A DNA stretch of 64,000 nt. Origin: Deltaproteobacteria bacterium. Lineage in GTDB: Bacteria; Desulfobacterota; Syntrophorhabdia; Syntrophorhabdales; Syntrophorhabdaceae. The first letter of the stretch is position 1, and each line of letters opens with the position of its first letter. Below, one piece after another: positions 1 through 64,000 of the stretch. Under the pieces are notes generated by a model. The model was not told the origin of the DNA. It was given only the letters and a program-made list of their open reading frames with translations, and searched no databases. Where the stretch lies: the NCBI GenBank assembly GCA_022711595.1, contig JAKLET010000017.1, positions 1 through 64,000 on the forward strand, given 5' to 3'. Made by a program: the position numbers and the translations under genes.

Positions 1-13
1 ACGGAGGTCCTCT

Positions 14-1213
14 ATGGGTAAGAAAAAGTTTGAACGGACGAAACCACATGTGAACATAGGAACCATCGGACATATAGATCACGGGAAGACCACCCTGACG
101 AGCGCCATCACCAGGTGTCTTGCCCAGAAGGGTATGGCCGACTGGATCCCCTTCGACCAGATCGACAAGGCGCCCGAGGAGAAGGAGAGGGGCATCACCA
201 TCGCCACGGCGCACGTGGAGTACGAGACGGACAACCGCCACTACGCCCACGTGGACTGCCCGGGCCACGCCGACTACATCAAGAACATGATCACCGGCGC
301 GGCGCAGATGGACGGCGCCATCCTGGTCGTGGGAGCCAACGACGGCCCCATGCCCCAGACCCGTGAGCACATACTGCTCGCCCGTCAGGTCGGCGTGCCC
401 TGCATCGTCGTCTATCTGAACAAGACGGACATGGTCGACGACCCCGAACTGATCGAGCTCGTCGAGATGGAGCTCCGCGAGCTCCTCACCCAGTACGAGT
501 TCCCCGGCGACGACATCCCCATCATCAAGGGGAGCGCCCTCAAGGCCCTGGAGCACGGCTGCGGCGACCCCAACTGCCCGGACTGCAAGAGCATATACGA
601 GCTCATGGCGGCCGTCGATGCCTACATACCGGAACCGGCACGCGACACCGACAAGCCCTTCCTCATGCCCGTCGAGGACGTCTTCACCATCTCCGGCCGC
701 GGCACCGTCGTGACCGGCAGGATAGAGAGGGGCGTGGTGAAGCCCGGCGACGAGGTCGAGATCATCGGCTTCCGTCCCACGGCAAAGACCGTCACCACCT
801 CCGTGGAGATGTTCCGCAAGATCCTCGATTCCGGCATGGCGGGCGACAACGTCGGCCTCCTCCTGCGCGGCACCAAGAAGGACGAGGTGGAGCGCGGCCA
901 GGTCATAGCCAAGCCCGGTTCCATCACCCCCCATACGAAGTTCAAGGGCAAGGTGTACATCCTCAACAAGGAAGAGGGCGGGCGCCACACACCCTTCTTC
1001 TCCGGGTACCGTCCCCAGTTCTACCTGAGGACCACCGACGTGACCGGTGTGGCAAAACTGCCCGAGGGCGTGGAGATGGTCATGCCCGGCGACAGCGTGA
1101 CACTGTCCGTCGAGCTCGTCACCCCCATCGCACTGGAGACGGAACTCCGTTTCGCCATCCGTGAGGGCGGCAAGACAGTCGGTGCCGGCGTCGTCACCGA
1201 GATAATTGAATAA
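14..1213 (+). CDS. tuf: Elongation factor Tu
   Basis: GTPase that carries aminoacyl-tRNA to the ribosomal A site. 399 residues, close to family length. The G1 P-loop GHIDHGKT is at residues 19-26, DCPGH at 81-85 and NKTD at 136-139, followed by the two beta-barrel domains to a normal C-terminus. The start ATG lies six bases after GGAGGT. A short loop after residue 180 carries three cysteines (C183, C188, C191), a possible metal-site insert of a kind I recall from other deltaproteobacterial EF-Tu. After the first ~100 bases, third codon positions are almost all C or G, clearly more than in rpsJ next door. rpsJ follows after 12 bases, so it is probably the end of a str operon joined to the S10 operon. 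Confidence 0.98.
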
Positions 1214-1225
1214 AGGGGAATTACA

Positions 1226-1531
1226 ATGCGGCAGAGAATCAGGATATGCCTGAAAGCATTTGATCACAGATTGCTTGATCAATCCGTGAAAGAGATTGTC
1301 GATGCGGCCAAAAAGACGGGTGCGCAAGTTATCGGACCGGTCCCGCTACCGACAAGGATACAGAAATTTACAGTCTTGAGATCGCCGCACATCGATAAGA
1401 AATCACGGGAACAGTTTGAGATCCGTACACATAAAAGATTAATGGACATCGTCGATCCCACACAGCAAACGGTTGATGCCCTGATGAAGCTCGAACTGGC
1501 GGCAGGTGTCGATGTGGAGATCAAATCTTAG
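1226..1531 (+). CDS. rpsJ: 30S ribosomal protein S10
   Basis: Small-subunit head protein and NusG/NusB partner in antitermination. 101 residues, full length, with the family's N-terminal [11 protein letters not shown] stretch and the [14 protein letters not shown] block. It opens the S10 operon directly after tuf. Its stop codon TAG overlaps the Shine-Dalgarno sequence of the next gene, which is rplD and not the expected rplC. Confidence 0.98.
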
Positions 1532-1540
1532 GAGCAGGTT

Positions 1541-2164
1541 ATGGCAGTTACAGACGTGTTGAACATACAGGGTGCAAAGGTTGGAGAAGTAGAATTAAAG
1601 GACGAGATCTTCAACTGCGAAGTGAAACAGCATCTCATACATGACGTAGTGAAGATGCAGCTCGCGAACCGCAGAAGGGGAACTGCCAAAACAAAGGGAC
1701 GGACGGAAGTTTCCGGCGGCGGCCGCAAGCCCTACAAGCAGAAAGGGACAGGCCAGGCACGGCGCGGGTCGTCACGGTCACCGGTCATGGTGGGCGGCGG
1801 CACCACGTTCGGGCCACAGCCGAGGGACTATTCATACTCTGTACCGAAAAAGGTCAGGAGAAGCGCGCTCAGGTCCGCACTTACGGTAAGGAACACCGCT
1901 TCAAACATGAAGGTCCTCGACAAGCTCGAACTGTCCGACATCAGTACAAAAACCTTTTTCGGCATTGTCAAGACATTGAGCCTGACCAAACCCCTTTTCA
2001 TCATCGACCAGAAGGATGAGACGGTGGAGAAATCGGCACGGAACATCCCCTACGTAAAGGTGTTGAGAGTGGAAGGGCTGAACGTTTACGACATAATCCG
2101 CCACGATCAGCTCATAATGACACTCGAAGCGCTGAAGAAAGTTGAAGAGGTGCTGGCATCATGA
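1541..2164 (+). CDS. rplD: 50S ribosomal protein L4
   Basis: Large-subunit assembly protein lining the exit tunnel. In E. coli L4 also represses its own operon. 207 residues, usual length, with the tunnel-loop signature [17 protein letters not shown] at about residues 62-78. A good ribosome-binding site (TAGGAG) overlaps the rpsJ stop, and the 3' end overlaps rplW by four bases (ATGA). In nearly all bacteria rplC lies directly before this gene; here it is missing. Confidence 0.97.
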
Positions 2165-2448
2165 ACGAATATGACATCATCCTGAGGCCCATCATAACAG
2201 AGAAAAGCACGCTCCTCAAGGAAGTTGGGAACCAGTATATCTTCGAGGTACAAAGGAGCGCAAACAAGATAGAGATAAAAAAGGCGATCGAGAAGCTCTT
2301 CAAGGTCAAGGTACTTGATGTCCATGTATCCAACATGGAAGGAAAGAAAAAACGGCTGGGACGCTTCGCGGGAAAACGGTCAGACTGGAAAAAGGCCATC
2401 GTCAAGCTCGGTCCGAAAGATAAAATCACGATTTTTGAGGGTGCGTAA
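2161..2448 (+). CDS. rplW: 50S ribosomal protein L23
   Basis: Protein at the tunnel exit that docks trigger factor and SRP. 95 residues, with the typical [11 protein letters not shown] start and a [12 protein letters not shown] helix. It overlaps rplD by four bases and rplB by one, so the three are translationally coupled. Confidence 0.97.
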
Positions 2449-3275
2449 TGGGCGTGAAAGAATATAAGCCAACATCCGCCGGCAGGCGTTTCATGAGCGG
2501 TCTTACCTTCGACGAGATAACGAAGGACAAACCGGAAAAATCCCTGCTGAAGTCAGTAAAGAAGACAGGCGGAAGGAACCACAGCGGAAAGATAACCACC
2601 AGGCACATCGGAGGCGGGCACAAGAGGCGCCTTCGTGTCATCGATTTCAAGCGCGACAAGTTCGAGATCCCCGGAAAGGTTGCAGGGATAGAATATGACC
2701 CCAACCGTTCGGCGAACATCGCCCTTATTCATTATGCGGATGGTGAGAAACGTTATATCATCGCTCCTCTCGGCGTCAAGGCCGGAGATACGGTGGTTTC
2801 AAGCATGAAACCGGATACGGAAATAAAGGAAGGCAACGCCCTTCCCTTGAAATATATCCCGCTGGGAACCTTTGTCCACAATATCGAGATGAAACCCGGC
2901 AAGGGCGGGCAGCTTGCAAGGAGCGCGGGAAACTATGCCCAGATCGTGGCAAAAGAAGGGCAGTACGGTCATCTGAGACTTCCTTCGGGCGGCGTAAGGC
3001 TCGTGAACCTGACCTGTATGGCAACGATCGGTCAGGTCGGCAATATCGATCACGAGAACATCACCGTCGGCAAGGCGGGAAAGCCAAGATGGCTCGGCGT
3101 GAGGCCGACGGTTCGAGGCACCGCCATGAACCCCGTCGATCACCCTCTGGGTGGCGGTGAAGGAAGATCGAAAGGCGGCAGGCATCCTTGCTCCCCCTGG
3201 GGACAGCTGGCCAAGGGCAAAAAGACCCGGAAGAACAAACGTACAGACAAGTTCATCATCAAACTCAGAGGTTAG
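2448..3275 (+). CDS. rplB: 50S ribosomal protein L2
   Basis: Core large-subunit protein near the peptidyl-transferase centre. 275 residues, full length. The conserved GGGHKRRLR block is in the N-terminal part and the [20 protein letters not shown] block, which carries the peptidyl-transferase-proximal histidine, is near residues 224-243. The start overlaps the rplW stop (TAATG). Confidence 0.98.
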
Positions 3276-3284
3276 GAGGTTTTC

Positions 3285-3575
3285 GTGGCACGTTCTCTTA
3301 AGAAAGGGCCATTTTTAGAGGAAAAGTTAGCAAAGAAGGTCGATGAGGCCAAAGAGATCAAGGGCTCAAAGGTCATAAAGACCTGGTCACGCCGTTCGAC
3401 GATCACCCCTGATTTTATAGGACTCACCTTCGCAGTCCATAACGGGAAGAAATTCATACCTGTTTTCGTGACGGAAGAAATGGTCGGCCATAAGCTCGGT
3501 GAGTTTTCCCCGACAAGGACTTTCCACAGTCATTCAGGCGACAGAAAATCGAAAGTGGCAAAGAAAAAGGATTAA
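3285..3575 (+). CDS. rpsS: 30S ribosomal protein S19
   Basis: Head protein of the small subunit contacting S13. 96 residues beginning ARSLKKGPF, as in the family, and ending in a basic tail. The start codon is GTG, preceded by TTAGGAGG. The gap to rplB is nine bases and to rplV five. Confidence 0.97.
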
Positions 3576-3580
3576 TAATT

Positions 3581-3913
3581 ATGGAAATCAAGGCCAGAAC
3601 CCGAATGATACGTATATCCCCGCGTAAGGTGCGGCTCGTTGCCGACCTTATAAGGGAAAAGAACGTCAACGACGCCTCGGGGCTTTTGACTTATATGCCG
3701 CAGAAAGGCGCCTTTATTCTGAAGAAGCTCCTTGACAGCGCAATAGCCAATGCCAGGCAGAAAAAATATGTCGACATAGACAACCTGTACATCAAGACGG
3801 TCATGGTTGACGGCGGCCCGGTCATGAAACGTTTCATGCCCAGGGCAATGGGGCGCGCGACAAAGATACGCAAGAGAATGAGCCATATAACGCTCATCTT
3901 AGATGAAGCATAA
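3581..3913 (+). CDS. rplV: 50S ribosomal protein L22
   Basis: Exit-tunnel protein whose long beta-hairpin reaches the tunnel constriction. 110 residues. The RISPRKVRLVADLIR helix near the start and the RAMGRATKIRKRMSH hairpin near residues 87-101 are both present. Confidence 0.97.
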   Translation: MEIKARTRMIRISPRKVRLVADLIREKNVNDASGLLTYMPQKGAFILKKLLDSAIANARQKKYVDIDNLYIKTVMVDGGPVMKRFMPRAMGRATKIRKRMSHITLILDEA

Positions 3914-3926
3914 ACTCGGAGGTTAA

Positions 3927-4571
3927 ATGGGTCAGAAGACAAACCCAACAGGTTTCAGGCTCGGGGTCATCAAGACCTGGGATTCGAAGTGGTTCGCGGC
4001 ACGCAACTATGCCAAGTTCCTCCACGAGGACCTGGTCATAAAGCGCTTTCTTAAGAAAAAACTGTACCAGGCCGGTATATCAAAGATCGAGATAGAGCGT
4101 GCTGCCAATAAAGACAAACGCGCAAAGATAAACATACACACATCAAGGCCCGGTCTCGTGATCGGACGCAAGGGCGCCGAGGTGGAGAACCTGAAAAGGG
4201 AACTGCAGCGGATCACCGATAAAGAGGTGATACTTAACATCACGGAAGTGAAAAGGCCCGAAACGGACGCGCAGCTTGTTGCCGAGAACGTGGCGTTACA
4301 GATCGAGCGCAGGGTTTCATTCAGACGGGCCATGAAAAAGAACGTGCAGCAGGCATTGAAATTCGGTGCCAAAGGGATCAAGGCCATGTGCGCCGGCAGG
4401 CTCGCGGGAGCGGAAATGGCAAGGACTGAATGGTATCGTGAAGGCAGGGTACCCCTGCAAACCATCCGTGCAGACATAGACTACGGATACGCCGTTGCTT
4501 CCACAAAATACGGCGTAATCGGTGTAAAGGTCTGGATATTTAAAGGAGAAGTATTTCAGGAGGCTCGGTAA
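3927..4571 (+). CDS. rpsC: 30S ribosomal protein S3
   Basis: Small-subunit head protein at the mRNA entry channel. 214 residues. It opens with [13 protein letters not shown] and has the KH-domain GxxG loop within [14 protein letters not shown] (about residues 73-86). The C-terminal domain holds the [13 protein letters not shown] block. The stop overlaps the rplP start by one base. Confidence 0.97.
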
Positions 4572-4984
4572 TGCTTGCACCAAAGAGGGTAAGATATAGA
4601 AAACAGCAGAAAGGCACCCTGAAGGGTGTTGCGCATCGCGGAAATGTGGTCAGTTTCGGCGACTTCGGGCTTCAGGCCACGGAGGGCGGATGGATAACAT
4701 CCCGCCAGATTGAAGCGGCCCGTATCGCCCTTACAAGATATGTCAAAAGAACAGGAAAGGTCTGGATCAGGATATTCCCCGATAAACCCATAACGAAGAA
4801 GCCTGCCGAGACCAGGATGGGAAAGGGAAAAGGGCCGAGCGAAGGATGGGTGGCCGTAGTGAAACCCGGCAGGGTCCTCTATGAGATCACCGGCGTTCCC
4901 GAAGACAAGGCGCGCGAGGCGCTGAGGATCGCTTCCTTCAAACTTCCCATCGGCACCAAGTTTATCGCGAGAAGTGAGGAATAA
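4571..4984 (+). CDS. rplP: 50S ribosomal protein L16
   Basis: Protein near the A-site tRNA elbow on the large subunit. 137 residues, starting [15 protein letters not shown], with the [19 protein letters not shown] block around residues 82-100. It is coupled to rpsC and rpmC by one-base overlaps at both ends. Confidence 0.97.
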
Positions 4985-5178
4985 TGAAAGCGAGAGACCT
5001 GAAGGAACTAACGAGAGAAGAACTGCTGAAAAAGGAAAAAGATCTCAAGGAAGAGCTGTTCAATCTAAGATTCCAGCATTCAACGGGACAGCTTGAGAAT
5101 ACGGCACGCATGGTCCTGTTGAAAAAAGACATCGCCAGGGTAGAAACCTTCCTGAGTGAAAAGGAATTAAAGGCTTAA
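4984..5178 (+). CDS. rpmC: 50S ribosomal protein L29
   Basis: Small two-helix protein beside L23 at the exit site. 64 residues, with the [19 protein letters not shown] core that defines the family. It starts on the rplP stop codon (TAATG). Confidence 0.97.
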
Positions 5179-5188
5179 AGAGGTTCCC

Positions 5189-5497
5189 ATGGAAGCTAAA
5201 CGCGAAATAAACAAGCGAAAGATGGTCGGTAGGGTCATCAAGGACAAGATGGACAAGACGGTTGTGGTCGAGGTCGAGAAGTTCCTCAAGCACCCGAAGT
5301 ATCACAAATTCATCAAGAGGAAACTGCGGTACAAAGCGCACGACGAGAACAATTCAAGCAAAGCTGGCGACAGGGTATTGATCGTCGAGGCACGGCCTCT
5401 CAGCAAGGACAAACGCTGGCTGGTGAAAGAGATCGTCCGACACGAAGAGCTCTTCCAGGTCAAGAACGAGGTGGCAAATGATTCAGGAGAGATCTAA
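5189..5497 (+). CDS. rpsQ: 30S ribosomal protein S17
   Basis: OB-fold protein binding 16S rRNA early in assembly. 102 residues, with [19 protein letters not shown] near the start and a [20 protein letters not shown] block. A C-terminal tail of about 15 residues beyond the usual end overlaps the first 20 bases of rplN, so the two are probably translationally coupled. Confidence 0.96.
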
Positions 5498-5846
5498 GCT
5501 CGAAGTGGCCGACAATTCCGGCGCGAAGAAACTGGGATGCATCAAGGTGCTTGGTGGATCACGAAAACGCTACGGAACGGTGGGAGATATCATTGTGGCT
5601 TCCGTTAAAGAGGTGATCCCCAATTCGAAGGTGAAAAAAGGCGAGGTGGTAAAGGCCGTTATCGTCAGGACGAAAAAGGAGATCAGAAGGGTCGACGGTT
5701 CCTACGTGAAGTTCGATGAGAACTCGGCCGTGATTATAAACCAGTATAATGAGCCGGTAGGCACGCGCATCTTCGGGCCTGTCGCCAGGGAGCTGAGGGC
5801 GAAGAAGTTCATGAAGATCGTGTCGCTTGCGCCCGAGGTTGTGTGA
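5478..5846 (+). CDS. rplN: 50S ribosomal protein L14
   Basis: Intersubunit-bridge protein and the target of the silencing factor RsfS, whose gene is at 42717. 122 residues with [18 protein letters not shown] at the N-terminus and [13 protein letters not shown] near the end. The start lies inside the end of rpsQ. Confidence 0.97.
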
Positions 5847-5853
5847 GGTAGAA

Positions 5854-6177
5854 ATGGAAAAGCTTTATCACGTCAAGAAAAATGACCTTGTGATGGTGAC
5901 GGTCGGGAAAGACAAGGGAAAGACCGGAAAGGTCCTCAGGATCAACAGAAAAAAGGACAGATTGATCGTCGAGAAAGTGAACATGGTGAAGAAGCACATG
6001 AAGCCAAGCCAGAAGGCAAAGGGCGGCATCATGGAGAAAGAGAGCTCCATTCACGTCTCGAACGTCATGATATATTGCGAAAAGTGCACGAAACCCGTCA
6101 GGACCGGCACGAAGATCCTTGAAGACGGAAAGAAGGTCCGTTTCTGTAAAAAGTGTCAAGAGGTCATTGATAAGTGA
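5854..6177 (+). CDS. rplX: 50S ribosomal protein L24
   Basis: Assembly initiator binding 23S rRNA domain I. 107 residues from the ATG at 5854, chosen because GAGGT lies just upstream and the KOW motif ([14 protein letters not shown]) then falls at the usual place. An in-frame ATG 27 bases upstream overlaps rplN and is less likely. The C-terminal part holds two CxxC pairs (CEKC and CKKC), so this is a zinc-binding form. Confidence 0.96.
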
Positions 6178-6191
6178 GCGGGAGGCAGTCG

Positions 6192-6734
6192 TTGAAAACA
6201 TCCTATTTTGAGTTCTACGAAAAAGAAGCGAAACCGGCGCTGATGAGGCGGTTTCAATATAAAAACATCATGGAAGTGCCAAAGATCGTGAAGATCACCG
6301 TGAACATCGGTCTTGGCGAAGCCCTGCAGAACATCAAGGCTCTCGATGCGGCCAGCAACGATGTCAAGCTGATCACCGGCCAGAAACCGGTTATCACCAA
6401 GGCAAAGAAATCCATCGCCTCATTCAAGCTCCGCGAGGGGATGTCCGTGGGGTGCATGGTCACATTGAGAAGAGAGAGGATGTACGAATTTTACCGCAAG
6501 CTTGTGACGGTCGTACTTCCCAGGGTCAGGGACTTCAAGGGGGTTTCCCCGAAATCCTTCGACGGACGCGGGAATTACACCCTTGGGCTGAAGGAACAGA
6601 TTCTTTTTCCCGAGATCGATTACGACAAGATCGACAAGACCAGGGGCATGAACATAACGATCACGACAACGGCAAAGACGGATGAAGAAGGCCATGAGCT
6701 CTTAAAGCTCATGGGCATGCCTTTCAGGAGTTGA
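6192..6734 (+). CDS. rplE: 50S ribosomal protein L5
   Basis: Binds 5S rRNA in the central protuberance. The TTG at 6192 is chosen because GGAGG lies six bases upstream and it gives the usual 180-residue length. An upstream GTG at 6174 overlaps rplX and has no comparable site. Family blocks [14 protein letters not shown] and the [15 protein letters not shown] block near the C-terminus are present. Confidence 0.95.
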
Positions 6735-6746
6735 CGGAGGAGTTTA

Positions 6747-6932
6747 ATGGCAAGGAAAGCAATGATAGAAAAGACGAAGAGGGCGCCCAAATACAAGGTG
6801 CGTGTTCGCAACAGGTGCGCCGTATGCGGCAGGCCCCGGGCTTTTATCAGAAAGTTCCAGATGTGCAGGGTATGTTTCAGGTCCTATTCCCTGAGGGGCG
6901 AGATCCCCGGTGTTTTAAAATCAAGCTGGTGA
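6747..6932 (+). CDS. rpsN: 30S ribosomal protein S14, zinc type
   Basis: Small-subunit head protein. The 61-residue length and the two CxxC pairs (CAVC and CRVC) mark the short zinc-ribbon form (type Z) rather than the 101-residue zinc-free form. It ends in LKSSW, as usual. GGAGG lies upstream. Confidence 0.97.
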
Positions 6933-6941
6933 GGTGGCAAG

Positions 6942-7343
6942 ATGGGTATGGTTGATCCAATAGCAGACATGATGACGAGGATCCGCAACGCCATCACGGC
7001 GCGTCACGAGACGGTGGACATCCCTTATTCGAATATGAAATTCTCCATATCGAAGATCCTTAAGGAAGAAGGGTATGTCAGGAATTACAAGACCTTTGTC
7101 GATGAGACAAGGAAGAAGTTCCTCAAGGTCTATATCAGCTACGATGAGAACAGCAAGAGCGTTATCACCGGCCTCAAGACTATCAGCAAGCCGGGAAAGA
7201 GGGTATACGCCAAGGTTGCCGATATGCCGAAGCTCAGGTCAAGGATCGGCATCGTTGTCATTTCCACATCGAAAGGTCTCATGACTGACAGGAACGCGAT
7301 CAAGAACAAGGTTGGAGGCGAACCCCTCCTCATGGTCTGGTGA
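6942..7343 (+). CDS. rpsH: 30S ribosomal protein S8
   Basis: Primary 16S binder, and in E. coli the repressor of the spc operon. 133 residues, with DPIADMMTRIRNA at the start and GIVVISTSKGLMTD near the C-terminus. A second in-frame ATG lies two codons downstream and could be the true start. Confidence 0.97.
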   Translation: MGMVDPIADMMTRIRNAITARHETVDIPYSNMKFSISKILKEEGYVRNYKTFVDETRKKFLKVYISYDENSKSVITGLKTISKPGKRVYAKVADMPKLRSRIGIVVISTSKGLMTDRNAIKNKVGGEPLLMVW

Positions 7344-7352
7344 GGTGTACAT

Positions 7353-7889
7353 ATGTCGAGGATAGGGAAAAAACCCATTATATTACCCCAGGGCACGAAA
7401 CTGGAACTCAAAGAAGGCACGGTCTTCGTGACCGGTCCCAAGGGTTCCCTCAATAGACCCTTTCTGCCGGGGCTCAGGCTCAACATTGACGGTACGACGG
7501 TCACGGTCGAGCGCACGAGTGAAGAAAAGACGATCAGGGGTTATCATGGACTGATGAGGACCCTCATAGCCAACATGGTTGACGGCGTCTCGCAAGGTTT
7601 TGAAAAGAAGCTTGAGATCGCCGGCATCGGTTACCGTGCGGAACTTCAGGGCGGGAACTTCGTTTTTTACCTTGGTTATTCGCATCCCATCACGTTCACG
7701 CTCCCGCAGGGCATCACCGGCCAGGTGGAGAAGCAGACGCAGTTGTCCGTCCAGGGCATTGACAAGGAGCTCGTTGGTCAGGTTGCAGCCAAGATACGCG
7801 CGCTGAGAAAACCCGATGTCTACAAGAACAAAGGTATAAGATATGCGAATGAGGTCCTGAGAAAGAAAGCAGGCAAAAGCGGGAAATAA
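7353..7889 (+). CDS. rplF: 50S ribosomal protein L6
   Basis: Two-lobed protein near the sarcin-ricin loop. 178 residues starting MSRIGKKPI, with the C-terminal KIRALRKPDVYKNKGIRYA block that binds 23S rRNA. It is ten bases after rpsH. Confidence 0.97.
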   Translation: MSRIGKKPIILPQGTKLELKEGTVFVTGPKGSLNRPFLPGLRLNIDGTTVTVERTSEEKTIRGYHGLMRTLIANMVDGVSQGFEKKLEIAGIGYRAELQGGNFVFYLGYSHPITFTLPQGITGQVEKQTQLSVQGIDKELVGQVAAKIRALRKPDVYKNKGIRYANEVLRKKAGKSGK

Positions 7890-7900
7890 GGAGTAGCGGT

Positions 7901-8266
7901 ATGCAGAGAAAGGACAAAGTAGAGGCCCGCGAGAGACGCAAGCGGAGAATAAGGAAGAAGATCCAGGGTACAAAGACCAAGCCGAGGCTCACGGTCTTCA
8001 AAAGCATCAAACAGATTTACGCGCAGCTTGTTGATGATTCTGAGCAGCGGGTCCTTACAGGGATCTCATCGCTCAATAAGGAGATACTTGCCGGGTTGAA
8101 GAGCGGCGGGAACAGCGAAGCCGCCAAAAAGGTCGGTGAAGCGATCGGAAAAAAAGCCCTTGGGCTTGGTATTGCAGAAGTGGTCTTCGACCGCAACGGT
8201 TTCAAGTACCACGGAAGGATCAAGGCGCTTGCCGACGGGGCACGTGAGGCCGGGCTAAAATTTTAA
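7901..8266 (+). CDS. rplR: 50S ribosomal protein L18
   Basis: Carries 5S rRNA onto the large subunit with L5. 121 residues with a basic N-terminal arm, RLTVFKSIKQIYAQLVDD, and the C-terminal FDRNGFKYHGRIKALADGAR block. Confidence 0.97.
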   Translation: MQRKDKVEARERRKRRIRKKIQGTKTKPRLTVFKSIKQIYAQLVDDSEQRVLTGISSLNKEILAGLKSGGNSEAAKKVGEAIGKKALGLGIAEVVFDRNGFKYHGRIKALADGAREAGLKF

Positions 8267-8278
8267 CGGGAGGTTGTG

Positions 8279-8785
8279 TTGGTTGAAAGAAAGCGAATAG
8301 ACGCAGGCGATCTCGAATTGCAGGACAGGCTTGTCTACATCAACCGTGTCGCTAAGGTCGTCAAGGGTGGCCGGAGGTTCTCTTTCAGCGCCATCGTTGT
8401 CGTCGGCGACGGTAATGGCAAGGTCGGCTTCGGACTTGGTAAAGCCAACGAAGTGCCCGATGCAATACGAAAAGCCGTTGAAAGGGCCAAAAAAAGCCTC
8501 ATAGAGGTTCCCGTAAATAAAGGTACCATCCCTCATGAGATAATGGCGAAGTTCGGCACGAGCCAGGTATACATGAAACCGGCACGCGAAGGCACAGGCG
8601 TTATCGCCGGCCGCGCAGTCCGCGCCGTTGTCGAGGTCGCGGGAATTACGAATATTCTCACGAAATGTTACGGTTCCCGGAACTATCACAACGTGGTGAA
8701 GGCAACCATCAGGGGTCTCTCGCAGCTTAAATCGCCGGATGTGGCGTTGAGGCAGAGGGGCAAATTAAAAGGTGAGGAGGGTTGA
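8279..8785 (+). CDS. rpsE: 30S ribosomal protein S5
   Basis: Decoding-accuracy and mRNA-helicase-region protein. The start is uncertain. GTG at 8276 is two bases from GGGAGG, whereas the TTG at 8279 is five bases away and fits better, so it is used here (168 residues). The N-terminal double-stranded-RNA-binding fold ([16 protein letters not shown]) and the C-terminal block with [12 protein letters not shown] are clear. Confidence 0.95.
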
Positions 8786-8786
8786 G

Positions 8787-8972
8787 ATGGGCCACCTCAA
8801 AATAAAATGGACAAAGAGTTTCATCGGGTGCCCGGAAGACCAGAGGGCAACGGTCAGAAGTCTCGGTTTCAAAAGGCTCAATCAGGAAAAGACCGTAAAG
8901 AACACGCCGGAGATCAGGGGCATGGTAAAAAAGGTGATACACCTTGTTACAGTACTGGAGGATGCTCGGTAA
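8787..8972 (+). CDS. rpmD: 50S ribosomal protein L30
   Basis: Small large-subunit protein. 61 residues from the ATG one base after the rpsE stop, with WTKSFIGCPEDQRATVRSLG matching the L30 core. The ribosome-binding site GAGGAGG lies inside the end of rpsE. An in-frame upstream ATG at 8772 lies wholly inside rpsE and is not needed. Confidence 0.96.
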   Translation: MGHLKIKWTKSFIGCPEDQRATVRSLGFKRLNQEKTVKNTPEIRGMVKKVIHLVTVLEDAR

Positions 8973-9416
8973 ATGAAACTATCAGACCTAAAATCAATCC
9001 CTGGATCGAGAAAGGGCCGTAAGCGCGTTGGCCGCGGTACCGGTTCGGGCCTCGGAACGACGGCCGGTTATGGGAATAAAGGACAGCGCTCAACGAGCGG
9101 CGGAACGAAGGGAAAGAGCTTTGAGGGCGGTCAGCTGCCCCTCACGAGAAGGATCCCCAAGAGGGGTTTCAAGAACCCTTTCCGCAAGGAGTACGCAGTC
9201 ATCAATGTTGGCGACCTCGCAGTCTTCAAAGGCAAGGAGAAGATCGGCATCGAGGACATATTGAGGGCCGGATTCATAAAAAAGATGAAAGACGGCATCA
9301 AACTCCTCTCTGTCGGAGACATTGATTTTTCCATCAAGATATCGGTCCACAAGGCATCACAGAAGGCCATCGAGAAGATACAGGCCAAAGGTGGTGAAGT
9401 GGAGGTACTCGTCTGA
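8973..9416 (+). CDS. rplO: 50S ribosomal protein L15
   Basis: Late-assembly large-subunit protein. 147 residues, with the glycine-rich GRGTGSGLGTTAGYGNKGQR block that winds through rRNA. It starts directly on the base after the rpmD stop, and its own stop overlaps secY by one base. Confidence 0.97.
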   Translation: MKLSDLKSIPGSRKGRKRVGRGTGSGLGTTAGYGNKGQRSTSGGTKGKSFEGGQLPLTRRIPKRGFKNPFRKEYAVINVGDLAVFKGKEKIGIEDILRAGFIKKMKDGIKLLSVGDIDFSIKISVHKASQKAIEKIQAKGGEVEVLV

Positions 9417-10723
9417 TGGGAGGTTTCCAGAATATTGGAAAGATCCCCGAACTGAAACGCAGGATCATCTGGACACTTGCGCTGCTGGCGGTATACCGTG
9501 TGGGAGTGCATATACCCACACCGGGTATTGACGGGAATGTCCTTGCAGGCATTTTCGAGCGCGCAAAGGGGACCCTGCTGGGATTTTTCGATATGTTCGC
9601 GGGCGGCGGCCTTGAGAGACTCTCCATCTTTGCTCTCGGCATCATGCCCTACATCAGCGCATCGATCATTTTACAACTTTTGACCGTTGTCATACCGACC
9701 CTTGAAAAGCTTTCCAAGGAAGGCGAAGCGGGAAGACGGAAGATAACACAGTACACACGGTACGGGACCGTCGTCATAAGTCTTATCCAGGGCCTCTTCA
9801 TTGCCATAGGTCTTGAGCAGATGCGCGGGTCCGGCGGCGAAGCGGTTGTTTTCAACCCCGGATGGAGTTTCCGGCTCATGACGATGATCACGCTTACCGG
9901 CGGGACATCGTTCATTATGTGGCTCGGCGAGCAGATAACGGAAAAGGGCATCGGTAACGGGATTTCGCTGATCATTTTTGCGGGCATCGTGGCGAGGATG
10001 CCCAATGCCATTGCCGGCACCATGAGCCTTGTCAATTCGGGCGAGCTAAACTGGTTTGTCGTGCTGGTCATAACCGCGATGATGCTTGCCGTTATCGCCT
10101 TTATTATCTTTATGGAGACATCGCAGAGAAGGATCCCCGTGCAGTATGCGAAACGTGTTGTCGGCAGGAAAATGATGGGCGGACAGACGACGCACCTGCC
10201 GCTGAAGGTTAATACTGCCGGTGTTATCCCGCCGATCTTCGCGTCCTCGATCATCATGTTCCCGGCAACGATATCGAACTTTATCACTCATCCTTATGCC
10301 AAGAAGATAGCGGAGCTGTTCACACCTGGATCTGCTCTCCACGAGGTCTTTTACATCGGATTCATTATTTTCTTTTGCTATTTCTACACCGCCATAGTCT
10401 TCAACCCAGACAGTGTTGCGGACAACATGAAGAAATACGGCGGGTACATCCCGGGTATAAGGCCGGGCAAAAGGACATCTGAATATATAGACAAGATACT
10501 GACGAGAATCACCTTTATAGGAGCTATATATATTTCATTTGTATGCGTGTTACCCACGTTGCTGGTGAAGAAATTTAACGTACCCTTCTATTTTGGCGGT
10601 ACAGCTCTTCTCATTGTGGTTGGCGTTGCCCTTGACACCATTCAGCAGATAGAGTCCCATCTTATCCTGAGACACTACGACGGACTGGTAAAGAAATCCC
10701 AGAGGATCAAAGGGAGGAGATAG
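9416..10723 (+). CDS. secY: Protein translocase subunit SecY
   Basis: Channel subunit of the Sec translocon in the inner membrane. 435 residues with ten predicted membrane segments. It shows the N-terminal IPELKRRIIWTLALLAVYR block, a plug region after VHIPTPGID, the ALGIMPYISASIILQLL segment and the cytosolic RRIPVQYAKR loop used by SecA and ribosomes. It is in its usual place after rplO, but adk, which often comes next, is not present. Confidence 0.98.
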   Translation: MGGFQNIGKIPELKRRIIWTLALLAVYRVGVHIPTPGIDGNVLAGIFERAKGTLLGFFDMFAGGGLERLSIFALGIMPYISASIILQLLTVVIPTLEKLSKEGEAGRRKITQYTRYGTVVISLIQGLFIAIGLEQMRGSGGEAVVFNPGWSFRLMTMITLTGGTSFIMWLGEQITEKGIGNGISLIIFAGIVARMPNAIAGTMSLVNSGELNWFVVLVITAMMLAVIAFIIFMETSQRRIPVQYAKRVVGRKMMGGQTTHLPLKVNTAGVIPPIFASSIIMFPATISNFITHPYAKKIAELFTPGSALHEVFYIGFIIFFCYFYTAIVFNPDSVADNMKKYGGYIPGIRPGKRTSEYIDKILTRITFIGAIYISFVCVLPTLLVKKFNVPFYFGGTALLIVVGVALDTIQQIESHLILRHYDGLVKKSQRIKGRR

Positions 10724-10800
10724 CTTAAAGGGCATGGTCCGGTATATACCCGTTCTTTGCTCGATAAAGCAGGGCAAGGAAAGGGTCAGATAGTTGTGAA

Positions 10801-11550
10801 ATGATCTTTTTAAAGACAAAAGCGGAAATGGAGAAGATGAGGATTGCCAGCAGAAAGGCAATGGAGATTCTCCTATATCTTAAAGATTTTGTAAAAACCG
10901 GAGTTAGAACGATAGAGCTGGAAATGATCTGCGAAGATAAAATAAGAGAAACAGGCAATATGAAGCCGGCATTCAAGGGATACAACGGGTTCCCTTATTG
11001 CCTGTGCATATCGGTAAACGATGAGGTTGTTCACGGAATGCCTTCGGAGAGGACGCTTAAGGAAAGCGACATCGTGAGCATTGACTTCGGTCTTCTTTAT
11101 GAAGGTTATTATGGAGACGTGGCAATGACATATGCCGTTGGAGATATTTCAAAATCCACGCGCAAACTTCTCGAGGTCACCCAGGATGCCTTGAACCGGG
11201 GCATCTCAGAGGCAAGGGAAGGCAACCGGCTCCACGATATTTCGCACGCGATCCAGCGGCACGTGGAGAAGGCGGGTTTTTCAGTGGTGCGGGAATTTGT
11301 TGGCCATGGCATCGGGCGCAGCCTCCACGAAGAACCCCAGCTGCCCAATTACGGGGAGAAGGGAACGGGATTGAGGTTGAAAGCGGGAATGGTTTTTGCC
11401 ATTGAACCGATGGTTAATATGGGTAAAAGCGATGTGTATATCGGTCAGAACGGATGGACGGCCGCAACAAAGGATGGAAGCCTTTCTGCTCATTTTGAAC
11501 ACACTGTGGCCGTGACAGACAACGGTCCGGTGATACTAAGTAAAATTTAG
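10801..11550 (+). CDS. map: Methionine aminopeptidase, type I
   Basis: Removes the initiator methionine from new proteins. 249 residues with the pita-bread fold and metal ligands in DFG (after IVSI), GDVAMTY, the [14 protein letters not shown] histidine block, AIEPM and the final HFEHTVAVT. It follows secY after 77 bases with no adk between. That spacer holds no obvious gene or terminator. Confidence 0.97.
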
Positions 11551-11557
11551 AGGAAAG

Positions 11558-11776
11558 ATGCCAAAAGGCGAAGGTATAGAAATAGAGGGAACTGTCATAG
11601 AACCGCTGCCGAATGCGATGTTCAGGGTGGAACTTCCCAACGGGCACAAAGTGCTCGCCCATGTATCGGGAAAGATGCGCATGCATTATATCAAGATACT
11701 CAGGGGAGACAAGGTCGTTGTCGAGCTTTCACCATATGATCTCACAAGAGGCAGGATCATTTATCGGGTCAAGTAG
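11558..11776 (+). CDS. infA: Translation initiation factor IF-1
   Basis: Blocks the A site during initiation. 72 residues forming an OB fold with the [20 protein letters not shown] core and the [12 protein letters not shown] end. It lies seven bases after map, at the junction of the spc and alpha operons. Confidence 0.97.
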
Positions 11777-11785
11777 GAGGATAGT

Positions 11786-11899
11786 ATGAAGGTGAAGCCT
11801 TCCGTCAAGAAAAGATGCGACAAATGCAAGATCATTAAACGAAAGGGTGTTGTCAGGATCATATGCGAAAACCCCAAACATAAACAGAAACAGGGCTAA
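11786..11899 (+). CDS. rpmJ: 50S ribosomal protein L36, zinc type
   Basis: Found by reading the spacer between infA and rpsM. A 37-residue reading frame begins [15 protein letters not shown] and ends NPKHKQKQG. The CxxC pair, the later cysteine (IICENPKH) and the histidine make the usual zinc site. AGGAGG lies just upstream. Length and location match L36. Confidence 0.97.
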
Positions 11900-11910
11900 G
11901 GAGGCAAAAG

Positions 11911-12276
11911 GTGGCACGAATTGCTGGTGTTGACATACCAAGGGAAAAAAGGATCGAAGTGGCCCTGACCTATATTTACGGCATCGGGAGAACACTGTCG
12001 ATGCGGATCCTTGAACAGGCGGGTATCGATCCGAGCAAGCGGACCAACACCCTGCTGGATGAAGAGATAGCGAAGATCAGGGACATTCTGGAGAGGGAAT
12101 ACAAGGTTGAAGGCGACCTGAGAAAAGAAGTGAGCATGAACATCAAGAGGCTCATGGACATAGGGTGCTACCGGGGCTTAAGACACAGAAGAAGCCTTCC
12201 CGTCAACGGACAGAGGACGAGGACTAACTCCAGGACCCGCAAGGGCCCCCGGAAGACTTCGATGAAACGCAAATAA
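11911..12276 (+). CDS. rpsM: 30S ribosomal protein S13
   Basis: Head protein touching the P-site tRNA and the large subunit. 121 residues from a GTG start after AAGGAGG. The [13 protein letters not shown] start, the helix-two-turn-helix region (YIYGIGRT) and the basic tail with [15 protein letters not shown] are present. Confidence 0.97.
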
Positions 12277-12294
12277 CGACGAGGTGGTGCATAC

Positions 12295-12684
12295 ATGGCG
12301 AAAACCAGAAAGAGCGGAAAGAAAAAGATAAAAAAGAATATCCCCGTCGGTGGAGCATATATACAGTCGAGCTTTAATAATACCATCATCACGATCACCG
12401 ATCCGCAGGGCAATGTCGTATCATGGTCAAGCGGCGGGGTCGTGGGCTTCAAGGGGTCAAGAAAGAGCACGCCCTTCGCTGCCCAGCTTGCGGCGGAGAA
12501 CGCGGCGAAAAAGGCCATGGAACACGGGCTCAGAACGGTTGACGTCTATGTGAAAGGTCCGGGCGCCGGTCGTGAAGCGGCCCTGAGGGCGCTGCAGAGT
12601 GCGGGACTCAAGATACACCTGATCAGGGACATTACACCGATCCCCCATAACGGGTGCAGACCGCCGAAACGCAGAAGAGTTTAA
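12295..12684 (+). CDS. rpsK: 30S ribosomal protein S11
   Basis: Platform protein at the mRNA exit. 129 residues. The [20 protein letters not shown] and [12 protein letters not shown] blocks and the C-terminal THDIT-like [19 protein letters not shown] tail are typical. Confidence 0.97.
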
Positions 12685-12696
12685 AGGAGGCAGGAA

Positions 12697-13317
12697 TTGT
12701 CACGATATGTCGGACCATCATGCAAATTATGCCGCAGAGAAGGCATAAAGCTTTTCTTAAAAGGTGAGCGTTGCTTCACTGAGAAATGTGCCATAGAAAA
12801 AAGGAACTACCCGCCCGGACAGCATGTCGACACCAAGGGGAAGGTCCTTGAATACGGTCTCCGGCTCAGGGAAAAGCAGCGCGCCCGCAGGATCTACGGA
12901 CTCAGTGAAAAACAGTTCCGCAGGTTCTTTACCATGGCGGAGCGTAAAGAAGGGATCACGGGAACGAACTTCCTTGTTTTTCTTGAGAGAAGGATCGACA
13001 ACATGGTCTTCCGCTTCGGCTTTGCCACATCACGCAAGGAAGCCCGCCAGCTTGTATCGCACAAGCACATAACGGTCAACGGCAAGACGGTAAGCTCGTC
13101 GTCATACCTGGTAAAAGTGGGCGATGTGATCGAGGTGAGGCACAAAAGCATGCCAAGTGTCGTAAATGCCCTCGAATCAGTGGTACGAAGGGGTGTGCCC
13201 TCATGGATCGATCTTGACAAGGATAATATGAAGGGCACCATCAAACTCTATCCGACCCGTGAAGATATTACAATGCCCATTAAAGAGCAACTTATTGTGG
13301 AGTACTATTCAAGGTAG
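12697..13317 (+). CDS. rpsD: 30S ribosomal protein S4, zinc type
   Basis: Assembly initiator for the 5' domain of 16S rRNA. 206 residues from a TTG start with AAAGGAGG upstream. Cysteines in CKLC and CFTEKC near the N-terminus form the zinc site of the C+ form. The S4 RNA-binding domain (RRIDNMVFRFGFATSRKEAR) lies near residues 92-111. Confidence 0.97.
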   Translation: MSRYVGPSCKLCRREGIKLFLKGERCFTEKCAIEKRNYPPGQHVDTKGKVLEYGLRLREKQRARRIYGLSEKQFRRFFTMAERKEGITGTNFLVFLERRIDNMVFRFGFATSRKEARQLVSHKHITVNGKTVSSSSYLVKVGDVIEVRHKSMPSVVNALESVVRRGVPSWIDLDKDNMKGTIKLYPTREDITMPIKEQLIVEYYSR

Positions 13318-13338
13318 TTATTACCCCAAGGAGGGTAC

Positions 13339-14364
13339 ATGCCTATGTTTGAAAAGAACTGGCAGGAGCTTATCAGGCCAACCAAGATTGAGATTGAAAA
13401 AAAGGAGAGCGCATACGCGAAGTTCTCCACCGAACCCTTCGAGCGGGGATACGGCATTACGATCGGCAATTCCCTGCGGAGAGTGCTTCTTTCCTCGATC
13501 ATGGGCGCCGCCATAACGTCGGTCTGGATCGATTCCGTCGATCATGAGTTCGCTACGATCCGGGGCGTGAAAGAGGACGTTACGGAGATCATCCTCAACC
13601 TTAAAAAGGTTGTGCTCAGAATGACCGACGATAGGCCCGTAGTTTTAAAGATCGATGTAAAAGGGAAGCGCGAACTGAAAGCGGCCGACATAACACATGA
13701 AGGCGGAGTGGAGGTCGTGAACCCGGATCTCCACATTGCCACGCTTTCGAGCGACGCGAAGCTTTATATGGAGATGAAGGCAAAGCTCGGCAGGGGTTAC
13801 CAGCCTTCCGAGCAGAATATCGATGAAAATGAGCCCATCGGGACCATCCCGATCGATGCGATCTTTTCGCCCATCAGGAAGGTCAGCTATAACGTCACCC
13901 AGGCAAGGGTGGGCAGGCGTACCGACTATGACAAGCTCTCCATGGAGATCTGGACGGACGGCAGCGTCGATCCTCTTGATGCGTTATCCTTTGCGGCAAA
14001 GATCATCAAGGAGCAGATGCGTATTTTTATCAATTTCGATGAGGTCGAAGAAGCAGACACCATTGAAGACAGGGGTCAGGAAAAGCCTGATTTCAATGAG
14101 AACCTTTATCGCAGCGTCGATGAACTGGAACTCTCAGTGAGAAGCGCAAATTGTCTGAAGAACGCGGATATTAAATATATAGGGGAGCTGGTCCAGAAGA
14201 CGGAACAGGAAATCCTCATGACGAAGAATTTCGGCAGGAAATCTTTAAACGAGATCAAAGAGATCCTTTCTTGCATGGGACTTCGGCTTGGTTTAAAATT
14301 AGATAGTTTTCCCGCCAGGGAAGACCTTGATAAGATGGTACTCAAGAAAAAAGATCACATGTAG
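13339..14364 (+). CDS. rpoA: RNA polymerase alpha subunit
   Basis: Forms the dimer that nucleates core RNA polymerase. Its C-terminal domain binds UP elements and activators. 341 residues with the N-terminal [20 protein letters not shown] signature and a C-terminal domain with two helix-hairpin-helix-like segments ([20 protein letters not shown]). AAGGAGG precedes the first ATG; a second ATG two codons later is possible. It lies between rpsD and rplQ, as usual. Confidence 0.98.
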
Positions 14365-14373
14365 GGGTTGACC

Positions 14374-14985
14374 ATGAGGCATCAGAACAGAGTTAAGAAG
14401 ATGAATCGATCGAAGAGCCACAGGCGGGCCATGCTCATGAACCTCGCCAATGCCCTGTTCGATCATGAAAGCATAAAAACTACAGGTCCGAAGGCGATGG
14501 AGCTGAGAAAAGTGGCAGACAGGCTCATCACACTTGCAAAAAGAAAAGACCTGCACTCCATGCGCCTTGTTTTCGCGTTCCTGAGGAACAAACAGGTCGT
14601 CAGGAAGCTTTTCAGCGATATCGGTGACCGTTATGGCGCCATAAACGGCGGATATACGCGTGTTGTCAAGATCGGTCTGAGAAAGGGCGATAGCGCCCCC
14701 ATGGCCATCATCGAACTGACACAGAGGAAGGAAGCGGAAAAGGAAAAGGCCAAGGAAAAAGAGACCAAGAAGGCGAAAGCACCGAAACCTAAAAAAGAAA
14801 AAGAAAAGGCTGAAAAGGCACCGGCCAGAAAGAAAGCGGCCAAGGAAGCCAAGGAAGCCAAAGAAACCAAAGAAACCGAAAAAGAGGCAAAACCGAAAAG
14901 GGTGAGAAAACCAAAGGCTGAGCCAAAAGCGGAAGAAAAGGCTGAGTCAAAGGTAGAAGAAAAAGCGGAAGAAAAGACGGAATAG
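14374..14985 (+). CDS. rplQ: 50S ribosomal protein L17 with long charged tail
   Basis: Large-subunit protein at the exit side. The first ~115 residues are a normal L17 (RHQNRVKKMNRSKSHRRAM start and RAGDYGA-like RYGAINGGYTRVVKIG block). They are followed by about 85 residues made almost only of Lys, Glu, Ala and Pro, likely disordered. The ATG at 14374 is used because AGGGG is six bases away; a TTG two codons upstream is less likely. It is the last protein gene of the operon, 19 bases before tRNA-Gln. Confidence 0.95.
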   Translation: MRHQNRVKKMNRSKSHRRAMLMNLANALFDHESIKTTGPKAMELRKVADRLITLAKRKDLHSMRLVFAFLRNKQVVRKLFSDIGDRYGAINGGYTRVVKIGLRKGDSAPMAIIELTQRKEAEKEKAKEKETKKAKAPKPKKEKEKAEKAPARKKAAKEAKEAKETKETEKEAKPKRVRKPKAEPKAEEKAESKVEEKAEEKTE

Positions 14986-15004
14986 TATCCGTAAGAGAAG
15001 ATAT

Positions 15005-15078
15005 TGGGAGATCGTTCAACGGCAGGACAACGGACTCTGACTCCGTGAATTGGGGTTCAAATCCCTATCTCCCAGCCA
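15005..15078 (+). tRNA. tRNA-Gln (anticodon CUG)
   Basis: A complete cloverleaf can be drawn. The acceptor stem is TGGGAGA/TCTCCCA with G73 and an encoded CCA. The D-stem is GTTC/GGAC. The anticodon stem is ACGGA/TCCGT with loop CTCTGAC, giving CUG. The T-arm contains GGTTCAAATCC. It sits 19 bases after rplQ and is probably cotranscribed with the ribosomal operon. Its 3' strand is also one arm of the following palindrome. Confidence 0.95.
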
Positions 15079-15130
15079 AATTAAAAAGGCTGACCGGTTT
15101 GGTCAGCCTTTTTAATTTGGCTGGGAGATA
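15066..15130 (+). terminator. Perfect 30-bp palindrome, end of ribosomal operon
   Basis: Arms at 15066-15095 and 15101-15130 are exact reverse complements around the five-base loop GGTTT. The stem contains an A-run on the left and a T-run on the right, so it could act as a bidirectional terminator after the tRNA. The left arm includes the last 13 bases of tRNA-Gln, acceptor strand and CCA included, so the hairpin competes with tRNA folding. Confidence 0.75.
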
Positions 15131-15187
15131 ATAGGAAAAACAGTTTCAGCCTTTTCTACAGGAAAAACTAAAAAAGACTTAATGTTT

Positions 15188-15256
15188 TTAAACCGTTTCA
15201 TAAACACTCAAACACTCAAACTGTTCTTCCCATAACCAATGACCCATCACCTATTG
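15188..15256. repeat. Intergenic word repeats (classes B/E and A)
   Basis: Between the convergent tRNA-Gln and the minus-strand metallopeptidase gene. The left part is built of AACACTCAAACACTCAAAC-like units and the right part reads CCCATAACCAATGACCCATC. The same words recur in at least nine other spacers of this window. The stop codon of the next minus-strand gene lies inside the word TAGGTGATGGGTCAT on that strand. Confidence 0.7.
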
Positions 15257-16233
15257 CCTTTCTTCTCAAACACCCTCTTCATTTTCTCCACGATCTGAGG
15301 TGATTCAAGTTCGGTTATCCCGAAAAAGAGATAGGAGAAATTATCCGCGAGTATTTCCTCGGGATGGATGGTGTAATCGGTGTTCTTCCCTATCTGTTCA
15401 TAGAATCCGCCAAGCTCGTCTTCAGAATATAGCTTTGGTTTTTTGCCCTTGATCGGTGTCGGCTTGCGTCCCGGGCCATTGTCCCTGGCGACGGCGAGAA
15501 AGGCGACCTGAAGGTAGTCAAAGAAATGTTCGCTGTGAGCTTTGCTGTATTTTTCCACGCTGGAGTATAGGATCGGCACGACCCAGAGATTTTGCTTGTC
15601 CGCCTTGACGCGAATGCAGTGGCCGTTCAAGGGGGAATCGGGGTTGGTTATCTTCCTTGATCTCAACGATACGGGAAATTCGAACTGAGGACATTTTTTG
15701 AAACCGATGGTTTCGTAAAGCTCATCACGGAGCTGTGTGTCCCGGCGTGTTATGATATGGAAGAGTTCGTGAGAGATCAATTTGTACAGGGACACCACAT
15801 CACCCATTATCTGCCTGGCGGGGATAACGATGGCGTTGCCGCGGGAATAGGCAACGCCGCCTTCTTCATTGCCGGTTGTCTTCACAAGGTAGACCCTGTC
15901 AGGCAAAAGAGAGGCGAACCGTTCGAGCTTCGGTTCCATTGACGTGATGATCTGCCGCAGCCTGTCCTCTTCATCTTTTTCCCATGAAAGAACATTATTG
16001 GATATAAACTCAAGGAATTCATTTTCCGATACGTTCTTGTCCGTCCTCGTGCGGCAAGACCTGTCGAAAGGGCTTAATTGTTCAATGAACATATCCTTTG
16101 CGGTGAGGATGCCCCTGCCTTCCTCCACGTTTGCGAACACAAAGAGCATTTTACCCGCAGCGCGGGCGTCTGTGATGATGACTCCGCATATGAAAAGAAA
16201 AACCGCTATGATGATAACCAGTGTTTTTTTCAT
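15247..16233 (-). CDS. Secreted HExxH zinc metallopeptidase-like protein
   Basis: 328 residues. An N-terminal hydrophobic segment (residues 4-21) followed by ARA looks like a signal peptide, so export is likely. HELFH at residues 155-159 matches the HExxH zinc site, and HPEEILADNF at 290-299 offers a third, glutamate, ligand, as in gluzincin-type families. I do not recognise the exact family or substrate. It is the last gene of a minus-strand group with the DUF1846 gene (gap 101 bases) and glnS. Its stop falls within an intergenic repeat word. Confidence 0.7.
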   Translation of the reverse strand: MKKTLVIIIAVFLFICGVIITDARAAGKMLFVFANVEEGRGILTAKDMFIEQLSPFDRSCRTRTDKNVSENEFLEFISNNVLSWEKDEEDRLRQIITSMEPKLERFASLLPDRVYLVKTTGNEEGGVAYSRGNAIVIPARQIMGDVVSLYKLISHELFHIITRRDTQLRDELYETIGFKKCPQFEFPVSLRSRKITNPDSPLNGHCIRVKADKQNLWVVPILYSSVEKYSKAHSEHFFDYLQVAFLAVARDNGPGRKPTPIKGKKPKLYSEDELGGFYEQIGKNTDYTIHPEEILADNFSYLFFGITELESPQIVEKMKRVFEKKGNR

Positions 16234-16334
16234 GTTCCGGCTCCTAAAGTAATAAAAAAAGCATTAACCAATAAAAAGGCAATGACCGGCCAGGAAGACA
16301 AAAACCGGTGACAGCTTTTTGTTGGTCATCTATC

Positions 16335-17855
16335 TCATGTAATGAAGAGATTCTTTGTGGAAAAATTCGGGTCGCTGGTCAGGTTTACCCCGAGGCGCCT
16401 CAGGCCTGCTTCGTCTCCGGGGGTGGGTATATGCGTCATATGCACTTCGCAGTCGCGGAGATCCTTAAGCTTTTCGATGGCAAGCTTTGCGGCAGGGTTT
16501 GTCATAGTGCTGACGCTTAAAATGATGAGGGCCTCTTCGAGGTCGAGGCTTACGGACCGTTCCTTGAGTATCCTTGTTTTGAGGTCGCGAACTGATTCCG
16601 TAAGGTATTCCGGCAGGAGGGTGAGCTGGCCGGGGATTCCGGAAAGATGCTTGATCGCGTGGATGATGAGGCTTGCCGCGGCATGCATCAGGGGAGAGTT
16701 GCTGCCCGTGATGATTGTCCCGTCTTTCAGTTCGATAGAGGCACCGCAATAGATGCCCTCGTTGCCCTTGTTGGCGCTGCTGCGTGCATCTTCGGCCGCG
16801 TTGCGCGCGGGCATGACAACTTCGCGGTGCTCGGGGACAAGGTTGAAACCCTTGATAAAAAGCTCCGCTTTTTGGACCGTATCTTTTTCGGCAAAGCCCA
16901 TGGCATACTCGCAAAGGTACCGGAAGTACCTGCGGATGATCTCTTGCTTCGAGGCTTCTTTCACCACATCATCATCGGTGATCGCGAAACCGACACGGTT
17001 GACGCCCATATCAGTTGGTGACCGGTAGAACGATTCGCCGCCGGTGATCTTTTCCATTATTCTCTGCAGAACGGGGAACACTTCCACGTCCCGGTTATAG
17101 TTGACGGATATCTTCCCGTACGCCTCCATGTGGAAGGGATCGATGAGGTTGAAATCCTTGATGTCGGCGGTAGCAGCTTCATAGGCGACATTGACGGGGT
17201 GTTTTAACGGAAGGTTCCATACCGGGAATGTCTCAAATTTGGCATAACCTGAACGTATCCCGCGATGATGATCATGGTAGAGCTGGGAAAGGCAGGTGGC
17301 CAGTTTTCCGCTCCCCGGCCCCGGCCCCGTGACGATCACGAGAGGCTTGTCGGATTCGATATATTCGTTTGCTCCGTAACCTTCATCGCTGACGATGGTG
17401 TCCACATCTGTCGGGTAACCCCTGGTAAAACGATGGGTGTACACCTTGATGCCCCGCCTCTCAAGCTTGTTCTTGAAGTGAACGGCCGCGGGTTGGTTAT
17501 CGAAGCGCGTAATTATCACACCCAGGACATTTATCTCCCAGCCCCTCAGCTCGTCGATCAGCTTAAGGGCGTCCGCATCGTAGGTGATGCCGAAATCGGC
17601 TCGGATCTTCTTCCGCTCGATGTCCCCGGCGTATATGCACAGCAGGAGGTCCGCCTTGTCTTTCAGCTCGGAGAGCAGGAGCATCTTGGCGTTCGGGTCA
17701 TAACCGGGCAAGACCCTTGAGGCATGATAATCATAGAGAAGCTTTCCCCCGAATTCCAAATAAAGCTTATCGTCAAACCTTTTGACCCTTTCCAGTATCT
17801 CCTGCGTCTGTTCGTGAAGATACTTTTCGTTGTCAAAGCCTTTTTTCAGGATCAT
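16335..17855 (-). CDS. DUF1846 family protein
   Basis: 506 residues, close to the length of the DUF1846/UPF0371 family. A nucleotide-binding-like loop GPGPGSGK lies at residues 177-184. Sequence blocks such as GCDPN-like PGYDPNAK, SPTDMGVN and HMTHIPTPGDEAGLRRLG match what I recall of the family, whose structure suggests a nucleotide-binding enzyme of unknown reaction. It is 60 bases downstream of glnS on the same strand, with GGGGG before the ATG. No cellular role can be read from the sequence. Confidence 0.8.
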   Translation of the reverse strand: MILKKGFDNEKYLHEQTQEILERVKRFDDKLYLEFGGKLLYDYHASRVLPGYDPNAKMLLLSELKDKADLLLCIYAGDIERKKIRADFGITYDADALKLIDELRGWEINVLGVIITRFDNQPAAVHFKNKLERRGIKVYTHRFTRGYPTDVDTIVSDEGYGANEYIESDKPLVIVTGPGPGSGKLATCLSQLYHDHHRGIRSGYAKFETFPVWNLPLKHPVNVAYEAATADIKDFNLIDPFHMEAYGKISVNYNRDVEVFPVLQRIMEKITGGESFYRSPTDMGVNRVGFAITDDDVVKEASKQEIIRRYFRYLCEYAMGFAEKDTVQKAELFIKGFNLVPEHREVVMPARNAAEDARSSANKGNEGIYCGASIELKDGTIITGSNSPLMHAAASLIIHAIKHLSGIPGQLTLLPEYLTESVRDLKTRILKERSVSLDLEEALIILSVSTMTNPAAKLAIEKLKDLRDCEVHMTHIPTPGDEAGLRRLGVNLTSDPNFSTKNLFIT

Positions 17856-17915
17856 CCAAGCTTCCCCCTGTATTTTTTATTGTTCTGTTTTTTTCGATAC
17901 TGCCCTGCGGCGCCC

Positions 17916-19613
17916 TTATTTCCGGCCTGCTTCACCGGTCATCTTTGCCCATGAATCGCGAAGCGAAACGATCCGGTTAAAGACCGGTTTGCCGGGCGCG
18001 GTGTCCTTCATGTCAGCGCAAAAATAACCAAGCCGCTCGAACTGGTACCTGTCCTCCGGCTTTGCAGCGGCGAGGCCGGCCTCAACGTAGCAGGGATAGA
18101 CCGTCTCCAGTGAATCGGGATTGAGAAGAGACGTGAAATCATCTTCGGAACCAGCAGGGTCCGCCGTTTTGAAAAGCCGGTCATAAAGGCGCACCTGTGC
18201 GGACAGGGCGTGACGAACCGAGACCCAGTGGATGACGCCGTCCACCTTGCGGCCATCCGGCGGCGGCGCGTTCTTCGTTTCAGGATCGAAGGTGCAATGG
18301 ATCTCGGTAATCCTGCCCGTTGCCTCGTCCTTTACCATGGAGGCGAACTTGATGATGTAGCAGTTCCGCAGGCGGACCTCTCGGCCGGGACCGAGGCGTT
18401 TGTACTTTTTCGGCGGGTCTTCCATGAAATCATCGCTTTCGATATAGATCTCCCTGGAAAAAGGTACCTTTCTTGTCCCCATATCTGGTTTCTGAGGATG
18501 ATTGGCGCACTCGACCTCCTCCGTTTTGTCGTCCGGGTAATTGTCGATGACAACCCGAAGAGGTCTCAGGACGGCCATGGCGCGCGGGGCGCGCTCACCC
18601 AGGTCATCCCGGACACAATGCTCAAGGAGGGCAATATCGACAAGGTTATCTTTCTTGGCAACGCCTATCCTGGCACAAAAGTCCCTGATCGCCTCCGGCG
18701 TATATCCGCGCCGCCTCATTCCGGCGACGGTGGGCATTCGCGGATCATCCCATCCGCTTACGTGATGACCCTCGACGAGTTCGATGAGCCTGCGTTTGCT
18801 CAGCATCGTGTAGCTCAGGTTGAGACGGGCGAACTCTATCTGCTGGGGTCTGTGACCCTCGATCAGCTCATTGACGAACCAGTCATAGAGCGGACGGTTG
18901 TTCTCGAATTCAAGGGTGCAGATGGAGTGCGTGATGTTCTCGACGGAGTCGGAAAGGCAGTGGGCAAAATCGTACATGGGGTATATGATCCAATCATCTC
19001 CGGTCCGGTAGTGGGGGGAGCGCTTGATCCGGTAGATGACGGGGTCGCGCATGGTGACGTTCGGAGACGCCATGTCTATCTTTGCCCGGAGCACGTGTGC
19101 GCCATCGGCAAACTCGCCCGCCCTCATTCTGGCGAAAAGGTCGAGGTTCTCCTCGACAGAACGGTCGCGATAAGGACTGTTCTTGCCCGGCTCGGTGAGC
19201 GTTCCCCGGTACTGCCTGATCTCGTCCGCGCTCAGGCTGCAGACGTAGGCCTTCCCTGATCTGATGAGAGTCACGGCGAACTGGTAGATCTTTTCGAAAT
19301 AATCGGAGGCAAAGAAAAGGCGGTCATCCCAGTCAAACCCGAGCCAGCGGATATCATTCTGTATAGATTCGACAAACTCCAGAGATTCACCGGCCGGGTC
19401 GGTATCGTCCATGCGCAGGTTGCAGGTACCTTTGTATTGAGAGGCTATGCCGAAATTAAGGCAAACAGACTTGGCATGCCCGATATGAAGGTATCCGTTG
19501 GGTTCCGGAGGGAAGCGCGTGGCGACGCGGTTGCCATGCTTGCCGGTTTGAAGGTCGTTGTCGATGATCTCCCTGATGAAATCACTTTGCTGCGGGTCAT
19601 CCCGATGTGTCAT
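17916..19613 (-). CDS. glnS: Glutaminyl-tRNA synthetase
   Basis: Class I synthetase charging tRNA-Gln directly. 565 residues, matching the bacterial family. The ATP site HIGH is at residues 43-46 within [15 protein letters not shown], and the KMSKS-equivalent is the MLSKR block near residue 270. A beta-barrel anticodon-binding half ([18 protein letters not shown]) completes it. Its presence means this organism need not use the Glu-tRNA-Gln amidotransferase route for glutamine. It lies between two tRNA-Gln(CUG) genes at 15005 and 19833. Confidence 0.97.
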
Positions 19614-19832
19614 GGCTGGTTTTCCTTCGATTATTTTTTTGTTTTTTTAACTATAAGCTTTGTTATGGATCGACCTTTTAATACCATAAACAGCCATTTT
19701 TTTCAATGTGTTGTAGTTTTCCGGAAAGCCGGGGACAATATGGCCGCAGGGCTCGCCGGCGTCGTTAACAAAGGGTACGCAATCCGTTTTGTATATAATG
19801 GGCATTTAACCCTCCAACCCCGTGAATACCCC

Positions 19833-19906
19833 TGGGGGATCGTCTAACGGCAGGACGCAAGATTCTGGATCTTGCTATCGAGGTTCGAATCCTTGTCCCC
19901 CAGCCA
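19833..19906 (+). tRNA. tRNA-Gln (anticodon CUG), second copy
   Basis: Acceptor stem TGGGGGA/TCCCCCA with G73 and an encoded CCA, D-stem GTCT/GGAC, anticodon stem CAAGA/TCTTG with loop TTCTGGA (CUG, G37), and T-arm CGAGG/CCTTG around TTCGAAT. It differs from the copy at 15005 in most stems, so it is not a recent duplicate. A TATAAT lies at 19794-19799 with TTAACA 23 bases further upstream. The promoter is plausible but the spacing is too long to be sure. Confidence 0.95.
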
Positions 19907-19913
19907 ATCCAAA

Positions 19914-20022
19914 AAGACAGTTTCGAAAAAACCGTGAACCGCGAAACGTAAAGCGATAGGCCTTATCTTTGCACCTTACGCTTTACTGTTTCATTCACGC
20001 CTTACGGTTTGAACGGTGGAAA
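19914..20022. repeat. Intergenic word repeats (class D)
   Basis: Spacer after the second tRNA-Gln. The left half reads CGTGAACCGCGAAACGTAAAG and the right half CACCTTACGCTTTACTG, ending with TTACGGTTTGAACGG. The halves are imperfect inverted partners. The same TTACG/CGTAA words recur near 27690, 51950 and 53320. No gene is seen in it. Confidence 0.65.
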
Positions 20023-20075
20023 TGCTTTTCGGGCGTCTTGATTTTTCCCGGTCAACCGTTTTATGCTTGGTTATC

Positions 20076-20798
20076 ATGAAATTGTACATACTCGGGACAG
20101 GAACTGCGATACCCAGGATCGAACGGGGGTCTTCGGCGTACCTGGTCACAACGCCCGGGGTAAACGTGCTCATAGACGTGGGGCCGGCAGTGGTGAGGCG
20201 GCTGCTGGAAAGGGGTTACGAGGTCGATGACGTCGATGTCCTGGTTCTCACGCATTTTCATGTTGACCATACGGCGGACCTTTCGACCTTTTTCTTCGCC
20301 TGCAATTACGGAAATGTGACAAGGACAAAACCGCTTACCATAATAGGCGGCAGGGGGATCGCCGGGTTCTACCGGGGCCTTCAGGCGATCTACCCCTGGG
20401 TCAGGCCGAAACAATACGGGCTGACGGTGCGGCGCCTTGTCAATAATTCCATGAAATTCGGCGGGGTCACGATCACCGCCGTTCCTGTGAACCACAACCC
20501 GGAGAGTATTGCTGTGAGGCTCGACGGCAAAAGATCTATCACCTTTTCCGGGGACACCGGCCACTCCCCGAACCTCACCAGGCTGGCGGACAGGACGAAT
20601 GTGCTTGTTGCCGAATGCTCCTTCCCGGAGCGCAAGGCGAAGGGACACTTAAACTTTGCCGCCCTCGACAAGATAGTGCAAAAGGCCAGGCCGAAACAGG
20701 TGGTTCTCACACACCTCTACCCGGACTGGGACGACTACAGGGGTGTCCTCCACGCGCCGTACCTGCTGGGCGAGGACGGAATGGAGATAACGCTGTAA
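20076..20798 (+). CDS. MBL-fold metallo-hydrolase (RNase Z-like)
   Basis: 240 residues from the ATG at 20076, chosen because MKLYILGTGTAIPRIERGSS matches the start of the beta-lactamase-fold family. An upstream in-frame ATG at 20016 would overlap repeat sequence. The metal site THFHVDHTAD is at residues 59-68, with later ligands in NHNPE and SGDTG, and a final HLYPDW block. It resembles RNase Z and related phosphodiesterases, but lacks features that would fix its substrate. It lies 219 bases upstream of ubiD on the same strand, and no functional link is evident. Confidence 0.85.
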   Translation: MKLYILGTGTAIPRIERGSSAYLVTTPGVNVLIDVGPAVVRRLLERGYEVDDVDVLVLTHFHVDHTADLSTFFFACNYGNVTRTKPLTIIGGRGIAGFYRGLQAIYPWVRPKQYGLTVRRLVNNSMKFGGVTITAVPVNHNPESIAVRLDGKRSITFSGDTGHSPNLTRLADRTNVLVAECSFPERKAKGHLNFAALDKIVQKARPKQVVLTHLYPDWDDYRGVLHAPYLLGEDGMEITL

Positions 20799-21017
20799 GG
20801 TCAGGGTGGTTCTGTGCCCCGACCATGCCTTTCAGATAAAAGGACATATCTCACGCCCGCTTCCAAGAATATTCGAAAAGATTAAAACCATGAAATGGCT
20901 ATGAAAATATGCTATTGTATTTTTTCCTTCACAAAATATTTTTGTCCTTTCGTTTGCCTCATTTATGGCCCATAGAACAGCAAGGACGCAAAGATCAACG
21001 ACCTGGAGGACCTGTTA
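20799..21017. other. Spacer before ubiD with one class F word
   Basis: 219 bases without a gene. 20840-20870 holds a reverse-strand copy of the GCGGGCGTGAGA ... GTCCTTTT word found also near 51570, 51910 and 53270. A strongly AT-rich stretch at 20885-20955 probably contains the promoter of the ubiD operon, but I could not pick a convincing -35/-10 pair. GGAGG precedes the ubiD start. Confidence 0.5.
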
Positions 21018-22454
21018 ATGGATTTGAAGAAGCTTATCACCATGTGGGAATCGAAGGGCCTGCTCAAGCGGATCGGTCAACCGGTTGAAGCCGAGCTTGA
21101 GGTTACCGAGATACTGCACCGTGTTTTTGCAAAGAATGGCCCCGCATTGCTTTTCGAAAACGTGAAAGGCGCAAAAATGCCCCTTATAACAAATATGTTT
21201 GGTACATGGCAGCGGATATGGGACATCTTTGGAGTTGATTCGCAGGATGCCCTTATGTCGCGCGTAAGGCCTCTTCTCGACATCGAACCCCCCAGGAGGT
21301 TTGTCGACAAGGCCAGGACCCTCTGGAAGATAAAAGAGGTTGCCGGTAATCTGCCGAAAGAAGTGGGCAAGGCCCAATGCCAGAACCATGTTTTCATGGG
21401 AGACGAGATAAATCTGGGCGACCTCCCGATCATCAAGTGCTGGCCCAATGATGCCGGCAGGTTCATCACACTGCCGGTGGTTGTAACAAAGGACCCTGAA
21501 AGGGGCATCCAGAATTTCGGGATGTACCGAATGCAGGTGATCGATGAGAGGACGACCGCCATGCACTGGCATCCCGGAAAAGGTGCCGACATTCACTGCC
21601 GGACGTCGAAAAAGCTCGGCAAACCCCTTGAAGCGGCGTGTGTGCTCGGCTGTGAGCCGGCCGTGACCTATTGCGCCACCGCCCCCCTTCCGCCCGACAT
21701 CAATGAACTTGTTCTTGCCGGCATGCTCATGGACGAACCGGTGGAAATTGTAAGGTGCAAGACCGTTGACCTCATGGTCCCCGCGCGGAGCCAGATAGTG
21801 CTTGAAGGATATGTCGACGGATCGGAAACATTTCCCGAGGGGCCCTTTGGGGACCATACCGGCTACTACACGCCCCGGAGACCCTTTCCTGTCTTCCATA
21901 TCACCGCTATCACAACCGACGCCGATCCGATCTATCCCTCAACCGTCGTGGGATGGCCTCCCTTTGAGGACGCACTCCTTGGAAAGCTCACGGAAAGAAT
22001 ATTCCTTCCCTTCATCAAATTCATCATCCCAGATATCAAGGATATGGCCCTGCCCGTTGCGGGCCTCTTTCATAATCTCGTTTTTGCATCAATAGACAAG
22101 CAATATCCCGGGCAGGCCTACAAGGTCATGGATTCCATCTGGGGCCTGGGACAGCTCTCCACCTCAAAAGTGGTTGTTGTATTCGACGGTGATGTCGATC
22201 TGCATAAGGAAGATGAAGTGCTCTTCCATTTGGGAAACAACATAGACCCCCTGCGGGACGTTGTGATCAAAAAGGGGCCGCTTGACATCCTTGACCATGC
22301 TTCGCTGGAAGAAGGCTTTGGCGGCAAGATGGGGATAGACGCCACAAGAAAACTCCCCGAAGAAGGTTATAAACGACAGTGGCCGGACAGGGCCATCATG
22401 GACGAGGAAACGAAAAGAAAGATAGACGCATTATGGAGCCAGTTAGGACTATAG
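21018..22454 (+). CDS. ubiD: UbiD family decarboxylase
   Basis: Prenyl-FMN-dependent, non-oxidative decarboxylase of an aromatic or unsaturated carboxylate. 478 residues, typical of the family. It shows the ALLFENVKG N-terminal block, the RSGYEG-equivalent MYRMQVID region, the EGPFGDHTGYYTP block with the catalytic glutamate near residue 275, and the ASIDKQYPGQA segment. It starts a seven-gene plus-strand operon that also encodes a prenyltransferase, an LpdD-like chaperone and UbiX. That context suggests decarboxylation in menaquinone synthesis (the late futalosine step, MqnL-like). An aromatic-acid decarboxylase in catabolism is an alternative. Confidence 0.93.
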   Translation: MDLKKLITMWESKGLLKRIGQPVEAELEVTEILHRVFAKNGPALLFENVKGAKMPLITNMFGTWQRIWDIFGVDSQDALMSRVRPLLDIEPPRRFVDKARTLWKIKEVAGNLPKEVGKAQCQNHVFMGDEINLGDLPIIKCWPNDAGRFITLPVVVTKDPERGIQNFGMYRMQVIDERTTAMHWHPGKGADIHCRTSKKLGKPLEAACVLGCEPAVTYCATAPLPPDINELVLAGMLMDEPVEIVRCKTVDLMVPARSQIVLEGYVDGSETFPEGPFGDHTGYYTPRRPFPVFHITAITTDADPIYPSTVVGWPPFEDALLGKLTERIFLPFIKFIIPDIKDMALPVAGLFHNLVFASIDKQYPGQAYKVMDSIWGLGQLSTSKVVVVFDGDVDLHKEDEVLFHLGNNIDPLRDVVIKKGPLDILDHASLEEGFGGKMGIDATRKLPEEGYKRQWPDRAIMDEETKRKIDALWSQLGL

Positions 22455-23317
22455 GATCGAAAATACTTCATTTCACGGAACTCGTCAAGTTCGAGCACAG
22501 TGTCTTTGCTCTGCCTTACGTGCTGATGTCACTCTTTCTCGTTTTCGACGGCAACGTAGAGATGCGCACCACACTGTGGGTCATCGCCTGCATGATAAGC
22601 GCGCGAAGTGCCGCCATGTCCTTCAACAGGATCGCGGATTTCCATTTTGACAGGAAGAACAAGAGGACAAGCGGGCGGCCGCTCCAGACAGGCAAGGTCA
22701 AGCTCGCAGAAGCATGGGTTTTTACCGTCATAATGGCCCTGGCGTTCGTTTTCTCATCATGGATGCTGAACATGCCCTCGTTCATCCTGTCCTTTGTGGC
22801 CCTGTCAGTACTCTTCGGCTACTCCTTCATGAAACGCCTTACATGGCTCTCGCATTGGGTACTGGGAATCTGCCTGGGCCTGGGACCGGTCGGCGTCTGG
22901 GTTGCCGTCCGCGCGGATATCGAACCGGTGGGCATCCTCCTCGGTGCCGGTGTGGCCTTATGGGTAGCGGGGTTCGACATCATATACGCCACGCAGGACC
23001 AGGACTTTGACAGGGAGGAGGGCCTCAGGTCAATTCCATCGCGGTTCGGGACCGGTAACGCGCTCATTATTTCACGGTTCTGTCACATTGTCACGGTCGG
23101 CATGTTCCTTGCCGCGGGTTTCGTCAGTGATATGGGGCCTTATTATTACACAGGTCTTTTCTGTGTTACCCTGTGCCTTTTTTATGAGCACCTGATCCTG
23201 AAAAAACACGGTCTTTCCCGTATCAATGAGGCCTTTTTCACGGTGAACGGTGCGGTCAGTGTTCTTTTTTTCCTTTTTTCCGTAATTGATATTCTATTCT
23301 ACAGGAGGCTTCCATGA
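22433..23317 (+). CDS. ubiA: UbiA family prenyltransferase (MqnP-like)
   Basis: Integral membrane enzyme adding a polyprenyl chain to an aromatic ring. 294 residues from the ATG at 22433, which overlaps the ubiD stop by 22 bases. The first Asp-rich motif is in NRIADFHFDRKNKRTSGRPL (residues 65-84) and the second in DQDFDREEG (about 188-196). Seven to nine hydrophobic helices follow. Pairing with UbiD fits MqnP/MqnL of the futalosine menaquinone pathway. The exact ring substrate cannot be read from the sequence. Confidence 0.92.
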   Translation: MEPVRTIGSKILHFTELVKFEHSVFALPYVLMSLFLVFDGNVEMRTTLWVIACMISARSAAMSFNRIADFHFDRKNKRTSGRPLQTGKVKLAEAWVFTVIMALAFVFSSWMLNMPSFILSFVALSVLFGYSFMKRLTWLSHWVLGICLGLGPVGVWVAVRADIEPVGILLGAGVALWVAGFDIIYATQDQDFDREEGLRSIPSRFGTGNALIISRFCHIVTVGMFLAAGFVSDMGPYYYTGLFCVTLCLFYEHLILKKHGLSRINEAFFTVNGAVSVLFFLFSVIDILFYRRLP

Positions 23318-24198
23318 AGCGATGCACATTCGTGCTCATCCTCATAACGCTTGCTATTATACCCTTTTCCCTGCCGGCAAACGACTTCAGGGTGGGGTTG
23401 ATGCCCGCAAAAGAATCGCTCCCTTTCTATGCCGAGGAAAAACTGCAGATATTCAAAAAACATGGCATCAATCTCATCGCCGTACCGTTCAGGAGCGCCC
23501 TCGAGCGGGACAGCGCTTTCGAGGCGGGTAAGATAGACGGGGCCATTAACGATATAGTGGGAACGACGCTTCTCGCAAAAAGCGGCCGGAATATCAAGAT
23601 AGTCAGGACCATTGCGAAACCCGCCAGGAAATCCCCGGTCTTCTCGGTCATGGCAACACCAACTGAAAAAGGTTTACGGGAAACAGCCGTGTCCTACAAC
23701 ACCGTAATTGAGTATGTAACGGACCGGATCATGGAAAAAGAGAAACTGGCCGGTACAATGAAAAAGGTTGAGATAAAAAGCGTTCCCATGAGGATGCAGC
23801 TCCTGCTCGATGGGAAGGTGGGCTACGCAACCATAGCCGAGCCCCTGGCAACGTACATGGGGATGAAGGGCGCGAAGAGGGTCTACACCGACGTTGACGT
23901 GAAAGGTTCCCACGTTGTTTTCGTTACCCGCGGTGATCTGGACCGGTCTTTTTTAAGAAACCTCATCAATGCCTACGATGATCTCTGCGGGGAAACAAAC
24001 AAAAGAAAAGGCGAGTTCAAGGACCTCCTCTGGAAAAAACTTGCACTGCCTGACGAATTGAGGACCGGCTATCACATTCCCGATCTCATCACAAAGGAAG
24101 TTCCGAAGCGGGAAGAGGTCGAAGATGTCCATGCATGGATGCGGGCAAAAGGTCTTCTGAAAAACAAGATAGGATACGAAAAACTCGTTCATGAATAA
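23314..24198 (+). CDS. ABC transporter substrate-binding protein (NMT1/SsuA type)
   Basis: 294 residues with a clear signal peptide (hydrophobic residues 5-21, then ANDF), so it is periplasmic. The body looks like the NMT1/THI5/SsuA binding-protein fold: GLMPAKESLPFYAEEK at the start, a FEAGKIDGAINDIVG segment and YATIAEPLATYM. MqnA and MqnD enzymes share this fold but are cytosolic; the signal peptide and the two following transporter genes argue for import. It overlaps ubiA by four bases and the ATPase gene by eight. The ligand is unknown. Confidence 0.85.
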   Translation: MKRCTFVLILITLAIIPFSLPANDFRVGLMPAKESLPFYAEEKLQIFKKHGINLIAVPFRSALERDSAFEAGKIDGAINDIVGTTLLAKSGRNIKIVRTIAKPARKSPVFSVMATPTEKGLRETAVSYNTVIEYVTDRIMEKEKLAGTMKKVEIKSVPMRMQLLLDGKVGYATIAEPLATYMGMKGAKRVYTDVDVKGSHVVFVTRGDLDRSFLRNLINAYDDLCGETNKRKGEFKDLLWKKLALPDELRTGYHIPDLITKEVPKREEVEDVHAWMRAKGLLKNKIGYEKLVHE

Positions 24199-24961
24199 AC
24201 AGATGGTCCGCGTCGAGAATCTCTCTTTTTCATACAGGGATCATAATGAAGATGTGAGGATCCTCGACGACATAAATCTGGGGTTGGAAAGGGGCGGGAT
24301 CCTATCAATTATTGGGCCCTCCGGCTGCGGTAAGACAACACTGCTATACAATGTTGCCGGTCTTCGCATGCCTGGATCCGGGAATGTCTACGTCAATGGC
24401 GTTCTCGTAACCGGACCCAGGGAGAAAACCGGCATAATATTCCAGCATTTCGGCCTCCTGCCGTGGAAGACGGCCCTTGAAAACGCGACGCTGGGGCTAA
24501 AGATCAGGGGGATTTCCGGGGACGACAAAAAAAGAATGGTCTTGTCCATCATGAAACATCTCGATATCGTCCATCTTTCCGAAAAATACCCTAAACATTT
24601 AAGCGGCGGTGAGAAGCAAAGGTTTGCCATAGCGAGAGCGCTTGTGATGAAACCCGACCTGCTCCTGCTTGATGAACCATTCTCATCACTGGACGCTTTG
24701 ACGAGGGAGTCCCTCCAGGAGGCCCTCCTTCATATCTGGAGAGAATGGCAGCTTACCATAATTCTTGTCACCCACGACATTGAAGAGGCCGTCTTTGTGG
24801 GTACCGAGATAATTGTTCTCGATAAGTCGGGCATAATAAAGCAACATCAAAGACTGAACGGTGAAAAGGGCAATGGCTTCCGTAACAGCCCCGTTTTCCA
24901 CGAAACGACTGCTGCGCTTCGTGAATGTATGAGAAGGATCCTCAATGAAGACCATGTATAA
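24191..24961 (+). CDS. ABC transporter ATP-binding protein (SsuB/TauB type)
   Basis: 256 residues. Walker A is GPSGCGKTTLL, the Q-loop follows in IIFQHFGLLPWKTALEN, the signature is LSGGEKQRFAIARAL, Walker B is LLLLDEPFSSLD and the H-loop is VTHDIEEAV. This is the nitrate/sulfonate/taurine/thiamine-precursor importer class. It overlaps the binding-protein gene (eight bases) and the permease gene (17 bases), so the three make one complete importer. Confidence 0.93.
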   Translation: MNKQMVRVENLSFSYRDHNEDVRILDDINLGLERGGILSIIGPSGCGKTTLLYNVAGLRMPGSGNVYVNGVLVTGPREKTGIIFQHFGLLPWKTALENATLGLKIRGISGDDKKRMVLSIMKHLDIVHLSEKYPKHLSGGEKQRFAIARALVMKPDLLLLDEPFSSLDALTRESLQEALLHIWREWQLTIILVTHDIEEAVFVGTEIIVLDKSGIIKQHQRLNGEKGNGFRNSPVFHETTAALRECMRRILNEDHV

Positions 24962-25679
24962 GGAAATACTGGCCGTGTGTTTTCTCCTGGCATTCTGGTA
25001 TGCCCTGTCCCTCCTTGTCAACAGCAACGTAATACCGCCGCCGCACACCGTGTTCCGCAACTTCCTCAACGAAGATCCCCTTCTCTTCATAAAGCACTTT
25101 ACCGCGAGTTTCATGCGAATACTCTCCGCCCTCCTGCTGTCAATCGCCTTCGGCGTACCCGCAGGAATTCTCATTGGAAGGTCAAGGCTGCTCGACAAGC
25201 TCACAAGCTCTGTTATATACATTGTTTATCCTGTTCCAAAGATCGTTTTCCTCCCAATTGTGATCATTCTTCTGGGGCTGGGCAACTCTTCAAAGATATT
25301 CATCATATTCTTTATAGTTTTTTTCCAGATACTCGTTACGACAAAGGATGCGGCAAAATCTATAGGCGATGAGGAGATCCTTTCCGTGAGATCTCTGGGG
25401 GGAAGCACCATGGATGTTTTCCGGCACGTGATCATTCCGGCAATTCTTCCCGGCATCTTCACCTCCGCCAGGATCGCCATCGGTACATGTGTTGCCGTGC
25501 TCTTTTTCGTTGAGTCATTCGCAACCGAAGAGGGACTCGGATATCTCATCATCGACTCGTGGTCGAAATTCGATTACATACTCATGTATAATGCCATTAT
25601 TGCCATGGGGACGCTGGGGCTGATATTGTACATGGCTGTTGACCGTCTCCAAAAATACCTCTGTCCGTGGATGGACTGA
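24945..25679 (+). CDS. ABC transporter permease (SsuC/TauC type)
   Basis: 244 residues with about six hydrophobic segments. The EAA-like coupling loop is at SVRSLGGSTMDVFRHVIIPAILPG (residues about 147-169). The N-terminal FWYALSLLVNSNVIPPPHTVF is typical of this permease class. It completes the importer encoded inside the ubiD-ubiX operon. Confidence 0.9.
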   Translation: MKTMYKEILAVCFLLAFWYALSLLVNSNVIPPPHTVFRNFLNEDPLLFIKHFTASFMRILSALLLSIAFGVPAGILIGRSRLLDKLTSSVIYIVYPVPKIVFLPIVIILLGLGNSSKIFIIFFIVFFQILVTTKDAAKSIGDEEILSVRSLGGSTMDVFRHVIIPAILPGIFTSARIAIGTCVAVLFFVESFATEEGLGYLIIDSWSKFDYILMYNAIIAMGTLGLILYMAVDRLQKYLCPWMD

Positions 25680-25694
25680 TAAGGTGCGTGGTGG

Positions 25695-26072
25695 ATGGAA
25701 ACTTTTACGTTAAGAAACGGTATCGGTTCTTTTGTCATTGAGGGGAATGTCCTGCCCATGGGAAAGGACATTCTTGTTGTGCTCTCCGGCGGCGAGGGGC
25801 ATATAGGGGCGATCGGGATGGCCGAACCCCGCCCAAGCATGCGAAACCCCGGCATGACCAGTTCCTCAAGTTCCGTATTCACCTATGCCGGCCACAAGGA
25901 AGATGTCGTTGTCAAAGAGATCTCGGAGTTCCTCTCAAAGGAAATGAACCGTAAAGTTGTTGTTGTTGCCGGGCTCCACTGGAGAAACCTCAATGGCGAA
26001 GAGATAGCCGCGGTAATAGAATCGTGCCGTGTTCTCGCAAAAAAGATAGTTCAAAGGACAGGAAAGACATGA
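25695..26072 (+). CDS. LpdD-like prenylated-flavin chaperone
   Basis: 125 residues. The blocks GGEGHIGAIGMAEPRPS, YAGHKEDVVVKEISEFLSKE and VVVVAGLHWRNLNGEEI resemble LpdD, the small protein encoded with UbiD- and UbiX-type subunits of gallate decarboxylase in lactobacilli, which is thought to help deliver or mature prenyl-FMN. Assignment rests on my memory of the family pattern and on the neighbours: ubiX overlaps its stop (ATGA) and ubiD is in the same operon. No signal peptide or membrane segment is seen. Confidence 0.7.
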   Translation: METFTLRNGIGSFVIEGNVLPMGKDILVVLSGGEGHIGAIGMAEPRPSMRNPGMTSSSSSVFTYAGHKEDVVVKEISEFLSKEMNRKVVVVAGLHWRNLNGEEIAAVIESCRVLAKKIVQRTGKT

Positions 26073-26656
26073 AACGCATTATAGTCGGCATAACCGGTGC
26101 GAGCGGTGTTATTTATGGTATCAGGCTTCTGGACATATTGCGGGCGCATCAGGTTGAATCTCACCTCATACTCTCCGGTGCCGCGAAAAGAAATATCAGA
26201 ATTGAAACTAACTTCACTGTGGAAGAAGTGGAAAAGATGGCCGGCAGGGTCCATGGCGTGGATGACCTCGCGGCTTCGGTATCAAGCGGTTCCTTCAGGA
26301 CTGACGGGATGGTGATAGCACCGTGTACCATCAAAACCCTGTCTGGTATAGCCAATTCATACACTGAGAATCTCATTACAAGAGCGGCCGATGTCTGTCT
26401 GAAAGAAAAGAGAAGGCTCACTCTCGTGGTAAGGGAAACACCCCTTCACAAGGGGCACCTTGAGTTGATGGTGAAGGCGGCCGATCTCGGGGCGGTCATC
26501 CTTCCACCTGTGCCCGCCTTCTATTCTGGGCCGAAATCGCTGGATGACATCATCGACCACACCCTTGGGAAAATACTCGATATCATGAATATTGAACATG
26601 ATCTTTTCAAAAGGTGGGGCTCAGTCACAAAGGCATTCAATCCGCACAGGACATAG
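26069..26656 (+). CDS. ubiX: UbiX flavin prenyltransferase
   Basis: Makes prenyl-FMN from FMN and dimethylallyl phosphate for UbiD enzymes. 195 residues from the ATG at 26069, which overlaps the previous stop. The N-terminal IVGITGASGVIYGIRLL FMN-binding loop, APCTIKTLSGIANSYTENLI, the RRLTLVVRETPLHKGHLE block and the PPVPAFYSGPKSLDDIIDHT end are all classic. It ends the operon and supplies the cofactor for the UbiD encoded at its start. Confidence 0.96.
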   Translation: MKRIIVGITGASGVIYGIRLLDILRAHQVESHLILSGAAKRNIRIETNFTVEEVEKMAGRVHGVDDLAASVSSGSFRTDGMVIAPCTIKTLSGIANSYTENLITRAADVCLKEKRRLTLVVRETPLHKGHLELMVKAADLGAVILPPVPAFYSGPKSLDDIIDHTLGKILDIMNIEHDLFKRWGSVTKAFNPHRT

Positions 26657-26820
26657 GCCGTTTACCGGTCAACCTGTGCAGCCCTTTATCTGTGTTCCGG
26701 CGAGCAGGTACGGGTTATGTCTTTTACCTCTTTTTTCATCGTGAAACCACGGAACTGCCGAAACGGTCCTTCGCCTTCTTTCCGTGGAAAAATAATCATA
26801 TATCGTATACAATCAATAAA

Positions 26821-27615
26821 ATGGCCAAATTCAACAGGGAGCAGGTCGGCGGGTATACCGTCGTTTACCGCGGGGAACAGGTTGACGTGGTTCAGCTTGT
26901 CGCCGGGATCAAAAACCCGGAAAGGAGGTTCACGGCAGGCCGCGGGGCGCCGGGCATCCTGGAGATCGGCGGCAGGACGATCGTATGCAGGCAGTACCTG
27001 CACGGCGGCTGGCTCCGGGGGGTCACGGGCGGGGCGTTCTTCCATGAGGAAAGGGCGTTAAGAGAATTGGAGGTAACGGCCTACCTGGAAGAAAAAGGGT
27101 TTCCCGTCATCGCTCCCATTGGCTATGTGGTCGAGAAGCAGGCTTCTTCAAGGAGGCTCTACTTCCTGTCCCTTTTCCTGGAAGGTTCCCGCGATCTCAT
27201 GACATATTTCGCTTCAGCGGGAAGAAGGCAGCGGTTGAGGATGTCGGAGAGGCTTGCCGCCGCGCTTTTCGAGATGGGACGGCTTGGTGTGTACCACCCT
27301 GATCTGCACCTCAGGAATGTTCTTGTGGCAGAGGATGGAGGGCTTGTTTTCCTTGATTTCGACAAGGCATACCGGAAAGAGGTAGCCCCGGACGATTACG
27401 AGAGGATGTTCTGGCGCCTCGACAGGTTCGTCCGGAAGTACAGTGTTCTTTTCGGCCGCCCCGTTGACGAGATGGAGAGAGCGCTGTTCCTGAGGACATA
27501 TGAGAGACTGTCCGGTGAAAGCGTCACGGACATAATGAGGGTAAAACGCCGGGGGATGGAGCAGTCCTCCAAACTGGGCTGGTTTATCGACCGTGTCCTT
27601 TACGGGAAAAAGTAG
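26821..27615 (+). CDS. Kdo kinase / WaaP family LPS kinase
   Basis: 264 residues from the ATG at 26821 (MAKFNREQVGGYTVVYRG). Further upstream in-frame starts overlap ubiX. The protein-kinase-like catalytic loop is YHPDLHLRNVLV with D161 and N166, followed by the metal-binding FLDFDKAY (D179/D181). This matches the Kdo/WaaP family, which phosphorylates Kdo or heptose of the LPS inner core at the inner membrane. lpxL, on the opposite strand just beyond the repeat spacer, supports an LPS role. The acceptor sugar is inferred only. Confidence 0.8.
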   Translation: MAKFNREQVGGYTVVYRGEQVDVVQLVAGIKNPERRFTAGRGAPGILEIGGRTIVCRQYLHGGWLRGVTGGAFFHEERALRELEVTAYLEEKGFPVIAPIGYVVEKQASSRRLYFLSLFLEGSRDLMTYFASAGRRQRLRMSERLAAALFEMGRLGVYHPDLHLRNVLVAEDGGLVFLDFDKAYRKEVAPDDYERMFWRLDRFVRKYSVLFGRPVDEMERALFLRTYERLSGESVTDIMRVKRRGMEQSSKLGWFIDRVLYGKK

Positions 27616-27628
27616 GACATGGAAACAA

Positions 27629-27800
27629 AAACAGTTTCAACTGTTTCAACGGCTTTAAGCCGTTCCAGCAGTTCAAGAGGCCGTAAAGCGTGAACAGAGA
27701 CCGTGAATGAGGCCGCAAATTGTAAAAACCTTATGCAAGTTTTTTTGATTTTCCCTGTTGAAACGGTTTAAACGGCTCAAACGGTTCGAGCCGTTTCCTT
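27629..27800. repeat. Intergenic word repeats (classes B and D) with two hairpins
   Basis: Convergent spacer between the Kdo-kinase gene and lpxL. 27648-27664 is a hairpin AACGGCT-TTA-AGCCGTT. 27770-27796 is a hairpin AAACGGCTC / GAGCCGTTT with a nine-base loop, reaching 20 bases into the 3' end of lpxL. Between them lie class D words (CGTAAAGCGTGAACAGAG). The hairpins may act as terminators for both genes, although neither has a clean T-run. Confidence 0.65.
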
Positions 27801-28685
27801 TCTTTTCCTGTCCCTTCCCCATCTCTGGTGGACCCAGAACCATTCATCGGGATATTGACGGATGATGCTTTCGAGGAAGGCATTGATCTTGCGCGTGTTC
27901 TTCTCGATGAGTTCGTCGATGTTGCCTTCCCGCTCCATGACGATCGGTTCGCCGCACATGATAGAATACCTGAGGAACCCTTTCCTGACCGGGTAACAGG
28001 GAACGACGATGCATCCGGTCTTCATGCCGATCATGGCGGTGCCTTTTGATGTGGGAACCTTCTGGCCGAAGAACTCCACGAAGACCCCCCGCGAACGTTT
28101 CTCGCGCTGGTCACCCAGAATGGCCACGATGTGATTGTTCTTCAGGCGGCGCATGACCTCTTTCCCTGTATTTGCATTGACTATGATGGTAAGACCCGTG
28201 GATTCCCTGAGGCTGTTGAGAAAGGAATTAAGGCGCACATGTTTTTTCAGCGGCCTTGCCAGGGCGACAACCGGCTGATTGAGAAGCTTTGATGTGATCC
28301 CCAGGATCTCCCAGTTGCCGAAATGAAATGTAAGGGCGATCACCCCGCGGCCGCTCCCGAGGGTCTTGTCGACAATGTCCCGAGGCTCCAGCGAGAACCT
28401 CCCGGGTACTTCATCCGCCGGGATATAGGGGGCAAGGAGCAGTTCGATCATGTTGGTCCCGAGATTCTTGAAACAGCTAAGTGCGATATCCTGCGCGTCT
28501 TTCCGGGTTATCTCCGGGAATGCCCTCATAATGTTGTTGATGGCGATGTTGCGGCGTGTTTTGATAACGGCGAAACCTGCTGCCCCAAGAGATCTTCCCA
28601 CGGCCCGCCGGGCACCCTCCGGCAGAACGCGCAGACACTGCTGTAAAAGCTTTATCAGGGCGATGATGACAAGATCTGCGATCAC
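27777..28685 (-). CDS. lpxL: Lipid A biosynthesis lauroyl acyltransferase family
   Basis: 302 residues. Adds a secondary acyl chain to lipid A at the inner membrane. A hydrophobic N-terminus anchors it. The catalytic HX4E motif is HFGNWE at residues 121-126, and GDQREKRSRGVFVEFFGQKV is the second family block. The last residues (ETARTV) and the stop are encoded by a repeat word that forms a hairpin, so the C-terminal end may have been reset by repeat insertion. It is the last gene of the rpsA group. Confidence 0.88.
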   Translation of the reverse strand: MIADLVIIALIKLLQQCLRVLPEGARRAVGRSLGAAGFAVIKTRRNIAINNIMRAFPEITRKDAQDIALSCFKNLGTNMIELLLAPYIPADEVPGRFSLEPRDIVDKTLGSGRGVIALTFHFGNWEILGITSKLLNQPVVALARPLKKHVRLNSFLNSLRESTGLTIIVNANTGKEVMRRLKNNHIVAILGDQREKRSRGVFVEFFGQKVPTSKGTAMIGMKTGCIVVPCYPVRKGFLRYSIMCGEPIVMEREGNIDELIEKNTRKINAFLESIIRQYPDEWFWVHQRWGRDRKRKETARTV

Positions 28686-28691
28686 ATCGAC

Positions 28692-28886
28692 CTATTCGGT
28701 TTTATCAGGCGGGGCCGGGAGCGCTTCCTCGATGAGCATGACGGGTATGTCGTCCTTTATCGGGTACAAAAGGGAACAGGTGCGACAGACAAGCCCTTCC
28801 CCGGAATCCAGCAGAACAAGGTCTCCCTTGCATTTCGGACAGCAGAGGATCTCGAGCAGTTCCTTGCTGATGGCCGATTTTTTCAT
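28692..28886 (-). CDS. Trm112-like zinc-ribbon protein
   Basis: 64 residues. CPKC and CRTC make a zinc ribbon, and LLEILCCPKCKGDLVL followed by YPIKDDIPVML is the Trm112/YcaR pattern. Bacterial members are often beside lipid A genes, as here (lpxL six bases downstream). The exact role is unknown; eukaryotic Trm112 activates methyltransferases. Confidence 0.88.
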   Translation of the reverse strand: MKKSAISKELLEILCCPKCKGDLVLLDSGEGLVCRTCSLLYPIKDDIPVMLIEEALPAPPDKTE

Positions 28887-28890
28887 TTCA

Positions 28891-30606
28891 TCATTCCCCG
28901 TTTTCGTCGTTTTTCTTCATTGCAGGCTCAAGTATGTCTCCGAGCGTGGAGAACGCGCTTTCGTTTTCCACGCGCGCCTCTGGCACCGGCTGATCATCTC
29001 TCTTTCTGAGGATCTTGGTGCTCAGAGCAATCCTTTTCTCTTTCTCATCGATGTGGAGAATGGCGGCCTGTATCTTGTCGTCAAGGACGAAAACCTCTGC
29101 GGGCGGTTTTCCCTGGAGCTCATCCATTTCGGAGACATGGACAAGGCCTTCGATGCCTTCCTCGATCTCTACAAAGACGCCGAAATCGGTGATACTTGTG
29201 ATGTATCCGTCAACGACGTCCCCCGTGCTGTAACGGCTTGAAAGCCCCTTCCAGGGGTCTTCCTTGAGACGTTTGATGCTCAGGGAGAATTTTTTCTGTA
29301 CCTTGTCGATATTGAGGACAAGGGCGTCGATCATGGTCCCCTTTTTGAGATGTTCCTGTGAAGCCTTTTTTCTCCGTGACCAGGAAAGCTCGGACATATG
29401 GACAAGACCGTCAATACCGTTACCGATGCCGACAAACATGCCGAACTCGGTGAAGTTCTTTACCTTGCCCTTCACTGTCGATCCGGGGGGGTAGTTTGCT
29501 TCAAGCTCGTCCCAGGGATCCGGGGCCAGTTGTTTCAGGCCCAGCGAGATGCGTTTCTTGTCGAGATCGATCTTCAGAACGACGAGTTCGAGCCAGTCAC
29601 CTTTGTTGACCAGCTTGGCGGGGTTCTTGAATTTCTTGTCCCAGCTCATCTCGCTGACGTGCAGCAACCCTTCAAGCCCCTGCTCCAGTTCCACGAACGC
29701 GCCGTATTCGACGAGTCCCACGACCTTGCCTTTTACCCTGGTGCCTACGGGGTATTTTTCGTCGATCTTCAGCCAGGGGTCTGTTTTGAGATGCTTCATT
29801 CCGATGGAAACGCGGCCTTTCTCCATATCGATGGCGATGATCTTAACCTTCACTTCGTCGCCTATCCTGAGATATTCCTTCGGGTGGGTTATCTTTCCCC
29901 AGGTGATGTCGTTTATGTGGAGAAAGCCATCGACACCGCCCAGGTCGACAAAGGCGCCGTAATCGGTAATGTTCCTCACGAAGCCGTAAATGACCTGTCC
30001 GTCTTTTACGTTCTTCCAGAACTCCTGTTTCTTCTTCTCCCGTTCTTCTTCAAGGAGCACCCTTCTTGACAGGATGATACTGCCTTTTCTCCGGTTGGAT
30101 TTGATGATCCTGAACTTGAGGTTCCTCCCTACAAATGAAGAGGGGTTCTTTACGGGTTTTATGTCCACCTGCGACAAGGGAAGAAATGCGTTGATCCCTA
30201 TGTCCACAATAAAACCGCCTTTTACCTCGGACGCGATATGACCGTCTATGGAAATGCTCTCATCGAGCGATTTATCTATTTTTTCCCAGGTTTTAACTTC
30301 ATCGACCCTTTTCTTCGAAAGCCGCAGGAGGCCGGATTCCTTTTCCCGGCCGACTATCATGACCTCGACCTCGTCATCGACACTGACTGGCTGACCCTCC
30401 GCTCTGGGAGTAAATTCATGGAGCGGGACAATACCCTCCGATTTCAAACCCACATCGACTATGACCGAATCGCCGTTGATATTGATGACCTTGCCTTTTA
30501 AAACGTTGCCTTCCTGAAGGCTTTTCATCGACGTTTCGTATAGTGTCTGCATGTCCTCCTGTGAGTTTTCTTTCATTGTCCCGGTATCTGAGCTGTCCAC
30601 CATCAT
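28891..30606 (-). CDS. rpsA: 30S ribosomal protein S1
   Basis: 571 residues with six S1 (OB-fold) repeats. The first two are divergent and ribosome-binding. The later ones carry the GAFVDLGGVDGFLHIND and GAFVELEQGLEGLLHVSEM patterns. It unfolds and binds mRNA during initiation. AGGGGG is five bases before the first ATG and overlaps the ispH stop. The cmk-ispH-rpsA order is also seen in other bacteria. Confidence 0.97.
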   Translation of the reverse strand: MMVDSSDTGTMKENSQEDMQTLYETSMKSLQEGNVLKGKVININGDSVIVDVGLKSEGIVPLHEFTPRAEGQPVSVDDEVEVMIVGREKESGLLRLSKKRVDEVKTWEKIDKSLDESISIDGHIASEVKGGFIVDIGINAFLPLSQVDIKPVKNPSSFVGRNLKFRIIKSNRRKGSIILSRRVLLEEEREKKKQEFWKNVKDGQVIYGFVRNITDYGAFVDLGGVDGFLHINDITWGKITHPKEYLRIGDEVKVKIIAIDMEKGRVSIGMKHLKTDPWLKIDEKYPVGTRVKGKVVGLVEYGAFVELEQGLEGLLHVSEMSWDKKFKNPAKLVNKGDWLELVVLKIDLDKKRISLGLKQLAPDPWDELEANYPPGSTVKGKVKNFTEFGMFVGIGNGIDGLVHMSELSWSRRKKASQEHLKKGTMIDALVLNIDKVQKKFSLSIKRLKEDPWKGLSSRYSTGDVVDGYITSITDFGVFVEIEEGIEGLVHVSEMDELQGKPPAEVFVLDDKIQAAILHIDEKEKRIALSTKILRKRDDQPVPEARVENESAFSTLGDILEPAMKKNDENGE

Positions 30607-30615
30607 GTGTGCCCC

Positions 30616-31437
30616 CTAAAAATTTTTTACGCGCCTTTCCACTGTATCAATAATAAGATCGGGAGTAGATGCACCTCCCGTGATCCCCACATGAGATACG
30701 CCTCTGAACCATCCCGGCTCGAGATCTTCAACGGTCTCGATATGATAGGTTTTTGGTTGTACCTTGTGAACTACTTTGTAAAGCTTTGCGGTGTTGGAGC
30801 TGTTCTTCCCCCCCACTACCAGCATCATATCAACCTTGCCGGACAGTTCTATGGCTTCGTCCTGCCTGATCTGAGTACTTTCGCAAATCGTATTATAGAT
30901 CCTGAGTTCCTCCACACCTCCGATCAGTTCTTTAACGATTTCAACAAATGTACCCTTATCGAGGGTGGTTTGACTTACAACTCCAACCTTTTTCGCGGTC
31001 AGTATTGTTGGTTCCTGTAGTACAATACCATCGTTATCTAAATAACTCAAGACACTTTTCACTTCCGGGTGGTTGCTGTCGCCGACGATCACGACCTGGT
31101 AACCTTTGTTTTTAAGATACTTTGCGTATTTGCGCACACGCTTCACAAAAGGGCAGGTTGTGTCGATGGCCTTGAGGCCGGTACCCTTTATGTACTCCTC
31201 TTCCTCTCTTTTTATCCCGTGGGTCCTGAAGACAACCGTCCCTTCTTTTACCTGGTAGACATCTTCGACGGGAATGACCCCTTTTTCCTTCAAAAGGTCC
31301 ACCATCTGGGGGTTGTGGATGATGGGCCCTATGGTGTATACGTTTCCTCCAGTCGCCTCGGCGGCTTTGTGGACCATTTTTATGGCGCGTTTGACGCCGA
31401 AGCAAAATCCTATGTTCTTTGTCTTTACGATTTTCAT
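30616..31437 (-). CDS. ispH: 4-hydroxy-3-methylbut-2-enyl diphosphate reductase
   Basis: Last step of the MEP isoprenoid pathway, making IPP and DMAPP with a [4Fe-4S] cluster. 273 residues. Cluster cysteines are at C12 (GFCFGV), C95 (DTTCPFV) and C185 (TICEST). Catalytic blocks THGIKREE and SNHPEV are present. It overlaps cmk by four bases, and its stop lies in the rpsA ribosome-binding site. Products feed UbiA-type prenylation and, through DMAPP, prenyl-FMN. Confidence 0.97.
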   Translation of the reverse strand: MKIVKTKNIGFCFGVKRAIKMVHKAAEATGGNVYTIGPIIHNPQMVDLLKEKGVIPVEDVYQVKEGTVVFRTHGIKREEEEYIKGTGLKAIDTTCPFVKRVRKYAKYLKNKGYQVVIVGDSNHPEVKSVLSYLDNDGIVLQEPTILTAKKVGVVSQTTLDKGTFVEIVKELIGGVEELRIYNTICESTQIRQDEAIELSGKVDMMLVVGGKNSSNTAKLYKVVHKVQPKTYHIETVEDLEPGWFRGVSHVGITGGASTPDLIIDTVERRVKNF

Positions 31438-32087
31438 TTCCCGGCATTCCTCTTTTCAATGTGGCCCATGATGGTCTTTAGCACTTCTTCCGGGCCGATC
31501 CCTGTTGTGTCCACGTATATGGCCCCATCGGGGATGACAAGCGGGGCGATCGCCCTCTCCGAATCGTTTTTGTCGCGTTTCTCCATTTCTTCCTTTACGG
31601 TTTTCATAGCCTCACGAGAGCCCTTTGCCGAAAGCTCCAGGTGCCTGCGGCCAGCCCTCTCATCCGCTCCGGCATCGAGATAGAATTTTATATCGGCATC
31701 AGGAAAGACGACGCTGCCTGTGTCGCGCCCTTCGAGCACTACCCGGCCCCTGCCGCCAAGCCGCCGCTGGATCGCGTTGGCGTAATCCCTGACGGATCGG
31801 TCCTGGGAAAGTGAAGAGGCAAGAAGGGATATCTCAGGCAGGCGTATCCCGTCGGATATATCCAATTCTCCGAGCAAGACCCGGGTGTTTTCTCCGAACT
31901 CGAAAGTGAGGGATATCAGGGGCAGGAGTTCCCCGATGGTTTCATTGTTTTCGCGGTTCCTGTATGCGTAGGCGATCCCCCGGTAGATGGCCCCGGAATC
32001 GATGTAGGTAAAGCCGGCCTCCCCGGCGAGCATCTTTGCTATGGTGCTTTTTCCAGCGCCGCTCGGCCCGTCGATGGTGATTATCAT
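31434..32087 (-). CDS. cmk: Cytidylate kinase
   Basis: Phosphorylates CMP and dCMP. 217 residues from the ATG at 32087, chosen because MIITIDGPSGAGKS is the family start. Upstream in-frame codons would extend into repeat sequence. The P-loop is at residues 7-14, with later YIDSGAIYRGIAYA and VVLEGRDTGSVVFP blocks. It overlaps ispH. Confidence 0.95.
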   Translation of the reverse strand: MIITIDGPSGAGKSTIAKMLAGEAGFTYIDSGAIYRGIAYAYRNRENNETIGELLPLISLTFEFGENTRVLLGELDISDGIRLPEISLLASSLSQDRSVRDYANAIQRRLGGRGRVVLEGRDTGSVVFPDADIKFYLDAGADERAGRRHLELSAKGSREAMKTVKEEMEKRDKNDSERAIAPLVIPDGAIYVDTTGIGPEEVLKTIMGHIEKRNAGK

Positions 32088-32188
32088 GTCTTTCTTTATA
32101 TTCACGTCGCTACCCGCAACCTGAGAACCTGCCAGCGAGGTCAAAGTATATAACAAGTTGAGATAAAATTCAAAAAAGGAAGAATGAG

Positions 32189-32316
32189 GGACAGGTTTCT
32201 ATGGTTTCTTTGGTTTGTCAGGTTTCTATGGTTTCTTCAGTTCCCTTGGTTAAAAAGACATAAATTTTCTCCAGCCAGATAAACCAGATAAACCGTATTC
32301 TATGACCCATCAACCG
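32189..32316. repeat. Intergenic word repeats (class C)
   Basis: Spacer between hisC (stop at 32318) and cmk. The left side is tandem GGTTTCTATGGTTTCTTTGG and the right side CCAGATAAACCAGATAAACC, roughly inverted partners separated by about 40 bases. A class A word (ATGACCCATCAACCG) touches the hisC stop. The same class C words recur near 56180 and 56890. Confidence 0.7.
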
Positions 32317-32317
32317 T

Positions 32318-33382
32318 TTAGATTATCCTTTTAAGTTCCTCTATGCAGCGGGTGTTCTCGTATGGGGTACCGAAGGAGATGCGGATGTGGTCGGGCAGGC
32401 CGTATGCGCCCATGAAGCGCACGAGGACCTTCCTGTCGAAGAGCTTTTTCGTGATCTCTTCCGCTTTATTGCCCACCCTTACAAGAACGAAGTTCGCCTC
32501 CGTGGGAACATATTCAAGGGACATCTCCTTAAGGGCATTGTAGTAGAATACTTTTGTCAGGCCGATGCCGCTAAGGACCTTTTGCAGATATGTTTCATCA
32601 GAAAGGGCGGCACGGGCGGCGATAAGGGCGATCAAATTCACACTGAAGGGCTGCTTTGTCCGCTCCAGGAATGACGCAAGTGAGCTCCCGGCGATGCCAT
32701 AGCCGACCCTGAGGCCCGCAAGTCCGTAGGCCTTGGAGAACGTCCGGAGGATAAGCACGGGAAAGTCTTCGATGTATGCTGTGGTTTTGGGGAATTTCCT
32801 GCTTTCGGCGAACTCGGCGTAGGCCTCGTCCACGACGACCAGAACGTCGCGGGGGAGAGAGCCGATGAAGCGTTCGAATTCCTTTTCTTCGAATATGGTG
32901 CCCGTGGGGTTCATGGGGTTGTTGAGGAATACGATCCTCGTATTTTCGTCGATCGCGGCGGCCAGGGCAGCAAGATCGGTGCGCATGCCGGAAAGGGGCA
33001 CCTTTTTTGTCTCGTAGCCGTAGATCCGGGCCGCGATATCATAAAAAGCGAAGGATGATTCCGTTATGACCGCCCCGTTGCGCAGGTCGTTCTTCATCGC
33101 CCTGAAGGACATCTCAATAAGCTCGTTGGAGCCGTTGCCGATCAGGAAGTTGCCGCCGGCAAGACCATAACGCGCGGCAAGGTCGTCTTTGAGCTCTTTC
33201 TCGCCCCCGGGGTAGCGGTTAAGCGCGAAAAGGGCGTCAAGGATGCTCTCCATGACCTTCTCTGAAGGGGGGTAAGGGTTCTCGTTCGACGAAAGGCGGA
33301 TCCAGCCGTCTTCGTGGCCGTACATCATCGCCTTGGGATAATAGGGGATATTTTTAACGCTGTCGCTTATTGATAGCTTCAC
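32318..33382 (-). CDS. hisC: Histidinol-phosphate aminotransferase
   Basis: PLP enzyme of histidine synthesis. 354 residues. RLSSNENPYPPS near the start, NPMNPTG, and the PLP lysine in RTFSKAYGLAGLRVGYG (about residue 215) are typical of HisC. A broader aromatic aminotransferase role is possible, since no other his genes are nearby. It lies seven bases after the PHP gene. Confidence 0.9.
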   Translation of the reverse strand: MKLSISDSVKNIPYYPKAMMYGHEDGWIRLSSNENPYPPSEKVMESILDALFALNRYPGGEKELKDDLAARYGLAGGNFLIGNGSNELIEMSFRAMKNDLRNGAVITESSFAFYDIAARIYGYETKKVPLSGMRTDLAALAAAIDENTRIVFLNNPMNPTGTIFEEKEFERFIGSLPRDVLVVVDEAYAEFAESRKFPKTTAYIEDFPVLILRTFSKAYGLAGLRVGYGIAGSSLASFLERTKQPFSVNLIALIAARAALSDETYLQKVLSGIGLTKVFYYNALKEMSLEYVPTEANFVLVRVGNKAEEITKKLFDRKVLVRFMGAYGLPDHIRISFGTPYENTRCIEELKRII

Positions 33383-33389
33383 GCGGTCC

Positions 33390-34040
33390 TTACCTTGTTA
33401 TCTTTTTTACGAGGGCCAGGGCGTTATTTTGCATGGCTGTGAAATCCCGCGCGCTGAGGCCCGCCCCGAGTGCTACCCGAAGCGCATCACCGTCGGTCAC
33501 GAGATCCGACGGGCTGTGAGAGTCGGTATTGAGGACAAGCTTTGCCCCCGCCTGTTTGGCAAGCTTCGCCACATGACCGTTCGAGAGGGAATGTCCCTTT
33601 CTTGTGCTGATCTCCAGCAGGACGCCGCGCTTTTTTGCGGCCTCCACCTCCTTTTCGGTGATGAGTCCGGGATGGGCGAGTATGTCAACCCCCGCCTCGA
33701 TGGCCGCCGCGTTTGTCCCTTCCTCGACGGGCTCGGCAATGGTCTCACCGTGGACCACCACGTACGAGAAACCGAGCCTGCGCGCCATCATGGTGAGCTC
33801 GCCGATCTGTTTTGCCGGGCAATGGGTGAGCTCCGCGCCTGCCATGACCCTGATGCCTTCGTGCAGCGTTGCGTATTTGTTAAGTTTAAGGATCGATGAG
33901 GCCACGTTCTCGATGGTTGTGACGTCGACATGGTCCGATATGCCGAGGATCGTATATCCCTTGACCTTTGCCCTGCGGGCAAGTTCAAGGGGGAGCAGTT
34001 CGCCGTCGCTCAAGAGGGTGTGCGTGTGAAGATCGATCAT
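33390..34040 (-). CDS. PHP-domain phosphoesterase
   Basis: 216 residues. Metal-binding HTHTLLSDGE at the start, GISDHVD, GAELTH, VVHGE, LAHPG and TDSHSP make a complete PHP active site with all histidine and acidic ligands. Stand-alone PHP proteins include histidinol phosphatase and polymerase-type phosphatases; the neighbouring hisC makes a histidinol-phosphatase role possible but not shown. Spacing to both neighbours is under ten bases. Confidence 0.85.
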   Translation of the reverse strand: MIDLHTHTLLSDGELLPLELARRAKVKGYTILGISDHVDVTTIENVASSILKLNKYATLHEGIRVMAGAELTHCPAKQIGELTMMARRLGFSYVVVHGETIAEPVEEGTNAAAIEAGVDILAHPGLITEKEVEAAKKRGVLLEISTRKGHSLSNGHVAKLAKQAGAKLVLNTDSHSPSDLVTDGDALRVALGAGLSARDFTAMQNNALALVKKITR

Positions 34041-34042
34041 GG

Positions 34043-34543
34043 TTACATCTTATATTTTCCAAAGTCGTCCTGGGAGAGGTTTTCCAGTATGTCCTCCCAG
34101 TCTGAACTCTCCGTGACGACCTTGTCTTCTTTTTGGGTTGACAGGTCAACCTTTGCAGAACGCTGGATCACGCTCTCCTCGACAAAGATGGGGGCGCTTG
34201 TGCGAAGTGCGATGGCGATGGCGTCGCTCGGGCGGGAATCGATGACCATCCTTTTCTTGTTCACATCGAGGTGAATGAGGGCATAATACGTGTTGTCCTT
34301 GAGGTCGTTCACCTCGATCTTGAGGACCTTTACATTGAGGCTGTCGAGGATGTTCTTCACCAGGTCGTGTGTCATGGGCCGGGGTGTTTCTATGTTCTCC
34401 AGGGCCGTCGCAATGCTCGATGCTTCCAGAAGGCCGATCCAGATAGGCAGAACATCCTTTTCCTCCATGTCTTTCAGGAGAACGATCGGTGTATTGGTGA
34501 AAGGGTCGACGGTTATACCGGCTACCTTCATCTCTTTCAGCAT
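34043..34543 (-). CDS. Bifunctional nuclease family (DUF151)
   Basis: 166 residues. [18 protein letters not shown] and [23 protein letters not shown] are the hallmark blocks of the DUF151 (bifunctional nuclease) domain. The acidic C-terminal 35 residues are lineage-specific. Members act on RNA and DNA in plants; the bacterial role is not settled. It overlaps the miaB stop by seven bases. Confidence 0.88.
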
Positions 34544-35862
34544 CGCTTGCCTCCTTCGGGTTTTGGAATTTCTCCCCGTAAAGAATTAGCATAACCTTTT
34601 ATTATATCCACATCCACTAATTTATATATCATACTTTCATCACCTGTGAAATTGACGATCTTGCCGGAGCGGGTCCTTCCCATGAGCTCTTCGGCGCAGT
34701 TCCTGCTCGGGCCCTCGACGAGGACCTCGACCCTGCGGCCCTCCATCCGCCTGTTCGCATCGAGCGTTATTGTTCTCTGGAGCTTCTGGAAACGGCTCAG
34801 CCGTTCATGGGCCGTATCGGGAGGCACAATGCCGGGAAGGGCCGAGGCCGCGGTGAACTTTCTCGGAGAGTAAATGAACGAAAAGATCCCGTCGAACCTG
34901 ACGGTTTCCATGAGCCTCATGGTTGCCTCGAAATCGCTTTCGTCCTCCCCGGGAAAACCGACAATACAATCGGCGGTTATGGCAATGTCGCCGCATCGCT
35001 CCCTGAGGGCCACGACCTTCTCCAGGTATTCTGAAGCGGTATAACCCCGGTTCATGAGGGACAGGATCTTGTCGGAGCCCGACTGGAAGGGGAGGTGTAT
35101 GGACTCACAAAGCGTCCTGAGAGTTCCGAAGCAGCCGATAAGCTCATCGGAGATGTCCTTTGGATGGGATGTGACGAAGCGCAATCGCCGGATGCCGGGT
35201 ATTGCGTCGATCTTCTTTAGAAGCCGGGGGAAGGAGATGTCGTCGCTACCATTATTATAAGAGTTGACGTTCTGCCCGAGGAGTGTCACCTCCGTGATGC
35301 CCCTGGAAGCCATCTCGGCCACTTCGGCCAGGATGTCCGCGCTTGCGCGGCTCTCTTCACGGCCCCTGACGTAGGGTACGACGCAGTAGCTGCAGAAGTT
35401 GTTGCACCCTTTCATGATCGTCACGTATCCCTTGATGCCCCGCCGGGTATTGTGCGGCCTGATGGTGAGAGAAGGGGAACGGCCGTTGTCTGCAAAGGCG
35501 GAAAAAGCCGAAGCGCCCGACGCGTTCTCAAGCGCCTCGGGTATCCTGTGGATGTTCGACGGCCCGAGGGAGAAGTCGATGAAGGGAAGCCTCTCGAAGA
35601 TGCCTTCCTTTTCCTGCTGCGCGATGCAGCCCGTCACGCCGATGATGAGGTTTCTCTTTCTTTTTGCCCTCTGGAGCCTTCCCATGAGGCTGTAGAACTT
35701 CTGTTCAGCCTTTTCCCTGATGCAGCATGTGTTGACGATGACGAGGTCGGCGTCTTCCAGCCCCCCGCCGGGCGTGTGGCCATGGTCGATGAGGACGGAC
35801 CCCATCTTTTCCATGTCGTGGTCGTTCATCTGGCATCCGAAATTTTCAATAAAAAAACGCAT
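34537..35862 (-). CDS. miaB: tRNA-2-methylthio-N6-dimethylallyladenosine synthase
   Basis: Radical-SAM methylthiotransferase modifying A37 of UNN-reading tRNAs. 441 residues. The N-terminal UPF0004 domain has cluster cysteines (FGCQMN, NTCCIRE, GCIAQQ). The radical-SAM cysteines are in CNNFCSYC, and a C-terminal TRAM domain ([14 protein letters not shown]) ends it. Short repeat words lie right upstream of its start. Confidence 0.95.
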
Positions 35863-35872
35863 AAAAACCCTT

Positions 35873-36012
35873 TGGTCATAGGTTATGGGTCATAGGTTAT
35901 GGGAAAGGCGAAAACTAAAGACAAAGACCATGTCAAGCCCGGCATGAAAATTTCAACTGTCCTTGCGCTTGACACGGTCCTTGCCCGGAACCTATAACCT
36001 ATAACCTCTCTT
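35873..36012. repeat. Intergenic word repeats (class A) as inverted arms
   Basis: Spacer between miaB and the FBP aldolase/phosphatase gene. 35873-35903 is GGTCATAGGTTATGGG twice over, and 35989-36008 is its complement, CCTATAACCTATAACC. Between them a class F-like word (AAAGACCATGTCAAGCCCG) is present. The arms could pair across an ~85-base loop. Confidence 0.75.
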
Positions 36013-36014
36013 CT

Positions 36015-37115
36015 TTATCCTCTCACTTTGAACTTTGGCTCCAGCTTCTCCATCTTTTTCACGATGCCGCCGTATTCCAGTTCGCTGTAAGGAAGCATTG
36101 CCGCGCCGGAGAAGCCCTGCTGCCTGATCTCGGTTGCCTTGCGGGAGACGTTGTTCCTGATATAGTCCCAGTAGGGATGGTCGAAACAGTCGGCGGCCTC
36201 GGTCAGTTTTTGTTCGTGCACGCAGAAACCCATGGCGCTCACAACGGGAGGCCCGTCGAAGAATGAGACGCTGGAATTCATCTTTACCGGCATAAGCGGC
36301 CCGGTATGGCTTCCGCGCATGAAACCGGCCACATAATGGCCAAGGTTGAAGGGCGCAAGCACCTCGCCGGTGGCAGGGAAAGGCCCCTGGCAGCGCACCA
36401 GCATGACGGGGTCGTCCTTCCCGGTGTATTTTCCGGCGATGTTGTGGAGCCTCGATGTGCACGCAACTGCCGCGATTTCGCCCGTTTCGCGTGACCAGAC
36501 GGATTCCACCACGTACCTCTCATTGTCGCGCAAAAGAGCCGCGATGTCGTAAAGCTCTTCGGGGGCGTTCAGTTCGATCACCTTGTCGCCTTCGGTATGG
36601 GCCACGTCCATGATGACGAACCTGAAGCCTTTGGCCATGTTAGGCGAAAGGATAAGGCCGGAATTGTACATGGGATCGCAGAACATAAGGTACAGCGGAA
36701 GGTTGTACGCACCGGGATCGGTCTTGTCGGCGGCGAACATGACGAAGGGCTCATTGGGGCGCTCTTCGAACTCCATCTCGGCGACGGCAGGGCCCATTCC
36801 CTTGACGTTGCCCGAGAAGGAATCCTTCAGCAGGTCCTGGCCCGCGCCGTAAAGACCCTGCTTCTTCGCCACTTCCGTGCCGGCGATAAAGGCGTCCCAG
36901 GCGAGCTTGTGCAGCTGCTCATAACCCACCCCGTTGGTATGGGCAAAAAGTATGGCGATGTCGTCACCGGTGTGGCTGACGAAAAAGTCGGTGACGAGTT
37001 TTTTGCCTTCGGACTCTACATACTCGATGACCCTCTTGATCAGTTTCTTGCTGGGCATGATGTGCCCGCCGATGCTGCCGATATCTGCCTTGATTATGGA
37101 TAATGTTGTTTTCAT
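36015..37115 (-). CDS. fbp: Fructose-1,6-bisphosphate aldolase/phosphatase, archaeal type
   Basis: Bifunctional gluconeogenic enzyme (class V FBPase) that condenses triose phosphates and dephosphorylates FBP. 366 residues, family length. It begins TTLSIIKADIGSIGGH, has the GDDIAILFAHTNG metal block, EERPNEPFVMFAADKTDPGA, and the SSVSFFDGPPVVSAMGF end block. It is common in archaea and scattered in anaerobic bacteria. Its start overlaps the surE stop by four bases. Confidence 0.95.
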   Translation of the reverse strand: MKTTLSIIKADIGSIGGHIMPSKKLIKRVIEYVESEGKKLVTDFFVSHTGDDIAILFAHTNGVGYEQLHKLAWDAFIAGTEVAKKQGLYGAGQDLLKDSFSGNVKGMGPAVAEMEFEERPNEPFVMFAADKTDPGAYNLPLYLMFCDPMYNSGLILSPNMAKGFRFVIMDVAHTEGDKVIELNAPEELYDIAALLRDNERYVVESVWSRETGEIAAVACTSRLHNIAGKYTGKDDPVMLVRCQGPFPATGEVLAPFNLGHYVAGFMRGSHTGPLMPVKMNSSVSFFDGPPVVSAMGFCVHEQKLTEAADCFDHPYWDYIRNNVSRKATEIRQQGFSGAAMLPYSELEYGGIVKKMEKLEPKFKVRG

Positions 37116-37861
37116 AACACCCTCCTCAGATATTTTTGGAATATTCTTTTCGAACCTGTGTTCGTTATATCAAGACCAAGGGGTGTAACGGAAACGAAGC
37201 CTTTTTCGACGGCGTAAAAGTCGGTGCCGCGTATGTGCTCGTAACTTTCACCGTTACCGCCTATCCAGTAATACTTGACGCCTCTGGGGTCTGTTCTTTC
37301 GTGGACTATATCAGTATATATCCTTTTACCGAGACTTGTCACGGAAAAACCTTTGAGTTGCCCGCGGGGGACGTTGGGGATGTTGACATTCAGGAATGTG
37401 TTCTCCGGGAAGGGTTTGTCCCGCAATGTTTTTATGATGGAGCAGATTACCTTCGCCGCGTCGTCGAAAAGGAAGCCTTCGCGTGCGCACAGGGAAACGG
37501 CGAGCGACGGTATACCGAGAAAGGCGCCTTCTTTCGCGGCCGCCACGGTACCGGAGTAGTTCACGTCCTGACCCATGTTGGGCCCCTTGTTGATGCCCGA
37601 TATGACAAGGTCCGGTTTTCTGTCGAGGACCACATTGACGCCGAGATAGACGCAGTCCGCCGGGGTTCCGCTGGTTGCGAAGGCTCCCCGGGACACCTCG
37701 CGCATCCTCAGCGGTTTATGCAGCGTGATGGCATGCGCGACACAGGTGCGCTCACGTTCGGGTGCAACCACACACACATCGTGTTCGCCTGAAAGATGTT
37801 CCTGAAGGGAGTCGATCCCCCCGGAATGGATACCATCATCGTTGGTCAGAAGAATAAGCAA
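37112..37861 (-). CDS. surE: 5'/3'-nucleotidase SurE
   Basis: Survival phosphatase acting on nucleoside monophosphates. 249 residues from the TTG at 37861, chosen because it gives LILLTNDDGIHSGG, the metal-binding start of all SurE proteins. The longer open frame runs through the tRNA-Pro gene and cannot be real. Further blocks are SGTPADCVYLG and GINKGPNMGQDVNYSGTV. There is no strong ribosome-binding site. It follows tRNA-Pro by 28 bases and is probably cotranscribed with it. Confidence 0.92.
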   Translation of the reverse strand: MLILLTNDDGIHSGGIDSLQEHLSGEHDVCVVAPERERTCVAHAITLHKPLRMREVSRGAFATSGTPADCVYLGVNVVLDRKPDLVISGINKGPNMGQDVNYSGTVAAAKEGAFLGIPSLAVSLCAREGFLFDDAAKVICSIIKTLRDKPFPENTFLNVNIPNVPRGQLKGFSVTSLGKRIYTDIVHERTDPRGVKYYWIGGNGESYEHIRGTDFYAVEKGFVSVTPLGLDITNTGSKRIFQKYLRRVL

Positions 37862-37889
37862 GGAATACCCGGTCTTAAGGAATAAAATA

Positions 37890-37965
37890 TCGGGGCGACG
37901 GGATTTGAACCTGCGGCCTCTTGCACCCCAAGCAAGTGCGCTAAACCATGCTGCGCTACGCCCCG
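37890..37965 (-). tRNA. tRNA-Pro (anticodon GGG)
   Basis: On the minus strand the acceptor stem is CGGGGCG/CGCCCCG with the C1:G72 pair special to proline tRNAs and A73. The anticodon stem is CTTGC/GCAAG with loop TTGGGGT, giving GGG. The T-arm contains GGTTCAAATCC. CCA is not encoded. It is the first transcribed feature of a tRNA-surE-fbp unit. Confidence 0.95.
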
Positions 37966-37973
37966 ATCCATTC

Positions 37974-38002
37974 AATATAACGAATAGCGGCCCAAAAGTC
38001 CA
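37974..38002 (-). promoter_or_regulatory. Promoter of tRNA-Pro
   Basis: Read on the minus strand: TGGACT (38002-37997), 17-base spacer, TATATT (37979-37974). The -10 box ends nine bases before the tRNA 5' end, so transcription would begin at or within a few bases of the tRNA. Confidence 0.6.
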
Positions 38003-38041
38003 TACTTTTAGGCTGGCCCTGACCGGTTTGGGCGGTTTCTA

Positions 38042-38069
38042 TTGACTTTTCCGTCGCGGTTATCATAAT
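38042..38069 (+). promoter_or_regulatory. Promoter of rplU-rpmA-obg
   Basis: TTGACT at 38042-38047, a 16-base spacer, then CATAAT at 38064-38069, about 40 bases before the rplU ATG. It diverges from the tRNA-Pro promoter. Confidence 0.6.
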
Positions 38070-38109
38070 ATATGTAGTTTTTTTTCGAACGAACGTTAAG
38101 GAGTATCAA

Positions 38110-38427
38110 ATGTACGCGATCATTGAGAACGGCGGGAAGCAATACAAGATCGAAGAAGGTAAGAAGGTGAAGCTCGAGAAGTTCGCCGGATCAGAAGGCG
38201 ATGAAGTGAAGATCGAAGGCGTTCTTGCCGTCAATACCGGAGAGAAGACACTGATCGGTAACCCCTATGTCCAGGGTGCATATATCAACGGAAAGGTTGT
38301 GGTGCAGGGCAGGGACAAGAAGATAACGGTCTTCAAGTACAAGAGAAGAAAAGACTACAAGGTGAAAAAAGGTCACCGGCAGCCCTTTACGGAACTGCTT
38401 GTAGAGAAGATCGTTCTGGAGGCATAA
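38110..38427 (+). CDS. rplU: 50S ribosomal protein L21
   Basis: 105 residues starting [16 protein letters not shown], with the [21 protein letters not shown] block near the C-terminus that defines L21. AAGGAG is upstream. It forms the usual rplU-rpmA-obg unit. Confidence 0.97.
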
Positions 38428-38428
38428 C

Positions 38429-38680
38429 ATGGCACACAAAAAAGCGGGCGGAAGCTCACGTAACGGAAGGGACTCAAGCGGCCAGAGGCTGGGGGTCAAG
38501 ATATACGCCGGTCAGTCGATCAAGGCGGGCAGCATCATCGTCAGGCAGCATGGGACGAACATCCATCCCGGCAAGAATGTGGGGATAGGCAAGGACAACA
38601 CGCTCTTTGCATTGATAGACGGCATTGTCAAATTCGACATGGCAGGAGACAAGAGAAGGGCGCATGTCTTGCCTGTTTAA
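38429..38680 (+). CDS. rpmA: 50S ribosomal protein L27
   Basis: 83 residues. [21 protein letters not shown] at the N-terminus reaches the peptidyl-transferase centre. Here it begins right after Met, without the cleavable leader seen in Firmicutes. It is one base after rplU and overlaps obg by one base. Confidence 0.97.
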
Positions 38681-39696
38681 TGAAGTTCATTGATGAAGCG
38701 ACCATTTATGTAGAAGCCGGGCGAGGTGGGAGAGGCTGTGTAAGTTTCAGAAGAGAAAAGTTTGTTCCGCGGGGTGGACCTGACGGCGGTGATGGCGGAA
38801 AGGGAGGAGACGTTATCATAGCAGGCAAAAGAGACCTCGCAAGCCTTCGTGACTTCAAATACAAACGTAATTACAAAGCGCAGGACGGAAAGGCCGGCGC
38901 CGGGAAGAACAAGACCGGCAGGGAAGGCACAGATACGATAATCAACGTGCCCCTTGGCACGGTCGTTTACGATCTGGATGCGTCAACCCTTCTTTTTCAT
39001 ATCCTCAGGGATGGCGAAACGCGTGTGGCGGCCGCAGGCGGCCGCGGCGGCAGAGGCAATACGCGCTTTATCTCGCCAACGCACCGTGCGCCCACGGAGT
39101 ATGATCCGGGAGATGAAGGAGAGCGGCGAAATCTCCGCCTTGACCTAAAGCTCCTTGCCGATATCGGCCTTGTCGGTCACCCAAACGCGGGCAAGTCCAC
39201 GCTGATATCGCGACTCACTGAGGCAAGACCGAAGGTGGGCGATTATCCATTTACGACGCTTACCCCTTCCCTTGGCGTTCTCGACAGCGGCGACAGGACA
39301 TTCGTGATCGCCGACATCCCCGGCATCATCGAAGGGGCGTCAAAAGGCAGGGGACTGGGACTTGCCTTCCTGAAGCACATCGAACGGACGGGCACCCTGC
39401 TTCTCGTTCTCGATCTTTCTTCGGAAGACGTAAAAGAAGATTACGAAACGCTTCTACGGGAGCTTGAAAGCTACGACGGGGCGATGCTTGAGAAAAAAAG
39501 ACTTGTCGTGCTGAACAAGTCCGATCTCGTAACGGAAGCGGCCATCAGGCGATGGAGATCGTTCATGAAGAAAAGGGATGAGGATGCGGTGGTTGTCAGC
39601 GCCCTTACCCGACGGGGCATTGACGGGCTTGTCGCGGTGATTTCAACAGGGGTGGAAGCCGCCAAGCAGGGTCTTGGGACCAAAGGGGCGGTTTAA
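38680..39696 (+). CDS. obg: GTPase Obg/CgtA
   Basis: 50S assembly and stress GTPase. 338 residues: a glycine-rich Obg fold (residues 1-158), then a GTPase domain with G1 GHPNAGKST, G3 DIPGIIEGA and G4 NKSD. The variable C-terminal OCT domain is absent, as in many proteobacteria. Confidence 0.97.
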   Translation: MKFIDEATIYVEAGRGGRGCVSFRREKFVPRGGPDGGDGGKGGDVIIAGKRDLASLRDFKYKRNYKAQDGKAGAGKNKTGREGTDTIINVPLGTVVYDLDASTLLFHILRDGETRVAAAGGRGGRGNTRFISPTHRAPTEYDPGDEGERRNLRLDLKLLADIGLVGHPNAGKSTLISRLTEARPKVGDYPFTTLTPSLGVLDSGDRTFVIADIPGIIEGASKGRGLGLAFLKHIERTGTLLLVLDLSSEDVKEDYETLLRELESYDGAMLEKKRLVVLNKSDLVTEAAIRRWRSFMKKRDEDAVVVSALTRRGIDGLVAVISTGVEAAKQGLGTKGAV

Positions 39697-39700
39697 TATT

Positions 39701-40816
39701 ATGAAGGAAAAAACACGCGCCATGAATCGCCTTGTTATCAAGATCGGAACCTCGGTCCTGCTCGATGATGAAAAGAAGATCAGCACCGGCAAGATCCGGG
39801 ACATAGCCCGTCAGGTCAAAAAGGTGAGGCAGAAGGGCATCGACGTCATCATCGTTTCCAGCGGCGCCATCGGCTGCGGCATGGAAACGGTGGGAACAAA
39901 AAAGAAGCCCAGGGAGATAGCGAAGCGCCAGGCGCTTGCCTCTATAGGGCAGGTTCTCCTCATGAAAATGTACCGGGAGAACTTCGAGAAAAAGGACATG
40001 AAGGTGAGCCAGATCCTCCTCACCCATGAGGACATCAAGAACAGGGTGCGCTGTCTGAACCTCACAAACACGCTGGACACCCTCCTTGGCATGGGCATCA
40101 TCCCGGTCATCAACGAGAACGATGCCCTGTCATTCACGGAGATAAAGTTCGGGGACAACGACAACCTCTCTGCCCTTATCGCCCAGATCGCCAGCGCCGA
40201 CCTCCTGCTCATTCTTTCCGATGTTGAAGGGCTTTTTGAGCGTGATCCCAACCGGTATCCCGACGCGAAGATGATACCCGTAGTGCACAGGATCGATGAA
40301 GAGATAGAGGCCACGGCCGCTCAGACGGGCAGCGAAAAGAGCGTCGGCGGGATGATAAGCAAGCTGGAGGCCGCCAAGAAGGCGGGTTTGTACGGAATAC
40401 CGACCCGCGTTGTCCTGGGCGGCAAAAAGGACGTGATCCTCAAGGTTGTCGACGGCGCCGAGGTGGGCACGCTCTTTCTCCCCGGGCGGAAACTGGCGCG
40501 CCGGAAATGGTGGACCGCGTTTGCCTTCAGGTGCAAAGGTGCCGTATGGGTCGATCCCGGCGCCGAGCGGGCCGTCATGGACAACGGCAAGAGCCTTCTG
40601 CCTTCAGGCGTCGTGAAGATAGAGGGGCACTTCGCAAGCGGCGATTGCGTTGAGATGAGAAATGCGTCCGGCGCCGTTATTGCCAGGGGGATCGCGAACT
40701 ATTCCTCTTCCGAGATGGAAAGGATAAAAGGCCTGAAAAGTGTTGATATAGAGAAGGAGCTTGGATATAAATACACGGAAGAAGTGGTCCACAGGGACAA
40801 CATGGTGGTGATATGA
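39701..40816 (+). CDS. proB: Glutamate 5-kinase
   Basis: First step of proline synthesis. 371 residues from the ATG at 39701. A second ATG at 39722 is possible. The amino-acid-kinase domain has VIKIGTSVL, SSGAIGCGM, NENDALSF and GTGGMxTK-equivalent SVGGMISKLEAAK. A PUA domain (about residues 280-371) follows. Its stop overlaps proA (ATGA). Confidence 0.95.
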   Translation: MKEKTRAMNRLVIKIGTSVLLDDEKKISTGKIRDIARQVKKVRQKGIDVIIVSSGAIGCGMETVGTKKKPREIAKRQALASIGQVLLMKMYRENFEKKDMKVSQILLTHEDIKNRVRCLNLTNTLDTLLGMGIIPVINENDALSFTEIKFGDNDNLSALIAQIASADLLLILSDVEGLFERDPNRYPDAKMIPVVHRIDEEIEATAAQTGSEKSVGGMISKLEAAKKAGLYGIPTRVVLGGKKDVILKVVDGAEVGTLFLPGRKLARRKWWTAFAFRCKGAVWVDPGAERAVMDNGKSLLPSGVVKIEGHFASGDCVEMRNASGAVIARGIANYSSSEMERIKGLKSVDIEKELGYKYTEEVVHRDNMVVI

Positions 40817-42057
40817 AACCTGAAAAGCTTGCCGAAAAGGCGAAAGTTGCCTCAGACATCCTTGCCCATGCTTCATCGGACGAAAAGAACAGCGTCCTTG
40901 AGCGCCTCGCCGCGGCCCTGGAGAAGAACCGGGACTACCTGTACGAAGAGAACCTGAAGGACATAAAGGCGGCGCAGAAGGAAGGGCTGGCACAAAGCCT
41001 TATCGACCGCCTGCGTATCGACGACAAGATCATCCGGGAGATGCAGGGGAGTCTTCGCGATGTTGCCTCCCTGCCGGACCCTGTCGGAGAGATAGTGAAG
41101 GTCTGGAAGCGGCCCGGCGGGCTTCTCGTGGGAAGGATGAGGATCCCCATCGGGGTCATCCTCATTATCTATGAATCCCGGCCCAATGTCACCATAGAGG
41201 CCTTTTCGCTGTGTCTCAAGAGCGGCAACTGCGTCATCCTCAAGGGGGGTTCCGAGGCGTACCATTCGAACCGGGCGCTCTACGGCATCATAGTCGATAT
41301 TCTCAAAGGCTCGAAGATATCACCCGATGCCGTCCAGTTCGTCGATACCGCGGACCGTGATTACATCTATAAGCTCCTGGAGATGGATGAAAAGATAGAT
41401 CTTGTCATCCCCAGGGGCGGCGAGGCGCTCATCCGCAACATCGTGGAACGCTCCCGCATACCCGTTCTGAAGCATTACAAGGGTGTCTGCCACGTGTACG
41501 TGGACGATGCGGCCGATCAGGAGATGGCCGTGGCCGTGGCCGTCAATGCCAAGGTGCAGAAGCCCGCGACGTGCAATGCCATGGAGACGCTTCTTGTCCA
41601 TGAAAAGATAGCGAAGACCTTCCTGCCGAAGGTGGCGAAAGAACTCAGCCGACAGGGCGTGACCATTAAGGGATGCCCGAAAACGGCTGCCGTTCTCAAA
41701 GACGTGAAGAAGGCCGCAAGGGATGACTGGTTTGCCGAATACCTCGACCTGACCCTTGCCGTCAAGGTGGTAAAGGACATGGATGAGGCAATCGGACATA
41801 TAAGGACATACGGTTCAAGCCATACCGACGCCATTATTACGGCCAGCTATGACAGGGCATGGAGATTCCTGCGGGAGGTCAATTCCTCCCTGGTGCTCGT
41901 CAATGCCTCAACGCGGCTCAATGACGGCTTTCAGCTCGGACTCGGCGCCGAGATGGGGATCAGCACGACAAAACTCCACGCCTTCGGGCCCATGGGTCTC
42001 GAAGAGCTTACAGTGACAAAGTTCATCGCCTTCGGCGAGGGACAATTGAGGACTTAA
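40813..42057 (+). CDS. proA: Gamma-glutamyl phosphate reductase
   Basis: Second step of proline synthesis. 414 residues. RIPIGVILIIYESRPNVT, SGNCVILKGGSEA, the catalytic cysteine in KVQKPATCNAMETLLVH, and NASTRLNDGFQLGLGAEMGIST are classic. It is coupled to proB. Confidence 0.97.
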   Translation: MKPEKLAEKAKVASDILAHASSDEKNSVLERLAAALEKNRDYLYEENLKDIKAAQKEGLAQSLIDRLRIDDKIIREMQGSLRDVASLPDPVGEIVKVWKRPGGLLVGRMRIPIGVILIIYESRPNVTIEAFSLCLKSGNCVILKGGSEAYHSNRALYGIIVDILKGSKISPDAVQFVDTADRDYIYKLLEMDEKIDLVIPRGGEALIRNIVERSRIPVLKHYKGVCHVYVDDAADQEMAVAVAVNAKVQKPATCNAMETLLVHEKIAKTFLPKVAKELSRQGVTIKGCPKTAAVLKDVKKAARDDWFAEYLDLTLAVKVVKDMDEAIGHIRTYGSSHTDAIITASYDRAWRFLREVNSSLVLVNASTRLNDGFQLGLGAEMGISTTKLHAFGPMGLEELTVTKFIAFGEGQLRT

Positions 42058-42068
42058 AGAGGGCGGCC

Positions 42069-42716
42069 ATGGCCACAGGCATACTCGGAGGCACCTTCAA
42101 TCCCGTTCACATGGGCCACCTGCGCGTTGCCGAGGAGATAAGGGAGGCCTTTGACCTGGAAACGGTCTACTTCATCCCCGCATTCATCCCTCCCCATAAG
42201 GATGCCGGGGAGGCCTCGCCGCCGGAAGAGCGCCTCAGGATGCTCAGGGCGGCGACAAGGGGCAGCGGCTTCTTCAAGGTCTCCGACCTGGAGATAAAAC
42301 GGGGAGGCATCTCCTATACGATCGATACGCTGAAAAGATTTAAGTTGCGTTTTGACGACCTGTATTTTATCATCGGCGCGGACGCATTCCGGCTGATCGG
42401 CACGTGGCACAGGTACGAGGAACTTTTCAGCCACGCTCATTTCATCGTAATGACAAGGCCGGCATTTGGGACTGTCGATATACCGGACATGTTGCCCGCC
42501 CGTGTTCGCGGAAAGCTTGCTCCCTTTAACGATGCTGAAAGGAAAGGGGTGTATATCCACGAATCGGGCAAGAAAATATATCTTTACCGGGTAACGCAGC
42601 TCGACATATCATCGACGAAGGTAAGAAACCTTTTGAGCGAGGGCAGGTCGGTCAGGTACCTTGTGCCGCCGCCTGTGGAGAGGATCATAATACAGAGGAG
42701 GTTATACAGGTCTTAG
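42069..42716 (+). CDS. nadD: Nicotinate-mononucleotide adenylyltransferase
   Basis: NAD synthesis. 215 residues. The nucleotidyltransferase motif is GGTFNPVHMGHLRVAEE at residues 8-24, and ISSTKVRNLL is the C-terminal ISTxxxR block. The nadD-rsfS pair is common in bacteria, and its stop is directly followed by the rsfS ATG. Confidence 0.95.
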   Translation: MATGILGGTFNPVHMGHLRVAEEIREAFDLETVYFIPAFIPPHKDAGEASPPEERLRMLRAATRGSGFFKVSDLEIKRGGISYTIDTLKRFKLRFDDLYFIIGADAFRLIGTWHRYEELFSHAHFIVMTRPAFGTVDIPDMLPARVRGKLAPFNDAERKGVYIHESGKKIYLYRVTQLDISSTKVRNLLSEGRSVRYLVPPPVERIIIQRRLYRS

Positions 42717-43103
42717 ATGGAAACCATGGAATTTGCAAGAATGCTTGGCGGGTTTGCCGACGACAAAAAAGCCGGGGACATCGTCATTATGGAACTCGGA
42801 GGCCTCACCGATATAGCTGACAGTTTTGTCATCGTCAGCGGTACCAGCGAGCGTCACGTGAGGACCATAGCGGACGGGGTCAAAGAAGGCATGAAAAAGG
42901 AGGGAGCAAGGCCGCTCGCCGTTGAAGGTTACGACGAAGGCCGCTGGGTCATACTTGATTACCAGAACGTCATCGTTCACGTTTTCCTTGAGTCGCTGCG
43001 CGAACTGTACGACCTGGAAAGCCTGTGGATAGAGGCGAAAAAGCACAGAATAAAGAAAGAAAAAAAGAACGTAGAGGTGGGGAATGAACAAAGAAAAAGT
43101 TGA
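42717..43103 (+). CDS. rsfS: Ribosomal silencing factor RsfS
   Basis: Binds L14 and blocks subunit joining in starvation. 128 residues. DIVIMELGGLTDIADSFVIVSGTSERHVR and the WVILDYQNVIVHVF block (the L14-binding face) match RsfS/RsfA. The last 20 residues are charged and overlap the next gene by 20 bases. Confidence 0.95.
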   Translation: METMEFARMLGGFADDKKAGDIVIMELGGLTDIADSFVIVSGTSERHVRTIADGVKEGMKKEGARPLAVEGYDEGRWVILDYQNVIVHVFLESLRELYDLESLWIEAKKHRIKKEKKNVEVGNEQRKS

Positions 43104-43437
43104 ATTTTACCGTAAGAGGCTCCTGAAAATGCGCCAGGACATCATGAACAAGGCCAAGAAGCTGAAAGAGGATTCGTATAACCTCGGGACCGATGGCATT
43201 CAGGACATGGCCGATGCGGCAAGCAATACATACAATGCCGATATCCTGATGAGCATAAGCGACAACGACCTTACGATCCTTAAGGACATCGACAACGCGC
43301 TCGACAAGTTAAGCAAGAAAACCTATGGGATCTGCGAAGAATGCGAGGAAAAGATAAGCGAGAAAAGACTTGAAGCAAATCCTGTGGCACGGTATTGTAT
43401 AACTTGTAAACGACAGATGGAGGAAAAAGGATTATAG
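43084..43437 (+). CDS. DksA/TraR-type zinc-finger protein
   Basis: 117 residues: an N-terminal helical part, then a C4 zinc finger CEEC-X17-CITC at about residues 92-116. DksA-like proteins bind the RNA polymerase secondary channel. The coiled-coil tip usually carries two aspartates; here DxxDxA-like DMADAASN is present. It starts within rsfS and lies just before the LapAB-like gene. Confidence 0.85.
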   Translation: MNKEKVEFYRKRLLKMRQDIMNKAKKLKEDSYNLGTDGIQDMADAASNTYNADILMSISDNDLTILKDIDNALDKLSKKTYGICEECEEKISEKRLEANPVARYCITCKRQMEEKGL

Positions 43438-43440
43438 AGG

Positions 43441-44805
43441 ATGCGTTATAAGATATTCTTCCTTGTTCTGGCGCTTTTTCTGGTGTTCTATTTTTACATC
43501 GCGCACCTGAACCCGGAGAACGTCAAATTCTACTACGGGGGAGCACGCGCCATAGAGTTGTCCCTTGCCGAGTTCATCATTGCCTCATTCTGCCTCGGCG
43601 TCATTGTATCCATCATCGTCAGCTTCTTCTACGATGTGAAGACCACCATCACGGGGTGGATCGAGAAACGCAAGGAACGCAAGAGCGAAGAGTACCTGTC
43701 GCTCCTCGAAAAAGCCAAATACTACGATCTCAAGGGAGACAGGGAAAAGGCCATAGAGAATCTCGACAGGCTGGCGCGGAGGATACCGGACAGGGAGGAG
43801 ACCTATATCGCGCTTGCCGATATCTATGCCTCTATGGAGGATTACGATAAATCCAGGGAGACCCTCGATCTGGCAGAGGCGAGCCTGGGGAAGAGGGAAG
43901 GCGTCCTCTTCAAGAAGGTGAAGGTAAATATCGCAACCAAGGACTACGGCAGGAACGAAGCCATACTCAAGGATATATTGAAGATCAACGAGTCGAGCCT
44001 CGACGCCCTGAGGATGATCAGGGACCTTTATATCTGGAAGAAAGACTGGAACGGCGCCTATGACGTGGAAAAGAGGATTAAAAAGTACGTCAAGACCGAG
44101 GAAGAGAATAAAAGGTTCATCGGGATCCGCTACGAAAAGGTCCTTACCCTTTTCAACGAGCGCTTTTCCCCTAATGCCGACAAGATAATCGACGAGCTCA
44201 AGGAGATGATCGGCGAGGACAAACGTTTCATCCCCGCTTATATCCTGCTCGGTGAGGCATACAAAAGAACGGACAAGCTCAATGAGGCCGGGAGGGTGTA
44301 CGGAAGAGGGTATACCAAGACGGGCCATATCGTATTCCTCCTGAAAATGGAAGACCTCTACATCGACAGGGGCGATCCCGGCGTTATCCTCAAGATATAC
44401 CGCAGGGTGCTGGACGTGTCGCCGGAAGACCATCTCGTTTCCTTTCTCTACGCGAGGCTCTGCCTGAGGCTTGAGATGATCGACGAGGCGATCGATACCC
44501 TTAACGCGCTTTTTGCAGAAGGAGAGGATTTCAAGGGTCTCCATCGTGCCATGGCCGAGGCCTACATCCACCGGGGCGAACTGGAGAGCGCCGTGGAGGA
44601 GTTCAGGGGTGCCTTCCCCATGGAGCACGTCTACATCCCGTTCGTGTGCACGAAATGCCAGGCGGTAACGGAAGAATGGAAAGATTTTTGTGAGAGCTGC
44701 TACAACTGGAACACCATAAACGTTAAAAAGGAAGAGTTCCTCCATACGGACACATCGGAGCTTCGCATGCTCTACGAAGAGGAGGAATGGGCGCGAGGAG
44801 CATAA
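43441..44805 (+). CDS. LapA-LapB fusion, LPS assembly TPR protein
   Basis: 454 residues. Residues 1-75 have two membrane helices (5-22 and 42-65) around NPENVKFYYGG, the pattern of LapA (DUF1049). Residues 80-390 are TPR-like helical pairs. The end carries CTKC and CESC, the rubredoxin-like metal site of LapB/YciM. In E. coli LapA and LapB are separate adjacent genes that control LpxC turnover and LPS synthesis; here one chain seems to hold both. It follows the dksA-like gene by three bases. Confidence 0.8.
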   Translation: MRYKIFFLVLALFLVFYFYIAHLNPENVKFYYGGARAIELSLAEFIIASFCLGVIVSIIVSFFYDVKTTITGWIEKRKERKSEEYLSLLEKAKYYDLKGDREKAIENLDRLARRIPDREETYIALADIYASMEDYDKSRETLDLAEASLGKREGVLFKKVKVNIATKDYGRNEAILKDILKINESSLDALRMIRDLYIWKKDWNGAYDVEKRIKKYVKTEEENKRFIGIRYEKVLTLFNERFSPNADKIIDELKEMIGEDKRFIPAYILLGEAYKRTDKLNEAGRVYGRGYTKTGHIVFLLKMEDLYIDRGDPGVILKIYRRVLDVSPEDHLVSFLYARLCLRLEMIDEAIDTLNALFAEGEDFKGLHRAMAEAYIHRGELESAVEEFRGAFPMEHVYIPFVCTKCQAVTEEWKDFCESCYNWNTINVKKEEFLHTDTSELRMLYEEEEWARGA

Positions 44806-44808
44806 CTC

Positions 44809-46005
44809 ATGATCGATGACCTGCTTTTGTCAAACGACAACAAGATCATATTTTTAATCCTTGACGGTCTCGGCGACATACCGAACCCGTCCTTCAACCT
44901 GCAGACCCCCCTTGAGGCCGCCAAAAAACCCAATCTTGACGGACTCGCGGCAAAAAGCGGCGTGCTCGGCAGGATCATACCCGTTGACATTGGTATCACG
45001 CCGGGCAGCGGACCGGGGCACTTGAGCCTTTTCGGTTACGATCCGATGGAGCATGAGATCGGCAGGGGGGTTCTTGAGGTCCTTGGTCTCAACATGGACC
45101 TTCGTGAGGGCGATCTGGCGGCGCGGGCCAATTTTTGCACCGTCAGGGACGGTGTGGTGACGGACCGCAGGGCAGGCAGGATCCCCACCGAGCAGACCGA
45201 GAGGCTCTGCGCGATGATAAGCGGCAGTGTCAGGGAAATAGAGGGCGTCGAGGTCATCATCAAGCCGGGCAAGTCCCACAGGTTCGCCGTCATATTCAGG
45301 GGCGCGGGATTGAGCGACAAGCTGACCGACGCCGATCCCCACAAGGACAACAAGCCCTTTGCGTACACCCGGGCGAGATCGGAAGACGCCGACCTTACGG
45401 CCCGCGTGGTCAACGGCTTCATCGGTGCCGTCATGGACCTGCTCAAAGCTGAGCCCGTCGCCAACGCGGCGCTGCTTCGCGGGTTCTCCAGTATGCCCGA
45501 TATAAAGCCGTTTACCGAAAAGTACCGGATGAAGGCGCTTGCCATTGCCACATACCCAATGTACCGGGGTATAGCGAAGGTCCTCGGCATGGATGTCAGG
45601 CAGGAGCCTGCAGATTATGACGAGGCCGTGCGTATATTGAAGGAGAATTATAACGACTACCAGTTCTTTTTCTTCCATGTCAAAGAGACGGACCTTGCCG
45701 GCGAAGACGGCAATTTCGAAGAAAAAGTGAAGGCGATCGAGGAAGTCGACAGGATCGTTCCCGCGATATACGGCCTCGGACCGCAGGCGATGATCGTGAC
45801 AGGCGATCATTCGACTCCCTGCCCGCTCAAAGGGCACAGCTGGCACCCCGTGCCTCTTCTGATAGTTACGAAGACGGGCGAGACTGACGGTCTCGCCTTC
45901 CATGAAAAGAATTGCGTCCGGGGAAGCGTCGGGACGATCTACAGCAAAGAGCTCATGCCTGCCGCCCTTGCTCACGGGATGCGGTTAGACAAGTACGGTG
46001 CTTAG
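44809..46005 (+). CDS. apgM: 2,3-bisphosphoglycerate-independent phosphoglycerate mutase, archaeal type
   Basis: 398 residues, the short ApgM class in the alkaline-phosphatase superfamily. IIFLILDGLGD (metal site) at the start, TPGSGPGHLSLFGYDP with the nucleophilic serine, GRGVLEVLGLN, and TGDHSTPCPLKGHSWHPVP at the end. It catalyses 3PG/2PG interconversion. Confidence 0.95.
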   Translation: MIDDLLLSNDNKIIFLILDGLGDIPNPSFNLQTPLEAAKKPNLDGLAAKSGVLGRIIPVDIGITPGSGPGHLSLFGYDPMEHEIGRGVLEVLGLNMDLREGDLAARANFCTVRDGVVTDRRAGRIPTEQTERLCAMISGSVREIEGVEVIIKPGKSHRFAVIFRGAGLSDKLTDADPHKDNKPFAYTRARSEDADLTARVVNGFIGAVMDLLKAEPVANAALLRGFSSMPDIKPFTEKYRMKALAIATYPMYRGIAKVLGMDVRQEPADYDEAVRILKENYNDYQFFFFHVKETDLAGEDGNFEEKVKAIEEVDRIVPAIYGLGPQAMIVTGDHSTPCPLKGHSWHPVPLLIVTKTGETDGLAFHEKNCVRGSVGTIYSKELMPAALAHGMRLDKYGA

Positions 46006-46690
46006 CTTTCTCAATTCAGCGGTATCTCTCCTGTATCCGGAATCCTGTGTTGTCTGCGGCGCAGACGGCGATGTCCTTTGTATGAGTTGTACGGGTGAAT
46101 TTCGCATGGTCGAGGACGATGCTGTATGCCCGGTATGCGGCAGGTGGCTGGGAACGCGGATCGTGTGCGGGGAATGCTCGGGCGCAAGGCGGTGGTTCGT
46201 GAGGGGGATCTACGGCTTCTATTACGAAGGAAAACTTCGCGAGGCGATCCATGCCTTCAAGTTCAGCGGTGCAAAAAAGGTCGGAAGACGCCTTGTCCGT
46301 ATTGTGGAGGACAGGATCAGGGCGCTCTCAAGCGGATTTGACTGTGTCGTGCCGGTTCCCGTGTCGGAAAAGAGGCTTAAAGAGAGGGGTTTCAATCAAT
46401 CCTTCATCATCTCAAATGAGATAAAGGACATCACGGGTATCGATCTGGTCCACCATGCGCTCGTTAAACGGGTCCCGACGAAGGACCAGTTCAGTCTTTC
46501 CAGGCGTGAACGCGCAAGGAATATCAAGGGCGCCTTCCAGGTGCGTGACACGTCCTGCGTGGCGGGCAGGCGCATTTTGCTTGTGGATGACCTTTTCACT
46601 ACGGGGTACACTGCAGGGGAGGCCGCAAGGACGCTCAGGACGGCGGGCTGCCGGGATGTGGTTCTTTTTGCCCTCGCAAGGACACCGTAA
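45998..46690 (+). CDS. comF: ComF family phosphoribosyltransferase-like protein
   Basis: 230 residues from a GTG that overlaps apgM by eight bases. Four cysteine pairs (CVVC, CMSC, CPVC, CGEC) make an N-terminal zinc domain. A PRTase domain follows with the PRPP loop ILLVDDLFTTGYTAGEA near the end and VPVPVSEKRLKERGFNQS. Linked to DNA uptake in some bacteria; no other competence genes are visible here. Confidence 0.92.
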   Translation: MLSFLNSAVSLLYPESCVVCGADGDVLCMSCTGEFRMVEDDAVCPVCGRWLGTRIVCGECSGARRWFVRGIYGFYYEGKLREAIHAFKFSGAKKVGRRLVRIVEDRIRALSSGFDCVVPVPVSEKRLKERGFNQSFIISNEIKDITGIDLVHHALVKRVPTKDQFSLSRRERARNIKGAFQVRDTSCVAGRRILLVDDLFTTGYTAGEAARTLRTAGCRDVVLFALARTP

Positions 46691-49600
46691 TGAAGAAGAT
46701 CATAATCATATTATCCGCCTGTGTCCTGCTGCTGGGGCTTGCCGTCCTTATTGCGGCATCTAATATGCCCGCTCTTTTTTCATATGTTCTCACCAGGACG
46801 GCAGGATTCAACATCGCGGTGGAAAAGGCGGACATTTCGATCGGCAGCGGAACGGTCGATATACGCCTTGGCAACGTGAAGCTTAAAGGACCCGCATCGG
46901 GCAGGTTGGCCCATGTGGCCGTGAAGATGTCCTTTTACCGCGGGATCTACCTGCAAAGACTGACGATAAAGGATTTCGACCTTGTTGTCGGCGATGTGAA
47001 GATGAAGAATGAGAGCTTTTCAACGCCCATAGAGCTCCTTGAGATCAGCAAGGGCACCGTCACCGCGCAAAAACGCAGGCTTTTCATCGAATCTGTCGTT
47101 GCGGAGAATATAAACACTAAAAAACCGCTCTTGTTCGCGGCGTCCATCATCGACCCCGATCATGCCGGAAAGGTCAAGGTCACCGGCAGCAGCACAATAG
47201 AGAAAAAGAAACATCACGTAAAAGGGACTGTTGAGGTCGATTCCTTCGGCCTCGAAAAGATCGACAGGACCCTGGGCGGGACCTTATACGGCAGCGGCGA
47301 ATTCACATACATTGACGGTGTGTTGACGCTCACGGGTGATTGCGGATCGCCCCGGCTCAGCATATGGGACACCACATGGATGAAAAAGAAGCTCATTGTC
47401 GAAAAAGTGATGGCGACATCCACGATCATTGTGCGGGGATCGGACGTGGAGGTCTCCGTTTACAATACCGCCTTTCGCGATGCGCCTTTTACGATCCTTA
47501 TGAAAATGAAGGATTTTGCGTTCTCACGGCTGGAGATCACCTCGGGCTTTGTTCCCATGAAATATGTCAGGGAACATGTTCTGGTCGAGGGCATCGGTTA
47601 CGACATCTGGGACTATATCCAGGACGGATCACTGAAGATAAGGAAGATAACCTCTGAGTATAAGGGCCCCTTCAAGGCCGAACTGGAATTGAAGGACATC
47701 ACGGGGGTTTATGAGGGCAAGCACCTGACGGACATCGGGGGCATGCTGACCATCGAGGGAAGCAAGGGGAGTTTTTCCGGGATCAAGGGTGCTTTCAAGG
47801 CGAGCACTTTTTATGATTTTAACGGCACCATCGAGTTCGGGGAAAAACCCCGCATCCAGGGCGGCGGCAAGTACACCATCGATCTGACGCATGTGCACGA
47901 GTTCGCTGAGATGAAGGACATAACACTGCACAAAGGCACTGCGGAAGGAACAGTTGAGATAGACAGCGTGAAAGGCAAGGATGCCAGCCTTGGAGGCACC
48001 GGCAAAATAATAAATACGGAGCTTTCATGGAAAGAGCGCCCTTTTTCAGTGAGCGGCGCATACCGGCTGTCCGGGAGGGAGATCTCTTTCAGCCCCCTGC
48101 ATGTGACCGGCAAAGAAACAAGTATCGACTTGAGCGGCAAGCTCGGACCGAAAGGCATGAGCGCCGCCATGAAGGGGGATGTCGACGTCCGGCTTATAGA
48201 GGCCATTGTCGGGCATCCCATCAAAGCGTCCGGGAAAGCGCATCTTAACGGTCAGATAGCCGCCAGTGACGGACAGGTAAGGTGCGCCGGAGGCGTCAAT
48301 ATGGACGATCTTGCTTACGATATCCCGGGGTTTCTCCGAAAGACGAAGAATGTCCAGAGCAGGGCCCAGGTAAAGTTCACAAAGAAGAAAACAGGCGAGA
48401 TAAATATCGATGAGCTCTCGGGCAATCTCGACATCATAGGTGTCAGTGCCCGGGGCACGATAGATCCCGGCAGAAAGATCGACGGCCACATCAGCGTCCA
48501 GGCCCATGAACTGGGCAGGGCGTCGAAGCTTTTTTATCTCGACGAAGACATCAAGGGCGGAGATCTTTCCATCGATATCGCAGTGAAGGACCTCAAATTT
48601 CCCCTTGTATCGCTCCCGAATTTGACCGGCACCGCAAGTATAAAAAAAGGTTTCATTAAGCTTCCGGGGATGCAAAAGGCCATGAGGAACATTGATCTTG
48701 CCGCAGATTTCCGGGGCGGGGACTTTGATATAACCTTGAACGGGCTCACCTGTGGAAAGAGCGTTCTGAAAAAGGCCACCCTGGGCGTGAAAGGCCTTGA
48801 GGCCCCTAAATTCAACCTTGTGGTCAGTATGGTCAGTCTGGACACCGGTGACTTCAAGGGCGGCAAGGAGTTCAGGATAACAGGAATTAAAAAGGAGAGT
48901 GTTCTTGCGCGCGCCGGCGGCAACATATCGCTTCGCGCGAAAGACTGCACCTTCGGCAAAGTGCCCGGGAAGGACCTCGAAATAAACGCCTTCATGACGG
49001 ACAGGAAGATAAACATCTCCGAGATGAAGCTGCGCATTTTTGATGGTGAAACGGATGCAAAAGGCATGATCGATCTTTCAGGGCAGGTCCCGTACCTGTA
49101 TACCAACGCAAGGATGGCTAAGGTGCACGCAGGGATTTTCATGGCCTCCTTCGGCAGCACGTCCCAGGATATCTCCGGCAGCGGCCTTATCATGGGGAGT
49201 CTCAAGACAGAGGGAACGACCGGCAAGGAGCTTGCGGCCAACCTTAGCGGAGAGGCATCTGTTTACAGCAGGGACGGTGTCATAAAGAAATGGAACCTTC
49301 TTTCGAAGATCTTTGCCCTTTTGAATGTCTATGATCTTGTGCGCGGCAAGATAGATTTCGGGAAGGACGGTCTGTCGTACAGAAAAATGGGCGCATCTTT
49401 CACTGTCAACAAGGGCGTTTTCCACACGAACAACTTCCTTCTCGACAGCACTTCAATGGTAATCACGGGCGCCGGCGACCTGGACGTGAACAAAAAGACC
49501 ATAGACGGCACCCTCGAGGTGTCCCCCCTCGTTGCCCTCGACAGGACGATCGACAAGATACCGGTGGTGAGGAGCATACTGAAGAACAAGAACAAGGGTT

Positions 49601-49740
49601 TTTTATATGTGACATACAATGTCACCGGTCCCTTCGACGACCCCGACATCAGCACGAACTACGTGGGGACGGTGGGTACAAAAACACTTGAGATCCTGAG
49701 GAACATACTGGTATTTCCAAAGGAGGTCTTCGAAAAATGA
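46690..49740 (+). CDS. AsmA/TamB-like envelope protein
   Basis: 1016 residues. A single N-terminal membrane anchor (residues 3-23) precedes a long beta-rich repetitive body typical of the AsmA-like bridge-type lipid-transport superfamily. The C-terminal AsmA-like region includes KIDFGKDGLSYRKMGASFTV, LDSTSMVITGAGDLDV and LEVSPLVALDRTIDKIPVV. A role moving phospholipid between membranes is inferred from the superfamily. It overlaps comF and the next gene. Confidence 0.82.
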   Translation: MKKIIIILSACVLLLGLAVLIAASNMPALFSYVLTRTAGFNIAVEKADISIGSGTVDIRLGNVKLKGPASGRLAHVAVKMSFYRGIYLQRLTIKDFDLVVGDVKMKNESFSTPIELLEISKGTVTAQKRRLFIESVVAENINTKKPLLFAASIIDPDHAGKVKVTGSSTIEKKKHHVKGTVEVDSFGLEKIDRTLGGTLYGSGEFTYIDGVLTLTGDCGSPRLSIWDTTWMKKKLIVEKVMATSTIIVRGSDVEVSVYNTAFRDAPFTILMKMKDFAFSRLEITSGFVPMKYVREHVLVEGIGYDIWDYIQDGSLKIRKITSEYKGPFKAELELKDITGVYEGKHLTDIGGMLTIEGSKGSFSGIKGAFKASTFYDFNGTIEFGEKPRIQGGGKYTIDLTHVHEFAEMKDITLHKGTAEGTVEIDSVKGKDASLGGTGKIINTELSWKERPFSVSGAYRLSGREISFSPLHVTGKETSIDLSGKLGPKGMSAAMKGDVDVRLIEAIVGHPIKASGKAHLNGQIAASDGQVRCAGGVNMDDLAYDIPGFLRKTKNVQSRAQVKFTKKKTGEINIDELSGNLDIIGVSARGTIDPGRKIDGHISVQAHELGRASKLFYLDEDIKGGDLSIDIAVKDLKFPLVSLPNLTGTASIKKGFIKLPGMQKAMRNIDLAADFRGGDFDITLNGLTCGKSVLKKATLGVKGLEAPKFNLVVSMVSLDTGDFKGGKEFRITGIKKESVLARAGGNISLRAKDCTFGKVPGKDLEINAFMTDRKINISEMKLRIFDGETDAKGMIDLSGQVPYLYTNARMAKVHAGIFMASFGSTSQDISGSGLIMGSLKTEGTTGKELAANLSGEASVYSRDGVIKKWNLLSKIFALLNVYDLVRGKIDFGKDGLSYRKMGASFTVNKGVFHTNNFLLDSTSMVITGAGDLDVNKKTIDGTLEVSPLVALDRTIDKIPVVRSILKNKNKGFLYVTYNVTGPFDDPDISTNYVGTVGTKTLEILRNILVFPKEVFEK

Positions 49741-50600
49741 GAATAGGGATAATAGGAGCAGGGAAAGTGGGCATATCCATCGGGTACGTCCTGAAGAACA
49801 ACGGCATGGATGTTGTCGCCCTTTCCGACCGCCGCACCGCCGCTCTTGACACGGCCAGGGGACTGCTCGGGGTCGACATGGTCTACACCTCGGACAACCT
49901 GGAGGTGGTCGGCAGCGCAGACGTCATAGCCCTTACGACGCAGGACAGGGTGATACAAGACGTTGTCCGTGAGATCAACGACAGGGCCGAGGACCTTGCG
50001 GGAAAACTTTTTTTCCATACAAGCGGGGCCGATCCTTGCTCCATTCTGATGCCGCTTGACGAAAAGGGCGCCCATCTCGGTTCACTCCACCCGCTGCAGA
50101 CCTTTCCCGATATAGAGAGCGCGATCGATGTTCTGCCGGATACGAGCATATTCATCGAAGGTGATGATAAGGCCCGTGAGATACTGCGCTTCATCGGCGA
50201 AAACCTCGGGGCGAAGGTGCACGCCATCGAAAGCGCTGACAAGGTGCTGTATCACCTTGCCGCTGTCACCGTCTGCAATCTCCTTTCCGCACTCATGTAC
50301 ACGGGGGTTGGGGTCATGGAAAGGATCGGTATCGGTCTGGAACCCTTTATCCCCATCATCAGGGCAACGATGAAGAACATAGAGAACAAGGGCCCTCTTG
50401 CCGCATTGACAGGCCCTATCATGCGCGGCGATGACAGTACGGTAAGGGCCCACATTGAGGCGATAAGGCCGATGCCCCTCCATGAAGAGATATACAGGGC
50501 GCTTTCCCGGATGGCCCTTGAGATGTCAGTCAGGAACGGGGCCCTGGATGAAGACCGGCGGGAGGCGATGCGCCGGGCCCTTGAAGGCAAAGATGAATAG
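49737..50600 (+). CDS. DUF2520 Rossmann-fold protein
   Basis: 287 residues. An NAD(P)-binding GIIGAGKVG loop starts the protein, and FFHTSGADP, GSLHPLQTFPD and DKVLYHLAAVTVCN match the DUF2520/YfjP-like dehydrogenase-fold family related to ketopantoate reductase. The substrate is unknown. It overlaps the AsmA-like stop (ATGA) and the sirtuin start by eight bases. Confidence 0.88.
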   Translation: MRIGIIGAGKVGISIGYVLKNNGMDVVALSDRRTAALDTARGLLGVDMVYTSDNLEVVGSADVIALTTQDRVIQDVVREINDRAEDLAGKLFFHTSGADPCSILMPLDEKGAHLGSLHPLQTFPDIESAIDVLPDTSIFIEGDDKAREILRFIGENLGAKVHAIESADKVLYHLAAVTVCNLLSALMYTGVGVMERIGIGLEPFIPIIRATMKNIENKGPLAALTGPIMRGDDSTVRAHIEAIRPMPLHEEIYRALSRMALEMSVRNGALDEDRREAMRRALEGKDE

Positions 50601-51336
50601 GGGGGATATCGGAAAGGCCGTCGGGAAGCTTGCCGGCGCGAAGTCCCTGCTTGTAATAACCGGGGCAGGCATCTCCGCGGAAAGCGGCATCCCGACGTTC
50701 CGGGGCAGCGACGGGTTGTGGAATAACCACCGGGCCGAGGACCTGGCCACGCCGTCGGCGTTCGAGCGCGACCCCGCTGTCGTCTGGCAATGGTACGACT
50801 GGCGCCGCGGCATCATAGCAAAGGCCATGCCCAACCCGGGACACCTTGCCATAAAAGACCTTGAGGGCATGTTCGGACATTTCCTGCTGATCACACAGAA
50901 CGTGGACGGTCTCCATGAACGCTCGGGTATCAGAAATATTATCGAGATACACGGGAACCTGTGGCGCGTGCGTTGCGTCCGGGACGGGCGCGGGAGCATG
51001 CTCATGGATGTGCCCCTGAAAGAGGTACCGCCCCGCTGCGCGTGCGGCGCGCTTTTGCGTCCGGACGTCGTCTGGTTCGGCGAGTCCATCCCGGGCGAGG
51101 CTTTGCGGAGGTCTTTCCAGGCGCTTGAGGCCTGCGATGTCCTCCTGGTCGTCGGAACCTCGGGCGTTGTGTATCCCGTGGCCTCCTTCCCCGAAGAGGT
51201 CAAAGGCAACGGCGGCTTTGTCATCGAGATCAATATGGAAGAAACACCCATAACCCGCGCGGCCGACGTGTCGCTTTTCGGCCGCAGCGGAGACATCCTC
51301 CCGGAGATAGTGAAGGAATTAAAAAAATCAAGGTGA
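50593..51336 (+). CDS. cobB: NAD-dependent protein deacylase (sirtuin)
   Basis: 247 residues from the ATG at 50593. An upstream ATG in this frame is inside the previous gene. GAGISAESGIPTFRG (24-38), TQNVDG and the catalytic H120 are intact. Y68 and R71 (YDWR) match the acyl-acid pocket of SIRT5-type desuccinylases. The zinc site is unusual: C128 is followed by D131 where a second cysteine is expected, while C149 and C151 are present. The stop codon TGA lies in a class A repeat word. Confidence 0.93.
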   Translation: MNRGDIGKAVGKLAGAKSLLVITGAGISAESGIPTFRGSDGLWNNHRAEDLATPSAFERDPAVVWQWYDWRRGIIAKAMPNPGHLAIKDLEGMFGHFLLITQNVDGLHERSGIRNIIEIHGNLWRVRCVRDGRGSMLMDVPLKEVPPRCACGALLRPDVVWFGESIPGEALRRSFQALEACDVLLVVGTSGVVYPVASFPEEVKGNGGFVIEINMEETPITRAADVSLFGRSGDILPEIVKELKKSR

Positions 51337-52175
51337 TGGGTCATGGGAAATATGAAGGCAGCTTGAGCCGCTTGAATGCTTGAACAGCTTGAACGTGTGA
51401 GTGAATGAATAAAAACGTTTTTACCATGACCCATAACCCACTGCTGTCCAAAATAATTCATTTCCCAAAGTGTTCTCCTTATAAAACAACGCCTCAGAAC
51501 AGGCAGATCCCCCGCTGCGGAACGAGGTTGTCTGTTTGACGTTAAAAACCAAAGAAAAAACCAAAAGACCATGTCTCACGCCCGTTCCCCGCATAAAGCG
51601 GGGTCACTGGAGGCAAAGGAGCCTGGGGAGAAAACTTTAAAACATGCGGCCGGATCTTAACATCTGGTCATAGGTGATAGGTTATGGGTTATGGGAAAAC
51701 CGTCCTTCCTATGACCTATCACCACGAACCCATTACCTGTCTTTTTCTGTCCGCAGTCCGATCGCCCTGTAACGGGCGATAATAAAACGATCGTGGACAA
51801 CACTCCTACCGTATATCCGTCAGGTATTATGTGCTGGCAAAGGTTTCTTTACCATCCCGCACACATCTTCCTCCTTATGCTCCCCTGCCTCCAGAGAGGA
51901 GCGAAACGACGAACGGGCGTGAGATGAGTCTTTTGGTTTTTTTCTTACGCTTTACGCCTGACGCTTCACGGTCTTGGTTGAGCGGGCATGAGATAAAGAC
52001 AGTTCCAGAGTTCCAGTGTTTGAATGTTCCAGGGGAAAGAAAAAAAGCCACTCTTTTTTAAACCCTTTCACAAACCCTAAAACATTCAAACTCAAACCGT
52101 TTTTTTATTTGACCGTAAAAGCCTCCCGAAAAACAATTTAAAAAGTAATATATCCATGGATCGAATTTTATTATT
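51337..52175. repeat. Long repeat-filled spacer
   Basis: About 840 bases without a gene that I can support. Successive words: class A at 51334-51352, class B (GCTTGAATGCTTGAACAGC) at 51361-51398, inverted class A at 51425-51440, class F at 51555-51590, class A at 51663-51697 with its inverse at 51709-51742, a hairpin ATCGCCC/GGGCGAT at 51761-51780, class F inverse at 51902-51940, class D at 51944-51975 and class E with its inverse at 51999-52105. Most words occur as inverted pairs around a centre. Confidence 0.75.
51543..51950. repeat. MITE-like element with ~75-bp imperfect inverted ends (class F)
   Basis: The left end (51543-51622) and the right end (51875-51950) are imperfect inverted copies. 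Shared blocks are GAAAAAAACCAAAAGAC, TCTCACGCCCGTTC and TGGAGGCA...GGAG, in the same order and spacing. Between them lie class A words and a short perfect hairpin, with no transposase frame. A single related arm sits at 53240-53290. No target-site duplication was identified. Confidence 0.55.
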
Positions 52176-52184
52176 GGGGGGGGG
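52176..52184 (+). repeat. Nine-G tract serving as ribosome-binding site
   Basis: A run of nine G residues ends three bases before the ATG at 52188, where the Shine-Dalgarno sequence should be. Homopolymer runs of this length can change by slippage, which would move the spacing of the site. Confidence 0.6.
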
Positions 52185-52187
52185 TTC

Positions 52188-52511
52188 ATGGAAGAAGATC
52201 GTGCAAATGATGGATCATCGGTGGAGAAAGGACGGAGGAGGGACAGCTCCGCAGAGGTTTCGGCGGCCTCCAGATCGCTGCTTTTCGCGGCATGGGGGAT
52301 CTTTTTGATGTTTATAGCCCTCAATCCGCTGGGGTTGTTCATGATGCTGTATATCCTTGCGGTCCCCGCGTGGGCTATGGGCTGTGCCGGTCTTTACTAT
52401 GGCATAAGGTCGCTGGCAAAACGGCAGGGGGCAAGGCCCGTTGCCGTCGTCGGGATCGTTCTGAACTTGTTTGTCGTATTGCTGCCGTTGTATCCGCTTG
52501 TCGCGGGATAA
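52188..52511 (+). CDS. Small membrane protein (DUF4190-like)
   Basis: 107 residues. A charged N-terminus of about 28 residues is followed by two hydrophobic stretches (about 31-65 and 86-104). The pattern AAWGIFLMFIALNPLGLFMM ... GIVLNLFVVLLPL resembles DUF4190-type membrane proteins; the family call is tentative. It lies 15 bases before the papain-fold-like gene, so the two are probably one unit. Confidence 0.65.
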   Translation: MEEDRANDGSSVEKGRRRDSSAEVSAASRSLLFAAWGIFLMFIALNPLGLFMMLYILAVPAWAMGCAGLYYGIRSLAKRQGARPVAVVGIVLNLFVVLLPLYPLVAG

Positions 52512-52526
52512 AAAAAGGAGGGTCAT

Positions 52527-53102
52527 ATGAATGGTTACAAGGCACGGGTCTATTACGATCTTGAAGGCATGCCGCACACATGGGTGAGGCTTTCCGCGCC
52601 TGACGGCGAAAGCGAGACAAGGGGGTTTGCCCCCGCGGTATATTCGCCGATATGGAAAGGCAGGGTGAAAGACGACGCAGATCATGAATGGACGCTCTAC
52701 AGGGAGTATGACATCTCTGAGGCGCAATACCGCGATATGAAGGGTGTCATAGAAAACTGGGGACGGGGCGAAATGAAATATATATTCGGTCAGCGTGATT
52801 GCCGCGATCTTGTCCACGATGTGATGGCGAAGCGTGGAGGATATGACGGTGCCAGCGGATACAGCTTCAACAGCCAGTCCCACATCGGCTTCACCGTTGA
52901 GGGGAGCCTTTCCATATTCAAAGAGCTTGGAAGGGACCAGAGCCTGGTGAACGATATTTCGGCGAAGATACACTCCCAGGGAGACAGTTATGGCCTCCTC
53001 GATGAGGCGGGGATACAGGATGCCTTCGACAGCGGCTACTGGCCCGGCGTGTATGGACAGGAGGATGACAACCCTTATGGTCCGCCGGGAATGACACCTT
53101 AA
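52527..53102 (+). CDS. Papain/NlpC-fold-like protein related to toxin-domain peptidases
   Basis: 191 residues, with AAAGGAGG upstream. The layout HTWVRL (H17), RGFAPA, GRVKDDADHEW, ISEAQYRDM and GQRDCRDLVHDVMAKRGG (C92) matches a family I recall from the C-termini of RHS and type VI effector proteins: His first, then Asp-rich DD, then a catalytic Cys in an NC-type motif, as in permuted papain folds. Here it stands alone, without a signal peptide. Function as toxin or housekeeping hydrolase is not shown. Confidence 0.6.
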   Translation: MNGYKARVYYDLEGMPHTWVRLSAPDGESETRGFAPAVYSPIWKGRVKDDADHEWTLYREYDISEAQYRDMKGVIENWGRGEMKYIFGQRDCRDLVHDVMAKRGGYDGASGYSFNSQSHIGFTVEGSLSIFKELGRDQSLVNDISAKIHSQGDSYGLLDEAGIQDAFDSGYWPGVYGQEDDNPYGPPGMTP

Positions 53103-53462
53103 AAACAGTTCCAGGGTTCCGGAGTTTGAAAGTTTGTAAAGCGATACAGAAAAACTAATCATTTTCTTTGAAATGTTTCACAGACATTCAAATTCTGGAA
53201 CTTTTTTGATATTATCCCGCTTTCAAACTCTGTTGTCTCCAGTGAGGAATGAAATGACGAACGCGCGTGAAACAAGGTCTTTTTGGCATTTTTTTACTCC
53301 TTACCCCTTACTCCTTACGGTCTCACGCGCTTTACGCTTTACGGTCCATTGATTGCTTGAACGGAAGAAATAATAGAAACCTGAGAAGACGGCTGAAACA
53401 GCTGAAACGATTGGGACGGTTGCGGCTGCTCTCTTTTTGCTTTACGCCCATCGTTTTACGGC
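53103..53462. repeat. Repeat-filled spacer before the histidine kinase (classes E, F, D, B)
   Basis: About 360 bases without a gene. AGTTCCAGGGTTCCGGAG at 53105-53122 pairs with the inverse ATTCAAATTCTGGAAC at 53187-53202, followed by six T, so this part could end transcription of the preceding pair. A class F arm is at 53240-53290, inverted class D words (CTCACGCGCTTTACGC) at 53322-53345, and class B-like AAACAGCTGAAACG at 53396-53409. Confidence 0.7.
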
Positions 53463-53468
53463 TATAAT
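53441..53468 (+). promoter_or_regulatory. Promoter of the hybrid histidine kinase, possibly leaderless
   Basis: TTTACG (53441-53446), 16-base spacer and perfect TATAAT (53463-53468). The -10 box ends only six bases before the ATG at 53475 and no Shine-Dalgarno sequence is present, so transcription would start at or next to the start codon. The -35 is part of a class D repeat word. Confidence 0.5.
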
Positions 53469-53474
53469 TATCAA

Positions 53475-56123
53475 ATGGGCGGGCGAGGTACAAAAGACAC
53501 AGTTCGCTTGTTGAAACCGCTTGTTTTCATTGCCATCCTTGCGTGTATTTCCATTGCTGCATTTCTCTTGATATATCAGTACTGGATGAGTTCCCTTTCT
53601 GAGCGGGTCGAGGCCCAGCACCGCCAGGACCTCGTGCAGATCGTCACGATAGCGCATAACGCCGTGAAGCCCATAGTGACAAGGGTCCGCTCCGGAGAGC
53701 TTGCAGCACCGGAAGGGCTGCGGCGTATAAGGGAGCTGGTCAGGACGATGACCTATAAGGATGAATACGGCAACAATTATGTATTCATGAGCGCATATGA
53801 CGGAACGATGCTGGTCCAGCCTTATGAGCCTGACAAGGAAATGACGGACCAGTGGGATCTCAAGGATGCCTACGGGGTCTATATCATCAGGGAACTCGTC
53901 GGGGCGGCCAGGGCGAACCCTGCGGGATCCTTTGTAAAATATCACTATCACCTGCCCGGTGTTCACAGGACCCAGGAGAAACTGGCTTACGTGGTGGGCA
54001 TCCCCGAGCTTTCATGCTATATAGGCACCGGCATGTACATGCAGCGTGCTGTTCTTGAGCAAAAAGCGATCTTGAAAAAGGTCCAGTATGGTTCCATCGG
54101 ACTCCTGCTTGCCATCCTCATTCCCGTTTCGGTGTCGGCCGTTTTTATCGTGAACCGCAACCGGCTTTTGATGGCGCAGATCGGGATGCGCCAGAAGGTT
54201 GAAGAGGAACTGAAAAAGAGCGAAGAGCGCTGGCAGTTCGCCCTGGAAGGGGCGGGAGACGGGTTGTGGGATTGGAACGCTCAAACGAACGAGGTCTATT
54301 TTTCAAAGCAATGGAAGGCGATGCTTGGTTTCGAAGAGGGCGAGATAGGCGATAAGCTCGATGACTGGGACAGGCTTCTTCATCCCGACGACCGGGAACG
54401 TGTGTATGCGGAGATCGGCAAACATTTCGACGGCAGCTCGCCTGTGTATTTCAGCGAGTATCGTATGCGGTGCAAGGACGGTGCATACAAGTGGATACTG
54501 GACCGCGGCAAGATCATGAGCACGACACAGGACAACAAACCGCTTCGTGTTATCGGTACCCATACGGACATCACCGAGCACAAGAGACTGGAAGAACTTC
54601 TCAGGACGGAGAAGGAAACCCTTTTGTCCATACTGCACAGCTCGCCTTATGGCATTTTTTTAATAGACTCCGACGGAACGATCCTTCTCGTTAACCCCGA
54701 GGCGTATAATATTACCGGCTACACACAGGAGGATATGCCGACAGGGAGCATCCTGTTCGATAAGCTCTATCCTGATCCTGCGTACCGCAAAAACGTTATC
54801 CGGACATGGAAAGAGGATGTTTCCAGGAAGAACCTTTTCAGGGTGTTCAATATCCGAAGCAAGGAAGGGACGGTCAAGGAAGTGGAGTTCAGGACCTTTC
54901 TGCTGCCTGATGGAAAGGCGGTCACCATGTTCCTGGACATAAGCGAGCGCAAGCGCGCCGAAGAGGAGAAGAAAAGCCTCGAGTCCCAACTCCTGCAGGC
55001 CCAGAAGATGGAGGCCGTGGGTACCCTGGCGGGCGGCATCGCGCATGATTTCAACAACATCCTCACGGCGCTTATCGGTTACGGGAATCTCCTCCAATTG
55101 AAGATAGACAGAGATGATCCGCTCAGGGCCTATGTCGACCAGATCCTTGTTTCCTCGGACAAGGCTGCCAATCTTGTCCAGGGCCTTCTCGCGTTCAGCA
55201 GAAAGCAATCCATAGAACTGAAGCCGCAGAAGATCGACGATATCGTACGGGGAATGGAGAAGCTCCTGAAGAGACTTCTAACGGAGGACATAGAATTGAG
55301 GATAGATCTGCGTGCCGGAGATACCAGGATCATGGCGAATGTCGGTCAGATGGACCAGGTCCTTTTGAACCTCGCAACGAACGCGAGGGACGCCATGCCC
55401 AGGGGAGGCCTCCTTGCCATAAGCACCCGGGAGGCCGGGACAGACGATGCGTTCTTTGCGGGCTCTCAGGATAATGTACCCGGCCGTTATGTCCTCATTT
55501 CGGTGTCCGATAATGGCCATGGCATGACGGAGGCGGTCCATGAAAAGATCTTCGATCCTTTTTTCACTACCAAAGAGGTAGGCAAGGGAACGGGACTCGG
55601 GCTTTCCATCGTCTACGGTATTGTGAGGCAGCACAACGGCTATGTGGAGGTTGATAGCGAACCGGAAAAGGGAACGGTTTTCAATATCTATCTTCCCGTG
55701 GTCGACGAATCAATGGAAGAAGCGGCAAAACCGGCCCGGCTTACCATGCAGAAAGGGACGGAAACGGTCCTCATTGCTGAAGACAACCGGGAAGTACTGG
55801 ACCTTGCGAGGGAGATACTCACGATCTCGGGCTATCGTGTGATCGAGGCAACGGATGGTGAGGATGCCCTGCAAATGTTCATGAAGCATAAGGACAGCAT
55901 TTCGCTTGTTATCCTCGACGTGGTGATGCCTAAAAAGAACGGGAAAGAGGTGTTCGAGGAGATCAGGAAAGTGAAGCCTGAAATAAAGACCCTCTTTACG
56001 AGCGGGTATACCGGCGATATCGTCCTGGACAAAGGGATCCACGATGAAGAGGTGGATTTTCTCTCAAAACCGCTGATGCCGGATGATCTGCTGAGGAAGG
56101 TGCGGCAAATGCTCGACAGATGA
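53475..56123 (+). CDS. Hybrid sensor histidine kinase/response regulator
   Basis: 882 residues. Membrane helices at about 15-38 and 195-220 enclose a periplasmic single-Cache-type sensor ([21 protein letters not shown]). Then PAS domain 1 (about 240-370, PAS_3 type with [13 protein letters not shown]), PAS 2 (about 375-490), HisKA with the phosphoacceptor in [13 protein letters not shown], HATPase with [17 protein letters not shown] and GTGLGLSIV, and a C-terminal receiver with the aspartate in [13 protein letters not shown]. It probably senses a small organic ligand. No partner regulator is adjacent. Confidence 0.92.
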
Positions 56124-56236
56124 TAAAGACGGCTTGAACCGCTTGAATGCTTGAACGGCTTGAATGGGAAAAACCAGAAGAAACGAACCAGACAAATCGA
56201 ACAAACCAGATAAACAAAAGAAACCGTCGTTTCTTT
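56124..56236. repeat. Intergenic word repeats (classes B and C)
   Basis: Convergent spacer. 56131-56165 is tandem GGCTTGAACCGCTTGAATGC, and 56170-56218 is AACCAGATAAAC-type units ending in an inverted GAAACCGTCGTTTC hairpin. The array begins three bases after the kinase stop. Confidence 0.75.
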
Positions 56237-56791
56237 TTACCCGCTGCCTTCCTTGAGGAAAAGGCACATCAGGAAGAGGACGATACTCCCGATGAAGAGT
56301 ATGCCGGAAAATACGATGCCAAGAATGTATCCCACGGCCTGGGCCAGATTTGGTTTCATGAATACGATCCTGTGTTCCCCGTCCTTCGGTTTTGGCGGCC
56401 CGAAATTTATGAGTTTAATGGTGTAGCGGCCCGGGTATGGGAGTTCGAAGCTTTTCATTTCCATACGTATCTTCATAAAACTTGAAGACCTGGAATGGAA
56501 CAAAGTGACATGTCCCTTTACGGGAGATCCATCGCTTGCGATGAGCTCGTATTTGACCCCGCCGAACCTGGTCGTGAGAAGGGGGCCCTCGATGCAGAGG
56601 ACCACATTGCCTGCCTCTGTGAATTCAACGTCTTGCTGTTCCACGGCCGGGATGCTCATGATAGTTTTTTCAGCCTTCATGCGGATAACACTTTTGATAA
56701 AGAAGACAAGCATCACGACTGCGATAACCAGGACAGGTATGGATATCCATACCCCGTTGCGGTAGATGAAGCCGAAGAAGTTCATGCCCAC
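56237..56791 (-). CDS. Membrane protein of unknown function
   Basis: 184 residues. Hydrophobic helices near residues 14-33 and 152-178 flank a region of about 115 residues with beta-type patterning (VLCIEGPLLTTRFGG ... YPGRYTIKLINFG). It is probably an inner-membrane protein with an exported middle domain. I do not recognise the family. A second ATG two codons downstream is an alternative start. Confidence 0.6.
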   Translation of the reverse strand: MGMNFFGFIYRNGVWISIPVLVIAVVMLVFFIKSVIRMKAEKTIMSIPAVEQQDVEFTEAGNVVLCIEGPLLTTRFGGVKYELIASDGSPVKGHVTLFHSRSSSFMKIRMEMKSFELPYPGRYTIKLINFGPPKPKDGEHRIVFMKPNLAQAVGYILGIVFSGILFIGSIVLFLMCLFLKEGSG

Positions 56792-57097
56792 CCCAGATGG
56801 CTTTTTGTGTATATCTCAGGGTATCAGGGGATGAAGGGTGATGTCAACAGCAAGACAGGTGATGGGTCATAGAATAAGTTTATCTGGTTTCTTTTGTTTC
56901 CCCAGTTTCTTTGGCTGGCAAGACCGGACAAACCAGACAAACCGTAAAAACGGTATTATTTTTGAGGAGTTGGGCAAAGTTTGCGATGTTGCCTTGAGTC
57001 TGCGGCGATATCGTGGTATGCTTGCTTTCGAGTGTTCACAGCACAAAAGAATACTTAATTCACACGGGAACGGATTTCTCGAAAAGGAGAGCGGGTC
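56792..57097. repeat. Divergent spacer with class A and C words
   Basis: 306 bases without a gene. GATGGGTCATAG at 56861-56872 (class A), then TTATCTGGTTTC-type units at 56880-56915 and the inverse GACAAACCAGACAAACC at 56927-56943 (class C). AAAAGGAG precedes the arginine decarboxylase start. Confidence 0.7.
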
Positions 57098-57640
57098 ATG
57101 TATGTCGCAAGCAAGATGATACTCACCAAAGGGGTCGGGCAGAACAAGGAAAAGCTGGTGAGTTTCGAACTTGCGTTGCGCAACGCGAAGATAGCCCCTT
57201 TTAATATCGTAAAGGTGTCGAGCATTTTCCCTCCCCGCTGTGAGATAGTGTCCGTCAACAAAGGGCTTAAGGAACTGACCCCGGGACAGATAGTCCATGC
57301 GGTCCTTGCCGAGGCCTCGACCGATGAACACCACCGCCTGATAGCCGCCTCCGTCGGCGTTGCCATTCCCAAGGACCGGAACCGTTTCGGATATCTTTCT
57401 GAATACCATAGTCACGGAGAAGACGAAAAAGCTGCCGGTGACTATTCGGAGGACATCGCCGCCCAGATGCTGGCGACGATCCTCGGGCTCGAGTTCGACG
57501 TCAACGAGAGTTATAACAAACGCCTTGACCAGTGGAAGCTGAGCGACGAGATAGTCCACACGCGCAATATCACGCAGACGAGCGTCGGCAAGAAAGGCGT
57601 CTGGACAACCGTCGTGGCGGCAGCCATACTGGTTCCCTGA
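57098..57640 (+). CDS. Pyruvoyl-dependent arginine decarboxylase
   Basis: Makes agmatine from arginine, starting polyamine synthesis or acid resistance. 180 residues, family length. The self-cleavage site is S41-S42 in KVSSIFPPRC, where S42 becomes the pyruvoyl group. PGQIVHAVLAEASTDEHHRLIAASVGVA and YHSHGE follow. It stands alone; no other polyamine gene is adjacent. Confidence 0.92.
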   Translation: MYVASKMILTKGVGQNKEKLVSFELALRNAKIAPFNIVKVSSIFPPRCEIVSVNKGLKELTPGQIVHAVLAEASTDEHHRLIAASVGVAIPKDRNRFGYLSEYHSHGEDEKAAGDYSEDIAAQMLATILGLEFDVNESYNKRLDQWKLSDEIVHTRNITQTSVGKKGVWTTVVAAAILVP

Positions 57641-57841
57641 AAGAACAGCTTTAACCGGGGACACCTCGTTTGCAGTCCCTGAACATCCTGAAAAATAAAG
57701 AAATACACGATATTCCGTTTTCCTTCCTCAATTTCAGTAAAATGACGGTGATAAATCAGGGATTCCCCTATTGTTGAAGATGTCCTCCAGGTCTACACTG
57801 TATTTGATATAACAGCCCACTGAAACGGAGGTGCTTGACCC

Positions 57842-58012
57842 ATGGGATTCACGCATATATTAATTATTTCTTTCTTTTGTGTCCTGCCGCTTGCCGTCGG
57901 GGCAATCCTGGCTGCAAAGTTTTTGGCGAGGCACAGGGCGTCCCGGGAGCCCCTGATAGCTGCGGGCCCAATGGAAAATCCTTTCCTGCTGGATGACTGG
58001 GACCTCAGGTAG
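57842..58012 (+). CDS. Small membrane protein, 56 residues
   Basis: Short frame found by reading the spacer. It begins MGFTHILIISFFCVLPLAV, has one hydrophobic helix at residues 5-26, then a basic stretch (RHRASR) and an acidic end (DDWDLR). GGAGGT lies nine bases before the ATG, which is the main support. The positive-inside rule suggests the C-terminus is cytosolic. No homologue is recognised. Confidence 0.55.
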   Translation: MGFTHILIISFFCVLPLAVGAILAAKFLARHRASREPLIAAGPMENPFLLDDWDLR

Positions 58013-58203
58013 ATCATATCCTTCAATGTGATATATTGGTCTGCCGCTTTCTATTGCACAGCTTTTAACCTTTGCCGTTCAGGCAGAGAGCGCTTGCACA
58101 TTGGGGCCTCGAGGGAGAGGCAGTTTGTACCCCCGGGGCTATGCTGCTGTGATCCGGTTTTTATTTATGTTGAATTACGGGCCGGATGGCCGGAACGGCA
58201 GTG

Positions 58204-58527
58204 TCAATCTTCCCGATAATACAGAGGACAAAGCTCGGAAGAACCGGGAATATAATTGCGGCACACCATGGGCCGTGTTTCGTAGATCTCGCAGGAAAAC
58301 GAGGAACCCTCCCAGCTGAGATAATAACAGCTCGTCACTTTCGCCCCCGACTTGTTGATGATACGGTCACCCGCCCACATCACCTCGTTACTTCTCAACC
58401 GGGCAATGATATCATGGCGCCCTTCTTTTTCCCATCTATCAATATCTTCGGGAGACACGTAGGCGGCCATGTCCACGTGACAGCAGGTGCCGCATCGGCG
58501 GCAGGAAATGTCCCTATTCTTTTCCAC
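58204..58527 (-). CDS. YkgJ family cysteine-cluster protein
   Basis: 107 residues. The N-terminal CRRCGTCC cluster and later C...CEIYETRPMVCRNY with a final CP match the zinc/iron-chelating YkgJ (CxxCxxCC) family. The role is unknown in most members; some are metal-dependent oxidoreductase partners. It is convergent with the small membrane-protein gene. Confidence 0.88.
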   Translation of the reverse strand: MEKNRDISCRRCGTCCHVDMAAYVSPEDIDRWEKEGRHDIIARLRSNEVMWAGDRIINKSGAKVTSCYYLSWEGSSFSCEIYETRPMVCRNYIPGSSELCPLYYRED

Positions 58528-58557
58528 TGTTCCATGCCATTTCGTGCTTCCGGCGCA

Positions 58558-58995
58558 TTACTGCTGTTCCGGAAGGATCGCCGCCGGCATGCCGGGGAAA
58601 CGCTTTTTGAGGCGTTTGAAATAGCCCGGGCTTCCCAGGCATTCATCATTGTCTTCCTCGGCGCAGGCGATCTCGGCCACCTTCCATTTCGGGCCGCTTT
58701 TGCGCAGCAGGGCTGAAACGTCCTCGTACTGGTTCGCGCCGTCAGCGGACTTCGGGAGTGTTTCGATCCACGCCCAGCCGCCCTGGACCTTCAGGTACTT
58801 GACGACAAAGACGGCGTTGATGTGATGCAGCTTTTCCATCTCGGCGCGCAGGGCGTCGAGTATGAGCTTTCTCTCGGCCGATCCCGGCGGCGGCGTGAGC
58901 ACCTGTCCCCGGGGCTCTCCTGCCGCGGCCACTGATTGCATGGCTGGCAGAAAGAGGATGACCGCGAAGAGGACTAACAGGGCTTTTTTTACCAT
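58558..58995 (-). CDS. Secreted protein of unknown function
   Basis: 145 residues from the ATG at 58995, preceded by GGGAG at seven bases. The upstream ATG at 59013 lacks such a site. A signal peptide (residues 4-24, ending VAAAGEP) is clear. The mature part has KLILDALRAEMEKLH and WAWIETLPKSADG, reminiscent of small periplasmic proteins found with stress genes. Two cysteines in CAEEDNDEC may form a disulfide. It is 18 bases after the pentapeptide gene. Confidence 0.65.
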   Translation of the reverse strand: MVKKALLVLFAVILFLPAMQSVAAAGEPRGQVLTPPPGSAERKLILDALRAEMEKLHHINAVFVVKYLKVQGGWAWIETLPKSADGANQYEDVSALLRKSGPKWKVAEIACAEEDNDECLGSPGYFKRLKKRFPGMPAAILPEQQ

Positions 58996-59013
58996 ACATT
59001 TTCTCCCTTCCAT

Positions 59014-59469
59014 CTATTTTTTCGTTCCGTCGATCCACGTGGCACCGTTGAGGCAGGTTCCGTTGAGGTCGGCGCCGGCAAGGTTTGCATCGAAAAGATT
59101 GGCGCCTGTAAGATCGCTGCCCGCAAGATCACACCCGGTAAGATTGGCACCGATGAGATTGGCATCGTAAAGATTGGCATCGTGGAGGTTGGCATGTGAA
59201 AGGTTGGCTCGTGACAGGTTGGTGCTGAAGAGGTTGGCACGCGACAGGTCTGCGCGGTACAGGTTGGCACTGAAGAGGTCAGTCCGGGAGAGATCAGCCC
59301 GGGAGAGATCAGCCCGGGAGAGATCAGCCAGCGAGAGGTTCGCGCGGGATAGATCGGCGCCGTAAAGGTTTTTTCCGGAAAGGTCGGCGCATAAGCCGTC
59401 ATTCTCGTCATTGAGCCACTTCTCATGTTTGGACAGGATGCTCCCCAGCTCTTCTTTGGATATTTCCAT
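59014..59469 (-). CDS. Pentapeptide-repeat protein
   Basis: 151 residues from the ATG at 59469, which has AGGAG four bases upstream. A 30-residue start (ISKEELGSILSKHEKWL) is followed by about 22 tandem A(D/N)LxX pentapeptides, which form a right-handed four-sided beta-helix. It ends with the common NGATWIDGTKK cap. Some relatives mimic DNA and protect gyrase, but most have unknown function. Part of the repeat is a recent DNA-level expansion. Confidence 0.9.
   Translation of the reverse strand: MEISKEELGSILSKHEKWLNDENDGLCADLSGKNLYGADLSRANLSLADLSRADLSRADLSRTDLFSANLYRADLSRANLFSTNLSRANLSHANLHDANLYDANLIGANLTGCDLAGSDLTGANLFDANLAGADLNGTCLNGATWIDGTKK
59284..59328. repeat. Three exact 15-bp tandem repeats inside the pentapeptide gene
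   Basis: The unit CCGGGAGAGATCAGC occurs three times without change at 59284-59298, 59299-59313 and 59314-59328. Each encodes one ADLSR pentapeptide on the minus strand. Confidence 0.9.
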
Positions 59470-59544
59470 AATACTCCTGTAATGATGTGTATAAAACAAT
59501 ATTACTAACAGACGGGTAATTTATCAAATAGATTCAAAAAAACA

Positions 59545-60273
59545 TTATTCGGCATCTTCAAGAAACACTGTTGCCCTGGTGCCTTTCCCCTTCTTCGTTG
59601 AGGTCGTAACCTTATGTTCACACATTTCATCATACCGGTAGGTTTCGGTGATTTTGGAGCCTGTCAGATAGTTGAAGCTCTCTGCCTTCCCCCCGACACA
59701 GCCATCCACATTTTCAATATCTTTTCCGATCAAGATAAACCGCCGTTTTCCGGAGTCATAACGAAAACGCCACGTCTTGACGGAAAACTCTCGCGAACCG
59801 CTCCACTGCCTGACGATAATGACCCCCTTTTTGATGCCGATGCCAACCATTTCCTTGGCCCCGCCGTATCCCCTGTCTTGAAGGAGACCGCTGTTTGTTC
59901 CCGCCAGGGTGAATTCGCCTTTATCCTGGCCCAGAAGAACTATCAGGGCGCGGGGTTCATCATCCGCTGCTTCCCTCGAAGCGGTGCCCGGTTTGCCCCG
60001 AAAAAGTATGGCGGCCACATCGGGTATTCCATCACCGTTCAGGTCGCCGCTTGCCTGATTATCGACCGCCCAACCCCCGGGCAGAAAATGGGTCAATGAC
60101 TTTCCGCGGGCGGGGAGACTCTTCACGGGCAATCCTTCCGTTCGGGGCTCGACCGTCCGGCTGGCGCCATCCCTCCCGGAGTCTTTCTTTTGTCCCGATT
60201 GATCAGCAAAAAGCATATGTGCGCAAAGAAAGCCAAAGAGCACTGCAATGATGACCATGACAGGTTTCTTCAT
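59545..60273 (-). CDS. Secreted FG-GAP-like protein
   Basis: 242 residues. A signal peptide (residues 5-22, ending MLFADQ) is followed by a low-complexity linker and then DLNGDGIPDVAAIL, the calcium-binding FG-GAP/VCBS signature, followed by a beta-rich domain to the end. Two cysteines near the C-terminus may pair. Role unknown, probably envelope or extracellular. Confidence 0.72.
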   Translation of the reverse strand: MKKPVMVIIAVLFGFLCAHMLFADQSGQKKDSGRDGASRTVEPRTEGLPVKSLPARGKSLTHFLPGGWAVDNQASGDLNGDGIPDVAAILFRGKPGTASREAADDEPRALIVLLGQDKGEFTLAGTNSGLLQDRGYGGAKEMVGIGIKKGVIIVRQWSGSREFSVKTWRFRYDSGKRRFILIGKDIENVDGCVGGKAESFNYLTGSKITETYRYDEMCEHKVTTSTKKGKGTRATVFLEDAE

Positions 60274-60694
60274 GAAAGAGCCTCTCTCTTCTTTTGGTTT
60301 GCCATGATCGCCAATTCCCGGCGATCATACAGCGGCACGCGTTGCTTCAGTCGGTGTACCTGTCAGAGATGTCCGGCTTTGACTTGTCTTATACTCTAAG
60401 AGATATTCCTGTTCAAATCAAGTAAACTGCTTTGCTGTTAAAGCCCTCGATGACAGCGTGAAAATAAGCTGTTACCGGCAGGTTGTCAAGTTTATGAAAT
60501 TCAGATCGACGCTTTTTTAAAAAAATATCTGGTATTGGCTTAATTTATTCCAGTGATCCTTCGATAAATTAGATATCACCAACCGGCCGGCAACAGGGAA
60601 CGGTACAAATGGTGAGGAAAATCAGAGCGACGAATGATCATGGCGGTGCCTCCGGCGGGACCACCGGCGGAGCGAACTTTAAGAGAGGAGAGAA
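60274..60694. other. Spacer between the FG-GAP and flagellin genes
   Basis: 421 bases without a supported gene. It is AT-rich at 60400-60570 and then GC-rich. CCGGCGG occurs twice at 60651-60668, just upstream of the flagellin ribosome-binding site (AGAGGAGAG). I looked for sigma-28 (TAAA-N15-GCCGATAA) and sigma-54 (TGGCAC-N5-TTGC) sites and found no convincing match. None of the word classes seen in other spacers is evident. Confidence 0.5.
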
Positions 60695-62293
60695 ATGGCT
60701 TCCGGCCACATATCGTTGACATCGGGAATGAGGTCTACACTCCTGTCCCTCCAGGGATCGGTCAAACTCCTGGAGCGAACGCAGCAGCGCCTGGCCACGG
60801 GCAAGAAGGTCAACTCGGCGGTAGATAACCCGACATCGTTCTTCACCGCCCTGTCGTTGTCCAGCCGCGCGTCAACGATCGCAGGCACTAAGGACGCCAT
60901 AGGCGAAGCGATCCAGACGATCAAGGCCGCGGACAAGGGCATCGCGGCCATAAGCACGCTGATACAGGCGGCTCGCGGTGTCGCGGAGTCTGCCCTGGGG
61001 GCCAGCACGACAGGCGCGGCAACGGCAACCGGTTCGATAAGCCTGAGCGGGATCGTGGGCAGCAAAGGTGCCGTTCAGCAAAGCTACGATGCTGCGACAC
61101 TTACGTTGACAGGGCTGCAGGACAATAACCCCGGCGGAGACGGTGATTTCATAAACTTGAAAATCGACGGGTTAGGGGGTACCTATCCGGTCGCAGCGGA
61201 GTCGGGCGTCCAGGGTTATTACAGTTTCTTTCTGGATCCCGCGGACATGGACGCGACAGCATTTAATATGGCCAATAAAATCAATTCGATCGATTGGGAT
61301 TACTGGAAGATAAACGTTAATCCTAACATGGACGTCTATTACAGGGCAGAATATTTAGGGTCGAACCAGCTGAGGATTACCAAATTCGATTATGCTACCT
61401 CCAACCAGCTCGATGTGGAGGCCGGAGACATCGTGGAGAATCCCGCCAATGCCGGTGACTTCGACCCGCAGATCGCTTCTTATGCACTTCCACTGCCTGC
61501 ACCGGACACCATCGAAATAGGCGGGGTTACCTTCACGGCGATCTACTCCGGAGTGCCGGCTGCCGATGAGTTCATAGCGACGACCGGCGACAACGCCGCC
61601 ACGATGCAGTCGCTGGCAGCGGCCATCGAGGCCCACGATTGGTCGGGCGGGGCGTATACCTTCAACGCTTCAGTTTCCGGCGGCACCCTGAACATCGACA
61701 AGGTCGACAACACGACCGGCCTGGCGGCAGACGTCACCGCAGGTGACTTCGACGCTTCCGGTATCATCTGCGGCGGTTCCGGCTCCATGACGCTCGTCCA
61801 GAACTCGAGCGAGCTCTCCGCGTATCAGGACGAGTACAACGAATTACGGGCCCAGTTGACGACGCTTGCCCGGGACTCCTTCTACAAGGGAACAAATCTT
61901 CTGAGCGGCAGCAACATGACCGTGCGCTTCGAGAACAGCACTCTGACGGTGAACGGGTTCAGCGCTTTGGCTTCCGGCCTGGGCATAACGGAAGCGGCCT
62001 GGACCACTGGCGGCAGCATAGACGGTGATCTCGCGTTGCTGGAAGACGCTCTCGACAGACTGAGGGAGGAATCCTCGAACATGTCCAACAACCTGAGCAT
62101 CATCTCCGCACGCTTCGATTTTTCCACGAGCATGATAAACGTTCTGACTGAAGGTTCGGACAAGCTGACGCTGGCGGATACCAGCGAGGAAGGCGCGAAC
62201 ATGCTCATGCTTCAGACACGCCAATCCCTCAGCATGAACGCCCTGAGCCTGGCCGCGCAGGCCGCGCAGTCGGTATTGCAATTGTTCTCGTAG
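60695..62293 (+). CDS. Flagellin
   Basis: 532 residues. The N-terminal D0/D1 part (SLQGSVKLLERTQQRLATGKKVN, then DNPTSFFTALSLSSRAS) and the C-terminal part (NNLSIISARFDFSTSMINVL ... LMLQTRQSLSMNALSLAAQ) are conserved and form the filament core. The middle (about 140-390) is variable and surface-exposed. The ends look more like alphaproteobacterial flagellins than the common INTNVASLNAQ type. No other flagellar gene is in the window. Confidence 0.9.
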   Translation: MASGHISLTSGMRSTLLSLQGSVKLLERTQQRLATGKKVNSAVDNPTSFFTALSLSSRASTIAGTKDAIGEAIQTIKAADKGIAAISTLIQAARGVAESALGASTTGAATATGSISLSGIVGSKGAVQQSYDAATLTLTGLQDNNPGGDGDFINLKIDGLGGTYPVAAESGVQGYYSFFLDPADMDATAFNMANKINSIDWDYWKINVNPNMDVYYRAEYLGSNQLRITKFDYATSNQLDVEAGDIVENPANAGDFDPQIASYALPLPAPDTIEIGGVTFTAIYSGVPAADEFIATTGDNAATMQSLAAAIEAHDWSGGAYTFNASVSGGTLNIDKVDNTTGLAADVTAGDFDASGIICGGSGSMTLVQNSSELSAYQDEYNELRAQLTTLARDSFYKGTNLLSGSNMTVRFENSTLTVNGFSALASGLGITEAAWTTGGSIDGDLALLEDALDRLREESSNMSNNLSIISARFDFSTSMINVLTEGSDKLTLADTSEEGANMLMLQTRQSLSMNALSLAAQAAQSVLQLFS

Positions 62294-62634
62294 CGAGGTC
62301 TTTGCAGCTCTTCGGCCTTCTCTTAAATGCTGTTTAATTATTAAAATGTTGTTTTGCAAGACTTGACGCTGCAATTCCACAAGCCTATCACCTCCTTAAG
62401 GGGGGGGGACATCCTGCAGCCCTCCTGTTTCCGTGTCGACGATGGAGCCTCCCGCGCAGAACTACAAGAAATGACGAGAAGGGTGTTCGTGAAGTTTATT
62501 TATTTATTTTCTTGGGAACGTTCCTTTTGGCCCCCTGAAGGAAAAAACTTTGATCCGAGACACGAATACCTGCTGTTAAATAATTGGACACAGTATTTTG
62601 GAAATGTTGTATAATTCCGAAAAGAGGTGGATCT
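62294..62634. other. Spacer between flagellin and hicB
   Basis: 341 bases. A nine-G run lies at 62400-62408. No hairpin terminator was found after flagellin. The rest shows no recognised gene or repeat apart from the hicB promoter at the end. Confidence 0.5.
62585..62615 (+). promoter_or_regulatory. Promoter of hicB-hicA
   Basis: TGGACA at 62585-62590, a 19-base spacer and a perfect TATAAT at 62610-62615, 19 bases before the hicB ATG. The spacing is slightly long. Confidence 0.55.
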
Positions 62635-62838
62635 ATGAGGATCACAGTTGTATTGGAACCGAGCGAAGAGGGTGGCTACACAGCCATAGCCCCTTCCCTG
62701 CCCGGGTGCATCAGCGAAGGGAACAACAAAGAAGAGGCCTTAAAGAACATAAAAGAGGCCATAGAGCTATATCTGGAATCGGTTGAGGACGATAGGGTTT
62801 TTACTGAGAACTCCGAGATCGTCGAACTGGCCGTATGA
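62635..62838 (+). CDS. hicB: HicB-family antitoxin
   Basis: 67 residues from the ATG at 62635, after GAGGTGG. ITVVLEPSEEGGYTAIAPSLPGCISEGNNKEEALKNI shows the partial RNase H-like fold of HicB, with the GCxSEGxxxEEAL block. It has no C-terminal DNA-binding domain, so it is the short form. It overlaps hicA (ATGA). Confidence 0.92.
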   Translation: MRITVVLEPSEEGGYTAIAPSLPGCISEGNNKEEALKNIKEAIELYLESVEDDRVFTENSEIVELAV

Positions 62839-63062
62839 CCGTTATCCCAAGTCTTCCTTACGATCATGTCATCAAGGCGCTTCAGAGAGACGGATGGATT
62901 GTAGTAAGACAGAAGGGCAGTCACATCCGGCTTCAGAAACATACCTCCACAGAAACCCTTAAGCTTACCATTCCCGCCCACCGTCCGATAAAAAGGACGA
63001 CCCTATCCCACATACTGAAACAGGCAAGGCTGACCGTTGAAGAGTTCAATAAGCTGGTGTAA
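62835..63062 (+). CDS. hicA: HicA-family mRNA interferase toxin
   Basis: 75 residues with a dsRBD-like fold. The catalytic histidine is in GSHIRLQKH after GWIVVRQK, and IPAHRPIKRTTLSHILKQA is the usual end. It cuts mRNA unless bound by HicB. The order here is antitoxin first. Confidence 0.93.
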   Translation: MTVIPSLPYDHVIKALQRDGWIVVRQKGSHIRLQKHTSTETLKLTIPAHRPIKRTTLSHILKQARLTVEEFNKLV

Positions 63063-63286
63063 CCGGGTTCTTCGGTTTATAAAGATTTCCTTCTTTAAAT
63101 CGTTTCACAAACTCAAACGGTTTCTATTGCACCGCAGATGGACGCAGATAACTTCGGATGGATATATTTGCGCGAGTCCATGGGGGCACCTTACCGATAT
63201 GCAACAGGAAAACTGTTGGTTTAGGGATAGAGAGGTTGGGTCAGCTGTTGCAGGTTAAGGTTGGGAGAATATCGTTCTGTCCTTTT
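63063..63286. repeat. Spacer with word repeats and one long direct repeat copy
   Basis: 63095-63125 has CACAAACTCAAACGG-type words, and ACCGCAGATGGACGCAGA follows at 63130-63147. 63191-63222 is the first copy of a 31-bp direct repeat whose second copy is at 63962-63993. Confidence 0.6.
63191..63222 (+). repeat. Direct repeat, copy 1
   Basis: Contains GATATGCAACAGGAAAACTG. Copy 2 at 63962-63993 matches at 28 of 31 positions in the same direction. The copies bracket the membrane-protein gene at 63287-63757. Confidence 0.75.
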
Positions 63287-63757
63287 TCAAAACCAGGGGT
63301 TTGCCTTTAGTCCATTGCAGGATTTGTTGATTGAAGCGCATATTGCCTCCCTGCTTTTGAAATCAAGCAGACCAAGGTATATTCTTATGCTTACATAAGG
63401 ATAACCATTATCACGCCACACATTTAAAAAAGATCCATGTACCATGGATTTCGCTGTATTGAAAAATATCTCATTGCTTCCTCGAAACCGGCGTCTTTCA
63501 ACTATCCTGTCTTTATAGATCAGTACATCTTTCAAATTCAGCGTTGTAATAAAAAAGTACAGGCTTATAACCGCGGCCAAAGTTGACAATGAAAGACCCA
63601 ATGATATTGATAGCATTCGGTTTATTGTCATAGGAGCGCCAAGCATGATCAGGAGAACATCGAAACATAAAAAAAATAGGACCGATAGCCCGCGAAAGAT
63701 TGATAAAATAGCTACTTTAATCTCATCATATTCAAAGACAACAGGATTTTCGTCCAA
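63287..63757 (-). CDS. Membrane protein with bPH-like domain
   Basis: 156 residues. Two hydrophobic helices (about 20-42 and 47-72) precede LKDVLIYKDRIVERRRFRG and a short beta-rich end, resembling bacterial PH-like membrane proteins. It is visibly more AT-rich than most of the window and lies between the two direct repeat copies, so it may be acquired. Function unknown. Confidence 0.6.
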   Translation of the reverse strand: MDENPVVFEYDEIKVAILSIFRGLSVLFFLCFDVLLIMLGAPMTINRMLSISLGLSLSTLAAVISLYFFITTLNLKDVLIYKDRIVERRRFRGSNEIFFNTAKSMVHGSFLNVWRDNGYPYVSIRIYLGLLDFKSREAICASINKSCNGLKANPWF

Positions 63758-64000
63758 TAATTCTTCCTTGCCCCCTACTCTGCCACCTCGACCGCTGGCT
63801 GAGTGGGGACCCCTTAAACATGGACTTCATTATCGTGAAGATTCAATCGCCTTAAAAGGTGGAACGGAGTGACAATTTCACTTTTTGTTGAGGACCCTGT
63901 TGTATGAATTGTTATGCTGAAGTTCCCGCCCCGGATTGCTACCATATTTTCATATAAACTCTTACAGATATGCAATAAGAAAACTGTTGGTTATCAGTTG
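63758..64000. other. Terminal spacer with direct repeat copy 2
   Basis: No gene seen before the end of the window. 63962-63993 is the second copy of the 31-bp direct repeat (GATATGCAATAAGAAAACTG). A gene could begin beyond the edge. Confidence 0.5.

Follow-up and report, generated by a model that had tools for sequence, protein, structure and literature searches.

The window, that is, the whole 64,000-nucleotide stretch of DNA that was analyzed, carries arrays of short words in its spacers. An earlier note had named five of these words, A to E, and a word scan together with inverted-pair calls in the window confirmed them at the positions given there. The strict word scan matched nine spacers, and a tenth (53103–53206, word E) was recovered as an inverted pair. 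No words were seen in the ribosomal-protein operon (1–14985), and a scan of the window against Rfam 15 returned nothing above the gathering score but three tRNAs. At the right-hand end of the series, about 63085–63122 holds a short remnant. The elements are listed below, with the strand where one applies.

15131..15246: convergent spacer after tRNA-Gln; B2/E-type 5' side (AACAGTTTCAG), 3' words AAACACTCAAACACTCAAACTG then A' (CCCATAACCAATGACCCATCACC)
19917..20015: word D pair after tRNA-Gln; CGTAAAGCG … CACCTTACGCTTTACTG … CGCCTTACGG
27630..27799: convergent spacer with B2 arms; AACAGTTTCAACTGTTTCAACGG … GTTGAAACGGTTTAAACGGC flanking an A/T-rich inner hairpin
32192..32297: word C arms downstream of a minus-strand aminotransferase gene; GGTTTCTATGGTTTCTTTGGTTT … CCAGATAAACCAGATAAACC
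35874..35903, plus strand: word A arm, the outer arm of the FBPase gene-end hairpin; GGTCATAGGTTATGGGTCATAGGTTATGGG
35926..35979, minus strand: inner hairpin after FBPase; GACCGTGTCAAGCGC … GGCTTGACATGGTC, then TTTGTCTTT on the minus strand; kept in relatives with different arms
35989..36006, minus strand: second word A arm, directly past the FBPase stop codon; GGTTATAGGTTATAGGTT on the minus strand
51332..51438: A arms on either side of one-sided B words; GCTTGAGCCGCTTGAATGCTTGAACAGCTTGAAC; the right arm adjoins a transposon-like end
51666..51726: A arms; GGTCATAGGTGATAGGTTATGGGTTATGGG … CCTATGACCTATCACC
51938..51972: word D array; TTACGCTTTACGCCTGACGCTTCACGG
52001..52100: word E arms; AGTTCCAGAGTTCCAGTGTTTGAATGTTCCAG … AACATTCAAACTCAAACCG; ends in TTTTTTT
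53104..53206: word E arms; AGTTCCAGGGTTCCGGAGTTTGAAAGTTTG … CAGACATTCAAATTCTGGAAC
53294..53343: TTACTCC heptads, then word D; CGCTTTACGCTTTACGG
56131..56215: mixed element with a B arm (GGCTTGAACCGCTTGAATGCTTGAACGGCTTGAATGGG) facing C' words (AACCAGACAAATCGAACAAACCAGATAAAC); starts a few nt past a stop codon
56856..56945: an A word (GGTGATGGGTCATAG) and C arms (GTTTATCTGGTTTCTTTTGTTT … GGACAAACCAGACAAACC)

Word statistics were determined in samples of 464 kb of this genome (G000), about 1.26 Mb of G010, and 0.72 Mb of G006. Word A reads GGTNATR; GCTTGAACC was named beside it as a word unit. The 16-base pattern GGTNATRGGTNATRGG had 345 exact matches genome-wide, compared with 1 for the reversed control, and the commonest intergenic 10-mers, AACCGTTTCA, ACCCATAACC, AACCAGACAA, and AACCGCTTGA, occurred 15, 13, 11, and 11 times against a shuffled expectation of 0–0.5, so the words are far above the chance frequency that the earlier note had named as grounds for dismissing them. 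Equal density inside genes, the other such ground, was likewise not found: all word A matches (GGTNATRGGTNATR) in the sample of this genome lay in spacers (41) and none in genes. Arrays scoring at least 11 were most numerous at period 9 (21) and period 7 (10), with 2 at period 8, compared with about 0–0.4 in shuffles and length-scaled coding DNA; the proposed 7–9-nt periodicity thus holds as sharp peaks at 7 and 9, with period 8 scarce. A tandem 7-nt unit common in spacers and rare in genes is a trait of Rehm-type heptamers, and period 9 was also common here. Because nearly all words of the genus contain GTT plus 4–6 bases, words A–E share a grammar within it. Literature searches with the exact words returned no paper on these repeats and one unrelated match.

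The words described as arrays are present, but most are arms of inverted pairs rather than free-standing arrays. The arms face inward, as (GTT…)n – centre – (…AAC)n, and the hairpin begins a few bases past the stop codon; inward pairs outnumbered outward pairs by 54 to 1. Both arms carried the same word at 87 loci, compared with mixed words at 6. With strict patterns, 100 of 187 word-bearing spacers had a one-sided word or mixed words, which counts against reading the dyads as recognition sites.

The median distance from element to stop codon was 4 nt overall. In codirectional spacers the next start was a median of 79 nt away and the stop a median of 6 nt, and 89 of 95 elements lay nearer the stop (p 3e-15). 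Convergent spacers were enriched in three genomes (49/131, compared with 84/607 codirectional), and stop-codon proximity with inverted convergent pairs again agrees with the Rehm-type heptamers. Some hairpins lie in divergent spacers, which counts against a gene-end role. The phrase "transcription-unit ends" fits the stop-adjacent position but not the same-strand spacers that also carry elements in the window (32088–32317, 35863–36014), and "after stop codons" is the better wording. The words lay on either strand with respect to transcription without preference (81:73), which is what double-stranded sites would be expected to show. No enrichment of back-up stop codons within the words was found (1.43 vs 1.45 frames).

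That the arrays match no known family proved right for REP, ERIC, MITE, and CRISPR but too strong overall, since stop-codon heptamers with inverted pairs have been published for Xanthomonas (PMC4692102). The GGGNATC heptamers of Xanthomonas are the closest published case, and we regard the arrays here as a variant of a kind that is already known but unexplained. GGGNATC in Xanthomonas and GGGGAYT in Nostoc were described by Rehm et al. (2015, PMC4692102); the Xanthomonas heptamers form 70–75 inverted, convergently oriented pairs and are under-represented between divergent genes. Both systems consist of intergenic heptads with fixed and free positions. However, Xanthomonas has one G-rich word per genome, read as a G-quadruplex, whereas several words, mostly without G-tracts, occur here, 8- and 9-mers are also present, and the word differs between species at the same gene end. 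The G-quadruplex explanation, put forward for the heptamers of both Xanthomonas and Nostoc, is favored by the heptad period and stop-codon bias that the words here have in common with GGGNATC (PMC4692102). It was refuted as a general account and retains a negligible probability: a G3-type motif was present in an arm of only 9 of 171 elements, and words B, D, E, F, and G have no G-tracts.

Other short repeats resemble the dyads in part. Heterocystous cyanobacteria have STRR heptanucleotide repeats (the Calothrix repeats cited in PMC4692102), which are also short and tandem, with several families per genome; in the descriptions available to us they are not presented as inverted gene-end dyads, and we set them apart by description only. 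The TAACTGA direct repeats of Beggiatoaceae (MacGregor 2015, PMC4679880) are also intergenic heptamers, patchy across lineages, but they lie mostly just upstream of starts with one inverted case only, whereas the dyads here lie toward the stop. Intrinsic terminators whose stem lies close to the stop codon, as PMC7858274 describes them from Johnson et al. (2020), likewise have a hairpin a few nt past the stop and a frequent U-tract; in that description they differ from the elements here, whose stem spans tens of bp, consists of word repeats, and has a conserved word sequence. Like REP/BIME elements, the dyads are palindromic, at gene ends, and often between convergent genes, but they have no common 35-nt consensus and no fixed partner transposase, and they draw on a 7–9-nt word vocabulary. 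Neisseria DNA uptake sequences are a dispersed, species-specific word that forms inverted pairs at terminators; unlike that single fixed, non-tandem word, the dyads here are tandem and comprise several word families.

The elements folded strongly (median fold z of -6.4), with a stable hairpin past the stop codon as in intrinsic terminators. A U-rich 8-mer followed 55% of elements, compared with 25% of random spacer positions; about 45% had no clear U-tract, which counts against the dyad reading set out below. A terminator-like stem base (AAAGAC.G … C.GTCTTT) was often present, and an AAGAC-like base was found at 14% of element 3' ends vs 1% of 5' ends. Together with the stop adjacency, these features support in part the suggestion that the arrays are terminators or RNA structures. 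A possible, tentatively held alternative is that the elements are nothing more than RNA structures, namely unusually large intrinsic terminators that work in both directions, or stabilizers of the 3' end, with slip-prone repeat stems in which pairing alone is selected. It would accommodate the strong folding, the U-tract excess, and the AAGAC-like base. It would also fit a stem that follows the stop codon within a few nt, as it does in organisms with runaway transcription (PMC7858274), and arms that change their word together. Pairing cannot, however, explain one word fixed at dozens of loci with one base free. The bias of G·U over A·C on the transcribed strand was only marginal (97:73, p 0.04) and not significant in a per-element sign test; RNA-strand-specific selection on this basis was unconvincing.

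The constraint on the words was examined at their free positions, and these tests replaced a best-rank test of own against other-locus arms, which was confounded by arm choice. In GGT-N-AT-R, position 4 carried 0.02 bits, and positions 1, 2, 3, 5, and 6 were fixed at 92–100%. Among orthologous words, 0 of 105 fixed sites had changed, compared with 6 of 42 at positions 4 and 7 and a background of 0.065 per site; judging from these comparisons, the word positions are under purifying selection between species. The free base of word A did not match from arm to arm (0.42 vs a null of 0.45), which means that the constraint falls on the word itself and not on pairing alone. Word C arms likewise did not match at free bases, and departures from the consensus were mostly uncompensated in the opposite arm; both observations speak against the RNA-structure alternative. 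The arms of words B (in G006) and G (in G010) did match at free bases, which points to pairing or copying there, favors that alternative, and counts against recognition.

Copying could also have a mutational origin, in which replication slippage makes tandem words and intrastrand template switching copies arm to arm at pre-existing terminator hairpins. Consistent with this, neighboring words shared the free base above chance (0.39 vs 0.25), the B and G arms matched, and unit gain or loss was seen as a single 14-nt loss in G005. We nevertheless consider a mutational by-product quite improbable: most neighbors still differ at the free base though the hairpins turn over faster than coding sequence, word A arms are not copies of one another, the same words occur at dozens of loci, and the fixed positions are conserved.

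At orthologous gene ends the word was often wholly different between species, with both arms changing together. The duplex of an element's own arms reached -54 kcal/mol, compared with -25 kcal/mol for cross-species arms (20 orthologous pairs, p 2e-4). The hairpin at the centre of the FBPase end was conserved between species whose two outer arms differed. Word families were dispersed and lineage-specific, and similar arrays were present in several other phyla. Viral contigs also carry words, mostly one-armed and partly inside called genes, but we took these contigs to be uninformative because they mix proviral and host DNA. The retained architecture with a species-specific vocabulary suggests an uncharacterized gene-end signal class in several phyla.

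Dispersed palindromic repeats (REP/BIME or MITE-like) that insert past stop codons and are otherwise neutral would fit the dispersed, lineage-specific families, the larger palindromic families present in G006, and the B phrases shared between G006 loci (neighbor mutual information of 1.13 vs 0.91; some phrase sharing was also seen for G). We consider this explanation unlikely. Word A showed no phrase sharing in G000 and G010 (borderline in G006, 48 of 500 shuffles), the words are under purifying selection, and a single insertion cannot yield the conserved FBPase inner hairpin between differing arms. Dyad centres are locus-specific, and this, with the FBPase centre kept between different arms, led us to reject a MITE with fixed terminal inverted repeats moved as a unit with target duplication. 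A Y1/RAYT transposase is not required, being absent from the array-bearing G002, G060, and G073; G000 itself has two Y1 matches. Alternatively, a telomerase- or retroelement-like polymerase with a short degenerate template could extend both 3' break ends inward, which would account for the inward orientation of the same word on both arms, the uncorrelated free bases, and the fixed unit length. This is very improbable, given the conserved FBPase hairpin between different arms and the selection that maintains word positions between species. RVT_1 was not found in this genome or in most array-bearing relatives; the suggested template copying by a reverse transcriptase is consequently not supported, and no such enzyme is required to write the words.

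What we observed is where the elements lie, their dyad form, the constraint on the words, and the simultaneous change of both arms between species. The explanation that we prefer, with a probability of roughly 0.4, is that the elements are gene-end dyads of putative sequence-specific sites around terminator-like hairpins. Two inward arrays of a 7–9-nt word lie directly past the stop, usually flanking a locus-specific hairpin. Each word would serve as a recognition motif: a putative sequence-specific nucleic-acid-binding factor would read the fixed bases, the free base would act as a spacer, and the motif would be present in several copies on both sides of the dyad. Once loaded or folded, the dyad may halt transcription arriving from either direction at the gene end, or insulate against it, together with the inner intrinsic-terminator hairpin, and short tandem words would let it tolerate unit gain or loss on one side. 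We propose two reasons for the lineage-specific vocabulary: factors would co-evolve with their sites, and loci would be replenished from whichever vocabulary is current. The protein-binding array raised in the earlier note is thereby favored indirectly, by the fixed motif with a free base, the purifying selection, and the unmatched free base of word A arms. Several words per genome would need several putative factors, which counts against recognition.

A broader proposal, which we advance with some doubt, is a widespread gene-end signal class, present in several phyla, in which lineage-specific words of 7–9 nt form inward dyads that have putative, rapidly diversifying sequence-specific readers and genome-wide vocabulary turnover like that of co-evolving site–factor systems. 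To our knowledge, the heptamer excess in bacterial spacers has been recognized for decades without an explanation. The present findings supply for these heptamers a fixed inward dyad at the stop, a one-free-base constraint, and natural whole-vocabulary swaps at orthologous ends, and for this group they eliminate both the G-quadruplex reading and the one based on a reverse transcriptase. The open heptamer question thereby becomes testable in a few constructs, and a binding factor, if it exists, would represent a novel type of protein or other factor acting at gene ends or in insulation across several phyla.

The word arrays are a real feature of this genome, located at gene ends and under sequence constraint. 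An earlier note had proposed that short repeated words fill the spacers at transcription-unit ends, and the presence of such words was borne out for the spacers of the window from 15 kb on; the spacers of the ribosomal-protein operon that lies within the first 15 kb carried no words. The window comprises bases 1-64000 of contig 9 of a 3.55-Mb genome in 58 contigs, and genes were called with a simple hexamer-type caller, so that individual boundaries may be off. Among 247 spacers in 464 kb of this genome (G000), arrays numbered 10 at period 7, 21 at period 9, 2 at period 8, and 9 at period 14, against an expectation of roughly 0-0.4 derived from length-scaled coding DNA and first-order Markov shuffles; the suggested 7-9 nt periodicity held, with peaks at 7 and 9. 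The comparison of word counts in spacers with shuffles and genes, also proposed in the note, revealed an excess in spacers: all 41 matches of the word-A pattern GGTNATRGGTNATR in the 464-kb sample were in spacers (41/41) and never in genes, and the reversed control yielded 0. Across the whole genome, GGTNATRGGTNATRGG had 345 exact matches versus 1 for the reversed pattern, and a related 16-mer (one mismatch) was found in 10 of 11 further genus members; outside the genus its occurrence was only sporadic.

The arrays form dyads whose arms face inward, with (GGT…)n on one side and (…ACC)n on the other. For nine somewhat overlapping word patterns in three species, 54 close word pairs were inward and 1 was outward, and of the spacers with words on both strands, 87 had one and the same word on both and 6 had different ones. 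Defining an element as inverted arms with a score >= 13 and a periodic arm, we identified 106 elements versus 1 in matched shuffles, and 171 once more sequence was added. Elements in three genomes were enriched in convergent spacers (49/131, compared with 84/607 codirectional and 25/191 divergent spacers). Word orientation relative to transcription was balanced (81:73), which suits double-stranded recognition of the words.

The outer arm started a median of 4 nt past the stop codon. In codirectional spacers (n = 95), the median distance of the hairpin was 6 nt to the stop codon and 79 nt to the following start, and the stop was the nearer of the two in 89 of 95 (p 3e-15); in convergent spacers, placement is uninformative because the hairpin covers a median of 88% of the spacer. 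The stem base was frequently TAA-AGACGG … CCGTCT-TTA, and a U-rich 8-mer followed 55% of elements versus 25% of random spacer positions. Compared with dinucleotide shuffles, folding was far stronger: the median z was -6.4 on the transcript strand of the upstream gene and -5.1 on the other strand.

For word A (GGTNATR), position statistics were computed with the middle word left free and word A required on both flanks. Positions 1, 2, 3, 5, and 6 were 92-100% fixed, and position 4 was free (A.18, C.26, G.28, T.28; 0.02 bits). In an alignment of orthologous A words (only 21 words), none of the 105 fixed sites differed, against 6 of the 42 sites that fall at positions 4 and 7 and 6.5% of sites outside the words; by our own arithmetic, the chance of all six changes hitting positions 4 and 7 at random is about 5e-4. 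The free base agreed between the arms of one locus no better (0.42) than between different loci (0.45 ± 0.05), and deviations from the consensus mostly occurred without a compensating change in the opposite arm. Together with the fixed positions, these findings indicate that selection acts on word A itself and not pair by pair. Free-base agreement between arms was above chance for word B in G006 and word G in G010, two compared genomes.

The vocabulary is lineage-specific. Among three genomes, words C, D, E, and B2 were essentially limited to G000, words F and G reached high numbers only in G010 and G006, and word A occurred in all three. We compared the region downstream of FBPase in ten genomes of the genus, and nearly all shared a closely related inner hairpin, whereas the surrounding arms read GGTTATA in G000, GGTAATA in G011, AAGTTTTAGGTGTT in five relatives, GTTTCAG in G003, and ACGTTCT in G008. 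These arms, read by hand, were complementary within each genome (own duplex -30.5 versus cross-species -14.5 kcal/mol). An automated comparison of 20 orthologous pairs from three genomes, not all independent loci, yielded -54.2 versus -24.6 (Wilcoxon p 2e-4). At other gene ends, the entire hairpin differed between genomes. G010 and G006 share 91% coding identity; their convergent spacers with elements matched over a median of 26% of their length (n = 8, small), compared with 85% for divergent spacers without elements (n = 17, small). A reverse transcriptase, raised earlier as a template-copying source, found no backing: RVT_1 was detected neither in G000 nor in ten further genomes (G001, G002, G005, G006, G010, G011, G020, G073, G139, and G197). 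Y1 transposase was likewise missing from the array-bearing G002, G060, and G073, and thus neither enzyme is required for the arrays.

Other repeats and traces of mobile elements were also observed. An end resembling that of a transposon or MITE (CACTGCTGTCCAAAATAATTCAT…CTCCTTATAAA) lies directly inside a word-A arm both at 51438-51530 of the window and in the spacer at 2052 of G010 locus L229. In G010, an arm intact in G006 is interrupted by an insertion several hundred bp long and flanked on each side by GGTTATGGG. A large imperfect palindrome (AAAAGACCATGTCTCACGCCCGTTC … GAACGGGCGTGAGATGAGTCTTTTGG) occupies window 51553-51931; a related palindromic family of several hundred bp (TCTCACGCCCG…CGCAGAG) occurs at several gene ends in G006, and a dispersed palindrome family with arms closely alike among loci (AATGACCAATGACCAAATTCCAAT…) occurs in G010 (L125 9644, L133 8597, and L149 11582). 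Two G000 spacers (L088 10291-10526 and 3497-3702) carry a perfect 29-32-bp inverted repeat, GGTCAGGTCTTGTATTTGATCATTT, which is not word-like and probably represents mobile-element ends. Within the window, a 15-base tandem repeat of the AGGTTGGCACGGGAC type at 59140-59355 overlaps predicted reading frames and looks like a pentapeptide-type coding repeat; CCGCAGATGGACGCAGAT at 63128-63148 is a 10-base word of the GAACGCAGAT kind, which recurs in many other genomes; and at 15005-15130, tRNA-Gln is followed by a perfect 30-bp hairpin reusing part of the tRNA 3' end (TATCTCCCAGCCAAATTAAAAAGGCTGACC).

Eighty loci from many phyla, fetched blindly through homology to one window protein, contained 30 spacer arrays at period 7 and 8 at period 8 (expected about 0.6 and 0.4), and 0-3 at periods 4-6, 9-11, and 13. 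Inverted heptad or octad arms stood about 0-12 nt from a stop codon in Acidobacteriota (L060, L047), Gemmatimonadota (L063), Planctomycetota (L008), Lentisphaerae (L050), and Desulfobacterales (L073). Of 198 genomes from the phylum of the window, 58 contained the heptad GTTCNAN, often in dozens of copies; the GTT grammar of the words was not general beyond the genus. Rehm et al. (PMC4692102) remark that the excess of heptameric repeats in many bacteria has received no detailed study, and they propose that the GGGNATC heptamers of Xanthomonas, which show a strong stop-codon bias and 70-75 inverted pairs, form G-quadruplexes. The present family has the same architecture; however, only 9 of 171 elements contain a G3-quadruplex motif. 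TAACTGA heptamers sit mostly before start codons (MacGregor, PMC4679880). Our search of the open-access literature found no publication that describes either vocabularies of several words or the swapping of words.

The account that the evidence supports best has sequence-specific sites forming a dyad on and around terminator-like hairpins, with a vocabulary that turns over between lineages. We infer that the dyads function as terminators, that a factor binds them, and that a mechanism swaps their words. Terminators a few bases past the stop codon are read as a sign of runaway transcription (PMC7858274), and the short distance from stop codon to hairpin therefore suggests that this genus may be of the runaway-transcription kind.
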